Origin: Closterium sp. NIES-65
Taxonomy: Eukaryota; Streptophyta; Zygnematophyceae; Desmidiales; Closteriaceae
DNA: 64,000 nucleotides
Reading direction: 5' to 3'
Assembly: GCA_948144175.1 (NCBI GenBank)
Contig: CANXME010002334.1
Coordinates: forward strand, 186,001 to 250,000
Under the pieces are notes generated by a model. It saw nothing but the letters and a program-made list of their open reading frames with translations. It was not told where the DNA came from and ran no database searches. Every line of letters begins with the position of its first letter. Positions within the stretch are counted from its first letter, which is position 1. The translations under genes were made by a program, and so were the position numbers. Below are positions 1 to 64,000 of this stretch, in pieces.

Positions 1-416
1 CCTTCAGCCTTGGCTCTGGCTCTGTTTCTTGGTCGTCTACACACTCGTCCTCTGTTCTTGGCTCCAGTTGTGAGGCTGAGATGTATGCCACAGCCATGGC
101 TGCACAGGAGCTACACTGGCTCACCTACCTGCTGACCGACCTTGGAGAGCGGCCTCGTTCTCCTCCAGTGCTATACGTAGACAACAAGGCCGCCATTGCC
201 TTGTGTCAAGAGCACAGACTAGAGCATTGAACGAAGCACATTGCTCTGCGTTACTTCCTCGCTCGAGAGTTGCAGCAGCGTGGTCAGCTTCGTCTTGCTC
301 ACGTGGCCACTCGGGCCAACACTGCTGATATATTCACCAAGGCACTTCCGTCTGCTGATCATCAGCGTTTTTGTACTTTGTTAGGCCTTGTGCCCACGTT
401 TCCTCGCTTGCTGTAG
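1..416 (+). pseudogene. Ty1/copia polyprotein remnant (RNase H end)
   Basis: The third forward frame reads the C-terminal RNase H region of a copia polyprotein. It contains SSCEAEMYA, the YVDNKA motif and NTADIFTKAL near the end, all also present in the intact element at 9558-15476. A TGA at 228-230 interrupts the frame after 'RLEH', where the intact copy has arginine, and the frame then resumes to a TAG at 414-416. The window cuts off the rest of the element. It is a dead or damaged relative of the intact copia element, not a separate gene. Confidence 0.9.
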
Positions 417-641
417 ACTTTGCTTTTACTGCGATCTATATATATGCATGCATGCTTGCTCTGCTAGGTAGAGATCACTGTGCTGTTGTTGTTGCATATA
501 TACCTCTGCATGTGAACTGGTCTTGTGGCCTTTGCTTGTGCTCAGTGTGTGTGGTGACGTTGTGATCCACCCTGAGCTTGCTTTGCTTCTCTTGACTGGT
601 CTTGTGACCCTTCATTCTCCCCCACTTTGCCTATGGGGGTG
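417..641 (+). other. copia 3' untranslated tail with polypurine tract
   Basis: Non-coding stretch between the polyprotein stop and the 3' LTR. It ends in CTATGGGGGTG, which matches the polypurine tract just upstream of the 3' LTR in the intact copy (about 15671-15681). It primes plus-strand synthesis in this class of elements. Confidence 0.7.
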
Positions 642-775
642 TGTGAAAGTATATGCATGCTATATATGTGTAGGCTGTAGTGGGGTAGCCAATATGGGGT
701 GCAGCCCCGTTTAGGGTTTCATACTTGTACCCTACTCTTCCATAGTGCATTCATTCCTGCTGCTAGATTCTAACA
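642..775 (+). repeat. 3' LTR of the decayed copia element
   Basis: Starts TGTGAAAG directly after the polypurine tract and ends TTCTAACA, keeping the TG...CA LTR ends. It shares blocks with the 132-bp LTR of the intact copy (for example the segment around TAGGCTGTAGTGGGGTA) but has diverged, so this is an older insertion or another subfamily. The 5' LTR lies outside the window. Confidence 0.75.
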
Positions 776-1344
776 ATATCTGCATCACTTCTTATCATTC
801 AACAATACCATACCTGTTTGCTGCTCGCTCGTTGGTCTCGTTTTGGAGAATTCGCATGCAATCCACAGTATGCCATACAAGTGGGAGAACTGCTACGCCA
901 ATTAAAAACCTACTACATGAACACTGAAGCGTTTGTGCACAGCACGTACCGTATTGATGTTTCCTGCGTGCTTGTGAGTCGACTCAAAAGGAAACTGCTA
1001 CGCCAAGTAGAACATAGGCGAGCACTGAAGTGTGTTGGTGCACGTATTGATGTTTTGTGCGATGCCTTGGGAATGTTTCCATTCGTGCGCGGTCTAAGTG
1101 GTGGGCTGACAAGTGGTCTTTTTGAACGCGTACAACGCTGTTCTTACTATCTGATAAAAGGTTGGCCTGATAGTGTAGGGGGTCGTAGGAACATGCCCTA
1201 AGACTCAGACCCAATGTGAGCCTGGAATCAGGGCAGCCATATTGCCACCAAAAGCATTGCACCAATCACAGTTGGATCTTAAAAAGCAACGTCTCTTCCA
1301 GGTGCTCCCTCGCAATGGATACTCTTGAGGCACCTAAAAAAAGC
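776..1344. repeat. Spacer with a direct duplication and palindrome
   Basis: No gene is seen. A block starting GAACTGCTACGCCA (about 882-955) recurs in diverged form at about 990-1060. Between the copies lies the palindrome TGAGTCGACTCA at 975-986, one of the family described for this window. A degenerate relative (CTTGAGGCACCTAAAAAAAG) is at 1324-1343. Confidence 0.6.
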
Positions 1345-1745
1345 GTGAATACCGTACCCCAGTTGATCCGATTGGTTCTCCTTGGTCCTCAATGGAGATA
1401 CAGCGCGGTACTGTAGTCCAAATCACAGAAGGACCTTGGCAATAAAAGTACGGTACCCCAGTTGCTCCAGTGGGTCCTGGGTCTCCCTTGCACGTACTGC
1501 ACTGCTGCCCATGCGTTCCCCTCTTTGGCCCTCTGTCACAGAGGCCCGTTGAAGATAGAGGTACCCCAGTTGCTCCAGTGGGTCCTGGCCTGGGCCTCCC
1601 TACCACATACCGCACTGCTGCTGCCCATGCGTTGCCCTCTTCGGCCCTCTGTCACAGCTGCACCTTGAAGATATAAAGTACCCCAGTTGCTCCAGTCAGT
1701 TCTGGGCCTCCCCGGCACATACCACAGCACCCCTGATGGTGCCTT
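1345..1745 (-). repeat. Four partial copies of the propeller gene's last exon
   Basis: Four tandem, diverged copies (about 1345-1410, 1445-1545, 1552-1640, 1668-1740) of the end of the final exon of the neighbouring minus-strand gene. Each keeps a stretch equivalent to 'GRPRTHWTNW', for example 'GRPRTDWSNWG'. They lie beyond the stop codon at 1767-1769, so they are duplicated exon edges or possible alternative last exons. Confidence 0.65.
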
Positions 1746-1766
1746 TTGAACCCCCACCAAGAACGT

Positions 1767-4700
1767 TCACAGTGTGACCTTGAAGATGTAGGTAGCCCAG
1801 TTGGTCCAGTGCGTTCGTGGCCTCCCCGGCACATACTGCACGGCGCCCCACGCATTCCCCTGCTCGTCAATGCCTGCTGTCATGTAGTCTCCGTATCGCA
1901 CTGCCTCAGCAAACCCCATGTACCCTGGAATGGGAGAGGGCAGGTGGGGAGTGGGGGAAAGGCGGGATTACGGGCATTGGGGCGAGGAGGGGAAAACGAA
2001 AAGGGGGACTTGCGGGTCTGCATGCATTCTCCCCTCGTCCATGCCTGCTGTCATGCAGTCGCCGTACCGCACTGCTTCAGCAAACCCCATGTACCTGGAA
2101 TGGGGGAGGGAGGAGAAGCGGAGAAATGGATGGAAGCAGGACTGATAAGCGGGCGTTCTCTGCCTCGTCAACCTCTGCTGTCATGTAGTCGCCATACCGC
2201 ACTGCTTCAGAAAACCCCATGTACCCTGGGATGGGGGAGGGTGGAGGAGGACGGTGGGAGGGGACGGTTTGAGGAATCGTGCGCTTTGCCCTTGACACAG
2301 CATTGGCAGCAAGGGAGTAAGAAATCCGCGTGCATTGAGGTGGTTTTTGAGGCGCCTCAATACCACCTCAGTGCCCTTTGCCCTTGACACAGCATCAGCA
2401 GCAAGGGAGTAAGAATCACCACAGCCTATCCTGCTCAAGCCACATCGCTCACTCACCCGAGTAGTCATCCAATGCTGCCCCGCCAGCACCAGCAACCACC
2501 ACGTCTCCCGCCGCTGTCTCTCCGTTCACAGTCGCATACGCAGCAGAGGGGTAATAAGACGGCCCTGCCAGCGACACTGCCACGATCCCCCTCCCTCGGC
2601 TGTTCATCGCTAAAGACGGCTGGATCAACCCGTTCCCCTTCACCCCAACCATTCTGAACCGCTCTAGAACCACCTGTAACGGCTGCCACCGCCTTGTCGG
2701 AACCAGTGACATGCGCAGGCGTGCTATCACAACGTAAGGGCCCTCGACCTGTAATATGGAGGTGCCAGTCATAAAGGTGAGCCACATTTGCTTCTTCACC
2801 GGTGCCACTACCACTCCTCGAATGTCCGTGCTTGAAGGGTCTATAGGTTTGATTGTTGTCCCATACTCCCATGCCAATGGCACAGGGCTCCATTTTTGTT
2901 TCACATAGCCCGTCGTGAAATATTCCGGGCAGGTTGTTGCAGCGTAGAAGGTTTGTACGCGGGAAAGCGCCTGTTTTGTGCCCAGGAAGCTTGTCCCCGT
3001 TATAAGAAACGCCCCTATGCGGTTTAGGGTTGTGAATGCCTGTGTGTCTTGGTTGTATCCGAAATACATTGTTCCGCCGTTGGTGTAGTCGAATGGCGTA
3101 TCTGCCGCTACTTTCTGCGGCCAAACGGTGTAGTCGGGTATGGAAGGGTTGTCACTAGTGGGGATGGCTATACGGAGGATGAAAGTGTTGGTGGGGCGAG
3201 ATAGCTGTACTTTGGATATAGCACTGGAGGATGGAGGGGATGGGCGGGGGAATAGCGTGGAGAAAATGGGGGATGAAGGGTGTGAGGGAAAGGGGGGAAT
3301 CTGGTAAATGGGGGGAATGTGGGGGCCGGGGAAAACTGGCATGGATGGAAAGGGACCAGCTTACACTGTGATGAAACAAGACAAGAGGTTGAAAGCGGTT
3401 GAAAGCTGTTGAAAGGTGTTGAGAGCAGTGTAAGGTGGGCGCACTCACAAGATGCTGACTCCGAAGTAACCGTCATCTTCGTACGAGAAGTGGTTGGCTG
3501 AGACATAGAAACCTGGTTGCCATGCATGCATGGCGGCAAGGCAGGCATGATAGGAACGGAGGCACGGAGGCATGGAGGCATGGAGGCATGGAGGCATGGC
3601 AGGCATGGAGGCACGGAGGCATGGAGGCATGGCAGGCATGGAGGCATGGCAGGCATGGAGGCACGGAGGCATGGAGGCATGGCAGGCATGGAGGCATGGC
3701 AGGCATGGAGGCATGGAGGCATGGCAGGCATGGAGGCATGGCAGGCATGGCAGGCATGGAGGCACGGAGGCATGGAGGCATGGCAGGCACGGGCATGCAC
3801 ATAGACAAGTATGTATGTCATGTGGTGCGCATATGGTATGTAGGCATAAAATGCAGGAACGGTTTGCAGATACCACATATCACATGAGCTAAGCACTCCG
3901 CACACCCTACTGGACCCACTCTGCACCGCTCTTGACCAATGCAAAAAGCGCAGCAGAGCACAGCACCGCACTACACCTCTGCATCTTACCGTATCCGTCC
4001 GTGCCTATCTGAGGGTAGTCCACTGCATTACAGTGGGAGGGGAAGGGGCGCAGATGGGGAGGGAGGGGGAGAGGTTTCGAAGGAGGCAACGGGGGAAGAA
4101 GGGGGAACAGAATGGGGAGAAGGCGCCTTAGCACACGAATTCAGACACAGAAGGGAGGAAGCTTGCACAGGAGGTTTTAGTTAAAAGAGGTGCTGGAAGG
4201 GAAAGTGACTCACTGAAAGTGACTAGGCGTTTGGTTGGGAAGTTGAGAGGGGGGCGGAAATCAGCGTGTGAATTCTTCCCATCGTTCCTGTGCCATGCCA
4301 TACCATTCCATGCCATGCCGTACCATCCCATACCATGCCACGTCACGCCATGCAATGCCATGCCATGCCGTGCCATGCCGCACACAGGACAGGATGTCCA
4401 CAGGGATGGAGAAGAGGACTTGATGTGGTGGTGGTAGCTAGCAATCAACAGCACGTAACCTCGTGTACTGAAACTATATGCTGTGGTAACACAACGTGCA
4501 TGGTATGGTAACACAACGTGCATGGTATGGTAACACAACGTGCATGGTATGGTAACACAACGTGCATGGTATGGTAACACAACGTGCATGGTATGGTAAC
4601 ACAACGTGCATGGTATGGTAACACAACGTGCATGGTATGGTAACACAACGTGCATGGTATGGTAACCCTATCATAATGTGCCAACAGTGCACATAATTTC

Positions 4701-7411
4701 CCATTCACAGCAGACTCTCACGATGAGGGGATGAAGAAGAGGTTCCACGGTTTGGTGGGGTCGGGAGTGGTGGAGGCAGCAACGAGCACCCCAGTCCCCA
4801 CTGTTGTCCCGTCCGCCCGATACCTCGTCTGCCCAAACCTGTCATATGCGTTCTTGTCCCCCCCCGACTGGAAGAACGGGGTGAGGAGGAGGGAGGGAGG
4901 GAGGGGTGAGGAGGAGGGAGGGAGGGGTGCGGAGGGAGGGAGGGAGGGGTGAGGGGGGAGGGGAGAGGGAGGGGAGAGGGAGGGGAGAGGGAGGGGAGAG
5001 GGAGGGGAGAGGGAGGGGAGAGGGAGGGGAGAGGGGGCGCCTCAAAGCCCGATACCTCGCCTGCCCCAACCTGTCATACGCGTTCTTGCCGCCCCCAGAA
5101 TGATGAAAGAGAGGGGGCAGGGGAGACAAGGGGAGTCTTTTGAGGAGCAGCGACATCCAGAATCATCCAGCATCACCCAGCATCACCCAGCATCACCCAG
5201 CATCACCCAGCAGCACCCAGCGTCACCCAGACACTGTGATGCACCCCCATCAGCACTCACGGTCCAGTATGTAGCGAGGTAGAAGCGTTTGGAGCGGTGG
5301 TCATACGTGCATGTCATGTCGCCAATGGCGTCTCCCTTGGGCGCGCCCTCGTATGCCCCCATGTTGCGTGGCAGGGCGTTGAAGAACTGCCACAGGGGGG
5401 GTGTGGGATGGCGCAGCAGGGGAGGAGGGAGGAGGGAGGGAGGGAGGGAGGGAGGGAGGGAGGGAGGGAGGGAGGGAGGGAGGGAGGGAGGGAGGGAGGG
5501 AGGGACAGACAGGCAGGCAGGGAGGGAGGGTGTGCAATGGCGTCTCCCTTGGGCGCGCCCTCGTATGACACGATGTTGCGTGGCAGCGCTTTGAACAACT
5601 GCCGTGGGGGGTGGGCAGGCCCAGGGGTGAAGGAGGGAGGGAAAAGGGGAGGGGAATGGCAAGGCGGGGCGCCCTCCCTCCACCAACCTCGAAAGAGGGT
5701 GTGGGCCAACCGAGTCATCCTGACACGTCACGTGGGTGTATCTACCATATATTGCAGGACAGCCTTTCATATCCCAGCCTTGAACTGATACCCTCGCCCT
5801 TATCTAAACGGTTTAGATTCGCTCACTGAAGCCCCTCCCCTCCTAGCTCTCCCACCCCTCTCTCCCCTCCTCTCCCTCCCCCCGCCCCTTCTCTCCCCAC
5901 CGCACCTCGTTGTGTGGCGTGATTGCTGTCAGTTGCTGCCCCTTGGTATTATACACTACCAGAGCTGTGTGGGTGGGTGAGAAAGACGTGTTTGTAAAAG
6001 AAGAGACATAAAACGTGTTGCGGAAGATACTATTTCGATGAAGGGGTGTGCGTGTGTGCGTGTCAGGTGAGGAATGTTGCGATTGGAAAAGCATACATTG
6101 CATCAAGATAAAGATCAAATACTCGTCTGAAAGGCGGAATGCGGTGACCACGTACCAGTGTTGACTGTATGGAGGATAAACCCGTTCCCCACACACATGA
6201 CAACATCCGGAGGTGTGACTCTGATCTGAGACAGGGATGCGCGGAGAACCATGGGGTGTGGGGAAGACGGGTGGGGGGGGGGGGAGGAAGAGAAAGAGCG
6301 GAAAAGAAGGCCGGGAATTGGAAGGTTGAAGGGTGGGGAAGATGCGAGAAAGGTGATGACGGTGGTATCTCCAACGCGTTGACTTTTGAAGCGCCTAAAA
6401 AATCGTCTTTTGAGGCGCCTCAAAAATGGAGAAAGGTGATGACGGTGATGTCTCCAACGCGTTGACATCCACTGAAGGATTTCTGTAATAGTTGGGCGGC
6501 ACCACTCACCATGCTTCGGTTGTATCTGGGCGGGGTGCCACTGTTAATCAGCGACTTCTGGTTGATCCCAGGGAAACCCACCACCGGGTGACTTAGAGTC
6601 GACTCGAAAGGCACCTGGATATCTAGTCGCCAGCACTCACCATGCTTCGGTTGTATCTGGGCGGGGTGCCACTGTTAATCAGCGACTTCTGGTTGATCCC
6701 AGGGAACCCCACCACAGGTTTCCTCACAACCACTTTTTTTAACTCCACCGCCGCCGCCGCAGTCCCTGCCCCTGCCCCTGTCCTTGCCCCTGACCCTCCT
6801 GGTGCCCTTGCACCCGCCGTCTTGTCTTTCCCGCGTTCCCCCTGCCTGCCGACCGCCCCTTGCTGCGCTACCTCCTCCGCGGACTCTTTTTCCGCCCACA
6901 ACCGCCGCAACTCGGGATTCCGCGGCCATCTGCGCCGCGCGCCAGGCGTTACCCCGCCGCCGCGGCGATTTGCGGACGCGCCGTGGATTCGGCGCGGAGA
7001 GACCTCCCCACTGGCGACCCCGGGTCGCGGAGCAGCGTCAGGCGGAAGGTCCGACAATATCTCTGCGGAGTCCGCAGCGGCTGCGCTTTCAGCGGTAGTG
7101 CGGACATCGCCGGCGGAATCGGCGAACAAAGAAGTTTCCGCTGTGTGAGCGCCAGACGCGGCGCTCCGCGCCCTCCGCAATGGCGCAATCTTTCCTGTTC
7201 CCGCGTACAGCAGCCGTTCCGTCAGCTTGTGGATGGTGACGGCTGCGCGAGGAGTTCCCGCCTGTCCGTTGGCGGAATGTTTCCGCCAGGGCTGTGCGCT
7301 TGCTGTCAGCGCCGCGGGGAGCACTACTAGCACGAGCGCCAAGTACGCGGTGAGACGGAATAAAGAAAGCTTACGTCGCGCTGGCGGTGCGCGAAATCGC
7401 AGCGACGCCAT
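1767..7411 (-). CDS. Secreted beta-propeller-like protein, multi-exon
   Basis: The first exon starts at 7411 with a signal-peptide-like N-terminus (basic RRKLSLFR, then a hydrophobic stretch ending about residue 40 at ASA), so the protein is probably exported. Exons 7411-6641, 6225-6156, 5964-5906, 5386-5261 and 4867-4722 join in consistent phase with GT-AG borders. Downstream exons are placed approximately at 3522-3449, 3229-2459 and 1925-1767 (stop 1767-1769). The joined protein contains PPDVVMCVGNGFILHTVNT and ALVVYNTKG. This PPD...VG...VN...VY pattern is typical of large secreted bacterial and algal propeller proteins of unknown function. Copies of exon 1's end (6512-6585), exon 4 (5535-5603) and exon 5 (5045-5100) lie in the introns. 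The exact join of exons 5-7 is unresolved. No enzymatic residues are recognised. Confidence 0.6.
2035..2370 (-). repeat. Two more last-exon copies and a GGCGCC palindrome
   Basis: Copies of the 'AVRYGDYMTAG' part of the final exon lie at about 2035-2104 and 2157-2232, upstream of the complete exon at 1767-1925. At 2347-2360 the perfect palindrome TTGAGGCGCCTCAA sits inside a longer inverted repeat (GAGGTGGT ... ACCACCTC, about 2337-2369). On both sides is the same segment (CTTTGCCCTTGACACAGCAT at about 2283 and 2379), so the palindrome marks the junction of a tandem duplication. Confidence 0.75.
3540..3795. repeat. Minisatellite of GGCATGGA/GGCATGGCA units
   Basis: About 255 bp of alternating 8-9-bp units (GGAGGCAT, GGCAGGCAT, GGAGGCAC), in the intron of the propeller gene beside the exon at 3522-3449. 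It creates spurious long ORFs on both strands. Confidence 0.9.
4280..4382. repeat. CCATGCCATAC-type short tandem repeat
   Basis: About 100 bp of 5-6-bp degenerate units (CATGC, CATAC, CATTC) within the same intron. No coding signal. Confidence 0.75.
4485..4664. repeat. 22-bp minisatellite, about 8 copies
   Basis: Near-perfect tandem array of the 22-bp unit containing GTAACACAACGTGCATGG, about 60 bp downstream (in gene sense) of propeller exon 5. Copies are almost identical, so the array is young or kept homogeneous. Confidence 0.9.
4885..5100. repeat. GA-rich tandem repeats and an exon 5 copy
   Basis: GAGGGAGG / GGGGAGAGGGA arrays run from 4885 to 5036. They end in a half palindrome GGCGCCTCAAAG (5036-5047), followed at once by a copy of the 5' part of propeller exon 5 (5045-5100, equivalent to 'YDRLGQARYRA'). 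Confidence 0.7.
5161..5228. repeat. CATCACCCAG decamer repeat
   Basis: About seven copies of the 10-bp unit CATCACCCAG in the intron just beyond propeller exon 4 (5386-5261). Confidence 0.9.
5421..5603. repeat. (AGGG)n tract followed by an exon 4 copy
   Basis: A pure GGGA/AGGG tract (about 5425-5505) is followed at 5535-5603 by a copy of part of exon 4, equivalent to 'LPRNIVSYEGAPKGDAI' on the minus strand. The copy ends before the 3' half of the exon, so it is probably an intronic exon shadow. Confidence 0.8.
6355..6475. repeat. Tandem duplication with palindromes at the junction
   Basis: The block GGTGATGACGGTG...CCAACGCGTTGAC occurs at about 6353-6383 and again at about 6435-6467. Between the copies are TTTTGAAGCGCCTAAAA (6384-6400) and the perfect palindrome TTTTGAGGCGCCTCAAAA (6408-6425). 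Confidence 0.85.
6512..6610 (-). repeat. Exon 1 edge copy plus GTCGAC palindrome
   Basis: A near-identical copy of the last ~75 bp of propeller exon 1 including its GTGAGT donor (compare 6637-6712). The junction between copy and original holds CTTAGAGTCGACTCGAAAG (6592-6610), a slightly decayed TTTTGAGTCGACTCAAAA palindrome. Confidence 0.85.
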
Positions 7412-8214
7412 TGCTGCGGGTTGCGGAGGCAGTATTAATGACGGGAATTAAACGGTACAGATCGGTAGGTTGCGTTCAGCCCAGCCAGACTCAAGTTGGC
7501 AAGTTCGGTCCAAAGTTTGAAGGTATGTCAGCTCACCCAGATTACTATCGCAGAACATGGGATGATGAAGCCTGTTTCGAAAGAGGCTGAGTATGGCGGA
7601 CTCATGTCTGGTGTGGTGGAGTCGTTGACACGGTTTTCTGTGATTAAGTAAGATAAAGAGTGTTTCAGTACGGTAACTGTGCACAGATATTAGTGTGTGA
7701 ATGCGGCCCAATAAGGTGCCTCGATTCAGCCTTGTGCAAAAATGCGGTCCCAGCCTTGCTGGTTTGTGCTTTTGTGCGCCCATGTTGGAGATCAGTGCTT
7801 TGTTCCACAAGCGGTGTCCAGTGCACGCAATCGGGTGCAGAAATCCTGGATCGGACGGTCGAGAAGCTTGATGACTCTAACGATTCGGTTACCCTCAAGG
7901 TGGTTGCCGAGCCGAGTCATGCTGAGTCAACGTGAGACCATGCAAAAACGCCTCATACACATTATAGCAACCGCTCTTACACGCAAAAACTCATAGATAT
8001 AAAAGTAGTACAGCTTACATCCACGCTGTTTCCACTGTTGCGAGTGTGTGTCACTCCCAGAGCGAAAAATGCCCCTTGCGTGGCAGGATCTTGGAAGCTC
8101 CGATCTGTCGAGAAAGGCGCTGGTGCGTGGACTTGCCAGATCAGCTAGCCCAGCTGGCAGCCAGGCGTGGAGAGGGGCTGTGTTCGACGATCTCAAGGGA
8201 AATCCCCCTTCACT
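7412..8214. other. Intergenic spacer left of the MULE
   Basis: No convincing gene. It probably holds the promoter of the minus-strand propeller gene (start 7411). Only short ORFs without recognisable motifs are seen on either strand. Confidence 0.5.
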
Positions 8215-8223
8215 CAACTTTTC

Positions 8224-8446
8224 GGGCATTTATCTTAGCGGTAACACTCATTGGGGTCGATCGCACGCAAGGTAAGCCACGTGTCCAAATCGTAACTAAA
8301 GTATCTTCCGATTGCCTCCATGGTAACCAACGTGCCAGTTTGGTCAACATTATTTCCAGAATGGTAATGAACAGTGCATTCCGAAATCCCAACTGGTAAC
8401 TCGTCAGAACATCCGCGATGTACACCGTACGTACCCTGTATGACTC
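8224..8446 (+). repeat. MULE left terminal inverted repeat
   Basis: 223 bp, from GGGCATTTATC to TGTATGACTC, matching the reverse complement of 20698-20920 base for base as far as I can read. Confidence 0.95.
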
Positions 8447-8471
8447 GGCAAAACTGAAAATGAGATGGATA

Positions 8472-8603
8472 TGTCAGAACTATATAGCTTATACTATTGT
8501 GTAGGCTATAGTGGGGTATCCCATAGGGGGTACAACCCAATTAGGGTTTCCTATTTGTACTCACTTCTTTCATAGTCATTTCATCCTCGTTCTCTCTTTC
8601 ACA
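8472..8603 (+). repeat. copia 5' LTR (132 bp)
   Basis: TGTCAGAAC...CTTTCACA with TG/CA ends. It contains an AACTATATAGC TATA-like stretch that could be the promoter. It is very short for an autonomous 7.3-kb copia element. Confidence 0.95.
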
Positions 8604-8615
8604 TGGAATCAGAGC
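8604..8615 (+). other. copia primer binding site
   Basis: TGGAATCAGAGC directly after the LTR's terminal CA; 11 of 12 bases fit the usual site complementary to the initiator methionine tRNA 3' end. Confidence 0.85.
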
Positions 8616-8639
8616 AGGTCCCCTACTAGGGACTGTTTC

Positions 8640-9535
8640 TTGGGCCCACCGAAGCGCGCCCCGAGGCGCGCGTCCTTTTTTTTTTTTTTAGCGACCCGTC
8701 GTGTCGCCCTCCCTAGCGGCCTGTCGAGCCGCCCTACCTTGCGGCCCCGCCGCCCTATCGCGCGGCCTCGCCGCCCTAAGTCGCGGCCTGCCCGCCGCCC
8801 TACTTCGACGGCCCCGCCGCCCTACTTCGACGGCCCGCCCGCCGCCCTACGTCGCGGCCCCGCCGCCCTACGTCCCGGCCCGCCCGCCGCCCTACTTCGA
8901 CGGCCCGCCCGCCGCCCTACGTCGCGGCCCCGCCGCCCTACGTCCCGGCCGCCCGCCGCCCTACTTCGAAGGCCCGCCCGCCGCCCTACGTCGCGGCCCT
9001 GCCGCCCTCAGCTACGCGGCCCCGCCGCCTTCTGCTACACGGCCCTGCCGCCCTCTGCTACGCGGCCCCGCCGCCCCTCGATTGCGGCCCCGCCGCCCTC
9101 TGCTACGCGGCTCCGCCGCCCTCTGCTACGCGGCCCCGCTGCCCTCTGCTACGCGGCCCCGCCGCCCTCTCCTACGCGGCACCGCCGCCCTCTGCTCCGC
9201 GGCCCCGCCGAGCCGCCCAGCATCAGCCGAGCCGCCCAGCAGCAGCCGAGCCGCCGCCGAGCCGCCGCCGCCTGAGCCGCCGCCCGGGCCGCCGCCGAGC
9301 CGCCGCTGCCTGCGCCGCCGAGCCGGAGCCGCCCGAGCCGCCGCCCAGCCGCCCAGCAGCAGCCGAGCCGCCGCCGAGCCGCCGCCGCCCGAGCCGCCGC
9401 TGAGCTGCGACCGAGCCGCCGCCCGAGCCGCCCGAACCGCCCGAGCCGCCCGAGCCGCCCGAGCCGCCCGAGCCGCCGTGCTGCTGTTCCTGAGCTGTGT
9501 TCTTCTGCTGCTGACCTACCCGACTCTCCCAGCCC
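8640..9535 (+). other. GC-rich repetitive copia leader
   Basis: About 900 bp of GC-rich, Pro/Arg/Ala-coding-like repeats (units such as CCGCCCTACGTCGCGGCC, then GAGCCGCC repeats) between the primer binding site and the polyprotein ATG. One forward frame stays open from 8701 to a stop at 9538-9540, just before the ATG at 9558 in another frame. It could be a structured leader, an upstream ORF or a captured repeat. No protein family is recognised. Confidence 0.6.
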
Positions 9536-9557
9536 GGTGAGACTTCCAGCTGCTGCC

Positions 9558-12500
9558 ATGGCCACCCCCAATGTTCTTACTTTTGACGCTGAGGGGAGGG
9601 CCATTGACTTTGCCGTCTGGATTGAAGACCTGCAGCTGTACTTACTGTGTGATGCGATAGATGAGGTCTCTCTTTTTGACTTTGTCTCTGGCGCTGTTCC
9701 TGCCCCACCTGCTGATGCTGACTCTGCCGTTCGCTCCAAGTGGGCGACCCGCGATGCTGCTGCACGTCTTGCTGTGCGTCGCCACCTCCCTTCCTCTGAG
9801 CGTGCCCACTTTAGTCAGTGCAAGACCGCTCAGGCCTTGTACGACGCTGTAGTTGCACGCTACTCCTCCCCTTCCTCCGCTACCCTTAGCCGCCTCATGC
9901 TACCGTTTCTCTTCCCTGACCTCGCTTCCTTTCCCACTGTCGCTGACCTTGTTACCCACCTCCGTGCTAGTGACACCCGCTACCGCGCTGCCCTTCCTGC
10001 TGAGTTCCGCGCTGCGAACCCTCCTCCCATGTACATCACCCTCTACTTTCTCGTCACCCGTCTCCCTGAGTCCCTTCGTGTCGTTAGGGACCAGTTTCTC
10101 TCTGTCTGTCCCACCACTCTCACTGTCGACCTCCTTGAGGAGTCCCTGCTAGCGGCTGAGAAGAGTATTGTCGCTGTAGGGGCCTCTCGGGGTGACCCTC
10201 GCACCCCCATCTTTGAGGGGTGTGGTCCTTCCCCCCTGCTGCCCTCTGTCGCCTCTGCCGCTGCGGCCGACCTCACTGGTTTTGAGTCGGTCGGCGCGGC
10301 GTGTGCCCCCAGCGGCAGACGCCGCTCTGGCAAGAGCAAGGGGGGCAGGGGAGCGGGTGGAGCTCGAGGGGGCGGTGGAGGAGGCGGTGGGGGTGGCGGG
10401 GGGAGTGGGGGTGGCGGTGGGGGTGGTGGCGGGAGTGGAGGTACTGGTGGCGGCGGTGGAGGCGGAGGTGGCGGCGGAGGTGGTAGCGGAGGAGGCGGTG
10501 GGAGCGGTGGGAGCGACGGTCCTGGTGGGGGAGGTGGCGGCGGAGACGGGGGTGGCGGTGGAGGCGGGGGTGGCGGTGGAGGCGGGGGTCGGAGTGGCTC
10601 GTCCCAGCGGAGCAGCTCTGGGGGTGGTCAGCGCCAGCAGCAGCAGCAGCAACAGCAGCAGCCGCAGCAGCAGCCACAGCAGCAGCAGCGCTCTCGCACC
10701 GTCCCCGGCCCTCAGCAGCTCCGTGAGTGGTACTTGCAGCGTCAGCGTGGTGGTGCGCTTGGTCCCTGCCCCTACGTTCTTCGCACAGGTGACCGTGCAG
10801 GGGAGAGGTGTGGAGGCGCCCACACAGCCCGCCGCTGCTTTGGCCGCCTGACCGACGCCTGGCGTCAGCAGTTTCCGGAGGCCGCTGAGATCCCCCGCTG
10901 GGGAGAGCTGTCTAGGGCTGGTGTAGCTATTTATGATCTTGATTTTGATGTTATTCTCTCTGCTATGTATGCTGTGACTGGTAGTGATGAGGATGACTGT
11001 TACCGGTGTTTCCCGCCCGACCCGGGCATTGGTACTGCCGCGTCAGGTACTAGTGAGGCTGCTGCTCTAGGTGCCAGTGCGTCTGTGCTCTCAGGTGCTG
11101 GTGAGTCTGCCCTCTCAGGTACTGTGTCGGCTTCGGCCTCTCACACCTTCACCCTTGACTCTGGAGCGTCTCGCTCCTTCTTTAGGGACCGCACCACTCT
11201 CACGCCGCTGAGTCGGCCGGTTGCGGTGTCCCTGGCTGACCCCTCTGGGGGGCCTGTCCTGTCTCGCTTCTCCACTGTCCTCCCGTGTCCGGCGGCCCCC
11301 TCTGGCACCCTGACTGGTCTCTACCTCCCCTCGTTCTCGACGAACTTGGTGAGTGGTGCTGACCTCCAGGATGCGGGTGTCCACCAGTTCACCCCTGCTC
11401 GTCAGCGGGTGACCCACTGCACGGAGGCGGATACAGGTCGCCACCTGGCTACGTTTACACGTCGGCCAGGGTCGAGCCTGTACACACTGACCACTGCTTC
11501 TCCTCCAGGTGCTGAGTCTGGTAGGGTCCCTTCGTCTGGTCAGGTGTTTGCTGCAGCGTCCAGGTCTGGTCCTGAGTCTGCCCCCTGCTCGTGTCGTCGT
11601 CTGTCTCACGAGACCCTCCTCTGGCACCACCGCCTTGGCCACCCCTCTCTGCTTCGGCTCAGAGGCATGGCCTCGCGAGTCCTTGTGTCTGGTCTTCCCC
11701 GGTCTCTCCCTCCCCTTCCTCCGGGCCCTGGCCCTACCTGTGTCCCCTGTGTCGAGGGGCGCCAGCGTGCTGCCCCTCACTCCTCCCAGTTTCCTCCGAC
11801 AGAGGCCCCGTTGCAGACGCTTCACATGGACGTGTGGGGCCCAGCCCGCGTCCGTGGACAGGGTCAGGAGCGCTACTTCCTGCTGGTGGTTGACGACTAC
11901 TCGCGTTACACCACAGTCTTCCCCTTGCGCAGCAAGGGTGAGGTCACTGCGGTGTTGATCGACTGGATCCGCGCAGCTCGTCTCCAGCTTCGGAGGAGCT
12001 TTGGCTCTGACTTCCCTGTTTTGCGTCTGCACTCGGACAGAGGCGGAGAGTTCTCCTCTGGCCTCCTGAGTGCCTACTGTCGTGCACGAGGCATCCGTCA
12101 GACCTTCACGCTTCCGGACTCACCACAGCAGAATGGGATTGCTGAGCGCCGCATTGGCATGGTCATGGACGTCGCTCGTACGTCCATGATGCATGCGGCT
12201 GCTCCCCATTTTCTGTGGCCGTTTGCGGTCAGGTACGCTGCGCACCAGATCAACCTCCACCCCAGGGTCTCTCGACCGGAGACCTCCCCAGCCCTGCTGT
12301 GGACGGGGAAGGTTGGCGATGCGTCGGCGTTCCGGGTCTGGGGATCTCGGGCGTTTGTTCGCGACCTGTCTGCGGACAAGCTGTCCCCTCGTGCTTCTCC
12401 CTGCGTCTTCCTGGGGTTCCCCCCCGACGCCCCTGGGTGGCAGTTTTACCACCCCACCTCTCGACGTGTTCTGTCCTCCCAGGACGTCACGTTCGACGAG

Positions 12501-15476
12501 TCGGTACCCTACTACCGCCTCTTCCCCTACCGCACTCCGTCCCTCCCCCCACCCCCGCTCTTCCTGGTACCAGGTCCCCCCCCGGTAGTCCCCCTCCCCC
12601 CTCAGGGTCCTGCCCCTTCAGGTGTGTCCCAGGTAGACGCGGTCGAGCCTGTCGAGGTCACTGGTGACTCTGGTGCTGCTGCGGGTGCTGGGCCTGGGGG
12701 TGCTGAGCCTGAGGGTGCTGAGCCTGGGGGTGCTGAGCCTGGGGGTGCTGTGCCTAGGGGTGCTGAGCCTGGGGGTGCTGCGTCTGGGGGTGCTGAGCCT
12801 GGAGGTGCCGAGCCTGGGGGTGCTGTGCCTGGGGGTGCTGAGCCTGGGGGTGTTGTGCCTGGGGGTGCTTCGTCTCGCCGGGAACCACTCTCCCCGCAGG
12901 AGCTGCGTGAGTGGTTTGCCAGGCGCTGGAGGTGTGCTGCTGGTGCTGGTGGTTCTTCGGCTGCAGAGGGTACTGCTGCCTCGCGTCCCGCCGGTGCTCG
13001 TACTGTGGGTGCTGGAGCTGCTGGGTCTGAGAGTTCTCCTGGAGCTGGTGCTACTGAGGGTGTTGGCGCTGAGCCTGCCGTTGGCGGTCCGACTGACAGT
13101 GCTCCTGGTGCTGCTGCTGGAGGTTCTGGAGCTTCTGGTGGTGCTGCTGGAGGTGCTGCTGGAGTGGGTACTCCTGCCGGGGCTGCTGGTACTGTTCCTG
13201 CTGTCTCTGGTGTCGCCGCGCGGCCCCGACCTTACTTCGTTCCGCTACTGCAGCAGGTTCTTGGTCTTACACCTCCTCCTCCTCCCTTAGAGGGTCCGCA
13301 GCCTGTCCGGTCACAGCCACAGCTACAGCCTGCCTCCCCTTTGCCTGCTCCGTCTCCCTACACTGGTCCGACTGGAGGTCTTACTGAGCGTCGTGAGCCT
13401 GCGTCTCGTCCTGTGTCGCCTGTTCGTACTGAGCGCGCTAGTGGTCGCGGGTCGCGTCAGCGTCCTCCTCCTGTCCCTGGCACGCACCGGATGTCACTGC
13501 GTCCGTCCACTGCTCCTCTGCGTGCCCCTTTGCCTTCTCCTCCTGCTTCCTCTCTTCCTGCTCTTGCCGACCCGGAGTCGGACTCCCTTCGTGCTGCCAG
13601 TCCTAGTGTCACGCGTCTCCTTGCTACAGCTGTCACTGACCCTTCCTTCGAGTCGTCTGCTGCGTCTGCCCTTCTCACTGAGCTTGTCGACTTTGCTGCG
13701 CGCTGTCGTCTAGACTACGCTGCCCGTCTTGTCACTGAGTCTGAGTCCGCCTGTCCTCCGTCCGTCGGGGGTGAGTGTGCCCTTGGCACGGACGTCCTTG
13801 AGGACAGGCAGGAGGAGTTCCAGTGTCTAGCCGCCGCTTCACCTCGTCTCGCGTCTGTACTGCTAGCCCCTGAGGGAGACCCGGATGCACCAGACATCCC
13901 GACTCCGCGCTCTTACGCGGAGGCGATAGAGGGTCCCTACTCCTCTCAGTGGCAGGCAGCTATGGATGCAGAGATGGCTTCCTGGAAGTCCACAGGCACC
14001 TACGTTGACGCTGTTCCCCCCCCTGGGGCGAACATCGTCAGTGGCATGTGGATTTTCAGGGTGAAGCGGCCGCCGGGTTCTCCGCCTGTCTTCAAGGCGC
14101 GTTACGTGGCTCGTGGCTTCAGTCAGCGGCAGGGGGTTGACTACTTTCAGACCTTCTCCCCCACCCCGAAGATGACCACTCTTCGGGTCCTGCTGCACGT
14201 TGCTGCTCACCGTGACTACGAGCTGCACTCTCTCGACTTCAGCACAGCTTTCTTGCAGGGCAGCCTGCACGAGGAGATCTGGCTGCGTCGCCCACCTGGC
14301 TTCACTGGGTCTTTCCCTCCTGGTACCCAGTGGAGTCTCCGGCGTCCAGTCTACGGTCTCCGCCAGGCGCCACGTGAGTGGCACGACACACTGAGGACTA
14401 CGCTCGCGGCACTTGGGTTTGCTCCTTCTACTGCCGACCCGTCGCTGTTTCTGCGCACCGACACCTCTCTGCCGCCGTTCTACATCCTCGTGTACGTCGA
14501 CGACTTGGTCTTTGCCACAGCTGACACTGCTGGACTCGCCTACGTGAAGTCCGAGCTGCAGAAGAGACACACGTGCACTGACCTGGGTGAACTGCGCAGC
14601 TATCTTGGCTTGCAGATCACCCGGGACAGAGCACGCCGCACCATTACCCTGACTCAGTCACACATGGTGCAGCAGGTCCTTCAGCGCTTCGGCTTCACGT
14701 ACTCCTCGCCTCAGGCCACTCCTCTGCCTACTCGCCACTCGCTCTCAGCTCTGCCTTCGGATGAGTCCGTAGAGTCGAGTGGCCCGTATGCAGAGCTTGT
14801 TGGCTGCCTCATGTACCTGATGACCTGCACACGACCTGACCTTGCATACCCTCTTAGCATTCTCGCACGCTATGTTGCTCCTGGGAGACACCGACCAGAG
14901 CACATGGCTGCAGCGAAGAGGGTGTTGCGCTACTTGTGCAGTACGTCGGGCATGGGGCTAGTGCTTGGAGGGCGCAGTCCAGTGGTCCTCACTGGGCACG
15001 CGGACGCTTCTTGGGCTGACGACCAGGCTACGCAGCGGTCGTCACAGGGTTACACCTTCAGCCTTGGTTCCGGCTCTGTTTCGTGGCGAGCTACCCGCTC
15101 GTCTTCTGTTCTCGGCTCCAGTTGTGAGGCTGAGATCTACGCCGGGGCTATGGCTGCACAGGAGTTACGCTGGCTCACCTACCTGTTGACCGACCTTGGA
15201 GAGCAGCCTCGTTCTCCTCCAGTCCTGTACGTAGACAACAAGGCCATGCTGGCCTTGTGTCGAGAGCAGAGACTGGAGCACAGAACGAAGCACATTGCTC
15301 TCCGCTACTTTCTTGCTCGTGAGCTACAGCAGCGTGGACAGTTGCGACTTGCGTACGTGGCCTCTGAGGCCAACACTGCTGATGTCTTCACCAAGGCACT
15401 TGCGCCTTGTGATCATCAGCGTTGTTGCACGCAGTTGGGTCTTGTGCCTGTCTTGCCTCACTTGCTCTCCTCTTGA
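9558..15476 (+). CDS. copia Gag-Pol polyprotein
   Basis: I chose the ATG at 9558 because of its GCCATGGCC context; the frame is also open a little upstream. The protein is about 1972 aa. In order: a UBN2-type Gag; a Gly-rich then Gln-rich low-complexity linker (about residues 260-385); an atypical Cys/His knuckle (CGGAHTARRC); protease with DSGAS; GAG-pre-integrase (HHRLGHPS) and a Zn-binding CVPC; integrase with HSDRGGEF and QNGIAERR; a Glu/Pro/Gly-rich GGAEPGG spacer; reverse transcriptase with YVDDLVF; RNase H ending in NTADVFTKAL. No stop or frameshift is seen. This domain order (integrase before RT) defines Ty1/copia. Confidence 0.97.
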   Translation: MATPNVLTFDAEGRAIDFAVWIEDLQLYLLCDAIDEVSLFDFVSGAVPAPPADADSAVRSKWATRDAAARLAVRRHLPSSERAHFSQCKTAQALYDAVVARYSSPSSATLSRLMLPFLFPDLASFPTVADLVTHLRASDTRYRAALPAEFRAANPPPMYITLYFLVTRLPESLRVVRDQFLSVCPTTLTVDLLEESLLAAEKSIVAVGASRGDPRTPIFEGCGPSPLLPSVASAAAADLTGFESVGAACAPSGRRRSGKSKGGRGAGGARGGGGGGGGGGGGSGGGGGGGGGSGGTGGGGGGGGGGGGGSGGGGGSGGSDGPGGGGGGGDGGGGGGGGGGGGGGRSGSSQRSSSGGGQRQQQQQQQQQPQQQPQQQQRSRTVPGPQQLREWYLQRQRGGALGPCPYVLRTGDRAGERCGGAHTARRCFGRLTDAWRQQFPEAAEIPRWGELSRAGVAIYDLDFDVILSAMYAVTGSDEDDCYRCFPPDPGIGTAASGTSEAAALGASASVLSGAGESALSGTVSASASHTFTLDSGASRSFFRDRTTLTPLSRPVAVSLADPSGGPVLSRFSTVLPCPAAPSGTLTGLYLPSFSTNLVSGADLQDAGVHQFTPARQRVTHCTEADTGRHLATFTRRPGSSLYTLTTASPPGAESGRVPSSGQVFAAASRSGPESAPCSCRRLSHETLLWHHRLGHPSLLRLRGMASRVLVSGLPRSLPPLPPGPGPTCVPCVEGRQRAAPHSSQFPPTEAPLQTLHMDVWGPARVRGQGQERYFLLVVDDYSRYTTVFPLRSKGEVTAVLIDWIRAARLQLRRSFGSDFPVLRLHSDRGGEFSSGLLSAYCRARGIRQTFTLPDSPQQNGIAERRIGMVMDVARTSMMHAAAPHFLWPFAVRYAAHQINLHPRVSRPETSPALLWTGKVGDASAFRVWGSRAFVRDLSADKLSPRASPCVFLGFPPDAPGWQFYHPTSRRVLSSQDVTFDESVPYYRLFPYRTPSLPPPPLFLVPGPPPVVPLPPQGPAPSGVSQVDAVEPVEVTGDSGAAAGAGPGGAEPEGAEPGGAEPGGAVPRGAEPGGAASGGAEPGGAEPGGAVPGGAEPGGVVPGGASSRREPLSPQELREWFARRWRCAAGAGGSSAAEGTAASRPAGARTVGAGAAGSESSPGAGATEGVGAEPAVGGPTDSAPGAAAGGSGASGGAAGGAAGVGTPAGAAGTVPAVSGVAARPRPYFVPLLQQVLGLTPPPPPLEGPQPVRSQPQLQPASPLPAPSPYTGPTGGLTERREPASRPVSPVRTERASGRGSRQRPPPVPGTHRMSLRPSTAPLRAPLPSPPASSLPALADPESDSLRAASPSVTRLLATAVTDPSFESSAASALLTELVDFAARCRLDYAARLVTESESACPPSVGGECALGTDVLEDRQEEFQCLAAASPRLASVLLAPEGDPDAPDIPTPRSYAEAIEGPYSSQWQAAMDAEMASWKSTGTYVDAVPPPGANIVSGMWIFRVKRPPGSPPVFKARYVARGFSQRQGVDYFQTFSPTPKMTTLRVLLHVAAHRDYELHSLDFSTAFLQGSLHEEIWLRRPPGFTGSFPPGTQWSLRRPVYGLRQAPREWHDTLRTTLAALGFAPSTADPSLFLRTDTSLPPFYILVYVDDLVFATADTAGLAYVKSELQKRHTCTDLGELRSYLGLQITRDRARRTITLTQSHMVQQVLQRFGFTYSSPQATPLPTRHSLSALPSDESVESSGPYAELVGCLMYLMTCTRPDLAYPLSILARYVAPGRHRPEHMAAAKRVLRYLCSTSGMGLVLGGRSPVVLTGHADASWADDQATQRSSQGYTFSLGSGSVSWRATRSSSVLGSSCEAEIYAGAMAAQELRWLTYLLTDLGEQPRSPPVLYVDNKAMLALCREQRLEHRTKHIALRYFLARELQQRGQLRLAYVASEANTADVFTKALAPCDHQRCCTQLGLVPVLPHLLSS

Positions 15477-15681
15477 CCTTGCTTGTACCTTCGCCTATAT
15501 ATACTCTTGCTTACTTGACTCTTGCATATCTCTATATATGATCTTGCATGTGAACTGGCCATGTGGCCTTGAACTTGTGCTCGGAATGTGTGGTGACTTT
15601 GTGATCCACCCTGAGCTTTGCTTTGCTTTGCTTGACTGGTCTTGTGACCCCTTGTTCTCCCCCACTTTGCCTATGGGGGTG

Positions 15682-15813
15682 TGTCAGAACTATATAGCTT
15701 ATACTATTGTGTAGGCTATAGTGGGGTATCCCATAGGGGGTACAACCCAATTAGGGTTTCCTATTTGTACTCACTTCTTTCATAGTCATTTCATCCTCGT
15801 TCTCTCTTTCACA
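15682..15813 (+). repeat. copia 3' LTR (132 bp)
   Basis: Same sequence as 8472-8603 by eye, starting after the polypurine tract and followed by the GGATA target duplication. Confidence 0.95.
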
Positions 15814-15818
15814 GGATA

Positions 15819-16249
15819 TAGGCTTCGCATTGTAACATATTTGTTATAATTTCACGTTTATAACTTGAACATGTGTAGATGATAGTAAAACAATAAATGC
15901 TATTATGTTTGTCAAATTTTTGTCTTGACTAGGGATTACGAAATTAAAATGGATCCTGAATACGGTGTCTACAGAAGTTATGTGCTAGTCTCTTATAAAT
16001 ATAACCAACATATATGCAAATCCAACCTGTTACCTTATGTAGTATCGTTTTTTACCTACGTCATGAAATGGGTCGTGTTGTCCGCGGCGTGAAACATTGT
16101 ATAAATTTCTAACAGGCACCTGTGCTGCATGCACCAGAGATGGACCCCCCTATAATCACTACAACAAGCCCAAATTGCTTGAGATCATGGCAATCTGTTG
16201 TCAACGACGAATGTATAAGCTTAGCTCAACAGCGGGGCTACTCATGTTC
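15819..16249. other. AT-rich MULE interior, 3' of the transposase
   Basis: Unlike its GC-rich surroundings, this 430-bp stretch is AT-rich and has no supported gene. It belongs to the MULE (between the copia insertion and the transposase stop) and probably contains the transposase 3' untranslated region. Confidence 0.6.
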
Positions 16250-17407
16250 TTAAACCTGTTCTTTGGAGAATTCAGTTACACCTTGTCCACCCGCAACACC
16301 CATCGCAGAATCACCACCGTCCGCAGGTTGTATGGTGTGGGTTGGCGCTCCATACGATGGCCATTGCTGATTCATGTATGACTGCATGGGCACAGTCCAT
16401 GGGTACTGCCAGTACAGCCCTTCTCGAGGTGTGCCAACCCCTCTATGCATGCCATGGTCATTATTAGATGTGGCAATCCCTGGCTCCGGCATAGGGACTC
16501 TAACTCCCTGCCAATGCAAACCCATCTGCTGCAGCCAACCGCGCTGCTGAACCGCCCGATGTTGGTCTGCCTGCTGCGCCATGCCCTGCTGCGCCATGCC
16601 CTGCTGCGCCATGCCCTGCTGCCGCCCTGCATGTAGCTGCCGGGCATGCGGCTGCCCTGCCCGTTGCTGTCCCCCCTGCTGCTGCCCTGCCTGCCACATC
16701 CAATATGTCTGCTGCTGCCATGCCTGCTGCTGCCCAGCATGCTGCTGCCCCACCTCCTGCTGCCCTGCTGGCTGCTGTCCTGCCTGCTGACCTGTCTGCT
16801 GTCCTGCCTGCTGACTTGTCTGCTGTCCTGCCTGCTGACCTGTCTGCTGTCCTGCCTGTTGCCCTGCCTGCTGCCCTGCCTGTTGCCCTGCCTGCTGCCC
16901 TGTCTGCTGCCCTGTCTGTTGCTGCCCCTGCCGCTGCCCACCTATCTGTTGCTGCCGTCTCTGCCGTTGCTTTCCCTGTTTTTGCCGTCTCGGCTGCTCT
17001 CCTTCTCCTTGAGTTTCACGTCGCCGGATTCTTTGAGACGGGCCCCCAGACGTACTTCTGTCAATAATTTCTGTTGCAGCTTCTTCCAAATCTGGCACTT
17101 GTTGTTGCAGATTCAGGCGTGACAGCTTGCGCAAACGACTCCGGACAACAGCTGCGATACTTCTTGGGCCCGCCGTATTCACGGTCCCCTGTTGAGTACC
17201 CTGTTGCTGCACGCCTTGTTGGTGATCATGGCCCTGCCTGTTCGCCCGCAGCCCAACTGCATCCGCCGATGCTATGGTTTCCCCCCCTGCAACTGGCATT
17301 GCTCTAGATACAGCCGATGGCACCCCTGCTCCTTGTGAAGCTGATGTCGACGCTAGGCCCTCTGATGCAGCTGCCTCCTCCCTGTGCTGCTGCTGCTGCT
17401 GCTGCCC

Positions 17408-17440
<33 letters not shown>

Positions 17441-17460
17441 CCCCTGCTGCTGCTGCTGCC

Positions 17461-17492
<32 letters not shown>

Positions 17493-17554
17493 CCCCCCTG
17501 CTGCTGCTGCTGCTGCTCCCCCTGCTGCTGCTGCTGCTGCTGCTCCTCCCCCTC

Positions 17555-17591
<37 letters not shown>

Positions 17592-17602
17592 TGCTGCTCC
17601 TC

Positions 17603-17660
<58 letters not shown>

Positions 17661-20554
17661 TGCTGCTCTTCCTCCTCCTGCTGCTGCTGCCCCTGCCCAT
17701 GCCCGTGCCCCTGCCCTGCTTTCTGCTGCCTTCCCCTTCGCTGCTGCCTCTGCCCCCGCTGCCCCTTCGGCTGCCCCTTCTGCTTCCCCTTCTGCTTCCC
17801 CTTCTGCTTCCCCTGCCGCTGCTGCTGCTGCTGCTCCCCCCCTTGCTGTTGACTTCCACTTTGCTGCTGTGGCTGCCGCCTCCCTGCTCCCTCCTCCTCC
17901 TGCCAGTCGCTTCCTTCAGAATCTGATGTGAGGGAATACTCCGTATCCTCATCGCCCGCAACTCCTTGTTCTACTCTCCCAGCGGCACCCTCTTCCTCAT
18001 CTCCATTCCGTCGTGCTCGAGCTTCCATCGTACGTACAGCTGAACAACGAATCCCTTCACGATGTAGCTCTCCACACGCGCTGCACTTTGACACGTTTAC
18101 CTCACCCATCGCAATTGTGCATGTTTGCATATCAACATGAGCCTGTGGTGAGTGCCTCTCTTCCCATGCTGCCCGTTGTGCCGCCCGCAACTCACATGTG
18201 CGCACATTATGACCTTTCTCACCACACTTCCCACACTTGCGCATCTTATCACCATCCACCTCACCAGAACTTCTGATACGGGTCTCACGTGGACGCCCTG
18301 GCCTCTTTGGGTACGAAGGTGGCTTGGTGGTGTTGTCTCGAAACGCCTCGGTAGGGTCGAGCGGGACAACAGGGGTACTGTATACATTTTTAAGAGCCTC
18401 CACTTTGTAGTAGCGGTCCACTACTTGATGAGCCTTCTCCGGTGTGGACCTGTAGACAGCATAAAGGTGTACACATGGGAGGCCGTACTCCCTACACAAA
18501 GGCGGGTTGTACAAGGGGACACACGGTAGAAGGGAGGATCATTTGAGAATGTTTCCAAGAAGTACTTTCACATAACATATGTTTGAACAAATGTTTAGTC
18601 ACTGACGCATGACCTACCTTGGATACCCGCAGCTGCATGTGCTGGCCTCAGGGTGACTAGCGTATGTCGTGACGCGCCGTGTCTCCCGTCCAGTCGTGCG
18701 GGTCACCTTGAAGGTCTGCTCCACAACCCATTCTCCAAACTTCTCTACCGCCGTCTCTCCTGTCTGGTCAGCCGTATACGACATTCCATACTTGGCGTTT
18801 TCGCGAATGATGTTCACAATTTTCTGTGGCAGCTGATCGTTAGCCATGGTCTCGAATGCCTCATGCCGCTTGAATGTTGACACCCCCTTCCTCCCAATCA
18901 CTGCTAACAAAACCTGCGCCGGACTCTTTCTCCTCAAGCCCTTCAACATGGCATGACTGGACTTTACAGGGTTCGAGCTGTAGCAACCATAACGAGCAGC
19001 CCCAAATCTGGTGGTGGCCCATTTTCTAGACAGCTCATCTTTTGTCAAGTAGACAACCCCCCCGGGACACTCTTTCTCGATCTTCATTAGGTACTGTGCA
19101 AACACCTCTGCAGTCAAGGCACTAGCAGCATGCTCAATCTTGCCATCAAGGGTTGACCGGAACTTAGCATTGAAGTTCCGAACTATGTGAGTGACGCAAA
19201 AGGATTCCCTTACGTTTGGAAAAACCTCACGCGTCGCAGCTGCCCATCCTCTCCCCCGATCATGCATGATAATAAAACCCTCAGTGTTAACTTCTGGCAC
19301 GGCCTCCAGTAAGAGCTGGAAAATGAAACTGCATGCTTCTTTCGTCTCACCCTCAACCCATGCAATCCCAAGATGCACAAGCTTGTGCTCACAATCAAGA
19401 GCACAAAGGTTAAGTGTTTGTCCGCTCCACCTTGTCTTGTTATGACAGCCATCCGCAAACACTATTGGGAAACAGTTCAACAATGCAGTGCGAGCTCCGG
19501 GGAACACTAACCCAGCACGAAAAAACTTGTCCCCATCCTTCACCATGGACACTCGCGACGTAGGGTTCAGCTCCTTAAACATGGACAATAGCATCTCAAA
19601 ATACTCAAATCCCTCGTCCCCCGACAAAACATCTTCCTTTTCAAGCTGAAGAAGTGCACGACGTGCTGTGTTGTATGAACATGAGACGCCATAAACCTCC
19701 TTCACCTTATCTCTCAAACCACTAGGACTCATCGTGCCATGCGCGACAAACTCACGGGCGATCTCCTTGACCTCTTCCACATTAATCCGAGCAGGACATA
19801 CAACACACATATCGGCATGCTCTAAGTGAAGCTCCCTGATCTCAATCTTCCCCTCCCTAGGCCCTTGCGCATAAATACGGAATGGACAGAAACCGTCCGG
19901 AGCAGGCACACCCGCAGCGGGCCACGCAACCCCCTTCATACACAGACAGCGCACATCAACACAATCAGCTCTGTTATAGTGAAAGTGAGGTTCGAACCTT
20001 TCCTGACGAGCATACTTGCGAATATGCCTACGCGCCTCATCGACGTTCGCAAACACATGGCCCATTGACAAGTTGAGCTCACCCCGGTTCTGCACCAACA
20101 CACTGCGGAGAAAATGGAACACGGCAGATTATAAATAGATGGTAAACAAATACATATAATCATGGAAGTACACACAGAGATGGAAGACGGTAAACAAACG
20201 AGACATGAAAATGTTGCAACCAAAGCTACATAATGCGTAAAAGATGCATGCTTTGGCATGGCGCATTTGCGGGCTGCGCCATGCCTTGGCTGCATGGCGC
20301 AGCGCCGATTGCGGCGCCATGCCTTGGCATGGCGCATTTGCGGGCTGCGCCATGCCTTGGCTGCATGGCGCAGCGCCGATTGCGGCGCCATGCCTTGGCA
20401 TGGCGCATTTGCGGGCTGCGCCATGCCTTGGCTGCATGGCGCAGCGCCGATTGCGGCGCCATGCTCGTGTAGGGAACTATAGGCGCACACAACAATGACT
20501 ACGATGTGAAGACCACGGGTCGGGGACATACCTATATGGGGCGCTGCGCACCAT
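16250..20554 (-). CDS. MULE transposase with SWIM finger and Q-rich tail
   Basis: Three exons in consistent phase: 20554-20532, 20102-18618 and 18491-16250, giving 1249 aa. The N-terminal half has the MULE catalytic domain: FADGCHNKT (first Asp), MHDRGRGW (second Asp), CVTHIVRNF, and a downstream WATTRFGAARYG block. The SWIM zinc finger CSCGYPREYGLPCVH is assembled exactly across the 126-bp intron, confirming the join. Next comes a CCHC knuckle (CGKCGEKGHNVRTC), then some 600 residues of Gln-rich tail with long poly-Q runs and GQQAGQQT-type repeats. The start exon at 20554 is inferred from the phase-perfect join to 'SVLVQNRG'. Transposases of this type cut at the TIRs; the Q-rich tail is not needed by most family members and is unusual. 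Confidence 0.88.
16560..16960 (-). repeat. Gln-rich heptad-like coding repeats
   Basis: Within exon 3 of the transposase, repeated CTGCTGxCC codon blocks encode GQQAGQQ/GQQTGQQ and GMAQQ units. Confidence 0.85.
17385..17690 (-). repeat. CAG/CTG triplet-repeat tract in the transposase
   Basis: About 300 bp of almost pure CTG (plus strand), encoding poly-Gln on the minus strand with a few Glu and Gly interruptions. Antisense frames give false poly-Leu, poly-Ala and poly-Cys ORFs. Confidence 0.95.
20245..20465. repeat. 71-bp tandem repeat, three copies, in MULE intron 1
   Basis: A 71-bp unit rich in GGCATGGCGC and GCGCCATGCC (short internal inverted repeats) is repeated three times, almost identically, inside the first intron of the transposase gene. 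Confidence 0.9.
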
Positions 20555-20697
20555 TGTCGACAGATCAGCGTTCACCAGGGTGACTACTAGGTGTTATGAT
20601 CTGTTGGTGTGATTAGGGTTAGGAGGTAGCGGGACGATTTGGGTAAGGGAATTGGCTTGGGAACTACAGAAATTGGTTGTGTTGTACGTTCAAATCT

Positions 20698-20920
20698 GAG
20701 TCATACAGGGTACGTACGGTGTACATCGCGGATGTTCTGACGAGTTACCAGTTGGGATTTCGGAATGCACTGTTCATTACCATTCTGGAAATAATGTTGA
20801 CCAAACTGGCACGTTGGTTACCATGGAGGCAATCGGAAGATACTTTAGTTACGATTTGGACACGTGGCTTACCTTGCGTGCGATCGACCCCAATGAGTGT
20901 TACCGCTAAGATAAATGCCC
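20698..20920 (-). repeat. MULE right terminal inverted repeat
   Basis: Reverse complement of 8224-8446 with no difference visible by eye, followed by the CAACTTTTC target duplication. Confidence 0.95.
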
Positions 20921-20929
20921 CAACTTTTC

Positions 20930-21230
20930 TGTTCACTCGGTGCTGAAGAGATTTTCCCGTCACTTCACCGCAAATTGAGCTTCATCGCATTTCAGCATTT
21001 CATTTTCCCTTCAGCGTTTCATTCTCCGTCCATTCTCCCATTACCATCCTTCAGTTCTTACCCTCAACCAGCCATGGCAACCAGTTTTTCGCGTTAGCTC
21101 TATTCTCAACTACGTATCTAAGTTGTTAATGCCCTGTGTCTCTTCTGGAAGCCGGAACGAGAGGAGTTGCGGTTAGATCCCAAACGCCTAGAACGACTGC
21201 CTAGCACCAAATCCTTTCACCATCTCAATC
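20930..21230. promoter_or_regulatory. Probable promoter/5' UTR of the kinase-like gene
   Basis: Pyrimidine-rich, ORF-poor 300-bp interval between the MULE target duplication and the first exon of the plus-strand kinase-like gene. The MULE inserted about 300 bp upstream of the start codon. No specific motif is identified. Confidence 0.4.
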
Positions 21231-24200
21231 ATGGCTTCAACGCTTCACACTTTGGTCCCAACGTGCGTTCGCGCTACGCATCGAGCCTGCAACCACTCAG
21301 CCAACCAGACCATCCCATCAGGCACAGCATCACCCATCCCACCGGTCATCCATAGACGCGCTCCGCCACGTCTCACGAGCTCCTTTTGGACCAATCCCGC
21401 GAATGGATTCGCTGGAAGAGCAGCAGCTCTCAAGGGAGGGTGCGCGTCGGCAGGATCTAGGATCGACGCGGCGGGTTCAGGGAGGAAGAGGCGGGCGACG
21501 CGGGGAGCGCCGAGAGCAGAGGCTGTGGACCCGGTGGTTCAATTCTCGCCGGACGACTTTTCCGTGGAGCGATTACTGGGTACCCTCGACTTCATGAACG
21601 TCTCCAGGTGCGCCACGTGTCACATTGGCGAAATTTCGGAAACTTGAATTTCAGGTGAGAACTGGAGAATGAATTCAATGCCAGTTCCATGTCCCCCCTC
21701 TCCTTCGAGCCACTCCTATAGGCACCTTCGTTGTCTACGTATCCTACCCACACATCCTGTTCACACATCATATCCACGCATTTTATCCACACAACTTATC
21801 CACTCGCATCTTCTCATCCTTCCCTATCTGTCCTCCCCCACGCAATCTCCCACCTTCATGCCCCTCCAGCTACTCCATGCCGCCCGGTTCGTCCTCGTCC
21901 ACGTCATCACTGTCGTCGCTGACGTGGCCGGGGTCCCGCGAGGACACGGCAGCAGGGCTGAGCGAGAGGGACATCAACCAGCTGGCGGGAGGCGGGCAGG
22001 AGGTGGGGCGAGGCGGTGTGCAGATCAGGTAATTAAAGCCAGGCATGCATGTGTGGTGGGGTGCGTGGAGGGTTTCCTTTCTCTCTTGTACACTGTGGGG
22101 TAACTTGAGTGTGCTGAACGAGCAGGGCTGAGCTAGAGGAACATCAACCAGCTGGCGGAAGGCGGGCAGGAGGTCGGGCAAGGAGGCGTGCAGAGCAGGT
22201 CGGATATCAAATCCATCCAGGTGCCTAGGGGGCTTCCCTCACCCCTCCCTCTCTTCCTTCCCCTTCCCCTTTCTCTCCCCCCTTCCTCCCCCTGTGCCCT
22301 CGGAATGGTAACCCCGGGGGAGCAATTGGGCACGTGTGTGCTGCTTAAGGCATATCCGGGCAGGGAGGCCGCCTCCTTTTGAGTCGACTCAAATCCGGGC
22401 AGGGAGGCCGCCCCCAAGGCTGACACTGATACTAGAACTCTCTCACCCTTCCCTTTCCTCCCTACCCTTTCTTCCCCCTCCCCCTTCTTTCCACTTTCAA
22501 AATGTGCCATGTTCGCATGGCGACGCCAGGGGAGCGGCTGGGCACGCGCGTGCTGCGCTGCTCAAGGCATACCTTCCCCCTGTGCTGCGCTGCGCTGCTC
22601 AAGGCATACCTTCCCCCTGTGCTGCGCTGCTCAAGGCATACCTTCCCCCTGTGCTGCGCTGCTCAAGGCATACCTTCCCCCTGTGCTGCGCTGCTCAAGG
22701 CATACCTTCCCCCTGTGCTGCGCTGCTCAAGGCATACCTTCCCCCTGTGCTGCGCTGCTCAAGGCATACCTTCCCCCTGTGCTGCGCTGCTCAAGGCATA
22801 CCTTCCCCTTGTGCTGTGCTGCGCAGCGCAAGGCATACCTGCGCATTGAGGCTAGGGCTCCCCTCACCCCTCGCCCTTTTTCCCCACCACCTCCACTTCC
22901 CCCTGTCTCTCATAATGTACCGTGGGCGCATGGTGACACCAGGGGAGCGCCTGGGCACGCGGGTGCTGCTCAAGGCGTATCCGGGCAGAGAGGCCGGCGG
23001 TAAAGCTAGCGCTCCCTTCACCCCTCCCCCTTCTCCCCAACCCCTCCCTCCTCATCCCGCCCTCAGAATGTACCGAGGCCGCATGGTAACACCAGGGGAG
23101 CGCCTGGGCACGCGCGTGCTGCTCAAGGCGTATCCGGGCAGAGAGGCCGCAGCCAAGGCCGTTGACGTGGATGCCATGGCAGCCAATGAGCTCGTGACAC
23201 ATGTCGCTCTGCAGGAGGCCCAGGTGGGTTGGTGCTGGGGGTGTGGGAAGTGATGGGGTTGGGTTTATGCCAGGGTGTGAGGGGGTTGGGGGGGGTCTGA
23301 GTGGTTGGGTGATGAGATTTGGTTGATGCGAGAGCAGGCGCATTCGTTGATGGTTGTCGCACATGCCTATTGCATTCTCCTTGTTGGCTTATTGCATTCA
23401 TTGATGTTTGTTTGCCATCCTGAGCAGGACGAGGCACAGGACGACGAGGTGGAAGTGTCACGCAACGTGCTGGTGCTGCTGGGCGGCTTTGAGACAAGCT
23501 CGGGCGAGAAGGTGCGTGGGAGAGTGAGTGGCACAAGTCACAGAACACGTTTGCTGCCGCAAGGTGCATGCTCTGTACCCGCTGACCATCCGAAATCGGC
23601 ATCCCCACCTCCCATTCCCACTCACCATCCCCACCTCCCACTCCCACTCACCATCCCCACCTCCCATTCCCACTCACCATCCCCACCTCCCATTCCCACT
23701 CACCATCCCCACCTCCCATTCCCACTCACCATCCCCACCTCCCATTCCCACTCACCATCCCCACCTCCCATTCCCACTCACCATCCATCCCCCAAACCAC
23801 CCCTCATTTTCCCCCTCTCTCCGCACCGCCCACCAGAGCAGCGGTTGGTGATGCGAGACGATGGCAACATCACCGCAGCAGGGTGGAGCTTCTGGGAGCT
23901 CTGAGCAACTTCACGCCCCCACCGCCCATCCACAACAACCATCCCCACCATCTATCCCAACATCCCCCACTTTTCCCGCCCGCCCTCCCCCCTTTTCCCA
24001 TCGCTCACCAGAGCAGTGGTTGGTGATGCGAGACGATGGCTACATCACCGCAGCAGACTACGCCAAAGCTGCCTCCGAAGCTACCGCCGAGGCTCGGGCC
24101 GTGGGGGACTTTGAGGTTTGGGACCGGTTCGATCCTGCCAAGCCTCTGTTTCGGCGGGAGATCTTCATCCGGAAGCTTCTGAGGGGGTTCCTGCAGGGGC

Positions 24201-27003
24201 TGTCGTATATGCACTCAAAGGGGCGGCTGCACCAGTCCATTGGGCCGGCATCGGTTGTCCTCAAGTAAAATTATTTCCTTCTCCCTATCACCTCCTTCCC
24301 TTGACCCATTTATCTCCAATAGTCAATTTCCTGTTACCAACTGCGCTGCATTGTCTCTGGTTACCCTGCTGCCTTCGCGCCCAAATGAATGCCCCCTATC
24401 TTGCTTTGTTTTTCTCTCCCGCCTTCTCTCCCCACCCACCCCCAGCACCACCAACGAGATGGATGTGCGTTACCTTGTGCCGCGCCTTTGCGACTTTGCC
24501 TTTGCCATTGACATCAGGTGCGTTGCGTCGCAGGGTGTCTCTGGAAATTAAAAAAATAAAAAAGATACACCCACTGGCATCAGGTGCGTGGGCATGAGCT
24601 GTGTCCGTTAATAAGGTGCCTCTGATACCATTGGCGAATACAAGGACAGCATGTGGCGCCCTTTCAATTCATCATCTATCCGTTGTTCCCGCCCACCCAA
24701 CTCCTTGCCCCCTGTGTCTCCCAGCAACCCCTCGGTGCTGTCAGCGGGGGTGGGCAGCGCCTTTGATGCCGTGGACGAGGTCAAGGACAGCCTGTGGCGC
24801 CGCTTCACTCCCACGCCCACTCGCAGTATGCCAACTCTCTCCTTGTGCCCGCATGTCTCTCTGTGTCTCCCAGCAACCCAGCAGTGCTGTCAGCGGGAGT
24901 GGGCAGCGCCTTTGATGCCGTGGACGAGGTCAAGGACAGCCTGTGGCGCCGCGCTGCCTCTGCGGGCGCCAAGTCCTTCCTTGAGCGCCGCTCCTTTGGC
25001 CTGGCAGATGACATGTGAGTGCGGTGCAGAGGGGGTGGGGAGGGGTGTACAGCGGTTGTTGGGGAGTATGGCGGGTGTGAGGGGTGCTGGCGTGGTGATG
25101 CCCTTTCGCGGCCTCTGCCGGCACCAACTCCTTTTTGGAGTGCCGCCCTTTTGGCCTTGCGGACGACGTGCGAGTGCGGTGAGGTGGGGTATGTGGGAGT
25201 TGGTGATGGATGTGAGGTGGTGTGTGGGGTTTGCTGTCCCGTTGCTTCTCTGTGGGTCTTGGCTTGGCTGGTCATTCCCTTCCCCCTTCCTGCCCTCTCC
25301 TCCACCCCCTCCACCCCCCACTCCACCCCTCTCCACCCCTCGCTAGCTATGCATCAGGGCTGCTTGGCTTTCGTGGCTTTTATGGCTTACATGGCTTTCA
25401 TGCCTCTCTGTGCGTATTCACCTGACCAGATGACTCTTTCCCACCATTCCCCACCCCTCTCCACCCCTCGCCAGCTATGCAGCAGGGCTGCTAGTGGCGT
25501 ACATGGCGTTCGTGCCTCTGTGTGCTCCGGGGGCCATTGACGGGCCATCACTGCAGGTGAGAGGATCGGCCATTGCTTCCAGATGAAAAAAGAACAGACG
25601 TCATACAAGCCATGCCTACCAAATACACTCGTATTTCTCCAAATACACTTTGCTGCCTCCTGTTCCTCTTTCGCACTATTCTCACACCCCATCCCTCCGC
25701 ACCCCCTTTCCCCTGTCACCGTTCTCCCACCTCCCCTTCTGCCAGAGGCTGCTAGAAACCACCTTCTCGCTCAACATCCCTGCAGCACGAGAGTAAGCAC
25801 ACTGTGAAGAATCTTCCTAAAAATGTCTCTTTGAAAGCCCTCCTTATAACGCACTCTTTGAATAACCTCTGTTAGAGGCACTCTCTTTTCTGAGACTCGT
25901 GAGTTTAGATGAAATAGGTGGTGCTGTGACTTGTGACTCGTCCCAGGGCTCATCCCTGTTTGTCTCAATGCTCATCCCTTGCTGTGCTTCCCCTACGCTG
26001 CTCCCTGCAGGTATTGCTCTGCTGACGACCGGTGGAGCAATGCCTTGGCGTGTTTGCATCGAAGAGGCGGTGCCGTGACTTGAGACTCGCTCCATTGCTC
26101 TCCCCTTTCCTTGCACGAATTTTCACCCCTTTCATTCTCCCCTCCCATCCCTCCTGTGCGCTGCTCCCTGCAGGTATTGCTGTGCTGACGACCGATGGAG
26201 CAATGCCGTGGCGTTTTTGGATCGAAGAGACGGTGCTGGGTGGGAGCTGCTGCAGGTGAGGCGTGGGGTGTATGGGGTGGAGGCAAGGGGTGGAGGCAAG
26301 GGGTGGAGGCAAGGGGTGTGGCTGTATGACTTGTGTTGAGCATGGTGAGAAACATGGACTGTGCTTCTTTAATCTCCCTGCATCTCCCCGTCCCTGTGCC
26401 TCACTCACCGCTCTCGCATGCAGGCCATGCTGAGCCCGGACTATCGCCACCAACCTTCCGCAGACTCTGCTGTGCCACTGCATCTTGATCTCCCTGCGAC
26501 TCCCTGCCCCTGTGCCTCATTCTCTTCCCGCCCATGCAGGCCATGCTGAGCCCAGACTATCGCCAGCAGCTGTCAGCAGACTCAGCTCTGACACTGCTTA
26601 TTGATCTCCCTGCATTTCCCTGCTGCTCCTGTGCCTCGCTCTGTGCTCTCCCATGCAGGCCATGCTGAACCCGGACTATCGCCAGCAGCTGTCAGCAGAC
26701 TCAGCTCTGACACTGCTTATTGATCTCCCTGCATCTCCCTGCTGCTCCTGTGCCTCGCTCTGTGCTCTCCCATGCAGGCCATGCTGAACCCGGACTATCA
26801 CCAGCGGCCTTCCGCGGGTCCACTCTGCAGCACCACTTCTTTGATTTCCCTGCATCTCCTTACATCAGACAGTCTTTCCCTGCGTCTCCCTGCTCCGCCA
26901 TCTTGCTCTGTGCTCTCCCATGCAGGCCATGCTGAACCCGGACTATCGCCAGCGGCCTTCCGCGGACTCTGCTCTGCAGCACCGCTTCTTTGACCTTCCG
27001 TGA
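21231..27003 (+). CDS. Plastid-type atypical protein kinase, 11 exons
   Basis: Phase-consistent GT-AG exons: 21231-21607, 21870-22028, 23067-23223, 23428-23511, 24017-24264, 24446-24517, 24874-25014, 25475-25556, 25746-25792, 26174-26255 and 26926-27003 (508 aa). The N-terminus is Ser/Thr/Arg/Ala-rich with few acidic residues, like a plastid transit peptide, followed by FSPDDFSVERLLGT. A candidate VAIK-type lysine is in RVLLKAYPG. The catalytic loop reads LHQSIGPASV in place of HRD..N, and the DFG position reads LCDFAFA, so the protein is probably a pseudokinase or very atypical kinase. The C-terminal part (YCCADDRWSNAVAFLDRRDGAGWELL, then NPDYRQRPSADSAL) resembles, from memory, a family of plant chloroplast kinase-like proteins with HRSIG in the loop. 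Function unknown. Introns carry partial copies of many exons. Confidence 0.8.
22123..22393 (+). repeat. Copies of kinase exons 2 and 3, with palindrome
   Basis: 22123-22199 repeats the end of exon 2 (equivalent to 'INQLAEGGQEVGQGGVQ'). 22303-22376 repeats exon 3. At 22377-22393 the palindrome TTTTGAGTCGACTCAAA separates two copies of the segment TCCGGGCAGGGAGGCCGCC, so the element sits exactly at a duplication junction. Confidence 0.85.
22503..22820 (+). repeat. 32-bp minisatellite grown from kinase exon 3
   Basis: After a further exon 3 copy (22503-22560), a 32-bp unit containing GTGCTGCGCTGCTCAAGGCA is repeated about eight times. The core GTGCTGCTCAAGGC is the exon 3 segment encoding 'VLLKA', so the array was seeded by coding sequence but now lies in an intron. 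Confidence 0.88.
22916..22998 (+). repeat. Near-complete copy of kinase exon 3
   Basis: Encodes 'MYRGRMVTPGERLGTRVLL' again, followed by KAYPGREAG, 150 bp before the real exon 3 (23067-23223). It lacks a good donor and breaks after 'EAGG'. Confidence 0.85.
23605..23795 (+). repeat. 27-bp minisatellite in kinase intron 4
   Basis: About seven copies of a 27-bp C-rich unit (CATTCCCACTCACCATCCCC plus ACCTCCC). A copy of the start of exon 5 follows at about 23835-23885. Confidence 0.9.
24724..24815 (+). repeat. Copy of kinase exon 7
   Basis: Matches the beginning of exon 7 (24874-25014; 'NPSVLSAGVGSAFDAVDEVK'). A third fragment covering the other end lies at 25105-25175 ('FLECRPFGLADDV'-like). 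Only 24874-25014 joins both neighbours in phase. Confidence 0.8.
25342..25380 (+). repeat. Copy of kinase exon 8 start
   Basis: The segment TCGCTAGCTATGCATCAGGG parallels the acceptor and start of exon 8 (25475). An exon 10 copy lies at about 25995-26080, before the real exon at 26174. Confidence 0.7.
26421..26840 (+). repeat. Four extra copies of the kinase last exon
   Basis: Copies at about 26421-26475, 26536-26592, 26656-26712 and 26775-26835 each start with the acceptor and 'AMLxPDYxxxxSA', then degenerate. The fifth copy (26926-27003) keeps the full frame through 'LQHRFFDLP' and the stop, so it is taken as the real exon. Confidence 0.88.
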
Positions 27004-29139
27004 CACCAAAGGGTTGCCTAGCGTACCTACCCAGTGCATGCTCTTCAAAATGACCATATACAGTCCAAGAACGGCACGCAGCTCCAGTGGACGCTCATGT
27101 ATGGATTCTACATACATGCACACGCCATTCATTCCAGTTCAGAACCAGCCTACGAACACAAGGAGAGGTAAGCCTTTGTTTGGTGGCTTTCATATTCTTG
27201 GGACCTGTGAGAATCAGAACCGCAGTAAGTCCGTGACAAAGCTAGGACACAGCGTAGGATTGCTGGATCGTGAGCCCCAGAAACATTTAGAGTGGCAAAG
27301 CATGCCCAAGAGTATGTAGCGACAATTTAGTGTGAGCATTATTGTGGGTTGGATGTAAGTGTCTGTATAATATTTACTCTGTACACCTTTGCTAGTATAG
27401 ACAGACAGGGCTTACACAAAGCTGGTGTATCACTTGTTTTGGGCGTGTAATCACGATGCGACAATTTCCACCAATCAGGCATGTGTGGCTGGGAATCATT
27501 CACAGTCTCGTTCTGAATCATGCACATCACCATCCCGGTTCGCTACCTCAAAATTGGGTTGACTCGAACGAAAGCAAACGGCTTGCTGTTTTATGTAGCC
27601 CTCATCAGGTAAGTCAGCCCTCGAAAAAGTTGTGTGCCCGATGATTCAGCAGCTCCGGAAGAGTTTCTTAAGAGTGGCTGGGAAGTTAGTTCGTTCCGTA
27701 AATGGTGACGTTCATACAACAAATGCTCGTATGAATGAATTGCCCCACCACACGAGGGTCACCTCACTGCATGGCAAGGCAAGCCACACAAACTAGCTCA
27801 ACAACAACATAACCGTGACGTCAGTTTACTTGTCCATAGCAACCGACTTACGTCGATTTTTGTCCACTTTCAAGGCAGGATAGGATTCATCGGCGACCTT
27901 ATCGTCTTGCACGTACAGTGCATCGTTTTTGTGGAACCGCAGAGCACGAATTGGCGATTGAACAACACAAGCACCAATGCTGGAGCCTTCGAACACTTCT
28001 GCTCAGACTGCGCCCATCGAAGGCTGATTTTTGTATAATTTCTCTGCTGTGATTGTGAAACAGTGTGGAAAAGTTTTCCGCTGTACAGTTCCTGGGACCG
28101 TCGGTTGGTTCGCGACGCAAAGAATCGCAGATCGCAAAATACCTCGTCCATTGATTTGCTGCTGCAACGATACGGATTGCGTTTGACAATCACCTTGCCA
28201 GTTGTACACTGCTGGCAGTTTCTTGAGAGAGTCTGGCTGGCGAAGTGCTGTCAAGGGCTGTTTGTTCCCCTTCTCCTGATCACGTGACGAGGCTCAAGGC
28301 TTCTGGGTTGGCATGGCTTTGATCGAATCGGATGCTGTTTGTGTAACAAGCGACGCCGAATGCCAGGCTGTATGCTGTTGCTTCGTCGGCGGGCATCGTA
28401 AATTCCACAAAATTGCCAGTTTTTGGAAGCCTGTCATGCCTTTGCCAGAAAATCAGGCGCACGAAAGAATTCTTCCTAAGTCAGCTTTAATTACAGTTGC
28501 AATGCCTCTTTCGTGCTCATTAATTATGTTTTTTATTGACTTTTTTCTTTCCGGTGACGTCCTTCATGCAGCTCGACAAACACGCGTGGTAGAGGGGCGT
28601 CATAACAAAATTTCGCGAGCCGATTCTAGATGGGCTTGCTGCATGCGAGCTGAAGGGGGCACTAGTGAGAGTGGATGACAGACCGCCAGCGGCTCGGGGT
28701 ACATGGGGAAGGGGAGGCCATTCATGGGGCGAAAGGAGAAGGGCAAAATGGAGGAGAGAGTTCCCCAGATGGTTCCGCTGGAGCTGAGTGTGTGTTGCCG
28801 AAATAGCACTGCATTGTTCACAACCTTGCAGTGCAGTTTCGATTTCCCTGGCCACCCCGCCTTTCTGTTCTCCTTACCTCCCCGGCCAGGGGTAGTAGCC
28901 ACAGGCGTGGCCCCAGCAACACTCCGCATCTCAATCACCTTGATTTCTTTCTGATCTCCTCTGATCTCCTCACTGAGGCCGTCGTCTGCTTCTAAAAATA
29001 CAAACTTTTCTTTTTTTCGGTCGCGGTTCCAGCCAGTTCCGAAACCATTCGTGTGATACTTCTCAAGTTTTCGCAATCGCGGATGATGTAACGTCATTTA
29101 CAATCAACAAACTAGGGCTGTCCTTGTACGGACTAACCG
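27004..29139. other. Intergenic region before the bHLH gene
   Basis: Kinase 3' UTR, then about 2 kb with only short unsupported ORFs. Part of it is likely the promoter and leader of the bHLH gene. No repeat array or RNA gene is recognised. Confidence 0.45.
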
Positions 29140-30990
29140 ATGGCAGGCGTAGAATCCTGCAATTCACGCTCAACTTTCCCGACGCCGTATCTTCCGGCGC
29201 TAAACACGGAGATTGACTCTCCCGGCCTACTCGGTGGCTTTCTTTCGAGCTTGGACTCTCCTGGCGATAGCATCCCCGGCCTTCAAGTAGCTCCCTTTTT
29301 GGAAGAGCAGCCTCAGCTGATCATATCAGGGATCTCTCACTTCCCCTGTTCGACGTTCTTCGGTTCCTCCGCAATTCCTCCCGACGCGTCGGCATTCATG
29401 GCCGGCGCAGGGAACGAGATCTCGCAAACGGATCTCGACAACTTGGCTGAATGGATCCCGCGACTCGCCGGCGGTGCCGCCGCCGCCGCTGCCGGACAGC
29501 CATCGTCAATTGACGAGATTGCGGCCGAGCTACAGTCGCTCGACGCCAAGCAGTTTCTGCTGCAGCAGCAGATGACGGCGCAGTCCGCGACAGGCGGCGG
29601 CGGCGGTTCCGCTGGTGGTGAAGAGGCGGACTTATACGCGGCGCTAGTGCAACAACAGCTTGCTGCTGAAATGCCGCACGACGCGACCAACGCCGCATCA
29701 TCCGCGGTCGCTTTTCACGGTCGAGACCTGGAGGAGTTGAGCGCGCTATCGCGGATGGCGGGTTTGCCAGACAGCACGTTGGGAGGGGGTCTGGATGGAG
29801 CCAATCTGATTGAAACGAACGCTGCGCGTTCCGCGGCGACAGAACCGGCGGCGCTCTCTGGGGCATTGGGAATAGTTGCGAACCACTCGGCTGCTGCGCG
29901 TAACGACGCGCTGACGATCCGGCCCACGGCTCCACCGCAATTCACTGCGCAATTCTCGCGCGCGGCGAGCCGACTCGCAGCTGGGAACGTCTTCGGAGCG
30001 CCGCCGCAGTGGCCTTCCGCCGCGGCCCCTCAGGCTTCCGCTGGAGTTCAGATCGGCGCGAATTGGCTTCAGAACGAGCTGCAGCAGCAGCAGCAGCAGC
30101 AGTCACAGCGCACACGCATTATGGAGCCTGCTACGCTGGGGCCAGCGGCTGCGCTGCCCGTCACTCCAGCGGACGAGCTCGAGGCGTTGTTTCAGCAGAT
30201 TCCGCCGGAGCTTGCGCCAGAGGAGCGCATAGTGCTGGCTGCGGCGCTCATGGCGGAGATGCAGCGGAGCAACGTGGCGGCTGCAGGCGGTAACAACGGC
30301 CATTCGCAGCAACCACAGCAGTCACAGCTGCACGTTTCTGGAGGAGCTGGTAGTAGCATGCGTGCTGCCGAATTTCCGACGCCCCTTAAGGTTCATTCTG
30401 TGGAAAATGCAGCTTTTCCTAACAATCAGCCCCCTGCATTTGCAGGTGAGCCCCATCAGAGGCTCTCTGGCAGAGGACAGCAGCAGACTGCCAGTGGGGC
30501 TGGCTTAGATGCCCTGACTGCTCACAGTGGACCCCCCGCATCGCTACGGAGGTTCTCAGAATTTCCTGGTGAATTTCAGGATATCGCGCAATGCATGAGC
30601 GGACCCGTGAGCTCGGACGCACTGGGCGTGTCGGAGTCTAGTGCGGAGAGGGCGGCGTCAGCGCGTGTGGGCGGCGGGGGAAGGGCTGGTGGGAGCAGGA
30701 GACAAGGCGGGGCGGCTGGTAGCGGAGGAGGGGTTGGTGGTGCAAGCGGTGGGAACCCAGCTTTGAAGGCCATTAGGCCGCGTTCGGTGAAAGAGAGGAG
30801 GCGGAGGGAGAAGATAAGTGATTGTTTGAGGAGGCTGAAGACTGCCATTCCTCAGGAGATTCTGGGGGATAGGCAGGACCTTGGGTCTATGATTGAAAAA
30901 TCTGTTAGTTATATACATAGTCTACAGGCACGGCTTGATAGGCTTCAACCTAGTAGTACAGATAAAGATGGCGAGAATATGGGTCAGTGA
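29140..30990 (+). CDS. bHLH transcription factor
   Basis: Intronless 616-aa ORF. A C-terminal bHLH domain spans about residues 546-603: basic region RPRSVKERRRREKI (Glu and Arg at the E-box-contact positions, Arg where many have His), helix 1 SDCLRRLKTAIP, a loop with GDRQDL, then helix 2 MIEKSVSYIHSLQARL. The rest is low-complexity (Ala, Gln, Gly and Ser-rich) and probably disordered, with a poly-Gln stretch near residues 310-320 and a Gly-rich stretch just before the basic region. It should act in the nucleus as a dimeric DNA-binding regulator. I cannot place it in a subfamily. The start is the first ATG of the long frame. Confidence 0.9.
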   Translation: MAGVESCNSRSTFPTPYLPALNTEIDSPGLLGGFLSSLDSPGDSIPGLQVAPFLEEQPQLIISGISHFPCSTFFGSSAIPPDASAFMAGAGNEISQTDLDNLAEWIPRLAGGAAAAAAGQPSSIDEIAAELQSLDAKQFLLQQQMTAQSATGGGGGSAGGEEADLYAALVQQQLAAEMPHDATNAASSAVAFHGRDLEELSALSRMAGLPDSTLGGGLDGANLIETNAARSAATEPAALSGALGIVANHSAAARNDALTIRPTAPPQFTAQFSRAASRLAAGNVFGAPPQWPSAAAPQASAGVQIGANWLQNELQQQQQQQSQRTRIMEPATLGPAAALPVTPADELEALFQQIPPELAPEERIVLAAALMAEMQRSNVAAAGGNNGHSQQPQQSQLHVSGGAGSSMRAAEFPTPLKVHSVENAAFPNNQPPAFAGEPHQRLSGRGQQQTASGAGLDALTAHSGPPASLRRFSEFPGEFQDIAQCMSGPVSSDALGVSESSAERAASARVGGGGRAGGSRRQGGAAGSGGGVGGASGGNPALKAIRPRSVKERRRREKISDCLRRLKTAIPQEILGDRQDLGSMIEKSVSYIHSLQARLDRLQPSSTDKDGENMGQ

Positions 30991-32774
30991 TTTCTATGAA
31001 TTCGCTTTCTGTTGATGAAGTCTATTGCAGCACTTGTATACTGTTACGAGTGCAATTGAGTGAACGAACGAGAATTGCACTATCGAAGCAAGAGTACAAT
31101 GAGCGAAGGCATGAGCAAAGAATATATAGCGAAACTACAGTGGTAACGGTAATGGGCTGCGACGGGCCTGGGACTGAGGTTGGGAAAAAGTGTCGAAGCG
31201 GAGGCCCGGAGCGCGGGTTACCCGCCGAGCCGTGAGGTCGGGGTGAGATGTGCGAAGGTGGCGGGCGGATTGGAGGGTTGCGAGTGGTAACGGTGCTGAC
31301 TGTGGTGCTACAGTGATGTAAGCGTTGAGCAGGGATGCGAAGTAAGGAAACAGAATTTTCCTTACATATACAATGGCTGACTGATCGGTGGAACCTTTCT
31401 CCTCGAGAACAATGCATAACGAGGATGCACACTCAAGTGCCCAGCTGGGGCCTCCCACTTCCTTCCCGCCCCTCCCACAAAATTCCCCACTTCCCTTTCC
31501 CCCACCCCACCCACAATCGTCCAGTACGAGCCGTGCGTGATTCCGTGGATTCGAGACGCGATTCGCTAGTCCGTGAGCAGGGCTCAGGATATCAGGGCGT
31601 CTCACCCTGTCTGCCCTGCATTTCAGGGTGAAATTACGGAGCCACACTGCTAGAATTGGCTTTGGCTGGGTGTCCACCCTGTCATCGTCAGGCAGGGCTA
31701 GAAACAAACCCTGCAATTGCTGTTTTACGCTTATGTGCAACACTGCCGTTTCCCGGCTCGTTGCGGCGGACACCCTGCCATTTTTGTTCATAACTTCTCT
31801 AATACCGAAATGTGCCTTAGTAGCGTTTGTGACTGAAATTTTCAGAATCGGCTAAGTACTTGAAACACCAGATTCAGCTCTAGCACAGTGAGTGGCGTTC
31901 GTGACTGAAATGTGTCCAGTAGCGTTTGTAACTGAAATTCCAGAATCGGCGAAGTCCTTGAAACACCAGGGATTTAGCTCTAGCACAGAGTGGCGCGCTA
32001 TCGCTAGTGACCGCACCTAGAAGACCCACCGACAGGCCTCTCATCTCATCTCCCCACCTCACACCACTAAGCACTGAAGCATGGAGACGAGCACCCTCTC
32101 GTCAGTTGGGGTACACACTTCGAATTTAGCCAGAAAGTCTCAGTTCGACCAGATTTTCTGGCTCCTGAGAGGAGCGCAGAAATGGCAGTGTCGACTGCGG
32201 GACCCAAAGGTTTTTGCTAGGCAGTGTTTTCGAATTTTCCACCCCGCTAGGTTCGACCTCGAAAAGAAAAAACACTGCCATTTCTTGGGTACGACTGCCA
32301 AGGCACACTGCAGAGGCAGGGTGTAGTGGGTCACAACTCGATCAGGCAGCGTGCCCAAAAATGAATGAAGAGCCCTGTCCGTGAGTGACCCATTCGAAGG
32401 CGGCAGAGAGAAGAGAACCTTCTCACAAAGCGAGATCGAAAGAAGACAGATTTGAAATGATTCGGAAGTCGAGTTTAGATGGAATCGTATGGCTGTTCGA
32501 AACGCCAAGGGATCATCTATGATCCGATTGTCGTATCTGCCGTTATTGCATGTGCCCCCCCACCAATTCGTGGAATGCAAGTGCCTCCCACCCTGTTCGC
32601 AGAAACGGTCGTCTCTCATGCGTTGACGTCAGCGGCTGCAGGCTTCGATTGTGCAACTTTGACTAAGAACTTCGTTATAAGAACGTAACACTGGAGACAG
32701 CCAAAATGCCTCCACCATACTTTGAAGCTTAACAGACATACACAGTTGATAGTGCTACTACGCCTATTTTGTAG
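30991..32774. other. Intergenic region with a local duplication
   Basis: No gene supported. A block of about 75 bp (AGCGTTTGTGACTGAAATTT... to TAGCTCTAGCACAG) occurs at about 31819-31890 and again, diverged, at 31921-31988. A short inverted repeat AGAAATGGCAGTG / CACTGCCATTTCT (32178-32190 and 32273-32285) could form an 82-nt-loop hairpin. Confidence 0.55.
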
Positions 32775-33090
32775 TACCGTATTCTCCCGGATAAAACACC
32801 CCCCCGTAATTGTACACCCCCGGGTAGCTAATACGGGGTGGGTGTTATATCCGAACCCGTTAGTACTATACCCTCCTTTTTGGGGTGATTCTCTATAACA
32901 CCCCCCTTTTCTTATATATTCCTATTATAGCTGTTATCGAGTCCGATTCCTTATGGGAGGATATTGCGAAAATCACTCCCTAGAAGAAATTTCGCATGTA
33001 ATTTCACTTAGAATCAGCCGAGATATCCCCCCCAGGGCTGACGTTTCATTTCGGGCCCCCCTGATTTCGGGAAAAAAATTCTCCCTGGAT

Positions 33091-35476
33091 TACCGTATGG
33101 CCCCGGATATAGGCGCCGGCCAATTACAGGCGCCGGCGCCTCTATCTGGAGCATGGCGCTTATGGCCGATCCTCGATTATAAGCGCCACCCCTTTTGTAC
33201 CCTTCCTTATTATAAGCGCCACCCTCAATATTAACACTTTTTTTACCACCACAACAAAAGCAAACAACAACTATAACATCGTTCGCTTCAACGAATAGTA
33301 CAAGTTTTACACAATTTTAGACTTAATTTGCTATTCTACCTAGGTGCTAGTACCGGAACTACTCCTCGTCAGACTCGGGCTCATGGCAGTTGTTGCCAAA
33401 GAATCCGTCGGCGATGATGCCGTCGTCTACATCCACTTCCGCCGTCAGTTGGCTCCGCCTGTGCGCCATGGCGAGGTGGTCCTCACTGCCGTCAAGCGCG
33501 TTGCTAATGCCGCAGGTGAGGAAGGCGCGCTTGACGAGGTCGGAGGGTACTGCTTTCCAGGCTTGTGAAATCCATCGAAGGACCACTTCTTGGGGGGGCT
33601 TATTCAGATTCCCTGCACCGCAACAGAGACACCCGGGAAAGCCATGTCAGTGACCAAGGGTGAAAGGGGGATAAACATGCGTATTTAACAAACAACGTAC
33701 CTGCAGCTGTTAGTTGCTCTTGGCCCTCCTCCTGAAACCACTTCTGGTAGTGCTGACGAACAGATGCTTTGAAGCTCTTGTTGATGGAGACGTCGAGCGG
33801 CTGTTTTCTGAGCAACCCGCGTCTTCATGCGAACGCTCAGATTCCACCGCTTCCGAAACCGCTCCGACCATCTCTGACTCCTGCTCCACTTGATGTCCGG
33901 GTAGAGGATCTTCATGAACTCCCTCGACCACTCCCGCAGACGGCCGACCGACACGGCGGTTCCTTTGCGGCGCCAGTCCAGGAGCCGCTCGTACACCTTC
34001 AACTCCATGGGGCGGTACCACGAGGCCCGCCCGCGACCGTGCATGCGCTTCCGCCCGGAGTGTGCTTCTTTGAGAAACCCCGCTGCCACCTTCCAGTTGG
34101 CGAGACACTTCCGGTGAATCCCACACTCCCGAGCTAGTGCGTGCACCGACTTCGCCACATCCAGCATCGCGACGTACTTCAACTTCTCCGCAGCGGTGTA
34201 GCCTTTGCGCTTGTGATCGCTGATCTTGTGCCTGGGAGAGGGGGGGCGGGCATCACGGTTCTGGGTAGACGGGTGGGGTCGCTTGCGGTTAGCTGGTGGA
34301 AAGGAAGGTATCGGCAGTTCCTCGGGGAGCCCGTCACGTGACCAGCACTCGACACCGTCGTCGTCGTCGCCACCAGGTACGCCCTCAAGAAACACATCCT
34401 CAGCGGTGCCGCCCTGCGCGCCACCTTCCTCAGCCTCGTCGCCGTCAGCACGGCTCGCTTCCTCGTCGCCGTCAGCACGGCTCGCTTCCTCGTCCTCAGC
34501 CACGTCGTCGTCAGCTCCGAGTGCAGATTCGTCCCACGTGGTGCAATCATCGGGCCGGCCCCAACGTGGTCCAGGGTAAGGTGCGCCGGGTACCTCAACA
34601 TCTTGGGCCTTGTTGCTTTCCGGTTCCTTCAGCCACTCGTCGAACGCAGTCGGGAGCAGGAGCGTGAGCACGGGCGGATCCCCTGTGTTGTGACGACATC
34701 CCAGAATCGGAGGAGACGGAGGAACAGGAGGAGCAGGAGGCGCAGGCGGCAAAGGAGGAGCAGGAGGAGCAGGCGGCGCAGGAGGTGATGGAGGCTGTGG
34801 TGGCTCTGGTGGTTCAGGTGGGACACGGGAGTACCATCCGTCGGCGTCGACTACGAAGGCGGGCCTACGCGCGGGCTTCTTTTTGAACAAGAAATGAGTG
34901 CCTGCGAATTCCGCCATGGCTTCCGCAGCATGGCGGGCGAGACCAAGAATCTGAATGAAAAAAGTGAAAGAGAAGGCGAAGAAATGAGGGTTTGGAGGGG
35001 ACCCCTTCTGGTGTGCGGCTCGAGTTCCTCTTCAGGCATAGTCAGATCCCCCCCTGCCTAAACCCGCAGAGGAGGGAATCGCGGCACGTATCTGCTGCGC
35101 TGGCAGGGATATGCCACCCCCTTCTCGAAAGTTCGGGTGAAATGTGGCACCCTGGCAGCGCATGTAAACCCTATTGGGCCGCACGCCAGGATGCACGTCA
35201 TCGCTGGCAGGTGCGTTGCTCCAAAACAGGTTCTGTGCGGTGGGAAATCGAGTCGCGGCAGTTTTCGCCGGAATTTCATGTACGATCCCATGCGCAACGT
35301 TCACAGTTGTGTTCGCCTTATTGTGGGCTTCACTTTAATACTTCGAAAACCAAAATTGGAATTTGACATTTTATAAGCGCCGGCGCTTATGGCCGTTCCT
35401 CAATTACAAGCGCCACCCCTAAAAAATCATTACTTATTATAAGCGCATATGCGCTTGTATCCGGGGCCAAACGGTA
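33091..35476 (-). mobile_element. Inner pogo-like transposon, internally deleted
   Basis: Ends read TACCGTATGGCCCCGGATA (33091-33109) and, inverted from 35476, TACCGTTTGGCCCCGGATA. TA flanks both sides. Subterminal direct repeats (GGCGCTTATGGCCG plus AAGCGCCACCCCT) occur at about 33160-33203 and 35379-35420. The element carries a minus-strand transposase gene lacking its catalytic core. Confidence 0.82.
33359..34917 (-). pseudogene. pogo/Tigger-like transposase, DDE core missing
   Basis: The 34917 start opens a Pro-rich N-terminus, then an acidic stretch, then a CENP-B/pogo-type helix-turn-helix DNA-binding region (YTAAEKLKYVAML ... GIHRKCLANWK ... RWSERFRKRWNLSVR). After MKTRVAQK the sequence jumps, out of frame, to QPLDVSINKSFKA, normally found at the C-terminal end of DDE_1 transposases just after the catalytic domain. 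A short intron (about 33619-33702) then leads to the conserved C-terminus (WISQAWKAVPSDL ... FLTCGISNALDGSEDHL). The roughly 200-residue DDE catalytic core is therefore deleted. The protein could bind DNA but not transpose. Confidence 0.8.
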
Positions 35477-35479
35477 TGA

Positions 35480-36430
35480 GGGCACATATTTCGTAGGTTT
35501 GCTACTCTGATTGGTCAGTGTCCAACGACTTACTCTGAGTTGTCAGGGTTCAGAGCAAGAAATCAGTGTTGCAGCCAATCATGCAAAATTCTCCCATTTC
35601 CCTCCCACGCCTCACTTCCCTGGCCGGTCGAAATCAAACAGAACACACAACCAAGCTGGCAGTCGTGATTTTACTGTACTGAAGTCACACAAACTGTTGG
35701 GTCAGATCACGGTTCTTCTGAAGTTCGCCTGCCATAAAATCTGGACAAGTGTACGCGAAAGTACACGTCAGTGTGACTTGGCACCACACAGCCACAATGT
35801 GCCACCCAAAGTACAGTGCACGTTCGCCGTCAACCACAGTGTATATTTGCAAACGGTGAGCGAAACACCTCGAATCAACCCCCAAAAAAATTGGGCGCCA
35901 AGAAATGCGACAAAACAGCACATCGCACATCAAATTGCTATCGCGTGGGCAAATCTGCAGGCACATCAGATTCGCTCTGTCATAGCAAATTCGCATAAGA
36001 AATTTGCCCTGTCAAGGACAAGATATTCACTTTGACAGAGCAGATCTGCTGTGTCAGAGGTATTCTGCCGAAAATCCCCGCAGCACGCTGCACTTCGCAC
36101 GACACCACAAACATCCGCCCCACCCCATCCCCCCTCCCACAATCTCGCTGTCGCCACGCTGGTGAATCCCAAAATCTCGCTGTCGCCACGCTGGCGAATC
36201 TTCCACTGCAAGTGGTCCAAGAGGTGAAGTGGCCCAAGTGGCCCACAATATCCTCGTACTCGGTTTTGCGGTACTGATCAGCAATCTAGAAGTGAAGTGA
36301 CACCCCACATTTTGTTTCATATCATTTCTGCTTCATATAAAATATACAATATAATAAGACCCGGGTATTATACAGGATTTTCCGTTGAGGAGACACCCCC
36401 CATTTTTTTCCGGTGGTTTTCATAATACCC
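35480..36430. other. Interior of the outer pogo-like element
   Basis: Only short ORFs without recognisable motifs. A direct duplication of about 30 bp (AATCTCGCTGTCGCCACGCTGG, given here split: AATCTCGCTG then TCGCCACGCTGG) occurs at about 36141 and 36173. Confidence 0.5.
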
Positions 36431-36471
36431 TAGGGTGTTTTATCCGGGAGAATACGGTACCCTTCCAACAA

Positions 36472-39400
36472 TTAGATGAATGGATTCATCTGTCCAGAAG
36501 CCATATTTTTAAGAGCATCCGCAAAGGAGGAGAACCGCAGAACCCCTAAAAGTTCATTCTTCATTCGATGATTTCTCACCCTTTTCTCCCCATCTGGAAG
36601 GCTCATGCTGACATCCTGACTGCGTCGTTCAGTCACCGTTTTGCTATCATCGTCAAGTTCCTGCCCAAAAACATTTTTAGAGACTTCGTTATGAACCCCA
36701 CTGCCATTGATCATACCACCTGATACCGGTACGTTAGCCTGCTCGTGCCTCCCATTTGCCAACAACCCCGAACTTTCCATGTCAGTTCCCGGTTCGAATT
36801 CTTCTCTCCCCATCTTGCTGCCAACCATTACGTCCGAACCAGTAACAATGGTGGGATGCGTCGTCTTTTTCTTCTCCTTCTCAACGCCTCTCACGCGCCC
36901 GCTGTCCCCCCGCCGGATGATTCTGGGCGGCAGAGTGATCCGCAGAGCTTTTAGTTTCTGCCAGTACAGATCCGATTCTCCCGAGGCGATGAGCTGGCGA
37001 GCGAACTGCATGACGTGGCGGCGAGGCGATGGGTCGTCATCGACAATGTTGATGATTGCACTGGGGGAGGGAGACCGGATGGGGAGGGGAAAGGGGGAGT
37101 GAAGCAAGGGGATGGAAAGGGCAGGGGGGAGGGAGAGGGAGAGGGTGAGGGAGAGGGAGAGGGAGAGGGAGAGGCGACGGATCGTCATCTCCAATGTTGA
37201 TGATTGCACTGGCGGAGAGGAGAAGCAGAGTGATGGGGGTGGGGGAGGAGGAAGAGGGGGTGGGGGGGTGCGAAAGGGGGAGGGGGAGTGAGGTTAGGTT
37301 AGGGGAAGAAAAAGGGCGGGACGGAAGGGGAGGGGAAGGATTGTCAATTACAATGTTGATGACTGGACTGAAGGAACACGGTGGGGAGTGAGGGGAGAGG
37401 GGGAGAGAGTGAGGCTAGGAGGAAAAAAGGGAAGAGAGAGCAGCAGAGGAGTGGTTGGAGAAAGGGAAGTGGATGGGAAGAGTGCGGGAGGGGACGAGTG
37501 GGGGCATGAGCAGATGCAACAGTATAAGATTAAACTGGTGCAGAAGCAGTTGCACCCCCACCTCACCAACCCCCACTTCCCCAAGCCCCCAACCTCCAAG
37601 GCCCCACCCCCCAAGGCCCCACCCACCTCCCGGCCCCTTCCTCACCTGCTGCCACGGCCGTCCATGCTGGCACCAATCGCAGCGCAGATGTCTGCCACGT
37701 GGCACCGCGACGTGAACCGCTTCCTCTGCCTGCGCTCGCGATTGGTGCTGCTCTCATCCCTTTTGCTGCCACTATCACCCTTATGGTTGCTGCTGCCCCG
37801 ATCGCTGTTGCTACCCCAGTTGCCACTGGGCGCTTCACTGCTGAGGTTGCCCTTTTCACAGCTGCTGTCCCCTCGCCTGCTTCTCGTTGAATCAAGCGTT
37901 GCAGCTGACACTGACGACTGTGCTTCTCCTGCTCCCATCTCTGCTGCTGCTGCTGCTGTATCCAGAGCACTGTTGTAAGAGGGGGAGAGGCGGGGATGGC
38001 GGAGGGAGGCGGGGGAGAGGCGGGGATGGCGGAGGGAGGGGGAAATAGGGGAGATCAGAGGAGAGGAGTCGTAGGCTTGGAAGCAGGCATGGGAACAAAT
38101 GCGATGAGAGAAGCAGACAGGTGCGAAGAGAGGGAGGGAAAAAAAGGAAAGGCGAGAAAGAAGACACTGTAGTGAGTGAGTCCAATGGAGAGGTAGGCGA
38201 GTAAGAAATCGAGAGATGGGAACAACAGATACCACGGTGATACCTGCGAAAGGGCCCATAAATCCCCCCGAGCCGGAATATGCGGACAGCAACAACAGAG
38301 CCCTCGCCCTGGTTCCGCTCCACATGACTCCTGCCCTCCTTGTCCGGCTGGTGTGCATCAGATACCACCTCCCCGAGTTGTGCCTGGAAGGCCAGCCACT
38401 CCCTCTCGGCGGCGTAGCGAGCAACGGCCTTCGGGGTGAGCGGGCGCGGAGGGGAGCTGATGTGCGCGTATGGGGGAAGAATGGATGTAGCAGGGGAATG
38501 GATGGATCAAGCGAGAAGCAGAGGAGATGCTTACTAGATGAGGGGTTAGTGCGGTGGAGGAAATAACACCACCCTGTGTGCATGGTTGATGTTCCTACAG
38601 AGAAACACATGAGCGTGAGAGATGATTTGTCGAGGTGAGGCACGTGAAAAAGGTCCTTGCTTTTCTCACTCACTCTCTCACTCGCTCAGTCACTCACTCA
38701 CTCACTCACTCACTCCTCATCCACCCATTGGCCGTCCCAGTCACCATAGACGCCTGTGGACGACAGATACCCGATCCACCTGAGCCCATGCCTGGCAGAT
38801 TGCATCAGGTGCTGGCAACAGGAGGAAAGCACCTGAAGAAACACATGCGGAAAAATGGACAAGATAAAGTAACTGAGCAGGAGAAAAGCGATGCAGCAAC
38901 AGGTGGAACAGCAAAAGAGTTTAGACGGCACGCAACTTGAAGCCATGTCTACAAAACTTACCACATCAACGTGTTGTGGGGATGAGGGGCGAGGAGAGAG
39001 GAGAGGGGGGATGGAGACGAGTACGTGAGTGGCCGAGTGGAGGGCGGAGAGAGCGGCCTGGGGGAGACACACGGTGCTGGTTGGGAGGGGGACAGGGGGG
39101 GGGGGGGGGGGGGGGGAAGAAGGGTGGGAGGGAGTTGAGATGAATGAGAGAATGGGATGGAGAGGAGTACGTGTGTGGCAGAGTGAATGGCAGAGAGAAG
39201 GGAGTGGCAAAGAGTGGGGAGAGGGGTGAATCGACGTGAGTAGGGTAGGGGTGGGGGGTGGAGGATGGTAAGGAGGGGAATAGAGGAGCAAAGGAGGGCA
39301 GAGGGCTTTCAAGGAGGGATAAGGAGGTAATAAGGGGGGTGCAGACCTGTCAGTGCCATGGTCCTCCAGCAGGTGTGCTTGTAAGCCCATGTGACACAAT

Positions 39401-40503
39401 CGATGCCAATCCTCCTGGCTCCTGCACGTGCCTGACACGCGCCTGCCATGGGGGGTGGGGGCAGGCAGAGAGAGAGAGAGCAAGTGCAAGGGCTGTGGGG
39501 AGTGGGAAAGGGGGGGGGAGGGGGAAGTTGAAGCGTTGTCTCGTTGCTCTAGGAGAACAGTCAAGCAAACCTAACGCTAGTTATCTTCTCCCCTTAAGAG
39601 ACATCCTGGTTCGAGGGGCCAGTTTGTGCAACGGCTGTTGGGGCCGCTGTCAGCCGTTATCTGCTGTCGAACGTTAGTAAGGTCTTTTGAGACGTGTGCA
39701 AGAATTTGTGTGGATAGAAGCAGCACAACATACCAGCCTTTGGATAGAAGCACACTCGACAGTGCCACTGCCACGTATCCCAGCCCGAAGCAGAAAAGAT
39801 GCCTCTCGCCGCCAGGCGCCGCGTCGCCGCCAGGAGAGGCGGCGCAGTCTGCTGAGGCGGCGCCGCCAGCTGAGGCGCGCTGCGGTTCGACCGCCGCCGC
39901 GTCGCCGCCGGGCGACGCGCCGCTGCCGGGAGAGGCGCGCTCCCCCGGAAATCTCGAGGCGGCGGGGGAGGTGGAAGCAGAAGCGGCGGCGGGCGATAAT
40001 GCGGCGCATTCTGACATTCTAGAGGCAGATGGGGGCGACGCGGGGAAAGGACGCGGCAATCCCGAATCGGAAGGAGAAATTGCAGCGGGCAAGGACGAGG
40101 CGGAAACTACTCCGGAGAAAGACCGCAATCCCGAGGCCGAGGCGGAGAAAGTGGGGGAAACTGCTCCCGCTCGCCTTTCCGACCTCCCTAAGACGAAACA
40201 TGAGGCGACTGAACGGGCGGGATGATCGCGATAAGCGCGATCACCGGGATAAGCGGGGGCGCTTGTGGAGGCGCCACGCTTGCAAGCAGTGAACTGTTGG
40301 TGATGCGCGCTTCTCTCAATCAAGTGCGTGAAGCGCGGTGGGTAATTGAATCCACGCACGATACAGACGACTCGGTACGGATAGTCACATAGCGAGGGAT
40401 GACTAAGGCGAGGATGAAGGGTAAGTGAAGAGGTGCGCGTCGAATGTAGCGCAAGAGGCGGAGTACCCATGATGGGACGAGAAGCGGAAAAATCGCGGCA
40501 CAT
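36472..40503 (-). CDS. YeeZ-like NAD(P)-binding Rossmann (SDR) protein
   Basis: Exon 1 (40503-39734) holds a long Ala/Ser/Pro-rich N-terminus, transit-peptide-like, then LFCFGLGYVAVALSSVLLSKGW, an extended-SDR nucleotide-binding GxGxxx motif. Exons 39442-39347, 39076-38962 and 38811-38714 join in phase, adding RVSGTCRS, ATHVLVSIPPL and YLSSTGVYGDWDGQWVDE (the SSTGVYG block holds the SDR serine region). A later exon near 38430-38243 has AAEREWLAFQ and FRLGGIYGPFR. Further exons near 37975-37650 (TSRCHVADICAAI) and 37062-36472 (NIVDDDPSPRRHVMQFA) complete the family's C-terminal signature, followed by an unusual tail of about 150 residues. It resembles, from memory, plant and bacterial YeeZ-type epimerase/dehydratase-like proteins. 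Substrate unknown; plastid location is inferred. The join after 38714 is not resolved. Confidence 0.75.
37020..37400 (-). repeat. Copies of the last SDR exon start and GA-rich arrays
   Basis: The exon start encoding 'IINIVDDD' (about 37062-37030) is copied at about 37165-37215 and 37340-37375, with GAGAGGGA-type simple repeats between the copies. Each copy keeps the CAATGTTGATGA segment. Confidence 0.75.
39098..39117. repeat. G homopolymer tract
   Basis: Some 20 consecutive G (plus strand) in the polypyrimidine region before the acceptor at 39077 on the minus strand. Its length is uncertain in any assembly. Confidence 0.9.
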
Positions 40504-40860
40504 TTCTCCCCCATCACAGTTGCAAATCTGTCACATTTTTCATGAAACAGATCCCCGTTTGTAGCTCCTCCACGAGGAACGTACATTCCATGGGACTTCA
40601 CTTGTGAGCAGATATAATACACCCTTTCACAATTACATCCCAAAACACGTTTCTATCGGTGGAACCGTCTTCAGCACCATCACACCGTGGCTTAAATAAA
40701 TCCAATGTTTGATCCTGCAAAAGCGATTCGCATTCACAGGAGGAAAAGCGTGAGCATAAACCAATAATAAGTAATCAGCGATGCCGGTTACAGACTCTCT
40801 CTCAGCGCCACATAATGTAACACAATACCAACTCACTACAGCGAACGCACCCAGCCACCC
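40504..40860. other. Short intergenic spacer
   Basis: Lies between the SDR start (minus strand) and the 3' end of the CoA-synthase gene (also minus). No gene is seen; it probably holds the SDR promoter and the upstream gene's 3' UTR. Confidence 0.45.
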
Positions 40861-40879
40861 CCACACTAAACCCCGCCCG

Positions 40880-43800
40880 CACCACTCACCAGACACTCTT
40901 GAGAATGGTCAGCATCCACAGCAAAGCGTTGCAGTGCCTCCCTTGCAGCAGCTAGCACTCCGGCAGCATTAAAAAGCTCGGGTGTGAAAGATGGGAAGGC
41001 AGATGGTGGGTCATCGGTGGTGGGTGGTTGAGTGGTGGACGGAGGGAGAGGTGGGGTGGGGGCGGAGAGGGAGGCGGCATGGAGGGCGAAGAAGAGTGCG
41101 AGCTTGAGAGCGTTGGGGCGGTCGACGCGATGGATTTGGCTAATTGCACACAGCAAGACGACGAGTCACATAAACACACAGAGACACAGCGACGTGTGTG
41201 ACTGTCATTCACTTCCCCAGCCCCCACCCCCCTTCCCATCCACACACAAAATGTCTCGCGGCACACATGGATGCAGCAGTGCACTACGCACATGCTTTTT
41301 CAATCCTTCAGGGACACAATTTACGGACAAGAAGCTGAGATATTAAAGCAAGAAAGCAGCAATCAACACATGCAATGGGCCAATGGCGCACCTGCGGTGG
41401 ACCACAGCTGCTACCCACCCACCCACCCCCCTGCCACTCAACCCCCTGCCACTCAACCCCCTGCCACTCAACCCCCTGCCACTCAACCCCCTGCCACTCA
41501 CCCCCTCACCACCCCAACCTGCTGCACCTTCAACCGGTAAACAGAGCAGCATTCTGGCCTGCAGCACACACAAGGAACAGAGGCACACCTGCGGAGGTGT
41601 TGGAAGCAGACGATCACAGCTGCCACCCACCCCCCTGCCACTCCAACCTGCTGCCCGCCCTCCTCCCCCGCCTTCTCCCCTTCCTTCTCCCCCCTCACCC
41701 CTTCTTCCACCAACACCAGCTTCAGGAACCATCTCTCTGCCACGTCAGCATCCACATCCAGACGCCACATCAGCGCCGCCCAACGGGTCCACACTGACCG
41801 TGCAGCTTCCAGGAAATGAGGCTGCATATGAGCAGCCATAGAGTGTGGGTTCCCAGAGGAAATGCTCCATTGCTCCTGAAGCCTATTGAAGTTTTCATTC
41901 CATTGCTCCAAACACGGTCCTGCCCGCTGCGTTGCCACCTCACTCCACGCCCGCTCCAGCTGGTGCCGTGTGGCGTCCTCGCTGGCGCCGTTGTAGATGG
42001 CCACGTCAGCGTGTGCCAGCCTGGCAGATGACGTCATCTGGGTGGTGGATGGTGTGAGTGGAGAGTGAAGGTCAAGAGAAGAGGTTGAGGAAGGGAAAAG
42101 GAGAGATTCAGGAACAAAGCTGTTAATAAAGAGGATAAAGGAAGAAGGGAAAGAAAGCGACAGGGGTAAGAAGAGAAGGGGTAAAGGGGAAGAGGGGGAG
42201 GATGGCAGACAGAAAGAAAATGCTGTGGCAGGGGGAAAGGAAGCAGAGACGAATCGATGCACATAAGTACACACATCCCCACACACACATCCCAGCACCC
42301 ATTCCCCCTCCGCACATGCATGAGAACAAGGCTTCAAACACCCATCCACCAGTCTACCTACACCATCCACCAAACCAACCTGCGCAGCAATCCTCTTCCC
42401 CGCCTCCTCTTCAGTCACCCCATTCCGTGCCATCAACCGAGCCTTCGCCTCAGCCTCGGGGACAAACACCACCCAGACCTCGTCTACAGTTTGGTCCGAG
42501 CCTGCTTCGACCATCATGGCAGCCTCCACTATAAGCACAGCCGCAGGAGGAGCTATAGGGCGAATAGTAAACGAATTTCTACATGTCTCAGAGGCAGATG
42601 CCTTTTCAGTGCACTCAGAAAAAGTGGACGCTCCTCCTGTGAACTCAGACGAAGTAGGTGCCTTTTCACAATTGGTCGCCTTCTTAGGCGACTCAAAAGT
42701 CACCTCCCATCCGCCTGCACCTGCAGCCTCCCTCTCCTCCTCCACTATCTGTCGCACCATTGGCCACACCACCCCCGTCAGGGCAGCCATTTTTTCCGGG
42801 CAGGAAAACACTTGAGCTCCCAGTGCCGCCCGGTCAATCTGCCCATCTGAAAGACGCACCCGAGAAACCAAAAGAAAAAGGTGTTGGGGTGATGAAGCGA
42901 AGGAAAGAAAACCAGAGAGATAAGGATTAGAAGGCAAGCACTGAGGCCAATGGGAATAGCAGGGAATGAGTGGAGCAACAAGGAGATCTCCATCTTGCAA
43001 AGTCACATACCCACACATACCCACCTGCAGCGCGCACCACAGAGGCCCCAAAGAGCTCCACAATGCGGCGGTACGCAGGTGTGCCGGGCTCATACGCTCG
43101 ATGGGCGAGCCGGTCACAGTCCACCGCCCCCACCCTCCACTGCCTCCCCTGCCCTGCTCCCCCCTCTTCTGAATGCCGCCCTTGCCCTGCCTCCCTTTCC
43201 TCTGAGTGCCACCCCTCCCTCGCTGCTTCCCTGCTTCCTTCTGGCTCAATTGGAACAGCTGCAGAGACAGTGGCAGCAGCAGAGGGAGAAGCAGCAGCAG
43301 CAGTAGGAGCAGAGGAGGAGGAGGAGGAGGAGGCGAGGGAGCAGAGCAAGCGAGCAACAGTGGATTTGCCAGAGGCAATTCCTCCTGTGAGCCCCACCAG
43401 GTACGGCCCCGCCTGCAGCCGCCCCTTGTGCTGCCGCCTCTGCCTCTTCTGCTTGCTGGTGTGGCGAGATGGTGCGAGGAAACAAAGGGAAGGGGGGGGA
43501 GGGAATAGGGGAAGAGGAATAGGGGGATGCATAGAAGAGAAGAGTGTGTTGAGAAAAAATCAACGGCAGTCACATGGCAGGCCAGGGGAAGGAAAGCAAG
43601 CGCGCAAGAGAACAAGCAAGCAAGGAAAAGCATCTGGGTGGAGTGTGGGAAACACTGAAAGGTTAGAGACGAAAAAACACCGGTGAAACGTGCGGACGAC
43701 TCGCCTTGGCAGAGGCAGGAAAGTTCCGAGACATTGCTCCCTGAGCAGGGAGGAGCTTAGCTTGCTGATGTCAGCCGCTGTAGAGGTGGTGGCGGGAGCG

Positions 43801-45964
43801 AGTGGAAGAGCAGCGGTTGATGGCGCTGGTACTGTTGATGCCACCACTACCTGGTGTGTGGATAGGGATACCAACCAACACACAGGGGTCTATTTTTTAT
43901 GCGCCTCAAAGCAGAGCAGCGGTTGGCGGTGCTGGTACTGTTGATGCCACCACTACCTGGTGTGTGGATAGGGATACCAACCAACACACAGGGGTCTATT
44001 TTTTATGCGCCTCAAAGCAGAGCAGCGGTTGGCGGTGCTGGTACTGTTGATGCCACCACTACCTGGTGTGTGGGCGCGGGCATGTGCAGTGCACACACAA
44101 AGGAGGGTCGGTTTTTCTTATGGTACCTCTAAAACAGGGGCTGGCACTGTTGACACGGCCAGCACCACTGCCTGGTGTATGGGCATGGCCGTGCACACGG
44201 TTGGGTTGAATTTGAGGCGCACCGAAAAACGGATATTACAATCATTGGGCTGGGAAAGCTAGGAGCAGAAATGAAGCCGCACTTACGTGTAACGGAATAA
44301 TCTGATTGGCCGCTCTCATCCTGTTGATAGCCGCGGCGCCTCCCACTGTCTCCTCACTAACCACAATGCAGTCCAGGCTCGGATCCGAACCTCCCCGCTC
44401 AGGTACGGGATCTTGGATTGGCGCAAAATCAAGCCGAACCAAGCCGGGAGCCTTGCCCTGTCGCTGTAGCTCCTGCTGCAGAAACTTCTCGGCAACTTCC
44501 TTGCGCTCGTTGTAGGGCTGGATCATCTGAGGGGAACGGGGATGAGGGGAACGGGGATGAGGGGAACGGGGATGAGGGGATGGGGATGAGGGGAACGGGG
44601 ATGAGGGGAACGGGGATGAGGGGAACGGAGATGAGGGGAACGGAGATGAGGGGAACGGGGATGAGGGGAACGGGGATGAGGGGAACGGGGATGAGGGGAT
44701 GGGGATGAGGGGAACGGGGATGAGGGGAACGGGGATGAGGGGAACGGAGATGAGGGGAACGGAGATGAGGGGAACGGGGATGAGGGGATGGGGATGAGGG
44801 GAACGGTATTCGGGAACGGGGATTCGATTCGAAGAACCGGGATCCGATGGGGGAACGGGGATTCGGGGAACGGGGATTCGATTCAGGGGACGGGGATTTG
44901 ATTCGGGGAACCGGGATTCGATTTGGGGAACGGGAATTCGAGAAACGGGGATTCGGGGAACGGGAATTCGATTTGGGGAACCGGGATTCAATTCGGGGAA
45001 CTTGGATTCGGGAAACGGGGATTTTGGAAACGGGGATGAGGGGAATGGGTATTCGGGGAATGGGGAAGGTGGTAATGGGGATAAGGGGATGGGAATGAGG
45101 AGAAGGGAGATGTGAAAGTGGAGGGAGAGGGAAGATGGAAGGAAGTTGGGGAAGGAGAGGGGGGTTGATTCACCGCACCTCACACCTCACTGCCATGCTT
45201 CACCGCACCTCACACCTCACTGCCATGCTTCACCGCACCTCAACCCTCACTGCTGTGCATCACCGCACCTCACTGAGATACTTCTTGCTCAAAAGAGGTC
45301 CATCCGCAATCCCTACAACAATGCAGCTGCTGCTACCGCCACCGCCGCTGCTGCTGGTGATGGTATCTTCCCCCCCTTTGTCTGGTGTCGCCGCCACCAT
45401 CGCTACAGCCGCGCGCAGCAGCGTGCGATGCCCGTCGTGGAAGCGATCGAACGTCCCCGCTACAACCACCCCGCGGAACCTGCCACGTGGCAGCAGCTCA
45501 TTGGACGACGGATCAAAGCGGGTCGCTGGCTCCATTTCCCCTGACGCAGCGTTCCCCTGTTCGGTTCCTTGAAGAGCACTTAAAGCTGGTGCACTTTCTA
45601 AATTTACTATCGAGTTCGTTTGTACCGGATCATTCGCACCCTCCGCGTCTGCGATGCCGCTGCCAGCGAGAGCGTTCGATCCGCAGCGAATCTCGGTTTC
45701 CGAAGCGAAATCGCCTAAATCCGTCGATAACTCTTCGCGTAGAGGTTTCGCCGAACGTAAAGTTACCAGGCTCGGTATTCCCGAGGTTTTACTTTGCAGG
45801 AACGGGAGGCTGCGACTGTTGAGCGAACCAGGAGCTACTCCGCGTCTCGCCTCCGCTCCTCCCCGAGCATTCCGCGAAATACTGTTTGCAACTGGAATGA
45901 ATGCCAGCGATATCGGCGGTCGCTGCGCAGAAAACAGCACTCCCGCCATACACGCACCGCACAC
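40880..45964 (-). CDS. COASY: Bifunctional CoA synthase (PPAT + dephospho-CoA kinase)
   Basis: Phase-consistent exons: 45964-45269, 44526-44287, 43850-43705, 43455-43025, 42846-42721, 42528-42380, and 42037 to about 41711. PPAT domain: VVAGTFDRFHDGH (the nucleotidyltransferase HxGH-type site), VVGIADGPLLSKK, MIQPYNERK, CIVVSEETVGGAAAINR, and ISKLSSSLLR. Dephospho-CoA kinase domain: P-loop GLTGGIASGKST, VDCDRLAHRAYEPGT, DGQIDRAALG, MMVEAGSDQTVDEVWVV, and the C-terminal ARLAHADVAIYN. It catalyses the last two steps of CoA synthesis from phosphopantetheine. Domain order matches animal COASY; most plants have two separate enzymes. The intron 43704-43456 appears to use a GC-AG donor (AAG|GCGAGT). 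After the kinase domain the protein continues into a region resembling the start of an HD-type phosphohydrolase domain (RWAALMWRLDVDADVAERWF); its 3' exons, near 41170-40880, are not firmly resolved. The N-terminal ~150 residues are low-complexity. Confidence 0.85.
41400..41520. repeat. CCCCCTGCCACTCAA tandem repeat
   Basis: About five 15-bp units (CCCCCTGCCACTCAA) in a 3' intron. Flanking it, two diverged copies of the ACCTGCGG(T/A)GG segment (about 41389 and 41589) look like another duplicated exon edge. Confidence 0.8.
43850..44190 (-). repeat. About 108-bp repeat grown from CoA-synthase exon 3
   Basis: Two full copies and one partial (about 43903-44010, 44011-44080, 44145-44185) of the acceptor and start of exon 3 ('VVVASTVPAP'). 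Each unit ends in a decayed half palindrome TTTTTATGCGCCTCAAAG (43893-43911 and 44001-44016), and another relic TTTGAGGCGCACCGAAAAA is at about 44212-44230. Confidence 0.82.
44525..45060. repeat. 15-bp GGGGAACGGGGATGA minisatellite
   Basis: About 500 bp of near-exact 15-bp units (GGATGAGGGGAACGG and variants with GGATTCG) filling the intron between CoA-synthase exons 1 and 2. It begins right at the exon 2 acceptor (44527), so the polypyrimidine tract on the minus strand is built of repeat units. Confidence 0.9.
45175..45270 (-). repeat. 30-bp repeat carrying the exon 1 donor
   Basis: Three to four copies of a 30-bp unit with TTCACCGCACCTCA. On the minus strand each includes AGGTGCGGTGA, the same sequence as the real exon 1 donor (GAG|GTGCGGTGA at 45269/45268), so the 5' splice site itself has been amplified. 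Confidence 0.8.
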
Positions 45965-47421
45965 ACAACTCTAGAGGTTTCCCGTGTTCACCCTCTTCTA
46001 AGTTTCTGCCTTGGGTGTCCTCTAGGCTTTCTACCTTCATCGCCAGGCAAGAACTGAAATCCTCACTACAATTCAGTCTCGCTTTTAGTGAAAAGCAGTA
46101 TGGTCGAGCATACAGTCTCTATAAAGTATCCTTCAATCCAGCACAAAATGGAAAACTGGAGCTACAGCTGATTTTTTAAAAATCGGGAGGTTTGTGCGGT
46201 GTACAGCAGCACAATCCTTTCGCACCACAGAAACTATTCCCATTTTCGTGAACACAACAAACAAGGTCCAACCAATCTCACGGTTGAAAACGACACGGAC
46301 TCCACGGAATGCTTGTAGAGCTGACGCCACCTTTGAGAACATATCAGCAAATTAGGAAAGAGGGAAATCATATTTCATCGCGTACATTCTGGAAAAGCGA
46401 ATAATATTTGGAGGTTTGCGGTTTTGTATATGCACTGTTGCAAGAACACGGTCTAGACGGACCGCAACGCATCCTTCAATACTGTAGAGCATCTTCTCAG
46501 GAACCCAACCAAGTTGACAAAACAAACCATCCCAGAATGCTGGCAAAATGCTGGAAACGTGTGCAGCACAGTAACTTCATCGGGCAATTTTTTTTTGTCT
46601 TGGCTGATATACTGTACAAATGTTGTTTAATTCAAAGCGAAATTCCACGACATACTAGAGAAACCAGCAATGTACAACCAGACTGTAGTGCCACTGTCAT
46701 TATTTTATTATTATTAATGTGGTTCATCTGGTCACTTACGTGAGATTGCAGGAGCTCCCCAAAATCCGTATGTGAACACCAGAAAGTCACCCGTGGCCTC
46801 AAAACCGCATCGCTTTAAATATTTCCAGCTGGCAGAAATTGGGTATTCTCCAGCCACGGAACGGAACCGCAAGAGATTGGTGGATTGAGCCGCGTGCTGA
46901 AAATGTGCTGCACAGCTGTAAAATGCCCTCGACTTCCTCCCTCCCTCCCCTCCCACCCCACCCTTCCCAACTGTTTCTTCCCTGTCACGCCTACGCCATT
47001 TCGGCACTGGCGTATTTTGGAAGTTGTGGCGTAGGGCGCGCTCTCACATCGAAGTCAACCCTGCGTTGTTACGAATTTTGTTGGACTGACACCCGCCTGG
47101 GAACGTGACACCCTTCCGAACGCATTTGTTTTCCTGAATAATATTTATGTACACATTCAGATCTGACCAGCATTTTCCAGATAGGCCCTCGTCATTTGCT
47201 GCCCACCCCTCGAGCTGTTTTGCGTTTCTCCTCTCCACTTCACGCATCTCAATTTTGGAAAGCTTCAGTTAGAAATTTGTTATCACATGCTACTTGAATC
47301 AGCGAGGGCCGAAGTTTTCTTGTAGAATAATTCACGTTTCGCCGTCCGTTACGACTGCGTCCTTCCTAATATCAAAGTCTTGAACTACGTGACGTTGTTT
47401 CTTTCAAAAATCACAGCCGCC
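45965..47421. promoter_or_regulatory. Divergent intergenic region
   Basis: About 1.45 kb between divergently oriented starts (CoA synthase, minus; unrecognised gene, plus). Likely holds both promoters. No convincing ORF, RNA gene or repeat. Confidence 0.45.
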
Positions 47422-48468
47422 ATGTCCGAGCCAACAATACACGCCGAAATGCTGAATTCTTCCGCTTTTCTTTGCAATCCCTGCGACAAATTGAAGGGCT
47501 GCTGCCATCCTGACGGGCCAATTGAGCCCTCGCGAGGCGAATTGCCCCACGAGATTTGTTCATCGAACGGGGCCTTCCAGGCTACCTGGTTCAACCGCGA
47601 CCGCGTGCGCCATGGTTCTGGCGTCTCTGGGCGACACCAGTGCGACAGCGTCGCGTACTCGCCGACCAATTGCTCTCCGACAAGTCCCCTGGACGGCTCC
47701 AAATCAAGTACTCGTCCAGCAACGGCAAATCACCCTGGCGTTTCCTCTTTGAAAATTAATATCTCCGAGCATCCGCCATCGAAGCCGACCGCGTGTCCCA
47801 GTGGCCGCATGCGAAGCGCTTCCCTCGCCGCAACAACCGCTTCCGCTACGAGTTATTGCGAAAATGGAGCTCCTGGAGTTTCTGCTGACGTGGATACGGC
47901 GAATTGGCGTCGAAACAGCCGGATTAATTCCCGAAGTTGCGACATCAGCAGCGGAATTTTTGGGAGTGGTCCCGTTTTAGTCAGCCCCGTTACAGGATCA
48001 GCAGACTGGACATCCGTATATTGTGATGTCGGTGTAGTCCATTCAGCAACATCCTCCAACCACCGTGGTGGTCAGAGCCAGTTGGATCGTTTTGAATTTC
48101 TTAAATTTGCAGAGAGCAAGACCCTGACCTCTGCTGGAGGCTCGGCACCACTACCGAAGCTGGCCGAGCAGCCTCGGTGTCTTGAGAGACGAGTGTCTGA
48201 ATCAGCAGCAATGCCAAAACGGAGGATGCCAAACACAGGAGGAGGCGCAGGAGCGCCCGGAACAACGAGAGCAGGAGGGAGCTTCAAATCAAGGCAGTCC
48301 GTGTTTGAGTGGGCGACACAGACAAGAATCAAGCAGAGACAGCAGAGGCAAATTGAGACTGAGAAGGCTTCAGAGCAACAGTCAAGAGCTCCTACGGTGG
48401 TAGCAGGGAAGGGTGATGTAAGAACTTTTAGTGCTAGCACAATAGAGTTCCACCTAAATCATCTGTAG
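47422..48468 (+). CDS. Unrecognised protein, 348 aa
   Basis: Intronless ORF. The ATG at 47422 has a strong GCCGCCATG context; the frame is open 42 bp further upstream. The protein is Ser-rich with many Cys in the first half (LCNPCDKLKGCCHPDG near the N-terminus) and basic/Gln-rich toward the end (TRIKQRQQRQIE, possibly a short coiled coil). No domain is recognised. Base composition is less repeat-dominated than the surroundings, and the frame is the only long one here, which supports it as a gene, but it might be one exon of a larger gene. Confidence 0.5.
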   Translation: MSEPTIHAEMLNSSAFLCNPCDKLKGCCHPDGPIEPSRGELPHEICSSNGAFQATWFNRDRVRHGSGVSGRHQCDSVAYSPTNCSPTSPLDGSKSSTRPATANHPGVSSLKINISEHPPSKPTACPSGRMRSASLAATTASATSYCENGAPGVSADVDTANWRRNSRINSRSCDISSGIFGSGPVLVSPVTGSADWTSVYCDVGVVHSATSSNHRGGQSQLDRFEFLKFAESKTLTSAGGSAPLPKLAEQPRCLERRVSESAAMPKRRMPNTGGGAGAPGTTRAGGSFKSRQSVFEWATQTRIKQRQQRQIETEKASEQQSRAPTVVAGKGDVRTFSASTIEFHLNHL

Positions 48469-49366
48469 CACCTGATGGTAGTGGTAGTGACTAGCTAAAC
48501 CAGTACTGTATATGCATCAACTTTAGCAACTTACCACAAGACAACACTTGAAATGGTGATGCAGTGTTACAGTACGTCTAGTGCTGTGTCGCTCTTCATA
48601 CTGCAATGCGGACAAGTATATGCAGGAACATGCTGACGGAGTTTTACTGCACGTACGGTAACATGCTTGTGCCCATGTTTCATGGTACGGTACATCGTTT
48701 CATGCTGCATCTGAACCGAACCAACCCTAGCTAGAAACGCCTGTGCTTCTCCTCCATCCCATCACCTATCAGCAGCCTCTAACTCAGCTAGAGACAGAGG
48801 CACACACATCCCCCCCTACTCGCACACACACTTCCTCGCTCAGTCATCATTCAAACATATTGTACACAACAGTTACACAACGGGCCCCTCCATATTTACA
48901 CTTTATGACCCACTCCCTGTCCTTGACAAACATGCACTCGTACACTCTGAAGCTCTCACCCCCCCTCCAACGCTTCTGCTTCACATACATTCATGGCTGA
49001 ACATGATGTGTCTGTCCTTGTGCATCACACAAACATCGCATACCACAATCCACCAGTTACAGTCAATCCCAGCTGCTCCTCCTTGGCAGTCGTGGCACGT
49101 AGTGCACATACAGAGCTATGGTAATGTGCTTCATCCACTCTCTACCATGCTACTGCCTGCCCCTCATTCATTTATGTACTCGCACACTCACACAACCACA
49201 CTCACTCATATCCCTCCCACCCTCCCCAGTTGCTTCTCCTCAGAAGTCAGTGGCATGTAGCGCACACCCATGGCTGAAGTGCTTTAATCACACCTTACCA
49301 ACCTACCCGCCTGTCCCTCCTTACTCACTCACTCATCACCAACTCCCTCACTCACTCAGACACTAG
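48469..49366. other. Spacer with copies of the PIMT last exon
   Basis: Between convergent genes. No ORF supported. It contains two diverged partial copies of the PIMT terminal exon (about 49072-49120 and 49224-49285; shared TGGCACGTAG and TTGCTTCTCC segments), both beyond the PIMT stop codon. Runs of ACTCACTC simple repeat are also present. Confidence 0.65.
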
Positions 49367-52300
49367 TCACTCCCTCCCCAGTTGCTTCTCCTTAGCGGTC
49401 AGTGGCACGTAGCGCACGCCCATGGCTGTGGTGCGAGTGACAGTGCCGTCTGCACCCTTGTCTATCACCTCTAGGTCCTGGGAGGAAGCAAGGTAAGGCA
49501 GTGGGGAGGGGGCAGCGGAGGGGAGAAGTGGGCGGAACGAAATTCTCAATCATCTCATACCGTGACAGTCCTGAGGTGACTTTTGAGTCGACTCAAAATT
49601 CTCAACCATCTCATACCGTGACAGTCCTGTCTGCACCCTTGCCTATCACCTCTAGGTCCTGGGAGGTAGCGCGACAAGGCCGGGGAGAAATCAGGGGAGG
49701 GGAAAGGCAGGCGGGAGTGCAATTTGTTTGCGAAGATTTGAGAAGATTTGAGGCGCCTCATAAAATGACAGTGCCATCTGCACCCTTGTCTATCACCTCT
49801 GGGTCCCGGGGGGTAGCAAAACATGGCAGGAGGGAGGAGGGGGACGGCGGCTGGTCACTACTCGAGGCGCCTCAGCACGTCGCATTGCGGCAGCACAGAA
49901 CGTACAGCTGAAGCCAGGAGGCAGAATGGTGATTCCCGTTATCTTTGACACGTCTCAAAAGCATTGCAACGGCACCCCACAACCTATCCTGCCCCTGATT
50001 ACCCCCAATTTCCCAAAATTTGTTCCCTTTTGTTCCCCCCTCCCTTCTCACCCTTCCTTCCCCCCTAATCCTTCTCCCCCTCCCTTCCCCCCTCCCTTCT
50101 CACCCTTCCTTCCCCCCTAACCCTTCTCCCCCTCCCATCCCCCCTCCCTTCTCACCCTCCCTTCCCCCCCTCCTTCCCACCCATCTTCCCCCCATCACCC
50201 ACCCCCCCCCCCCCCCCCCCCTTCCGCACACCTGCATGAGGCGGCCAACGGGAATCACCATTCGGCCACCGGGCTTCAGCTGATCCACCAGGGCCTGGGG
50301 GAGCTCTGGTGGGGGGGGAAGGACAGGGAGAGGTGGGGAAGGATGGGGAGGGGTGGGGAGGGGTGGGGAGGGATGGGGAGGGGTGGGGTGGGGTGGGGTG
50401 CGGTGGGGTGCGGTGGGGGGAGGGGTGGGGTGGAGGGAAAGGGTAAGGGCAGGGAGAGGTGGGAGGGCGCATCCATTCTCCCTCATGGCTTCAGCTAATC
50501 CTCCGGAGCCCGGGGGAGTTGTGGGGGGGGGAAAGAAAAGGAGGAGAGGGGAGGGGTGGGGTGAAAGGATGTGGGTGAGTGGTAAAGCAGGGAGAGAGGG
50601 GAGGGTGGTTCCGGCTGGTGGATCAGCTGAAACCGGGTGGTGAAGAGGAGGGTGGTTTCATGTAGCTGGTTGTGCTGTGCGTGTGATGGTGACTTGACAG
50701 CGCATGCGGACAGCAGCCGAGAGCGTGACTCGATGCACAGGGTCTCACGGTAGCAGTTTTGAGAATTCTCAAAAACGATGCACAGGGTCTCACGGTAGCA
50801 GTTTTGAGAATTCTCAAAAACGATGCACAGGGTCTCACGGTAGCAGTTTTGAGAATTCTCAAAAACGATGCACAGGGTCTCACGGTAGCAGTTTTGAGAA
50901 TTCTCAAAAACGATGCACAGGGTCTCACGGTAGCAGTTTTGAGAATTCTCAAAAACGATGCACAGGGTCTCACGGTAGCAGTTTTGAGAATTCTCAAAAA
51001 CGATGCACAGGGTCTCACGGTAGCAGTTTTGAGAATTCTAAAAAACGATGCACAGGGTCTCACGGTAGCAGTTTTGAGAATTCTCAAAAACGATGCACAG
51101 GGTCTCACGGTAGCAGTTTTGAGAATTCTCAAAAACGATGCACAGGGTCTCACGGTAGCAGTTTTGAGAATTCTCAAAAACGATGCACAGGGTCTCACGG
51201 TAGCAGTTTTGAGAATTCTCAAAAACGATGCACAGGGTCTCACGGTAGCAGTTTTGAGAATTCTCAAAAACGATGCACAGGGTCTCACGGTAGCAGTTTT
51301 GAGAATTCTCAAAAACGATGCACAGGGTCTCACGGTAGCAGTTTTGAGAATTCTCAAAAACGATGCACAGGGTCTCACGGTAGCAGTTTTGAGAATTCTC
51401 AAAAACGATGCACAGGGTCTCACGGTAGCAGTTTTGAGAATTCTCAAAAACGATGCACAGGGTCTCACGGTAGCAGTTTTGAGAATTCTCAAAAACGATG
51501 CACAGGGTCTCACGGTAGCAGTTTTGAGAATTCTCAAAAACGATGCACAGGGTCTCACGGTAGCAGTTTTGAGAATTCTCAAAAACGATGCACAGGGTCT
51601 CACGGTAGCAGTTTTGAGAATTCTCAAAAACGATGCACAGGGTCTCACGGTAGCAGTTTTGAGAATTCTCAAAAACGATGCACAGGGTCTCACGGTAGCA
51701 GTTTTGAGAATTCTCAAAAACGATGCACAGGGTCTCACGGTAGCAGTTTTGAGAATTCTCAAAAACGATGCACAGGGTCTCACGGTAGCAGTTTTGAGAA
51801 TTCTCAAAAACGATGCACAGGGTCTCACGGTAGCAGTTTTGAGAATTCTCAAAAACGATGCACAGGGTCTCACGGTAGCAGTTTTGAGAATTCTCAAAAA
51901 CGATGCACAGGGTCTCACGGTAGCAGTTTTGAGAATTCTCAAAAACGATGCACAGGGTCTCACGGTAGCAGTTTTGAGAATTCTCAAAAACGATGCACAG
52001 GGTCTCACGGTAGCAGTTTTGAGAATTCTCAAAAACGATGCACAGGGTCTCACGGTAGCAGTTTTGAGAATTCTCAAAAACGTTGCACAGGGTCTCATGG
52101 TAGCATTTTTGAGAATTCTCAAAAACGATGCACAGGGTCTCACAGTAGCAGCCCCCACGTTGATGGCATCGTAGGACCAGGAGCATGGCTTCATGTGGCC
52201 AAGATACTCACAGAGCCAGGAGCATGCAGAGCAACAGAGCTTGCAGAGCAACAGAGCATGCAGAGCAACAGAGCTTGCAGAGCAACAGAGCGTGCAGAGC

Positions 52301-55300
52301 AACAGAGCGTGCAGAGCAACAGAGCACCAACAAGGTCTCACCCGGAGCAGCAGCCCCCACGTGGATGGCATCACACGGGCGAGCCTCAGGGTACCCCTCC
52401 TGCCCATCTGAGTTGACTTTGAGTCGACTCAAAGGTCATGCACAGCGCAAGGGCATGCACAGAGCCGGCCAGAGCGAGCAGAGAGTCTTACCTGGAGCAG
52501 CAGCGCCCACGTGGATGGCATCATATGGAATGGACCCACGTCTACAGGGCCAGCCAGAGCATGAACAGGGACTCACCAGCAGCAGCAGCGCCCACGTGGA
52601 TGGCATCATATGGGCCCGCCTCAGGGTACCCCTCCCGCCCATCCGCCTCTGGGAAGGAGGACGGAAGAGGGAGGAGGAGGGATTGGTGAGATGGGCGGAG
52701 GAGACGGTGAGATGAGAATTGACTGCGAGGCGGTGGTGGGAGTAAAGGAAGGCGATAGTAGGGGGAAGGTGGGTGGGACGGGCGCGATGCAAGGGACACT
52801 TTGATATGAACAAGGAGAGACGTGGCAGGTAGGGAAAGGGAGAGACGTGGCAGGTAGGGAAAGGGAGAGACGTGGCAGGTAGGGAAAGGGAGAGACGTGG
52901 CAGGTAGGGAAAGGGAGAGACGTGGCAGGTAGGGAAAGGGAGAGACGTGGCAGGTAGGGAAAGGGAGAGACGTGGCAGGTAGGGAAAGGGAGAGACGTGG
53001 CAGGTAGGGAAAGGGAGAGACGTGGCAGGTAGGGAAAGGGAGAGAGACACGGGGGTTGAGAAACAGGACCTCCACAGCAGGGTAGCATGCAGAAGAACAC
53101 TCGTCTTCCCTCCTTCCCCTTCTTCCCTCTTTCCCCTTCTTCCCTCTTTCCCCTTCTTCCCTCTTCCCCCCTCCCTAATCCCTCCCTTTCGCCACCCCCC
53201 TCCCCGTTTCCCCCTCATCCAAACCCCACCATGTCAACCAACCATGTATCGACAGCTGTCCACCGTCCATCAGTTCTGCCGCCCGGCCGGCCTGCACTGC
53301 CGCCCGGGACCGCTCCACGAGCTCCGGAATGTGCTCCACGCCCACCGCCCGCCCCGTGGGGCCCACCAATAGCGCCATGACAGCTGTCAGGTAGCCCGAT
53401 CCCGACCCCACGTCAAGCACGCGGTTACCGGGTTGCAGGTGATTCTCTAGAAAGGCAAGGCAGTAGCCGTGCTGGTGGGGCAAAGAAGGGGGTTGGAGTG
53501 GGGGGAATGGCGGATGGTAGGGGGTGATGGGGGTGGTGAGGAGGGGAATTTGAAGGGGGAAGGAGGAAAAGAGGTGACCATTACTCACTCGTAGCCCCAC
53601 CACACGTCCAGAACGCGGTTATCCGATTACAGGTGATTCTCTAGAAAGGCGCGGCAGCAGCCGTGCGGGTTGGGGGGTGGCGATGGCAAGGAGGTTGCAT
53701 CTACAAGTGACCGAAAAGTGAGCAATGTCAGAATCCCAACCACTAGACCACTGGGATAAAAGGGCTTGTTTCAGTAGCGGGTCAGTGCGCCCATAACCCC
53801 CCAGGCGAACGCGCCTGTAACCCTCTCCAGGATCAATCGGACATCCACAGTGCAGATCTACTGACACCCCCCCACACTGGGAGGCCCAGGACTAAGCACA
53901 GCGGTAACGGCCTACATGTGCATACACCGGGAATCGAACCCGAGACCGCTCTGATACCATGTAAGAATCCCAACCACTAGACCATTGGGATAAAAGGGCT
54001 TGTTTCAGTAGCGGGTCAGTGCGCCCATAACCCCCCAGGCGAACGCGCCTGTAACCCTCTCCAGGATCAATCGGGCATCCACAGTGCAGATCTACTGACA
54101 AGCAAGGTATCGCACCAGCATTTAGAATAGTTACGTACCATGTGAGGTGCGGAAATGGTGACGTTGAAACCTGCTCATGAACGGCGAATGCCATCATGTC
54201 ATCCCACATGCCATGCCACAGGTCACATTCCATGCCCACACATGCAACACAGGCCACATGTCATGCCACATGCCATGCCATGCCACAGCGCACAGTGCAC
54301 ATGCCACAAAAGCGCATGAAGGATTATGGAGACATAAGCATGCGATAAAAATCGTCAGCCATCCGACGTGAGCCATACCACACATGACATACACATGGCA
54401 CATGCATCGATACCTTACATTCACTTATGGGCTGGGGACATTGTCATAAGCCATTGACTTGGTCAACGCACCTATGGGCTGGGGGAAGTTATCATAGGCC
54501 CTTAAATTGGTCAACGCACCTATGGGTTGTGGGGAATCATCATAAGCCGTTGACTTGGTCAACACGTAGTCAGCACGGTCAATCTGCTTCATGGCCTCCG
54601 CGATGCGCTCTGATTGGACGATTCCGCTGCCTGGCAGGTAGCACGGACAGGACGAGGCAGGGGTGGTTGAGGAAGAGGCAGGGGTGGTTGAGGAAGATGT
54701 TGCGGCGACTGAGGCTGCTCTAGGCTCGAGGTATTGTGATGAATGTCAGAATGAATGTCTGCAGGATGGTCAGCATGGCTGTCAGCATGAATGTCGGAAT
54801 GGATCTCAGCATGCATGTATGTAAGCATGCAAAGTGTCAGCATGAATGTCAGCATGAATGTCTACCTAACATCTAAATGAACTTCTGCATGAATGTCCGC
54901 ATGAATGCCAACTTGTCTGTATGTCAGCACGAATGTCAGCACATGTATGTCAGCATGACTCAGCATGAATGTCTAGAGAATCCTCCAAAAGAACGATTCA
55001 TGGTCAACACAAACTGTGGTTGTAATTATAGAGGCATGAATATAGGCATCGCAATCCATCCCTTTATTCACGCACGGAGCAGCTTGTCGACCATCTCGCC
55101 GTTACTATCGCCATGGCATGTCCAGCTCATTCTTTCGCTCCGCCTCACACGCTCCCAGAACTCCGAATCCTTCTCTCCTCCCCCGTCTCTTGCGCCACTG
55201 CCACCCTCTCGTGGCGCGATCGCCGGCTCCGTCGCTTCCGTCCCCCCCGCGTCGCCACCCTTGCCAAAATGGTAGTTGTCGCTATGCACCCCGCCTTTCG

Positions 55301-55454
55301 CGGCGCACGATGGGGAAGCGGGAACGAAGAGCGAGCGGTCTGAGAAGAGAATGGAAGCGACGGTGACGGCGAGCGCGGGTAGTGAGCGGAAGGAGCGGCG
55401 GAAATGGCGCCGGGAGATGCGGGAAGACGAAGTGATTGAAACTGTCGAAATCAT
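49367..55454 (-). CDS. PIMT: Protein-L-isoaspartate O-methyltransferase
   Basis: Seven phase-consistent GT-AG exons: 55454-55076, 54630-54520, 54170-54139, 53471-53243, 52648-52577, 50305-50232 and 49477-49367, giving 335 aa. It methylates isoaspartyl residues in damaged proteins using S-adenosylmethionine. Seen motifs: GIVQSERIAEAMKQIDRADYV, FNVTISAPHM (family active-site region), VLDVGSGSGYLTAVMA (SAM-binding motif I), GVEHIPELV, PYDAIHVGAAA, LVDQLKPGGRMVIPVG, and the terminal VRYVPLTAKEKQL. An extension of about 107 residues precedes the usual start (MSWTCHGDSN), Ser/Arg-rich then hydrophobic then ending near PASPSCAAKGG; it could direct the enzyme to a plastid. If translation began at the internal MSW, the protein would be cytosolic. 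Four introns hold duplicated exon pieces, and intron 5 a 1.4-kb minisatellite. Confidence 0.93.
49541..49820 (-). repeat. PIMT exon 7 start copies with two palindromes
   Basis: The start of exon 7 (encoding 'DLEVIDKGADGTV') is copied at about 49618-49670 and 49765-49820. At 49581-49598 the perfect palindrome TTTTGAGTCGACTCAAAA separates two copies of AATTCTCAAxCATCTCATAC; at 49747-49765 TTTGAGGCGCCTCATAAAA immediately precedes the second copy; a third relic CTCGAGGCGCCTCAG is at 49861-49875. Confidence 0.88.
49900..49945 (+). repeat. Inverted copy of PIMT exon 6
   Basis: The plus strand reads 'QLKPGGRMVIPV' here, whereas the gene runs on the minus strand, so this is an inverted copy of part of exon 6 (50305-50232). 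A second, poorer inverted fragment is at about 50604-50640 (GGTGGATCAGCTGAAACC). Confidence 0.85.
50000..50222. repeat. C-rich repeats ending in a C homopolymer
   Basis: CCCCTCCCTTCTCACCCTT units followed by about 20 consecutive C (50201-50220), just downstream in gene sense of PIMT exon 6. Confidence 0.85.
50310..50470. repeat. GGGGAGGGGTGG-type repeat
   Basis: G-rich 10-bp units next to the acceptor of PIMT exon 6; on the minus strand they make a long polypyrimidine tract. Confidence 0.8.
50731..52146 (-). repeat. 45-bp minisatellite, about 31 copies
   Basis: Nearly identical 45-bp units. Each contains the palindrome TTTTGAGAATTCTCAAAA and, on the minus strand, CTGCTACCGTGAGACC, which resembles the exon 5 end and donor found in a copy beside the array (CTGCTCCGGGTGAGACC). 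The unit is thus an exon-edge fragment with a 5' splice site plus a palindrome, amplified about 31 times in PIMT intron 5. Because 45 is a multiple of three, false ORFs of up to 594 codons run through it on both strands. Confidence 0.95.
52147..52576 (-). repeat. Three copies of PIMT exon 5
   Basis: Copies at about 52150-52185, 52337-52410 and 52497-52540 of the exon encoding 'PYDAIHVGAAA'; the real one is 52648-52577. Between two of them is CTTTGAGTCGACTCAAAG (52417-52434). GCAGAGCAACAGAG 14- to 16-bp repeats fill 52224-52325. Confidence 0.88.
52806..53046. repeat. 25-bp minisatellite, about 10 copies
   Basis: Near-perfect array of GAGACGTGGCAGGTAGGGAA plus AGGGA units in PIMT intron 4. Confidence 0.93.
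53726..54100 (-). mobile_element. TRIM-type miniature LTR retrotransposon
   Basis: A 375-bp element on the minus strand: 141-bp LTRs at 54100-53960 (5') and 53866-53726 (3') with TG...CA ends and three differences between them. The primer binding site TGGTATCAGAGC (53959-53948) lies right after the 5' LTR, complementary to initiator-Met tRNA. A GTGGGGGGG polypurine tract precedes the 3' LTR. A perfect 5-bp target duplication AGCAA flanks it (53721-53725 and 54101-54105). The internal region of some 93 bp has no coding capacity. It sits in PIMT intron 3, in the same orientation as the gene. Confidence 0.95.
54428..54520 (-). repeat. Copies of the PIMT exon 2 end and donor
   Basis: Two extra copies (about 54428-54472 and 54478-54510) of the exon 2 end encoding 'YDDSPQPIG' plus its GTGCGTTGACC donor region lie just downstream in gene sense of the real exon end at 54520. 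Confidence 0.85.
54740..54980. repeat. Degenerate 12-bp AGCATGAATGTC repeats
   Basis: About 240 bp of diverged units in PIMT intron 1. Confidence 0.85.
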
Positions 55455-56386
55455 TCAGAAACTCGTCGCTGATTATGAGAAGGAAACTTTACTTCAGACT
55501 CTAACACAAAGAGCTCTAGGTTCACCAAGAATCTAAGCTTGCCAAGAACGCAATGCGATCAGCAAGTAAAATTCGAGGAGAAATGATAATGCAGAAACAT
55601 GGATTCATGGCAATGGCTCCTATGTGAAAGATAAGCAAGACTGGAATGCGAAACTTCAGACCTGGGCGTGTTCAATTCCGAATGTGAAAAAAACCCTCCC
55701 TTCTGTTTTAGTTGAGCCTTGCCAATCAGACGAAACCACGTGTACCCACAACCCCGTATGAACCCCCAACTCGTCTAATCTTTGAATAGATTGTCTCGCA
55801 GTGTGCGCACTCTACACCATCGTCGTCGTGGCATGCACAACAGCTCTGCAGCCAATAGCAGTGGCTAGGTTTGCAGAGCCCAAAGCCAATCACATGGACC
55901 CAACGCTTGACCGCCTGCGCACTTCTTCTGCCATCTCTCCAACGAAATCAGGCCCGCACAGTTACAGCTGACGAAAGCGAATCATAAGCTGTTACCGTGT
56001 CGCGCTCAGTTCGTGCAAGCCTTCCAGATTTCACTGCCCCTGGCAGGGTCATAAGAACTGGCAGAGGGATAGCTAGAAATGGCTGAAGAGAAAGAAACCT
56101 CTGCTGTTGTGTCAGTGTGTCTTAGATGCCGTGCTCTGCAAGCATTCCATCGATTTCACGTTTTGGCGAGGACCAAGGGCAAGGATGCTGGAGATTGTAG
56201 TCGTTACGTCGTTTGCATTTCGCTCATAGTACAGACCCGTCAGGCTCTCTCGACTTTCTCCGAATTTCAAATCTTGATAGCTCAGACCTCCGACCGACTT
56301 ACGCGGTCCAGTCATAAACAGGGTCGCTCAGCCGACACCTCTCGTAACATCTGAGCTCCAGCATTCAAGTCGAAACATTCGTAGAA
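55455..56386. promoter_or_regulatory. Divergent region between PIMT and WD40 genes
   Basis: About 930 bp between head-to-head starts (55454 minus, 56387 plus), so it presumably holds both promoters. Short ORFs here have no recognisable features. Confidence 0.5.
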
Positions 56387-63242
<6,856 letters not shown>

Positions 63243-63264
63243 GTGAATTCTGATTGCTGCTGGA

Positions 63265-63585
63265 ACGCTGTGAAGTGGTGTGCCTTGATGTGCTGTGAAG
63301 TGGTGTGCCTTGATGTGCTGTGAAGTGGTGTGCCTTGATGTGCTGTGAAGTGGTGTGCCTTGATGTGCTGTGAAGTGGTGTGCCTTGATGTGCTGTGAAG
63401 TGGTGTGCCTTGATGTGCTGTGAAGTGGTGTGCCTTGATGTGCTGTGAAGTGGTGTGCCTTGATGTGCTGTGAAGTGGTGTGCCTTGATGTGCTGTGAAG
63501 TGGTGTGCCTTGATGTGCTGTGAAGTGGTGTGCCTTGATGTGCTGTGAAGTGGTGTGCCTTGATGTGCTGTGAAGTGGTGTGAAT
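63265..63585. repeat. 25-bp minisatellite, about 13 copies
   Basis: Identical GTGGTGTGCCTTGATGTGCT plus GTGAA units immediately following the donor of WD40 exon 8 (63242). Confidence 0.95.
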
Positions 63586-63587
63586 GC

Positions 63588-63830
63588 AACCAGCCATCTG
63601 TCCGCGACGTGGTGGGGCTCGCAGGCTTACCATCATCCGGGAGTGCTCGTGTCGACAGAAACCACTGTCTTCCAGGTGAGCATGACTGTTGCTGGGATGC
63701 CTTGAGTGAGCATGTTTCGATGCACTGGAGAGTGCAACCTGCTGCCTGTCAGCAAGGTGGTGGGGCTCGCAGCTTACCACCACCCCGTTGCTCGTGTCGA
63801 CAGAAACCACTGTCTTCCAGGTGCGCTGAT
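63588..63830 (+). repeat. Two copies of the WD40 exon 8 end
   Basis: At 63588-63676 and 63735-63820: diverged copies of 'QPPVSDVVGLAAYHHPGVLV' plus the STETTVFQ end and its CAGGTG donor, each with frameshifting indels relative to the original at 63158-63242. Confidence 0.88.
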
Positions 63831-63831
63831 T

Positions 63832-63916
63832 CTTGAGGCGCCTCCCCTTTGATGGGAATCAGCTCAAAAGTCGACCGCTGTTGCCCAGGTCAGCTGGCTT
63901 TGGAGGCGCCTCAAAG
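63832..63916. repeat. Two further GGCGCC palindromes
   Basis: CTTGAGGCGCCTCC (63832-63845) and CTTTGGAGGCGCCTCAAAG (63898-63916), flanked by two copies of AAAGTCGACC(G/A)CTG(T/G)TGCCCAGGT and so again at a duplication junction. Confidence 0.85.
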
Positions 63917-64000
63917 TCGACCACTGGTGCCCAGGTGAGCTGACGCCAGGAAAGGGGAGGTGCCTTCTGAATGAGGGATCTGTCTCTCCTTCATAAGGTT

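Follow-up and report, generated by a model that had tools for sequence, protein, structure and literature searches.

The window, that is, the whole stretch of 64,000 nucleotides from Closterium sp. NIES-65 analysed here, has 56% G+C and many tandem arrays, and its host genes comprise a copia polyprotein, a MULE transposase, a bHLH gene and CoaE-like exons, which together indicate eukaryote nuclear DNA. Another ten open frames had no match in Pfam, and neither an Rfam match nor a tRNA (using bacterial settings) was detected in the window. The copia open frame (9276-15473) is flanked by identical 132-bp stretches at 8472-8603 and 15682-15813 that are probably parts of its LTRs, their identity suggesting a recent insertion. 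A 226-bp stretch beside this element (8221-8446) has an inverted counterpart some 12 kb off, on the far side of the MULE transposase gene (20698-20923, 99.6% identity). Related 65-bp stretches (83%) at 33128-33219 and 35373-35456, containing other GCGCC- or GCGC-rich palindromes (AGGCGCCGGCGCCT, ATAAGCGCCGGCGCTTAT, AAGCGCATATGCGCTT), possibly represent another repeat family.

Throughout the window, palindromes are found that share the consensus TTTTGAG-NNNN-CTCAAAA, with TCGA, GCGC or AATT as core. Perfect 18-mers (TTTTGAGNNNNCTCAAAA) occur seven times outside the array at 50731-52151 (at 6408, 49581, 58436, 58548, 61405, 61541 and 61572) and 30 times within it, where the core is AATT and one of the copies (29 + 1) is embedded in a 20-bp palindrome. 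Simulated sequences contained 0.15 palindromes of 18 bp, of any kind, per 64 kb (20 order-1 Markov sequences), and none of 10 simulated sequences contained the pattern at 0 or 1 mismatch; at 2 mismatches, 8 sites are observed outside the array versus 0.2 expected from 10 simulated sequences. Allowing up to 2 mismatches, 52 sites are obtained, which group into 16 loci. A first-pass annotation had described this family with GTCGAC, GGCGCC and GAATTC cores and had counted at least 20 sites. The family is borne out and, as checked within the 64-kb window, is enriched over simulated sequence (7 + 30 perfect copies versus 0 simulated), and the count holds for sites though not for independent loci.

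The core of the 21 sites found outside the array at up to 2 mismatches is GCGC in 11 and TCGA in 6, with GCAC, TGCA, GCGA and ACGT once each, and it is self-complementary in 19 of them, self-complementarity being no search criterion. Half-sites outside palindromes are not enriched, with 3 TTTTGAG versus 5.3 expected and 5 CTCAAAA versus 6.2 expected, both expectations being somewhat inflated by training of the model on the full window with its palindromes. Variants that define a locus are mirrored in both arms, as observed for the core itself (TCGA, GCGC, AATT), for the outer arms TCGAG (58427) and GGTGG (2345), and for a lost T (52417), whereas scattered single-base differences at 972, 6384, 22377, 43894, 6592 and 63899 are unmirrored and are read as probable later decay. 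The insert therefore looks like one short sequence put on both ends, head to head. At 49581 one arm is longer than the other (AGGTGAC-TTTTGAG), and the same outer AGGTGAC recurs at 42681, where it is confined to one side and no clear repeat is present, and on both sides, decayed, at 6592; evidence for one-sided arms is thus provided by 49581 and, more weakly, by 42681.

Junctions between the inserts and flanking direct repeats were collected by eye for 12 loci, including two with three mismatches (6592, 43894) and leaving aside 49746 and 52417 as well as the four of the 16 loci where a clear repeat is absent (1323, 42603, 42681 and 49943, each with 2 mismatches). Coordinates are compiled in Table 1, together with those of the latter two diverged cases, the empty sites and the minisatellite. 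Repeat lengths at the 12 junctions are 10, 21, 26, 26, 31, 34-35, 38, 45, 55, 69-81, 87 and 91 bp, and their copies are 70-100% identical, so that the underlying events seem to differ in age. Eight of the 12 junctions have repeats no more than 3 bp from the palindrome, both left and right, while 49581, 58427, 2345 and 6592 carry 5 to 21 bp of additional insert on at least one side. Seven loci (972, 22377, 43894, 49581, 50757, 58548 and 63899) have inserts of 18-25 bp, and at the other five (2345, 6384, 6592, 58427 and 61374) longer arms, filler or multiple palindromes bring the insert to 40-81 bp. No target-site consensus is apparent by eye at these junctions.

Table 1. Palindromic inserts, associated repeats, empty sites and minisatellite in the window.
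Positions	Strand	Feature	Repeats and remarks
969-992		Insert, palindrome TTGTGAGTCGACTCAAAA	888-968 and 993-1061, 70% identical, most diverged
2324-2370		Insert, 12-bp filler plus slightly decayed longer palindrome, arms TGAGGTGG-TTTTTGAG, core GCGC	45 bp, 2279-2323 and 2371-2415 (93%)
6384-6428		Insert, two palindromes (6384 decayed, 6408 perfect)	38 bp, 6346-6383 and 6429-6466 (95%)
6588-6627		Insert, decayed TCGA palindrome (3 mismatches)	91 bp, 6497-6587 and 6628-6718 (96%)
22377-22394		Insert TTTTGAGTCGACTCAAAT	Flush on both sides with 21-bp repeats, 22356-22376 and 22395-22415 (95%)
23078-23190	+	Empty site, paralogue of 22377 target	One repeat copy, no palindrome; short right-hand flank match
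43894-43912		Decayed GCGC palindrome (3 mismatches)	87 bp, 43807-43893 and 43913-43999 (97%); again at 44000
49574-49598		Insert, AGGTGAC plus perfect TCGA palindrome	31 bp, 49543-49573 and 49599-49629 (97%)
49746-49763		Decayed GCGC palindrome in diverged local repeat	62 bp off left, 13 bp off right
50731-52151		31.6-copy 45-bp minisatellite	26-bp host segment plus 19-bp AATT palindrome; host segment at both ends
52417-52434		CTTTGAGTCGACTCAAAG inside diverged duplication	43 and 50 bp off
58110-58275	+	Double empty site, paralogue of 58360-58640	Without both inserts, each repeat single-copy; frame open throughout
58422-58463		Insert, perfect 36-bp palindrome 58427-58462	58387-58421 and 58464-58497 (91%)
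58548-58567		Insert TTTTGAGTCGACTCAAAA+CT	10 bp, GGAGCCCTAC (100%)
58776-58805	+	Second empty copy of 58548 target (CTCGGAGCCCTACAGCGTTG)	No insert
61374-61454		Insert, three GCGC palindromes	55 bp, 61319-61373 and 61455-61509 (96%); whole unit again at 61510-61589
63897-63916		Insert GCTTTGGAGGCGCCTCAAAG	26 bp, 63871-63896 and 63917-63942 (88%)

Repeats abutting the palindrome (within 8 bp on both sides) are present at 8 of the 16 loci versus 330 of 3000 random positions (binomial p about 1e-4), this control covering the whole window, tandem arrays included, and being therefore weaker than an array-free one. When the two array loci (50757, 61374) are omitted and random positions are taken outside arrays, the figures become 6 of 14 loci versus 50 of 3000 positions (p about 6e-8), a left/right flank comparison that sustains the initial claim of a non-random placement at joins. 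Nine of the 11 coordinates on which that claim was based are among the 12 junctions, two of them (2347 and 6592) with 12-18 bp of extra insert on one side, but at 49747 and 52417 the repeats lie tens of bp off. One further locus, 58427, qualifies as abutting if the outer arms of its longer palindrome are counted as insert. With the search widened to 120 bp on each side, a repeat scoring at least 15 accompanies 11 of the 16 loci versus roughly 10% of 1500 positions. The repeat at 58548 is just 10 bp long (score 10, reached within 120 bp by 24% of random positions), yet it abuts the palindrome. Of the 21 remaining palindromes outside the array that measure 12 bp or more, none shows abutting repeats, and among control palindromes tested for a nearby repeat 1 of 18 was positive (39856).

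Paralogous empty copies allow the order of events to be addressed. At 23078-23190 the single repeat copy runs directly into AAGGC, as the filled 22377 site does after its second copy; compared with the clear empty sites of 58427 and 58548 this one is the weaker case, given the short match to the right of the insert and the lack of a gap there in the global alignment. Filled copies at 58548 and 22377 have a TGA within the palindrome, in the frame common to the empty copies, and the latter keep this frame open where TGA closes the filled ones. Exon-like peptides at 58139 and 23083 gave no Pfam match, and the frames at 58548 and 22377 are only putatively coding. The surrounding stretches, 22851-23250 and 58110-58640, are exon-like and locally duplicated, with one copy open and the others broken by stops. 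Since the empty sites have one repeat copy and no palindrome, the loci are, judging from sequence comparison, very probably insertions with target duplication and not passengers of tandem duplication. Tandem duplication of a palindrome-bearing segment would moreover double the palindrome, and a single one separates the two host copies at 8 of the 12 junctions, which disfavours the passenger reading. Regarding the three origins proposed at the outset, namely an inserted element, a product of break repair and a library artefact, the empty sites support insertion without deciding between element and repair product, and the artefact is disfavoured.

Host sequence stands at both ends of the arrays at 43807, 50731 and 61319 (at 43807 the final copy is incomplete), which is what growth from host-palindrome-host units would produce. 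Local duplication is frequent in the window, as reflected by palindrome-free duplications with unrelated spacers at 1502-1696, 24712-24952, 53725-54100 and others. Spaced duplications without a palindrome make up 12 of 20 listed by hand, and this frequency indicates that the staggered-break type exists independently of the palindrome. The duplicated host unit in 61319-61642 includes CTCTGCAGGTGTGTGAG, which by eye resembles 3' and 5' splice sites back to back, and duplications of this kind could create introns.

The reading that we tentatively favour is a two-sided templated extension of broken ends. Two nicks 10-91 bp apart would produce a staggered break with overhangs, whose fill-in would duplicate the stretch between the nicks and thereby generate the flanking repeats; the widely varying repeat length points to such a fill-in, extending to different distances, rather than to the fixed cut of a transposase. 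Both 3' ends would then gain the same tail, TTTTGAG plus four core bases, from a single short template, for which the simplest choice is an RNA copied by a telomerase-, Penelope- or LINE-type reverse transcriptase; this candidate RNA might contain GUCGACUCAAAA, GGCGCCUCAAAA or GAAUUCUCAAAA, with GUCACCUC perhaps coming next. The self-complementary tips of the tails (GTCGAC, GGCGCC, GAATTC) would anneal, a further fill-in would leave the palindrome between two target copies, and recombination at the resulting host-palindrome-host units might subsequently seed minisatellites. Considering both the 10-91 bp repeats and the occurrence of spaced duplications devoid of palindrome, a repair product with a templated insert is preferred over an element.

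Mirrored variants are to be expected under two-sided extension if the palindrome is made afresh from one half-sequence, and so are the unequal arms at 49581 if each end begins copying independently. Against it, neither a capable template RNA nor a reverse transcriptase or telomerase gene for this task was found within the window, the sole reverse transcriptase seen there being that of the copia element. Target ends beside TTTTGAG mostly show, by eye, no match able to prime on the supposed template, with exceptions at 6384 (GTTGAC), at 49581 and 63899 (where the target itself contains an A-run or CTCAAAAG) and, with a weaker match, at 58548 (AC). One-sided extensions joined elsewhere would also be expected, yet half-sites are not enriched, and the constant core distance is left unexplained; the 4 of 16 loci without clear repeat and the extra filler at 6592 and 2345 likewise speak against it. 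A bolder form of the proposal, in which a dedicated telomerase-like or domesticated reverse transcriptase tags both break ends and the self-complementary tip serves sticky-end repair, leaving a signature palindrome and seeding minisatellites, is regarded as speculative and rather unlikely.

The main rival, which comes close behind, is the capture by end joining, between filled-in staggered ends, of a pre-existing DNA with a fixed sequence, either palindromic or folded as a hairpin (or of a small RNA paired with itself). We consider it possible, though somewhat doubtful: the clean-ended inserts of 18-20 bp at 22377, 43894, 50757 and 58548, the spaced duplications that occur without palindrome and the lack of half-site enrichment are all in its favour, but a source of at least three mirrored variants would be required, and the longer single-side arm at 49581 is not accounted for. 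A minimal selfish element, multiplying itself by a LINE-like, target-primed mechanism that reverse-transcribes a very short RNA made from inserted copies, with both ends primed on the same tail, appears unlikely. Target-primed insertion typically gives variable target duplications, which agrees with those observed here, as do the several core subfamilies and the differing ages of copies implied by the 70-100% repeat identity. Against it, longer copies with a body are lacking in the window, the A-tail never extends beyond 4-5, and no preference for TTTT/AA-type targets is seen by eye. The inserts, 18-81 bp of palindromes and short filler, have no element body with poly-A or another 3' tail of the LINE/SINE kind, and half-sites are not enriched.

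Much less probable are the readings in which the palindrome precedes the duplication or remains from a departed element. Palindromes are able to stall replication, and hairpin-driven slippage at a palindrome already in place might promote local duplication, in line with the arrays at 43807, 50731 and 61319. Such slippage would nevertheless duplicate the palindrome too, the empty sites contain one repeat copy and no palindrome, and the 21 other palindromes lack abutting repeats; an empty site could be remade by deletion between repeats, but the frame that TGA closes in the filled copies stays open in the empty ones, and we therefore hold this order of events to be improbable. Excision footprints of a DNA transposon with terminal inverted repeats starting in TTTTGAG are judged slightly more improbable still. 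Palindromic remnants between target duplications would look similar, and the insert is, like the ends of a transposon or MITE, an inverted repeat, though one without interior; but repeat lengths at the 12 junctions run from 10 to 91 bp where one fixed length would be expected, a complete element bearing these ends was not noticed in the window, and half-sites stand at chance level. The reading to which we give least credit is a library or assembly artefact (linker or chimera). In its favour are the three cores, GAATTC, GTCGAC and GGCGCC, which we take to be EcoRI, SalI and KasI/NarI sites, although to our knowledge all 16 palindromes of the form GNNNNC are restriction sites. Palindromes are decayed at several loci, duplicated copies differ by up to 30%, and the inserts at 58427 and 58548 sit in a stretch diverged from its paralogue, for which reasons a restriction-linker origin was dropped.

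If two-sided extension holds, with the same self-annealing tag on both ends, the genome would preserve its staggered breaks in legible form, a novel activity in repair or insertion would await discovery, and a concrete mechanism for minisatellite birth would be at hand, the host-palindrome-host unit at 50731 having now reached some 31 copies. Thanks to the empty sites, the sequence of steps can be tested by DNA comparison alone.

Parts of this scheme have precedents. CST with Pol alpha converts breaks with 3' overhangs into small tandem duplications in cells (PMC8355091), and these resemble the present ones in being direct repeats of tens of bp from a staggered break, which here occur also without palindrome and derive, according to the empty sites, from one original copy; no recurrent palindrome is described at their join in the cited excerpts. 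Sequence added at breaks has been attributed, by inference, to telomerase (PMC2246262), and the resulting interstitial telomeric repeats share with our inserts a templated addition at a break and sometimes a target duplication. Unlike them, as far as that account is excerpted, which describes telomere repeats plus telomerase RNA sequence, the inserts are palindromes with mirrored variants. Tandem short units were not seen at the 12 joins, which bears only tentatively on the telomere repeat of this host. LINE twin priming, as we understand it and as outlined in part in PMC2246262 and PMC2837659, likewise has both 3' break ends primed on one RNA and a target duplication, of variable length as here; the L1 cases hold inverted element sequence, whereas only 18-81 bp palindromes plus short filler are found in the window.

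Other short palindromes can be compared in the same manner. The prokaryote genome collection yielded four matches to TTTTGAGTCGACTCAAAA, two of them from Planctomicrobium, similar to the 4 expected by chance in 257 billion bases, while viral contigs yielded none, and one match to TTTTGAGGCGCCTCAAAA; these counts cover the TCGA form in both collections and the GCGC form in viral contigs, and 0 of the 5 viral and prokaryote matches have repeats at the palindrome. PMC10407611, on the Closterium genome, does not use the string 'palindrom' in its main text, and among the papers listed by searches of the open-licence literature, titles and opening lines of abstracts describe no such inserts. Volvox carteri has short palindromic repeats, some of them nuclear (PMC2670323), which according to the cited excerpts average 50 nt, have 3-5 nt loops and are thought to be organelle-derived in their nuclear copies, in contrast to the loop-free perfect palindromes of 18-36 bp and the 10-91 bp duplications described here; the word 'duplication' is absent from the main text of that paper. 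Yeast mitochondrial GC clusters such as GC42 (PMC4478555) are also short palindromic units with a putative target duplication, but in the portions cited they are mitochondrial, GC42 has 42 nt and their flanks are AG or ACT, repeats of 2-3 bp that do not occur at the 12 junctions. Penelope-like elements of Adineta vaga (PMC3846280) carry palindromes of 18 and 38 bp at ends or inverted junctions, ascribed to self-priming, together with target duplications; by the excerpted description, however, these elements are large and their target duplications measure 8-10 bp. Thus, on the basis of these tests and of the open-licence literature, no tested family matches in all defining features, and the inserts, which join a constant-armed palindrome with a self-complementary core to target duplications of widely varying length, may reflect a process not yet described.
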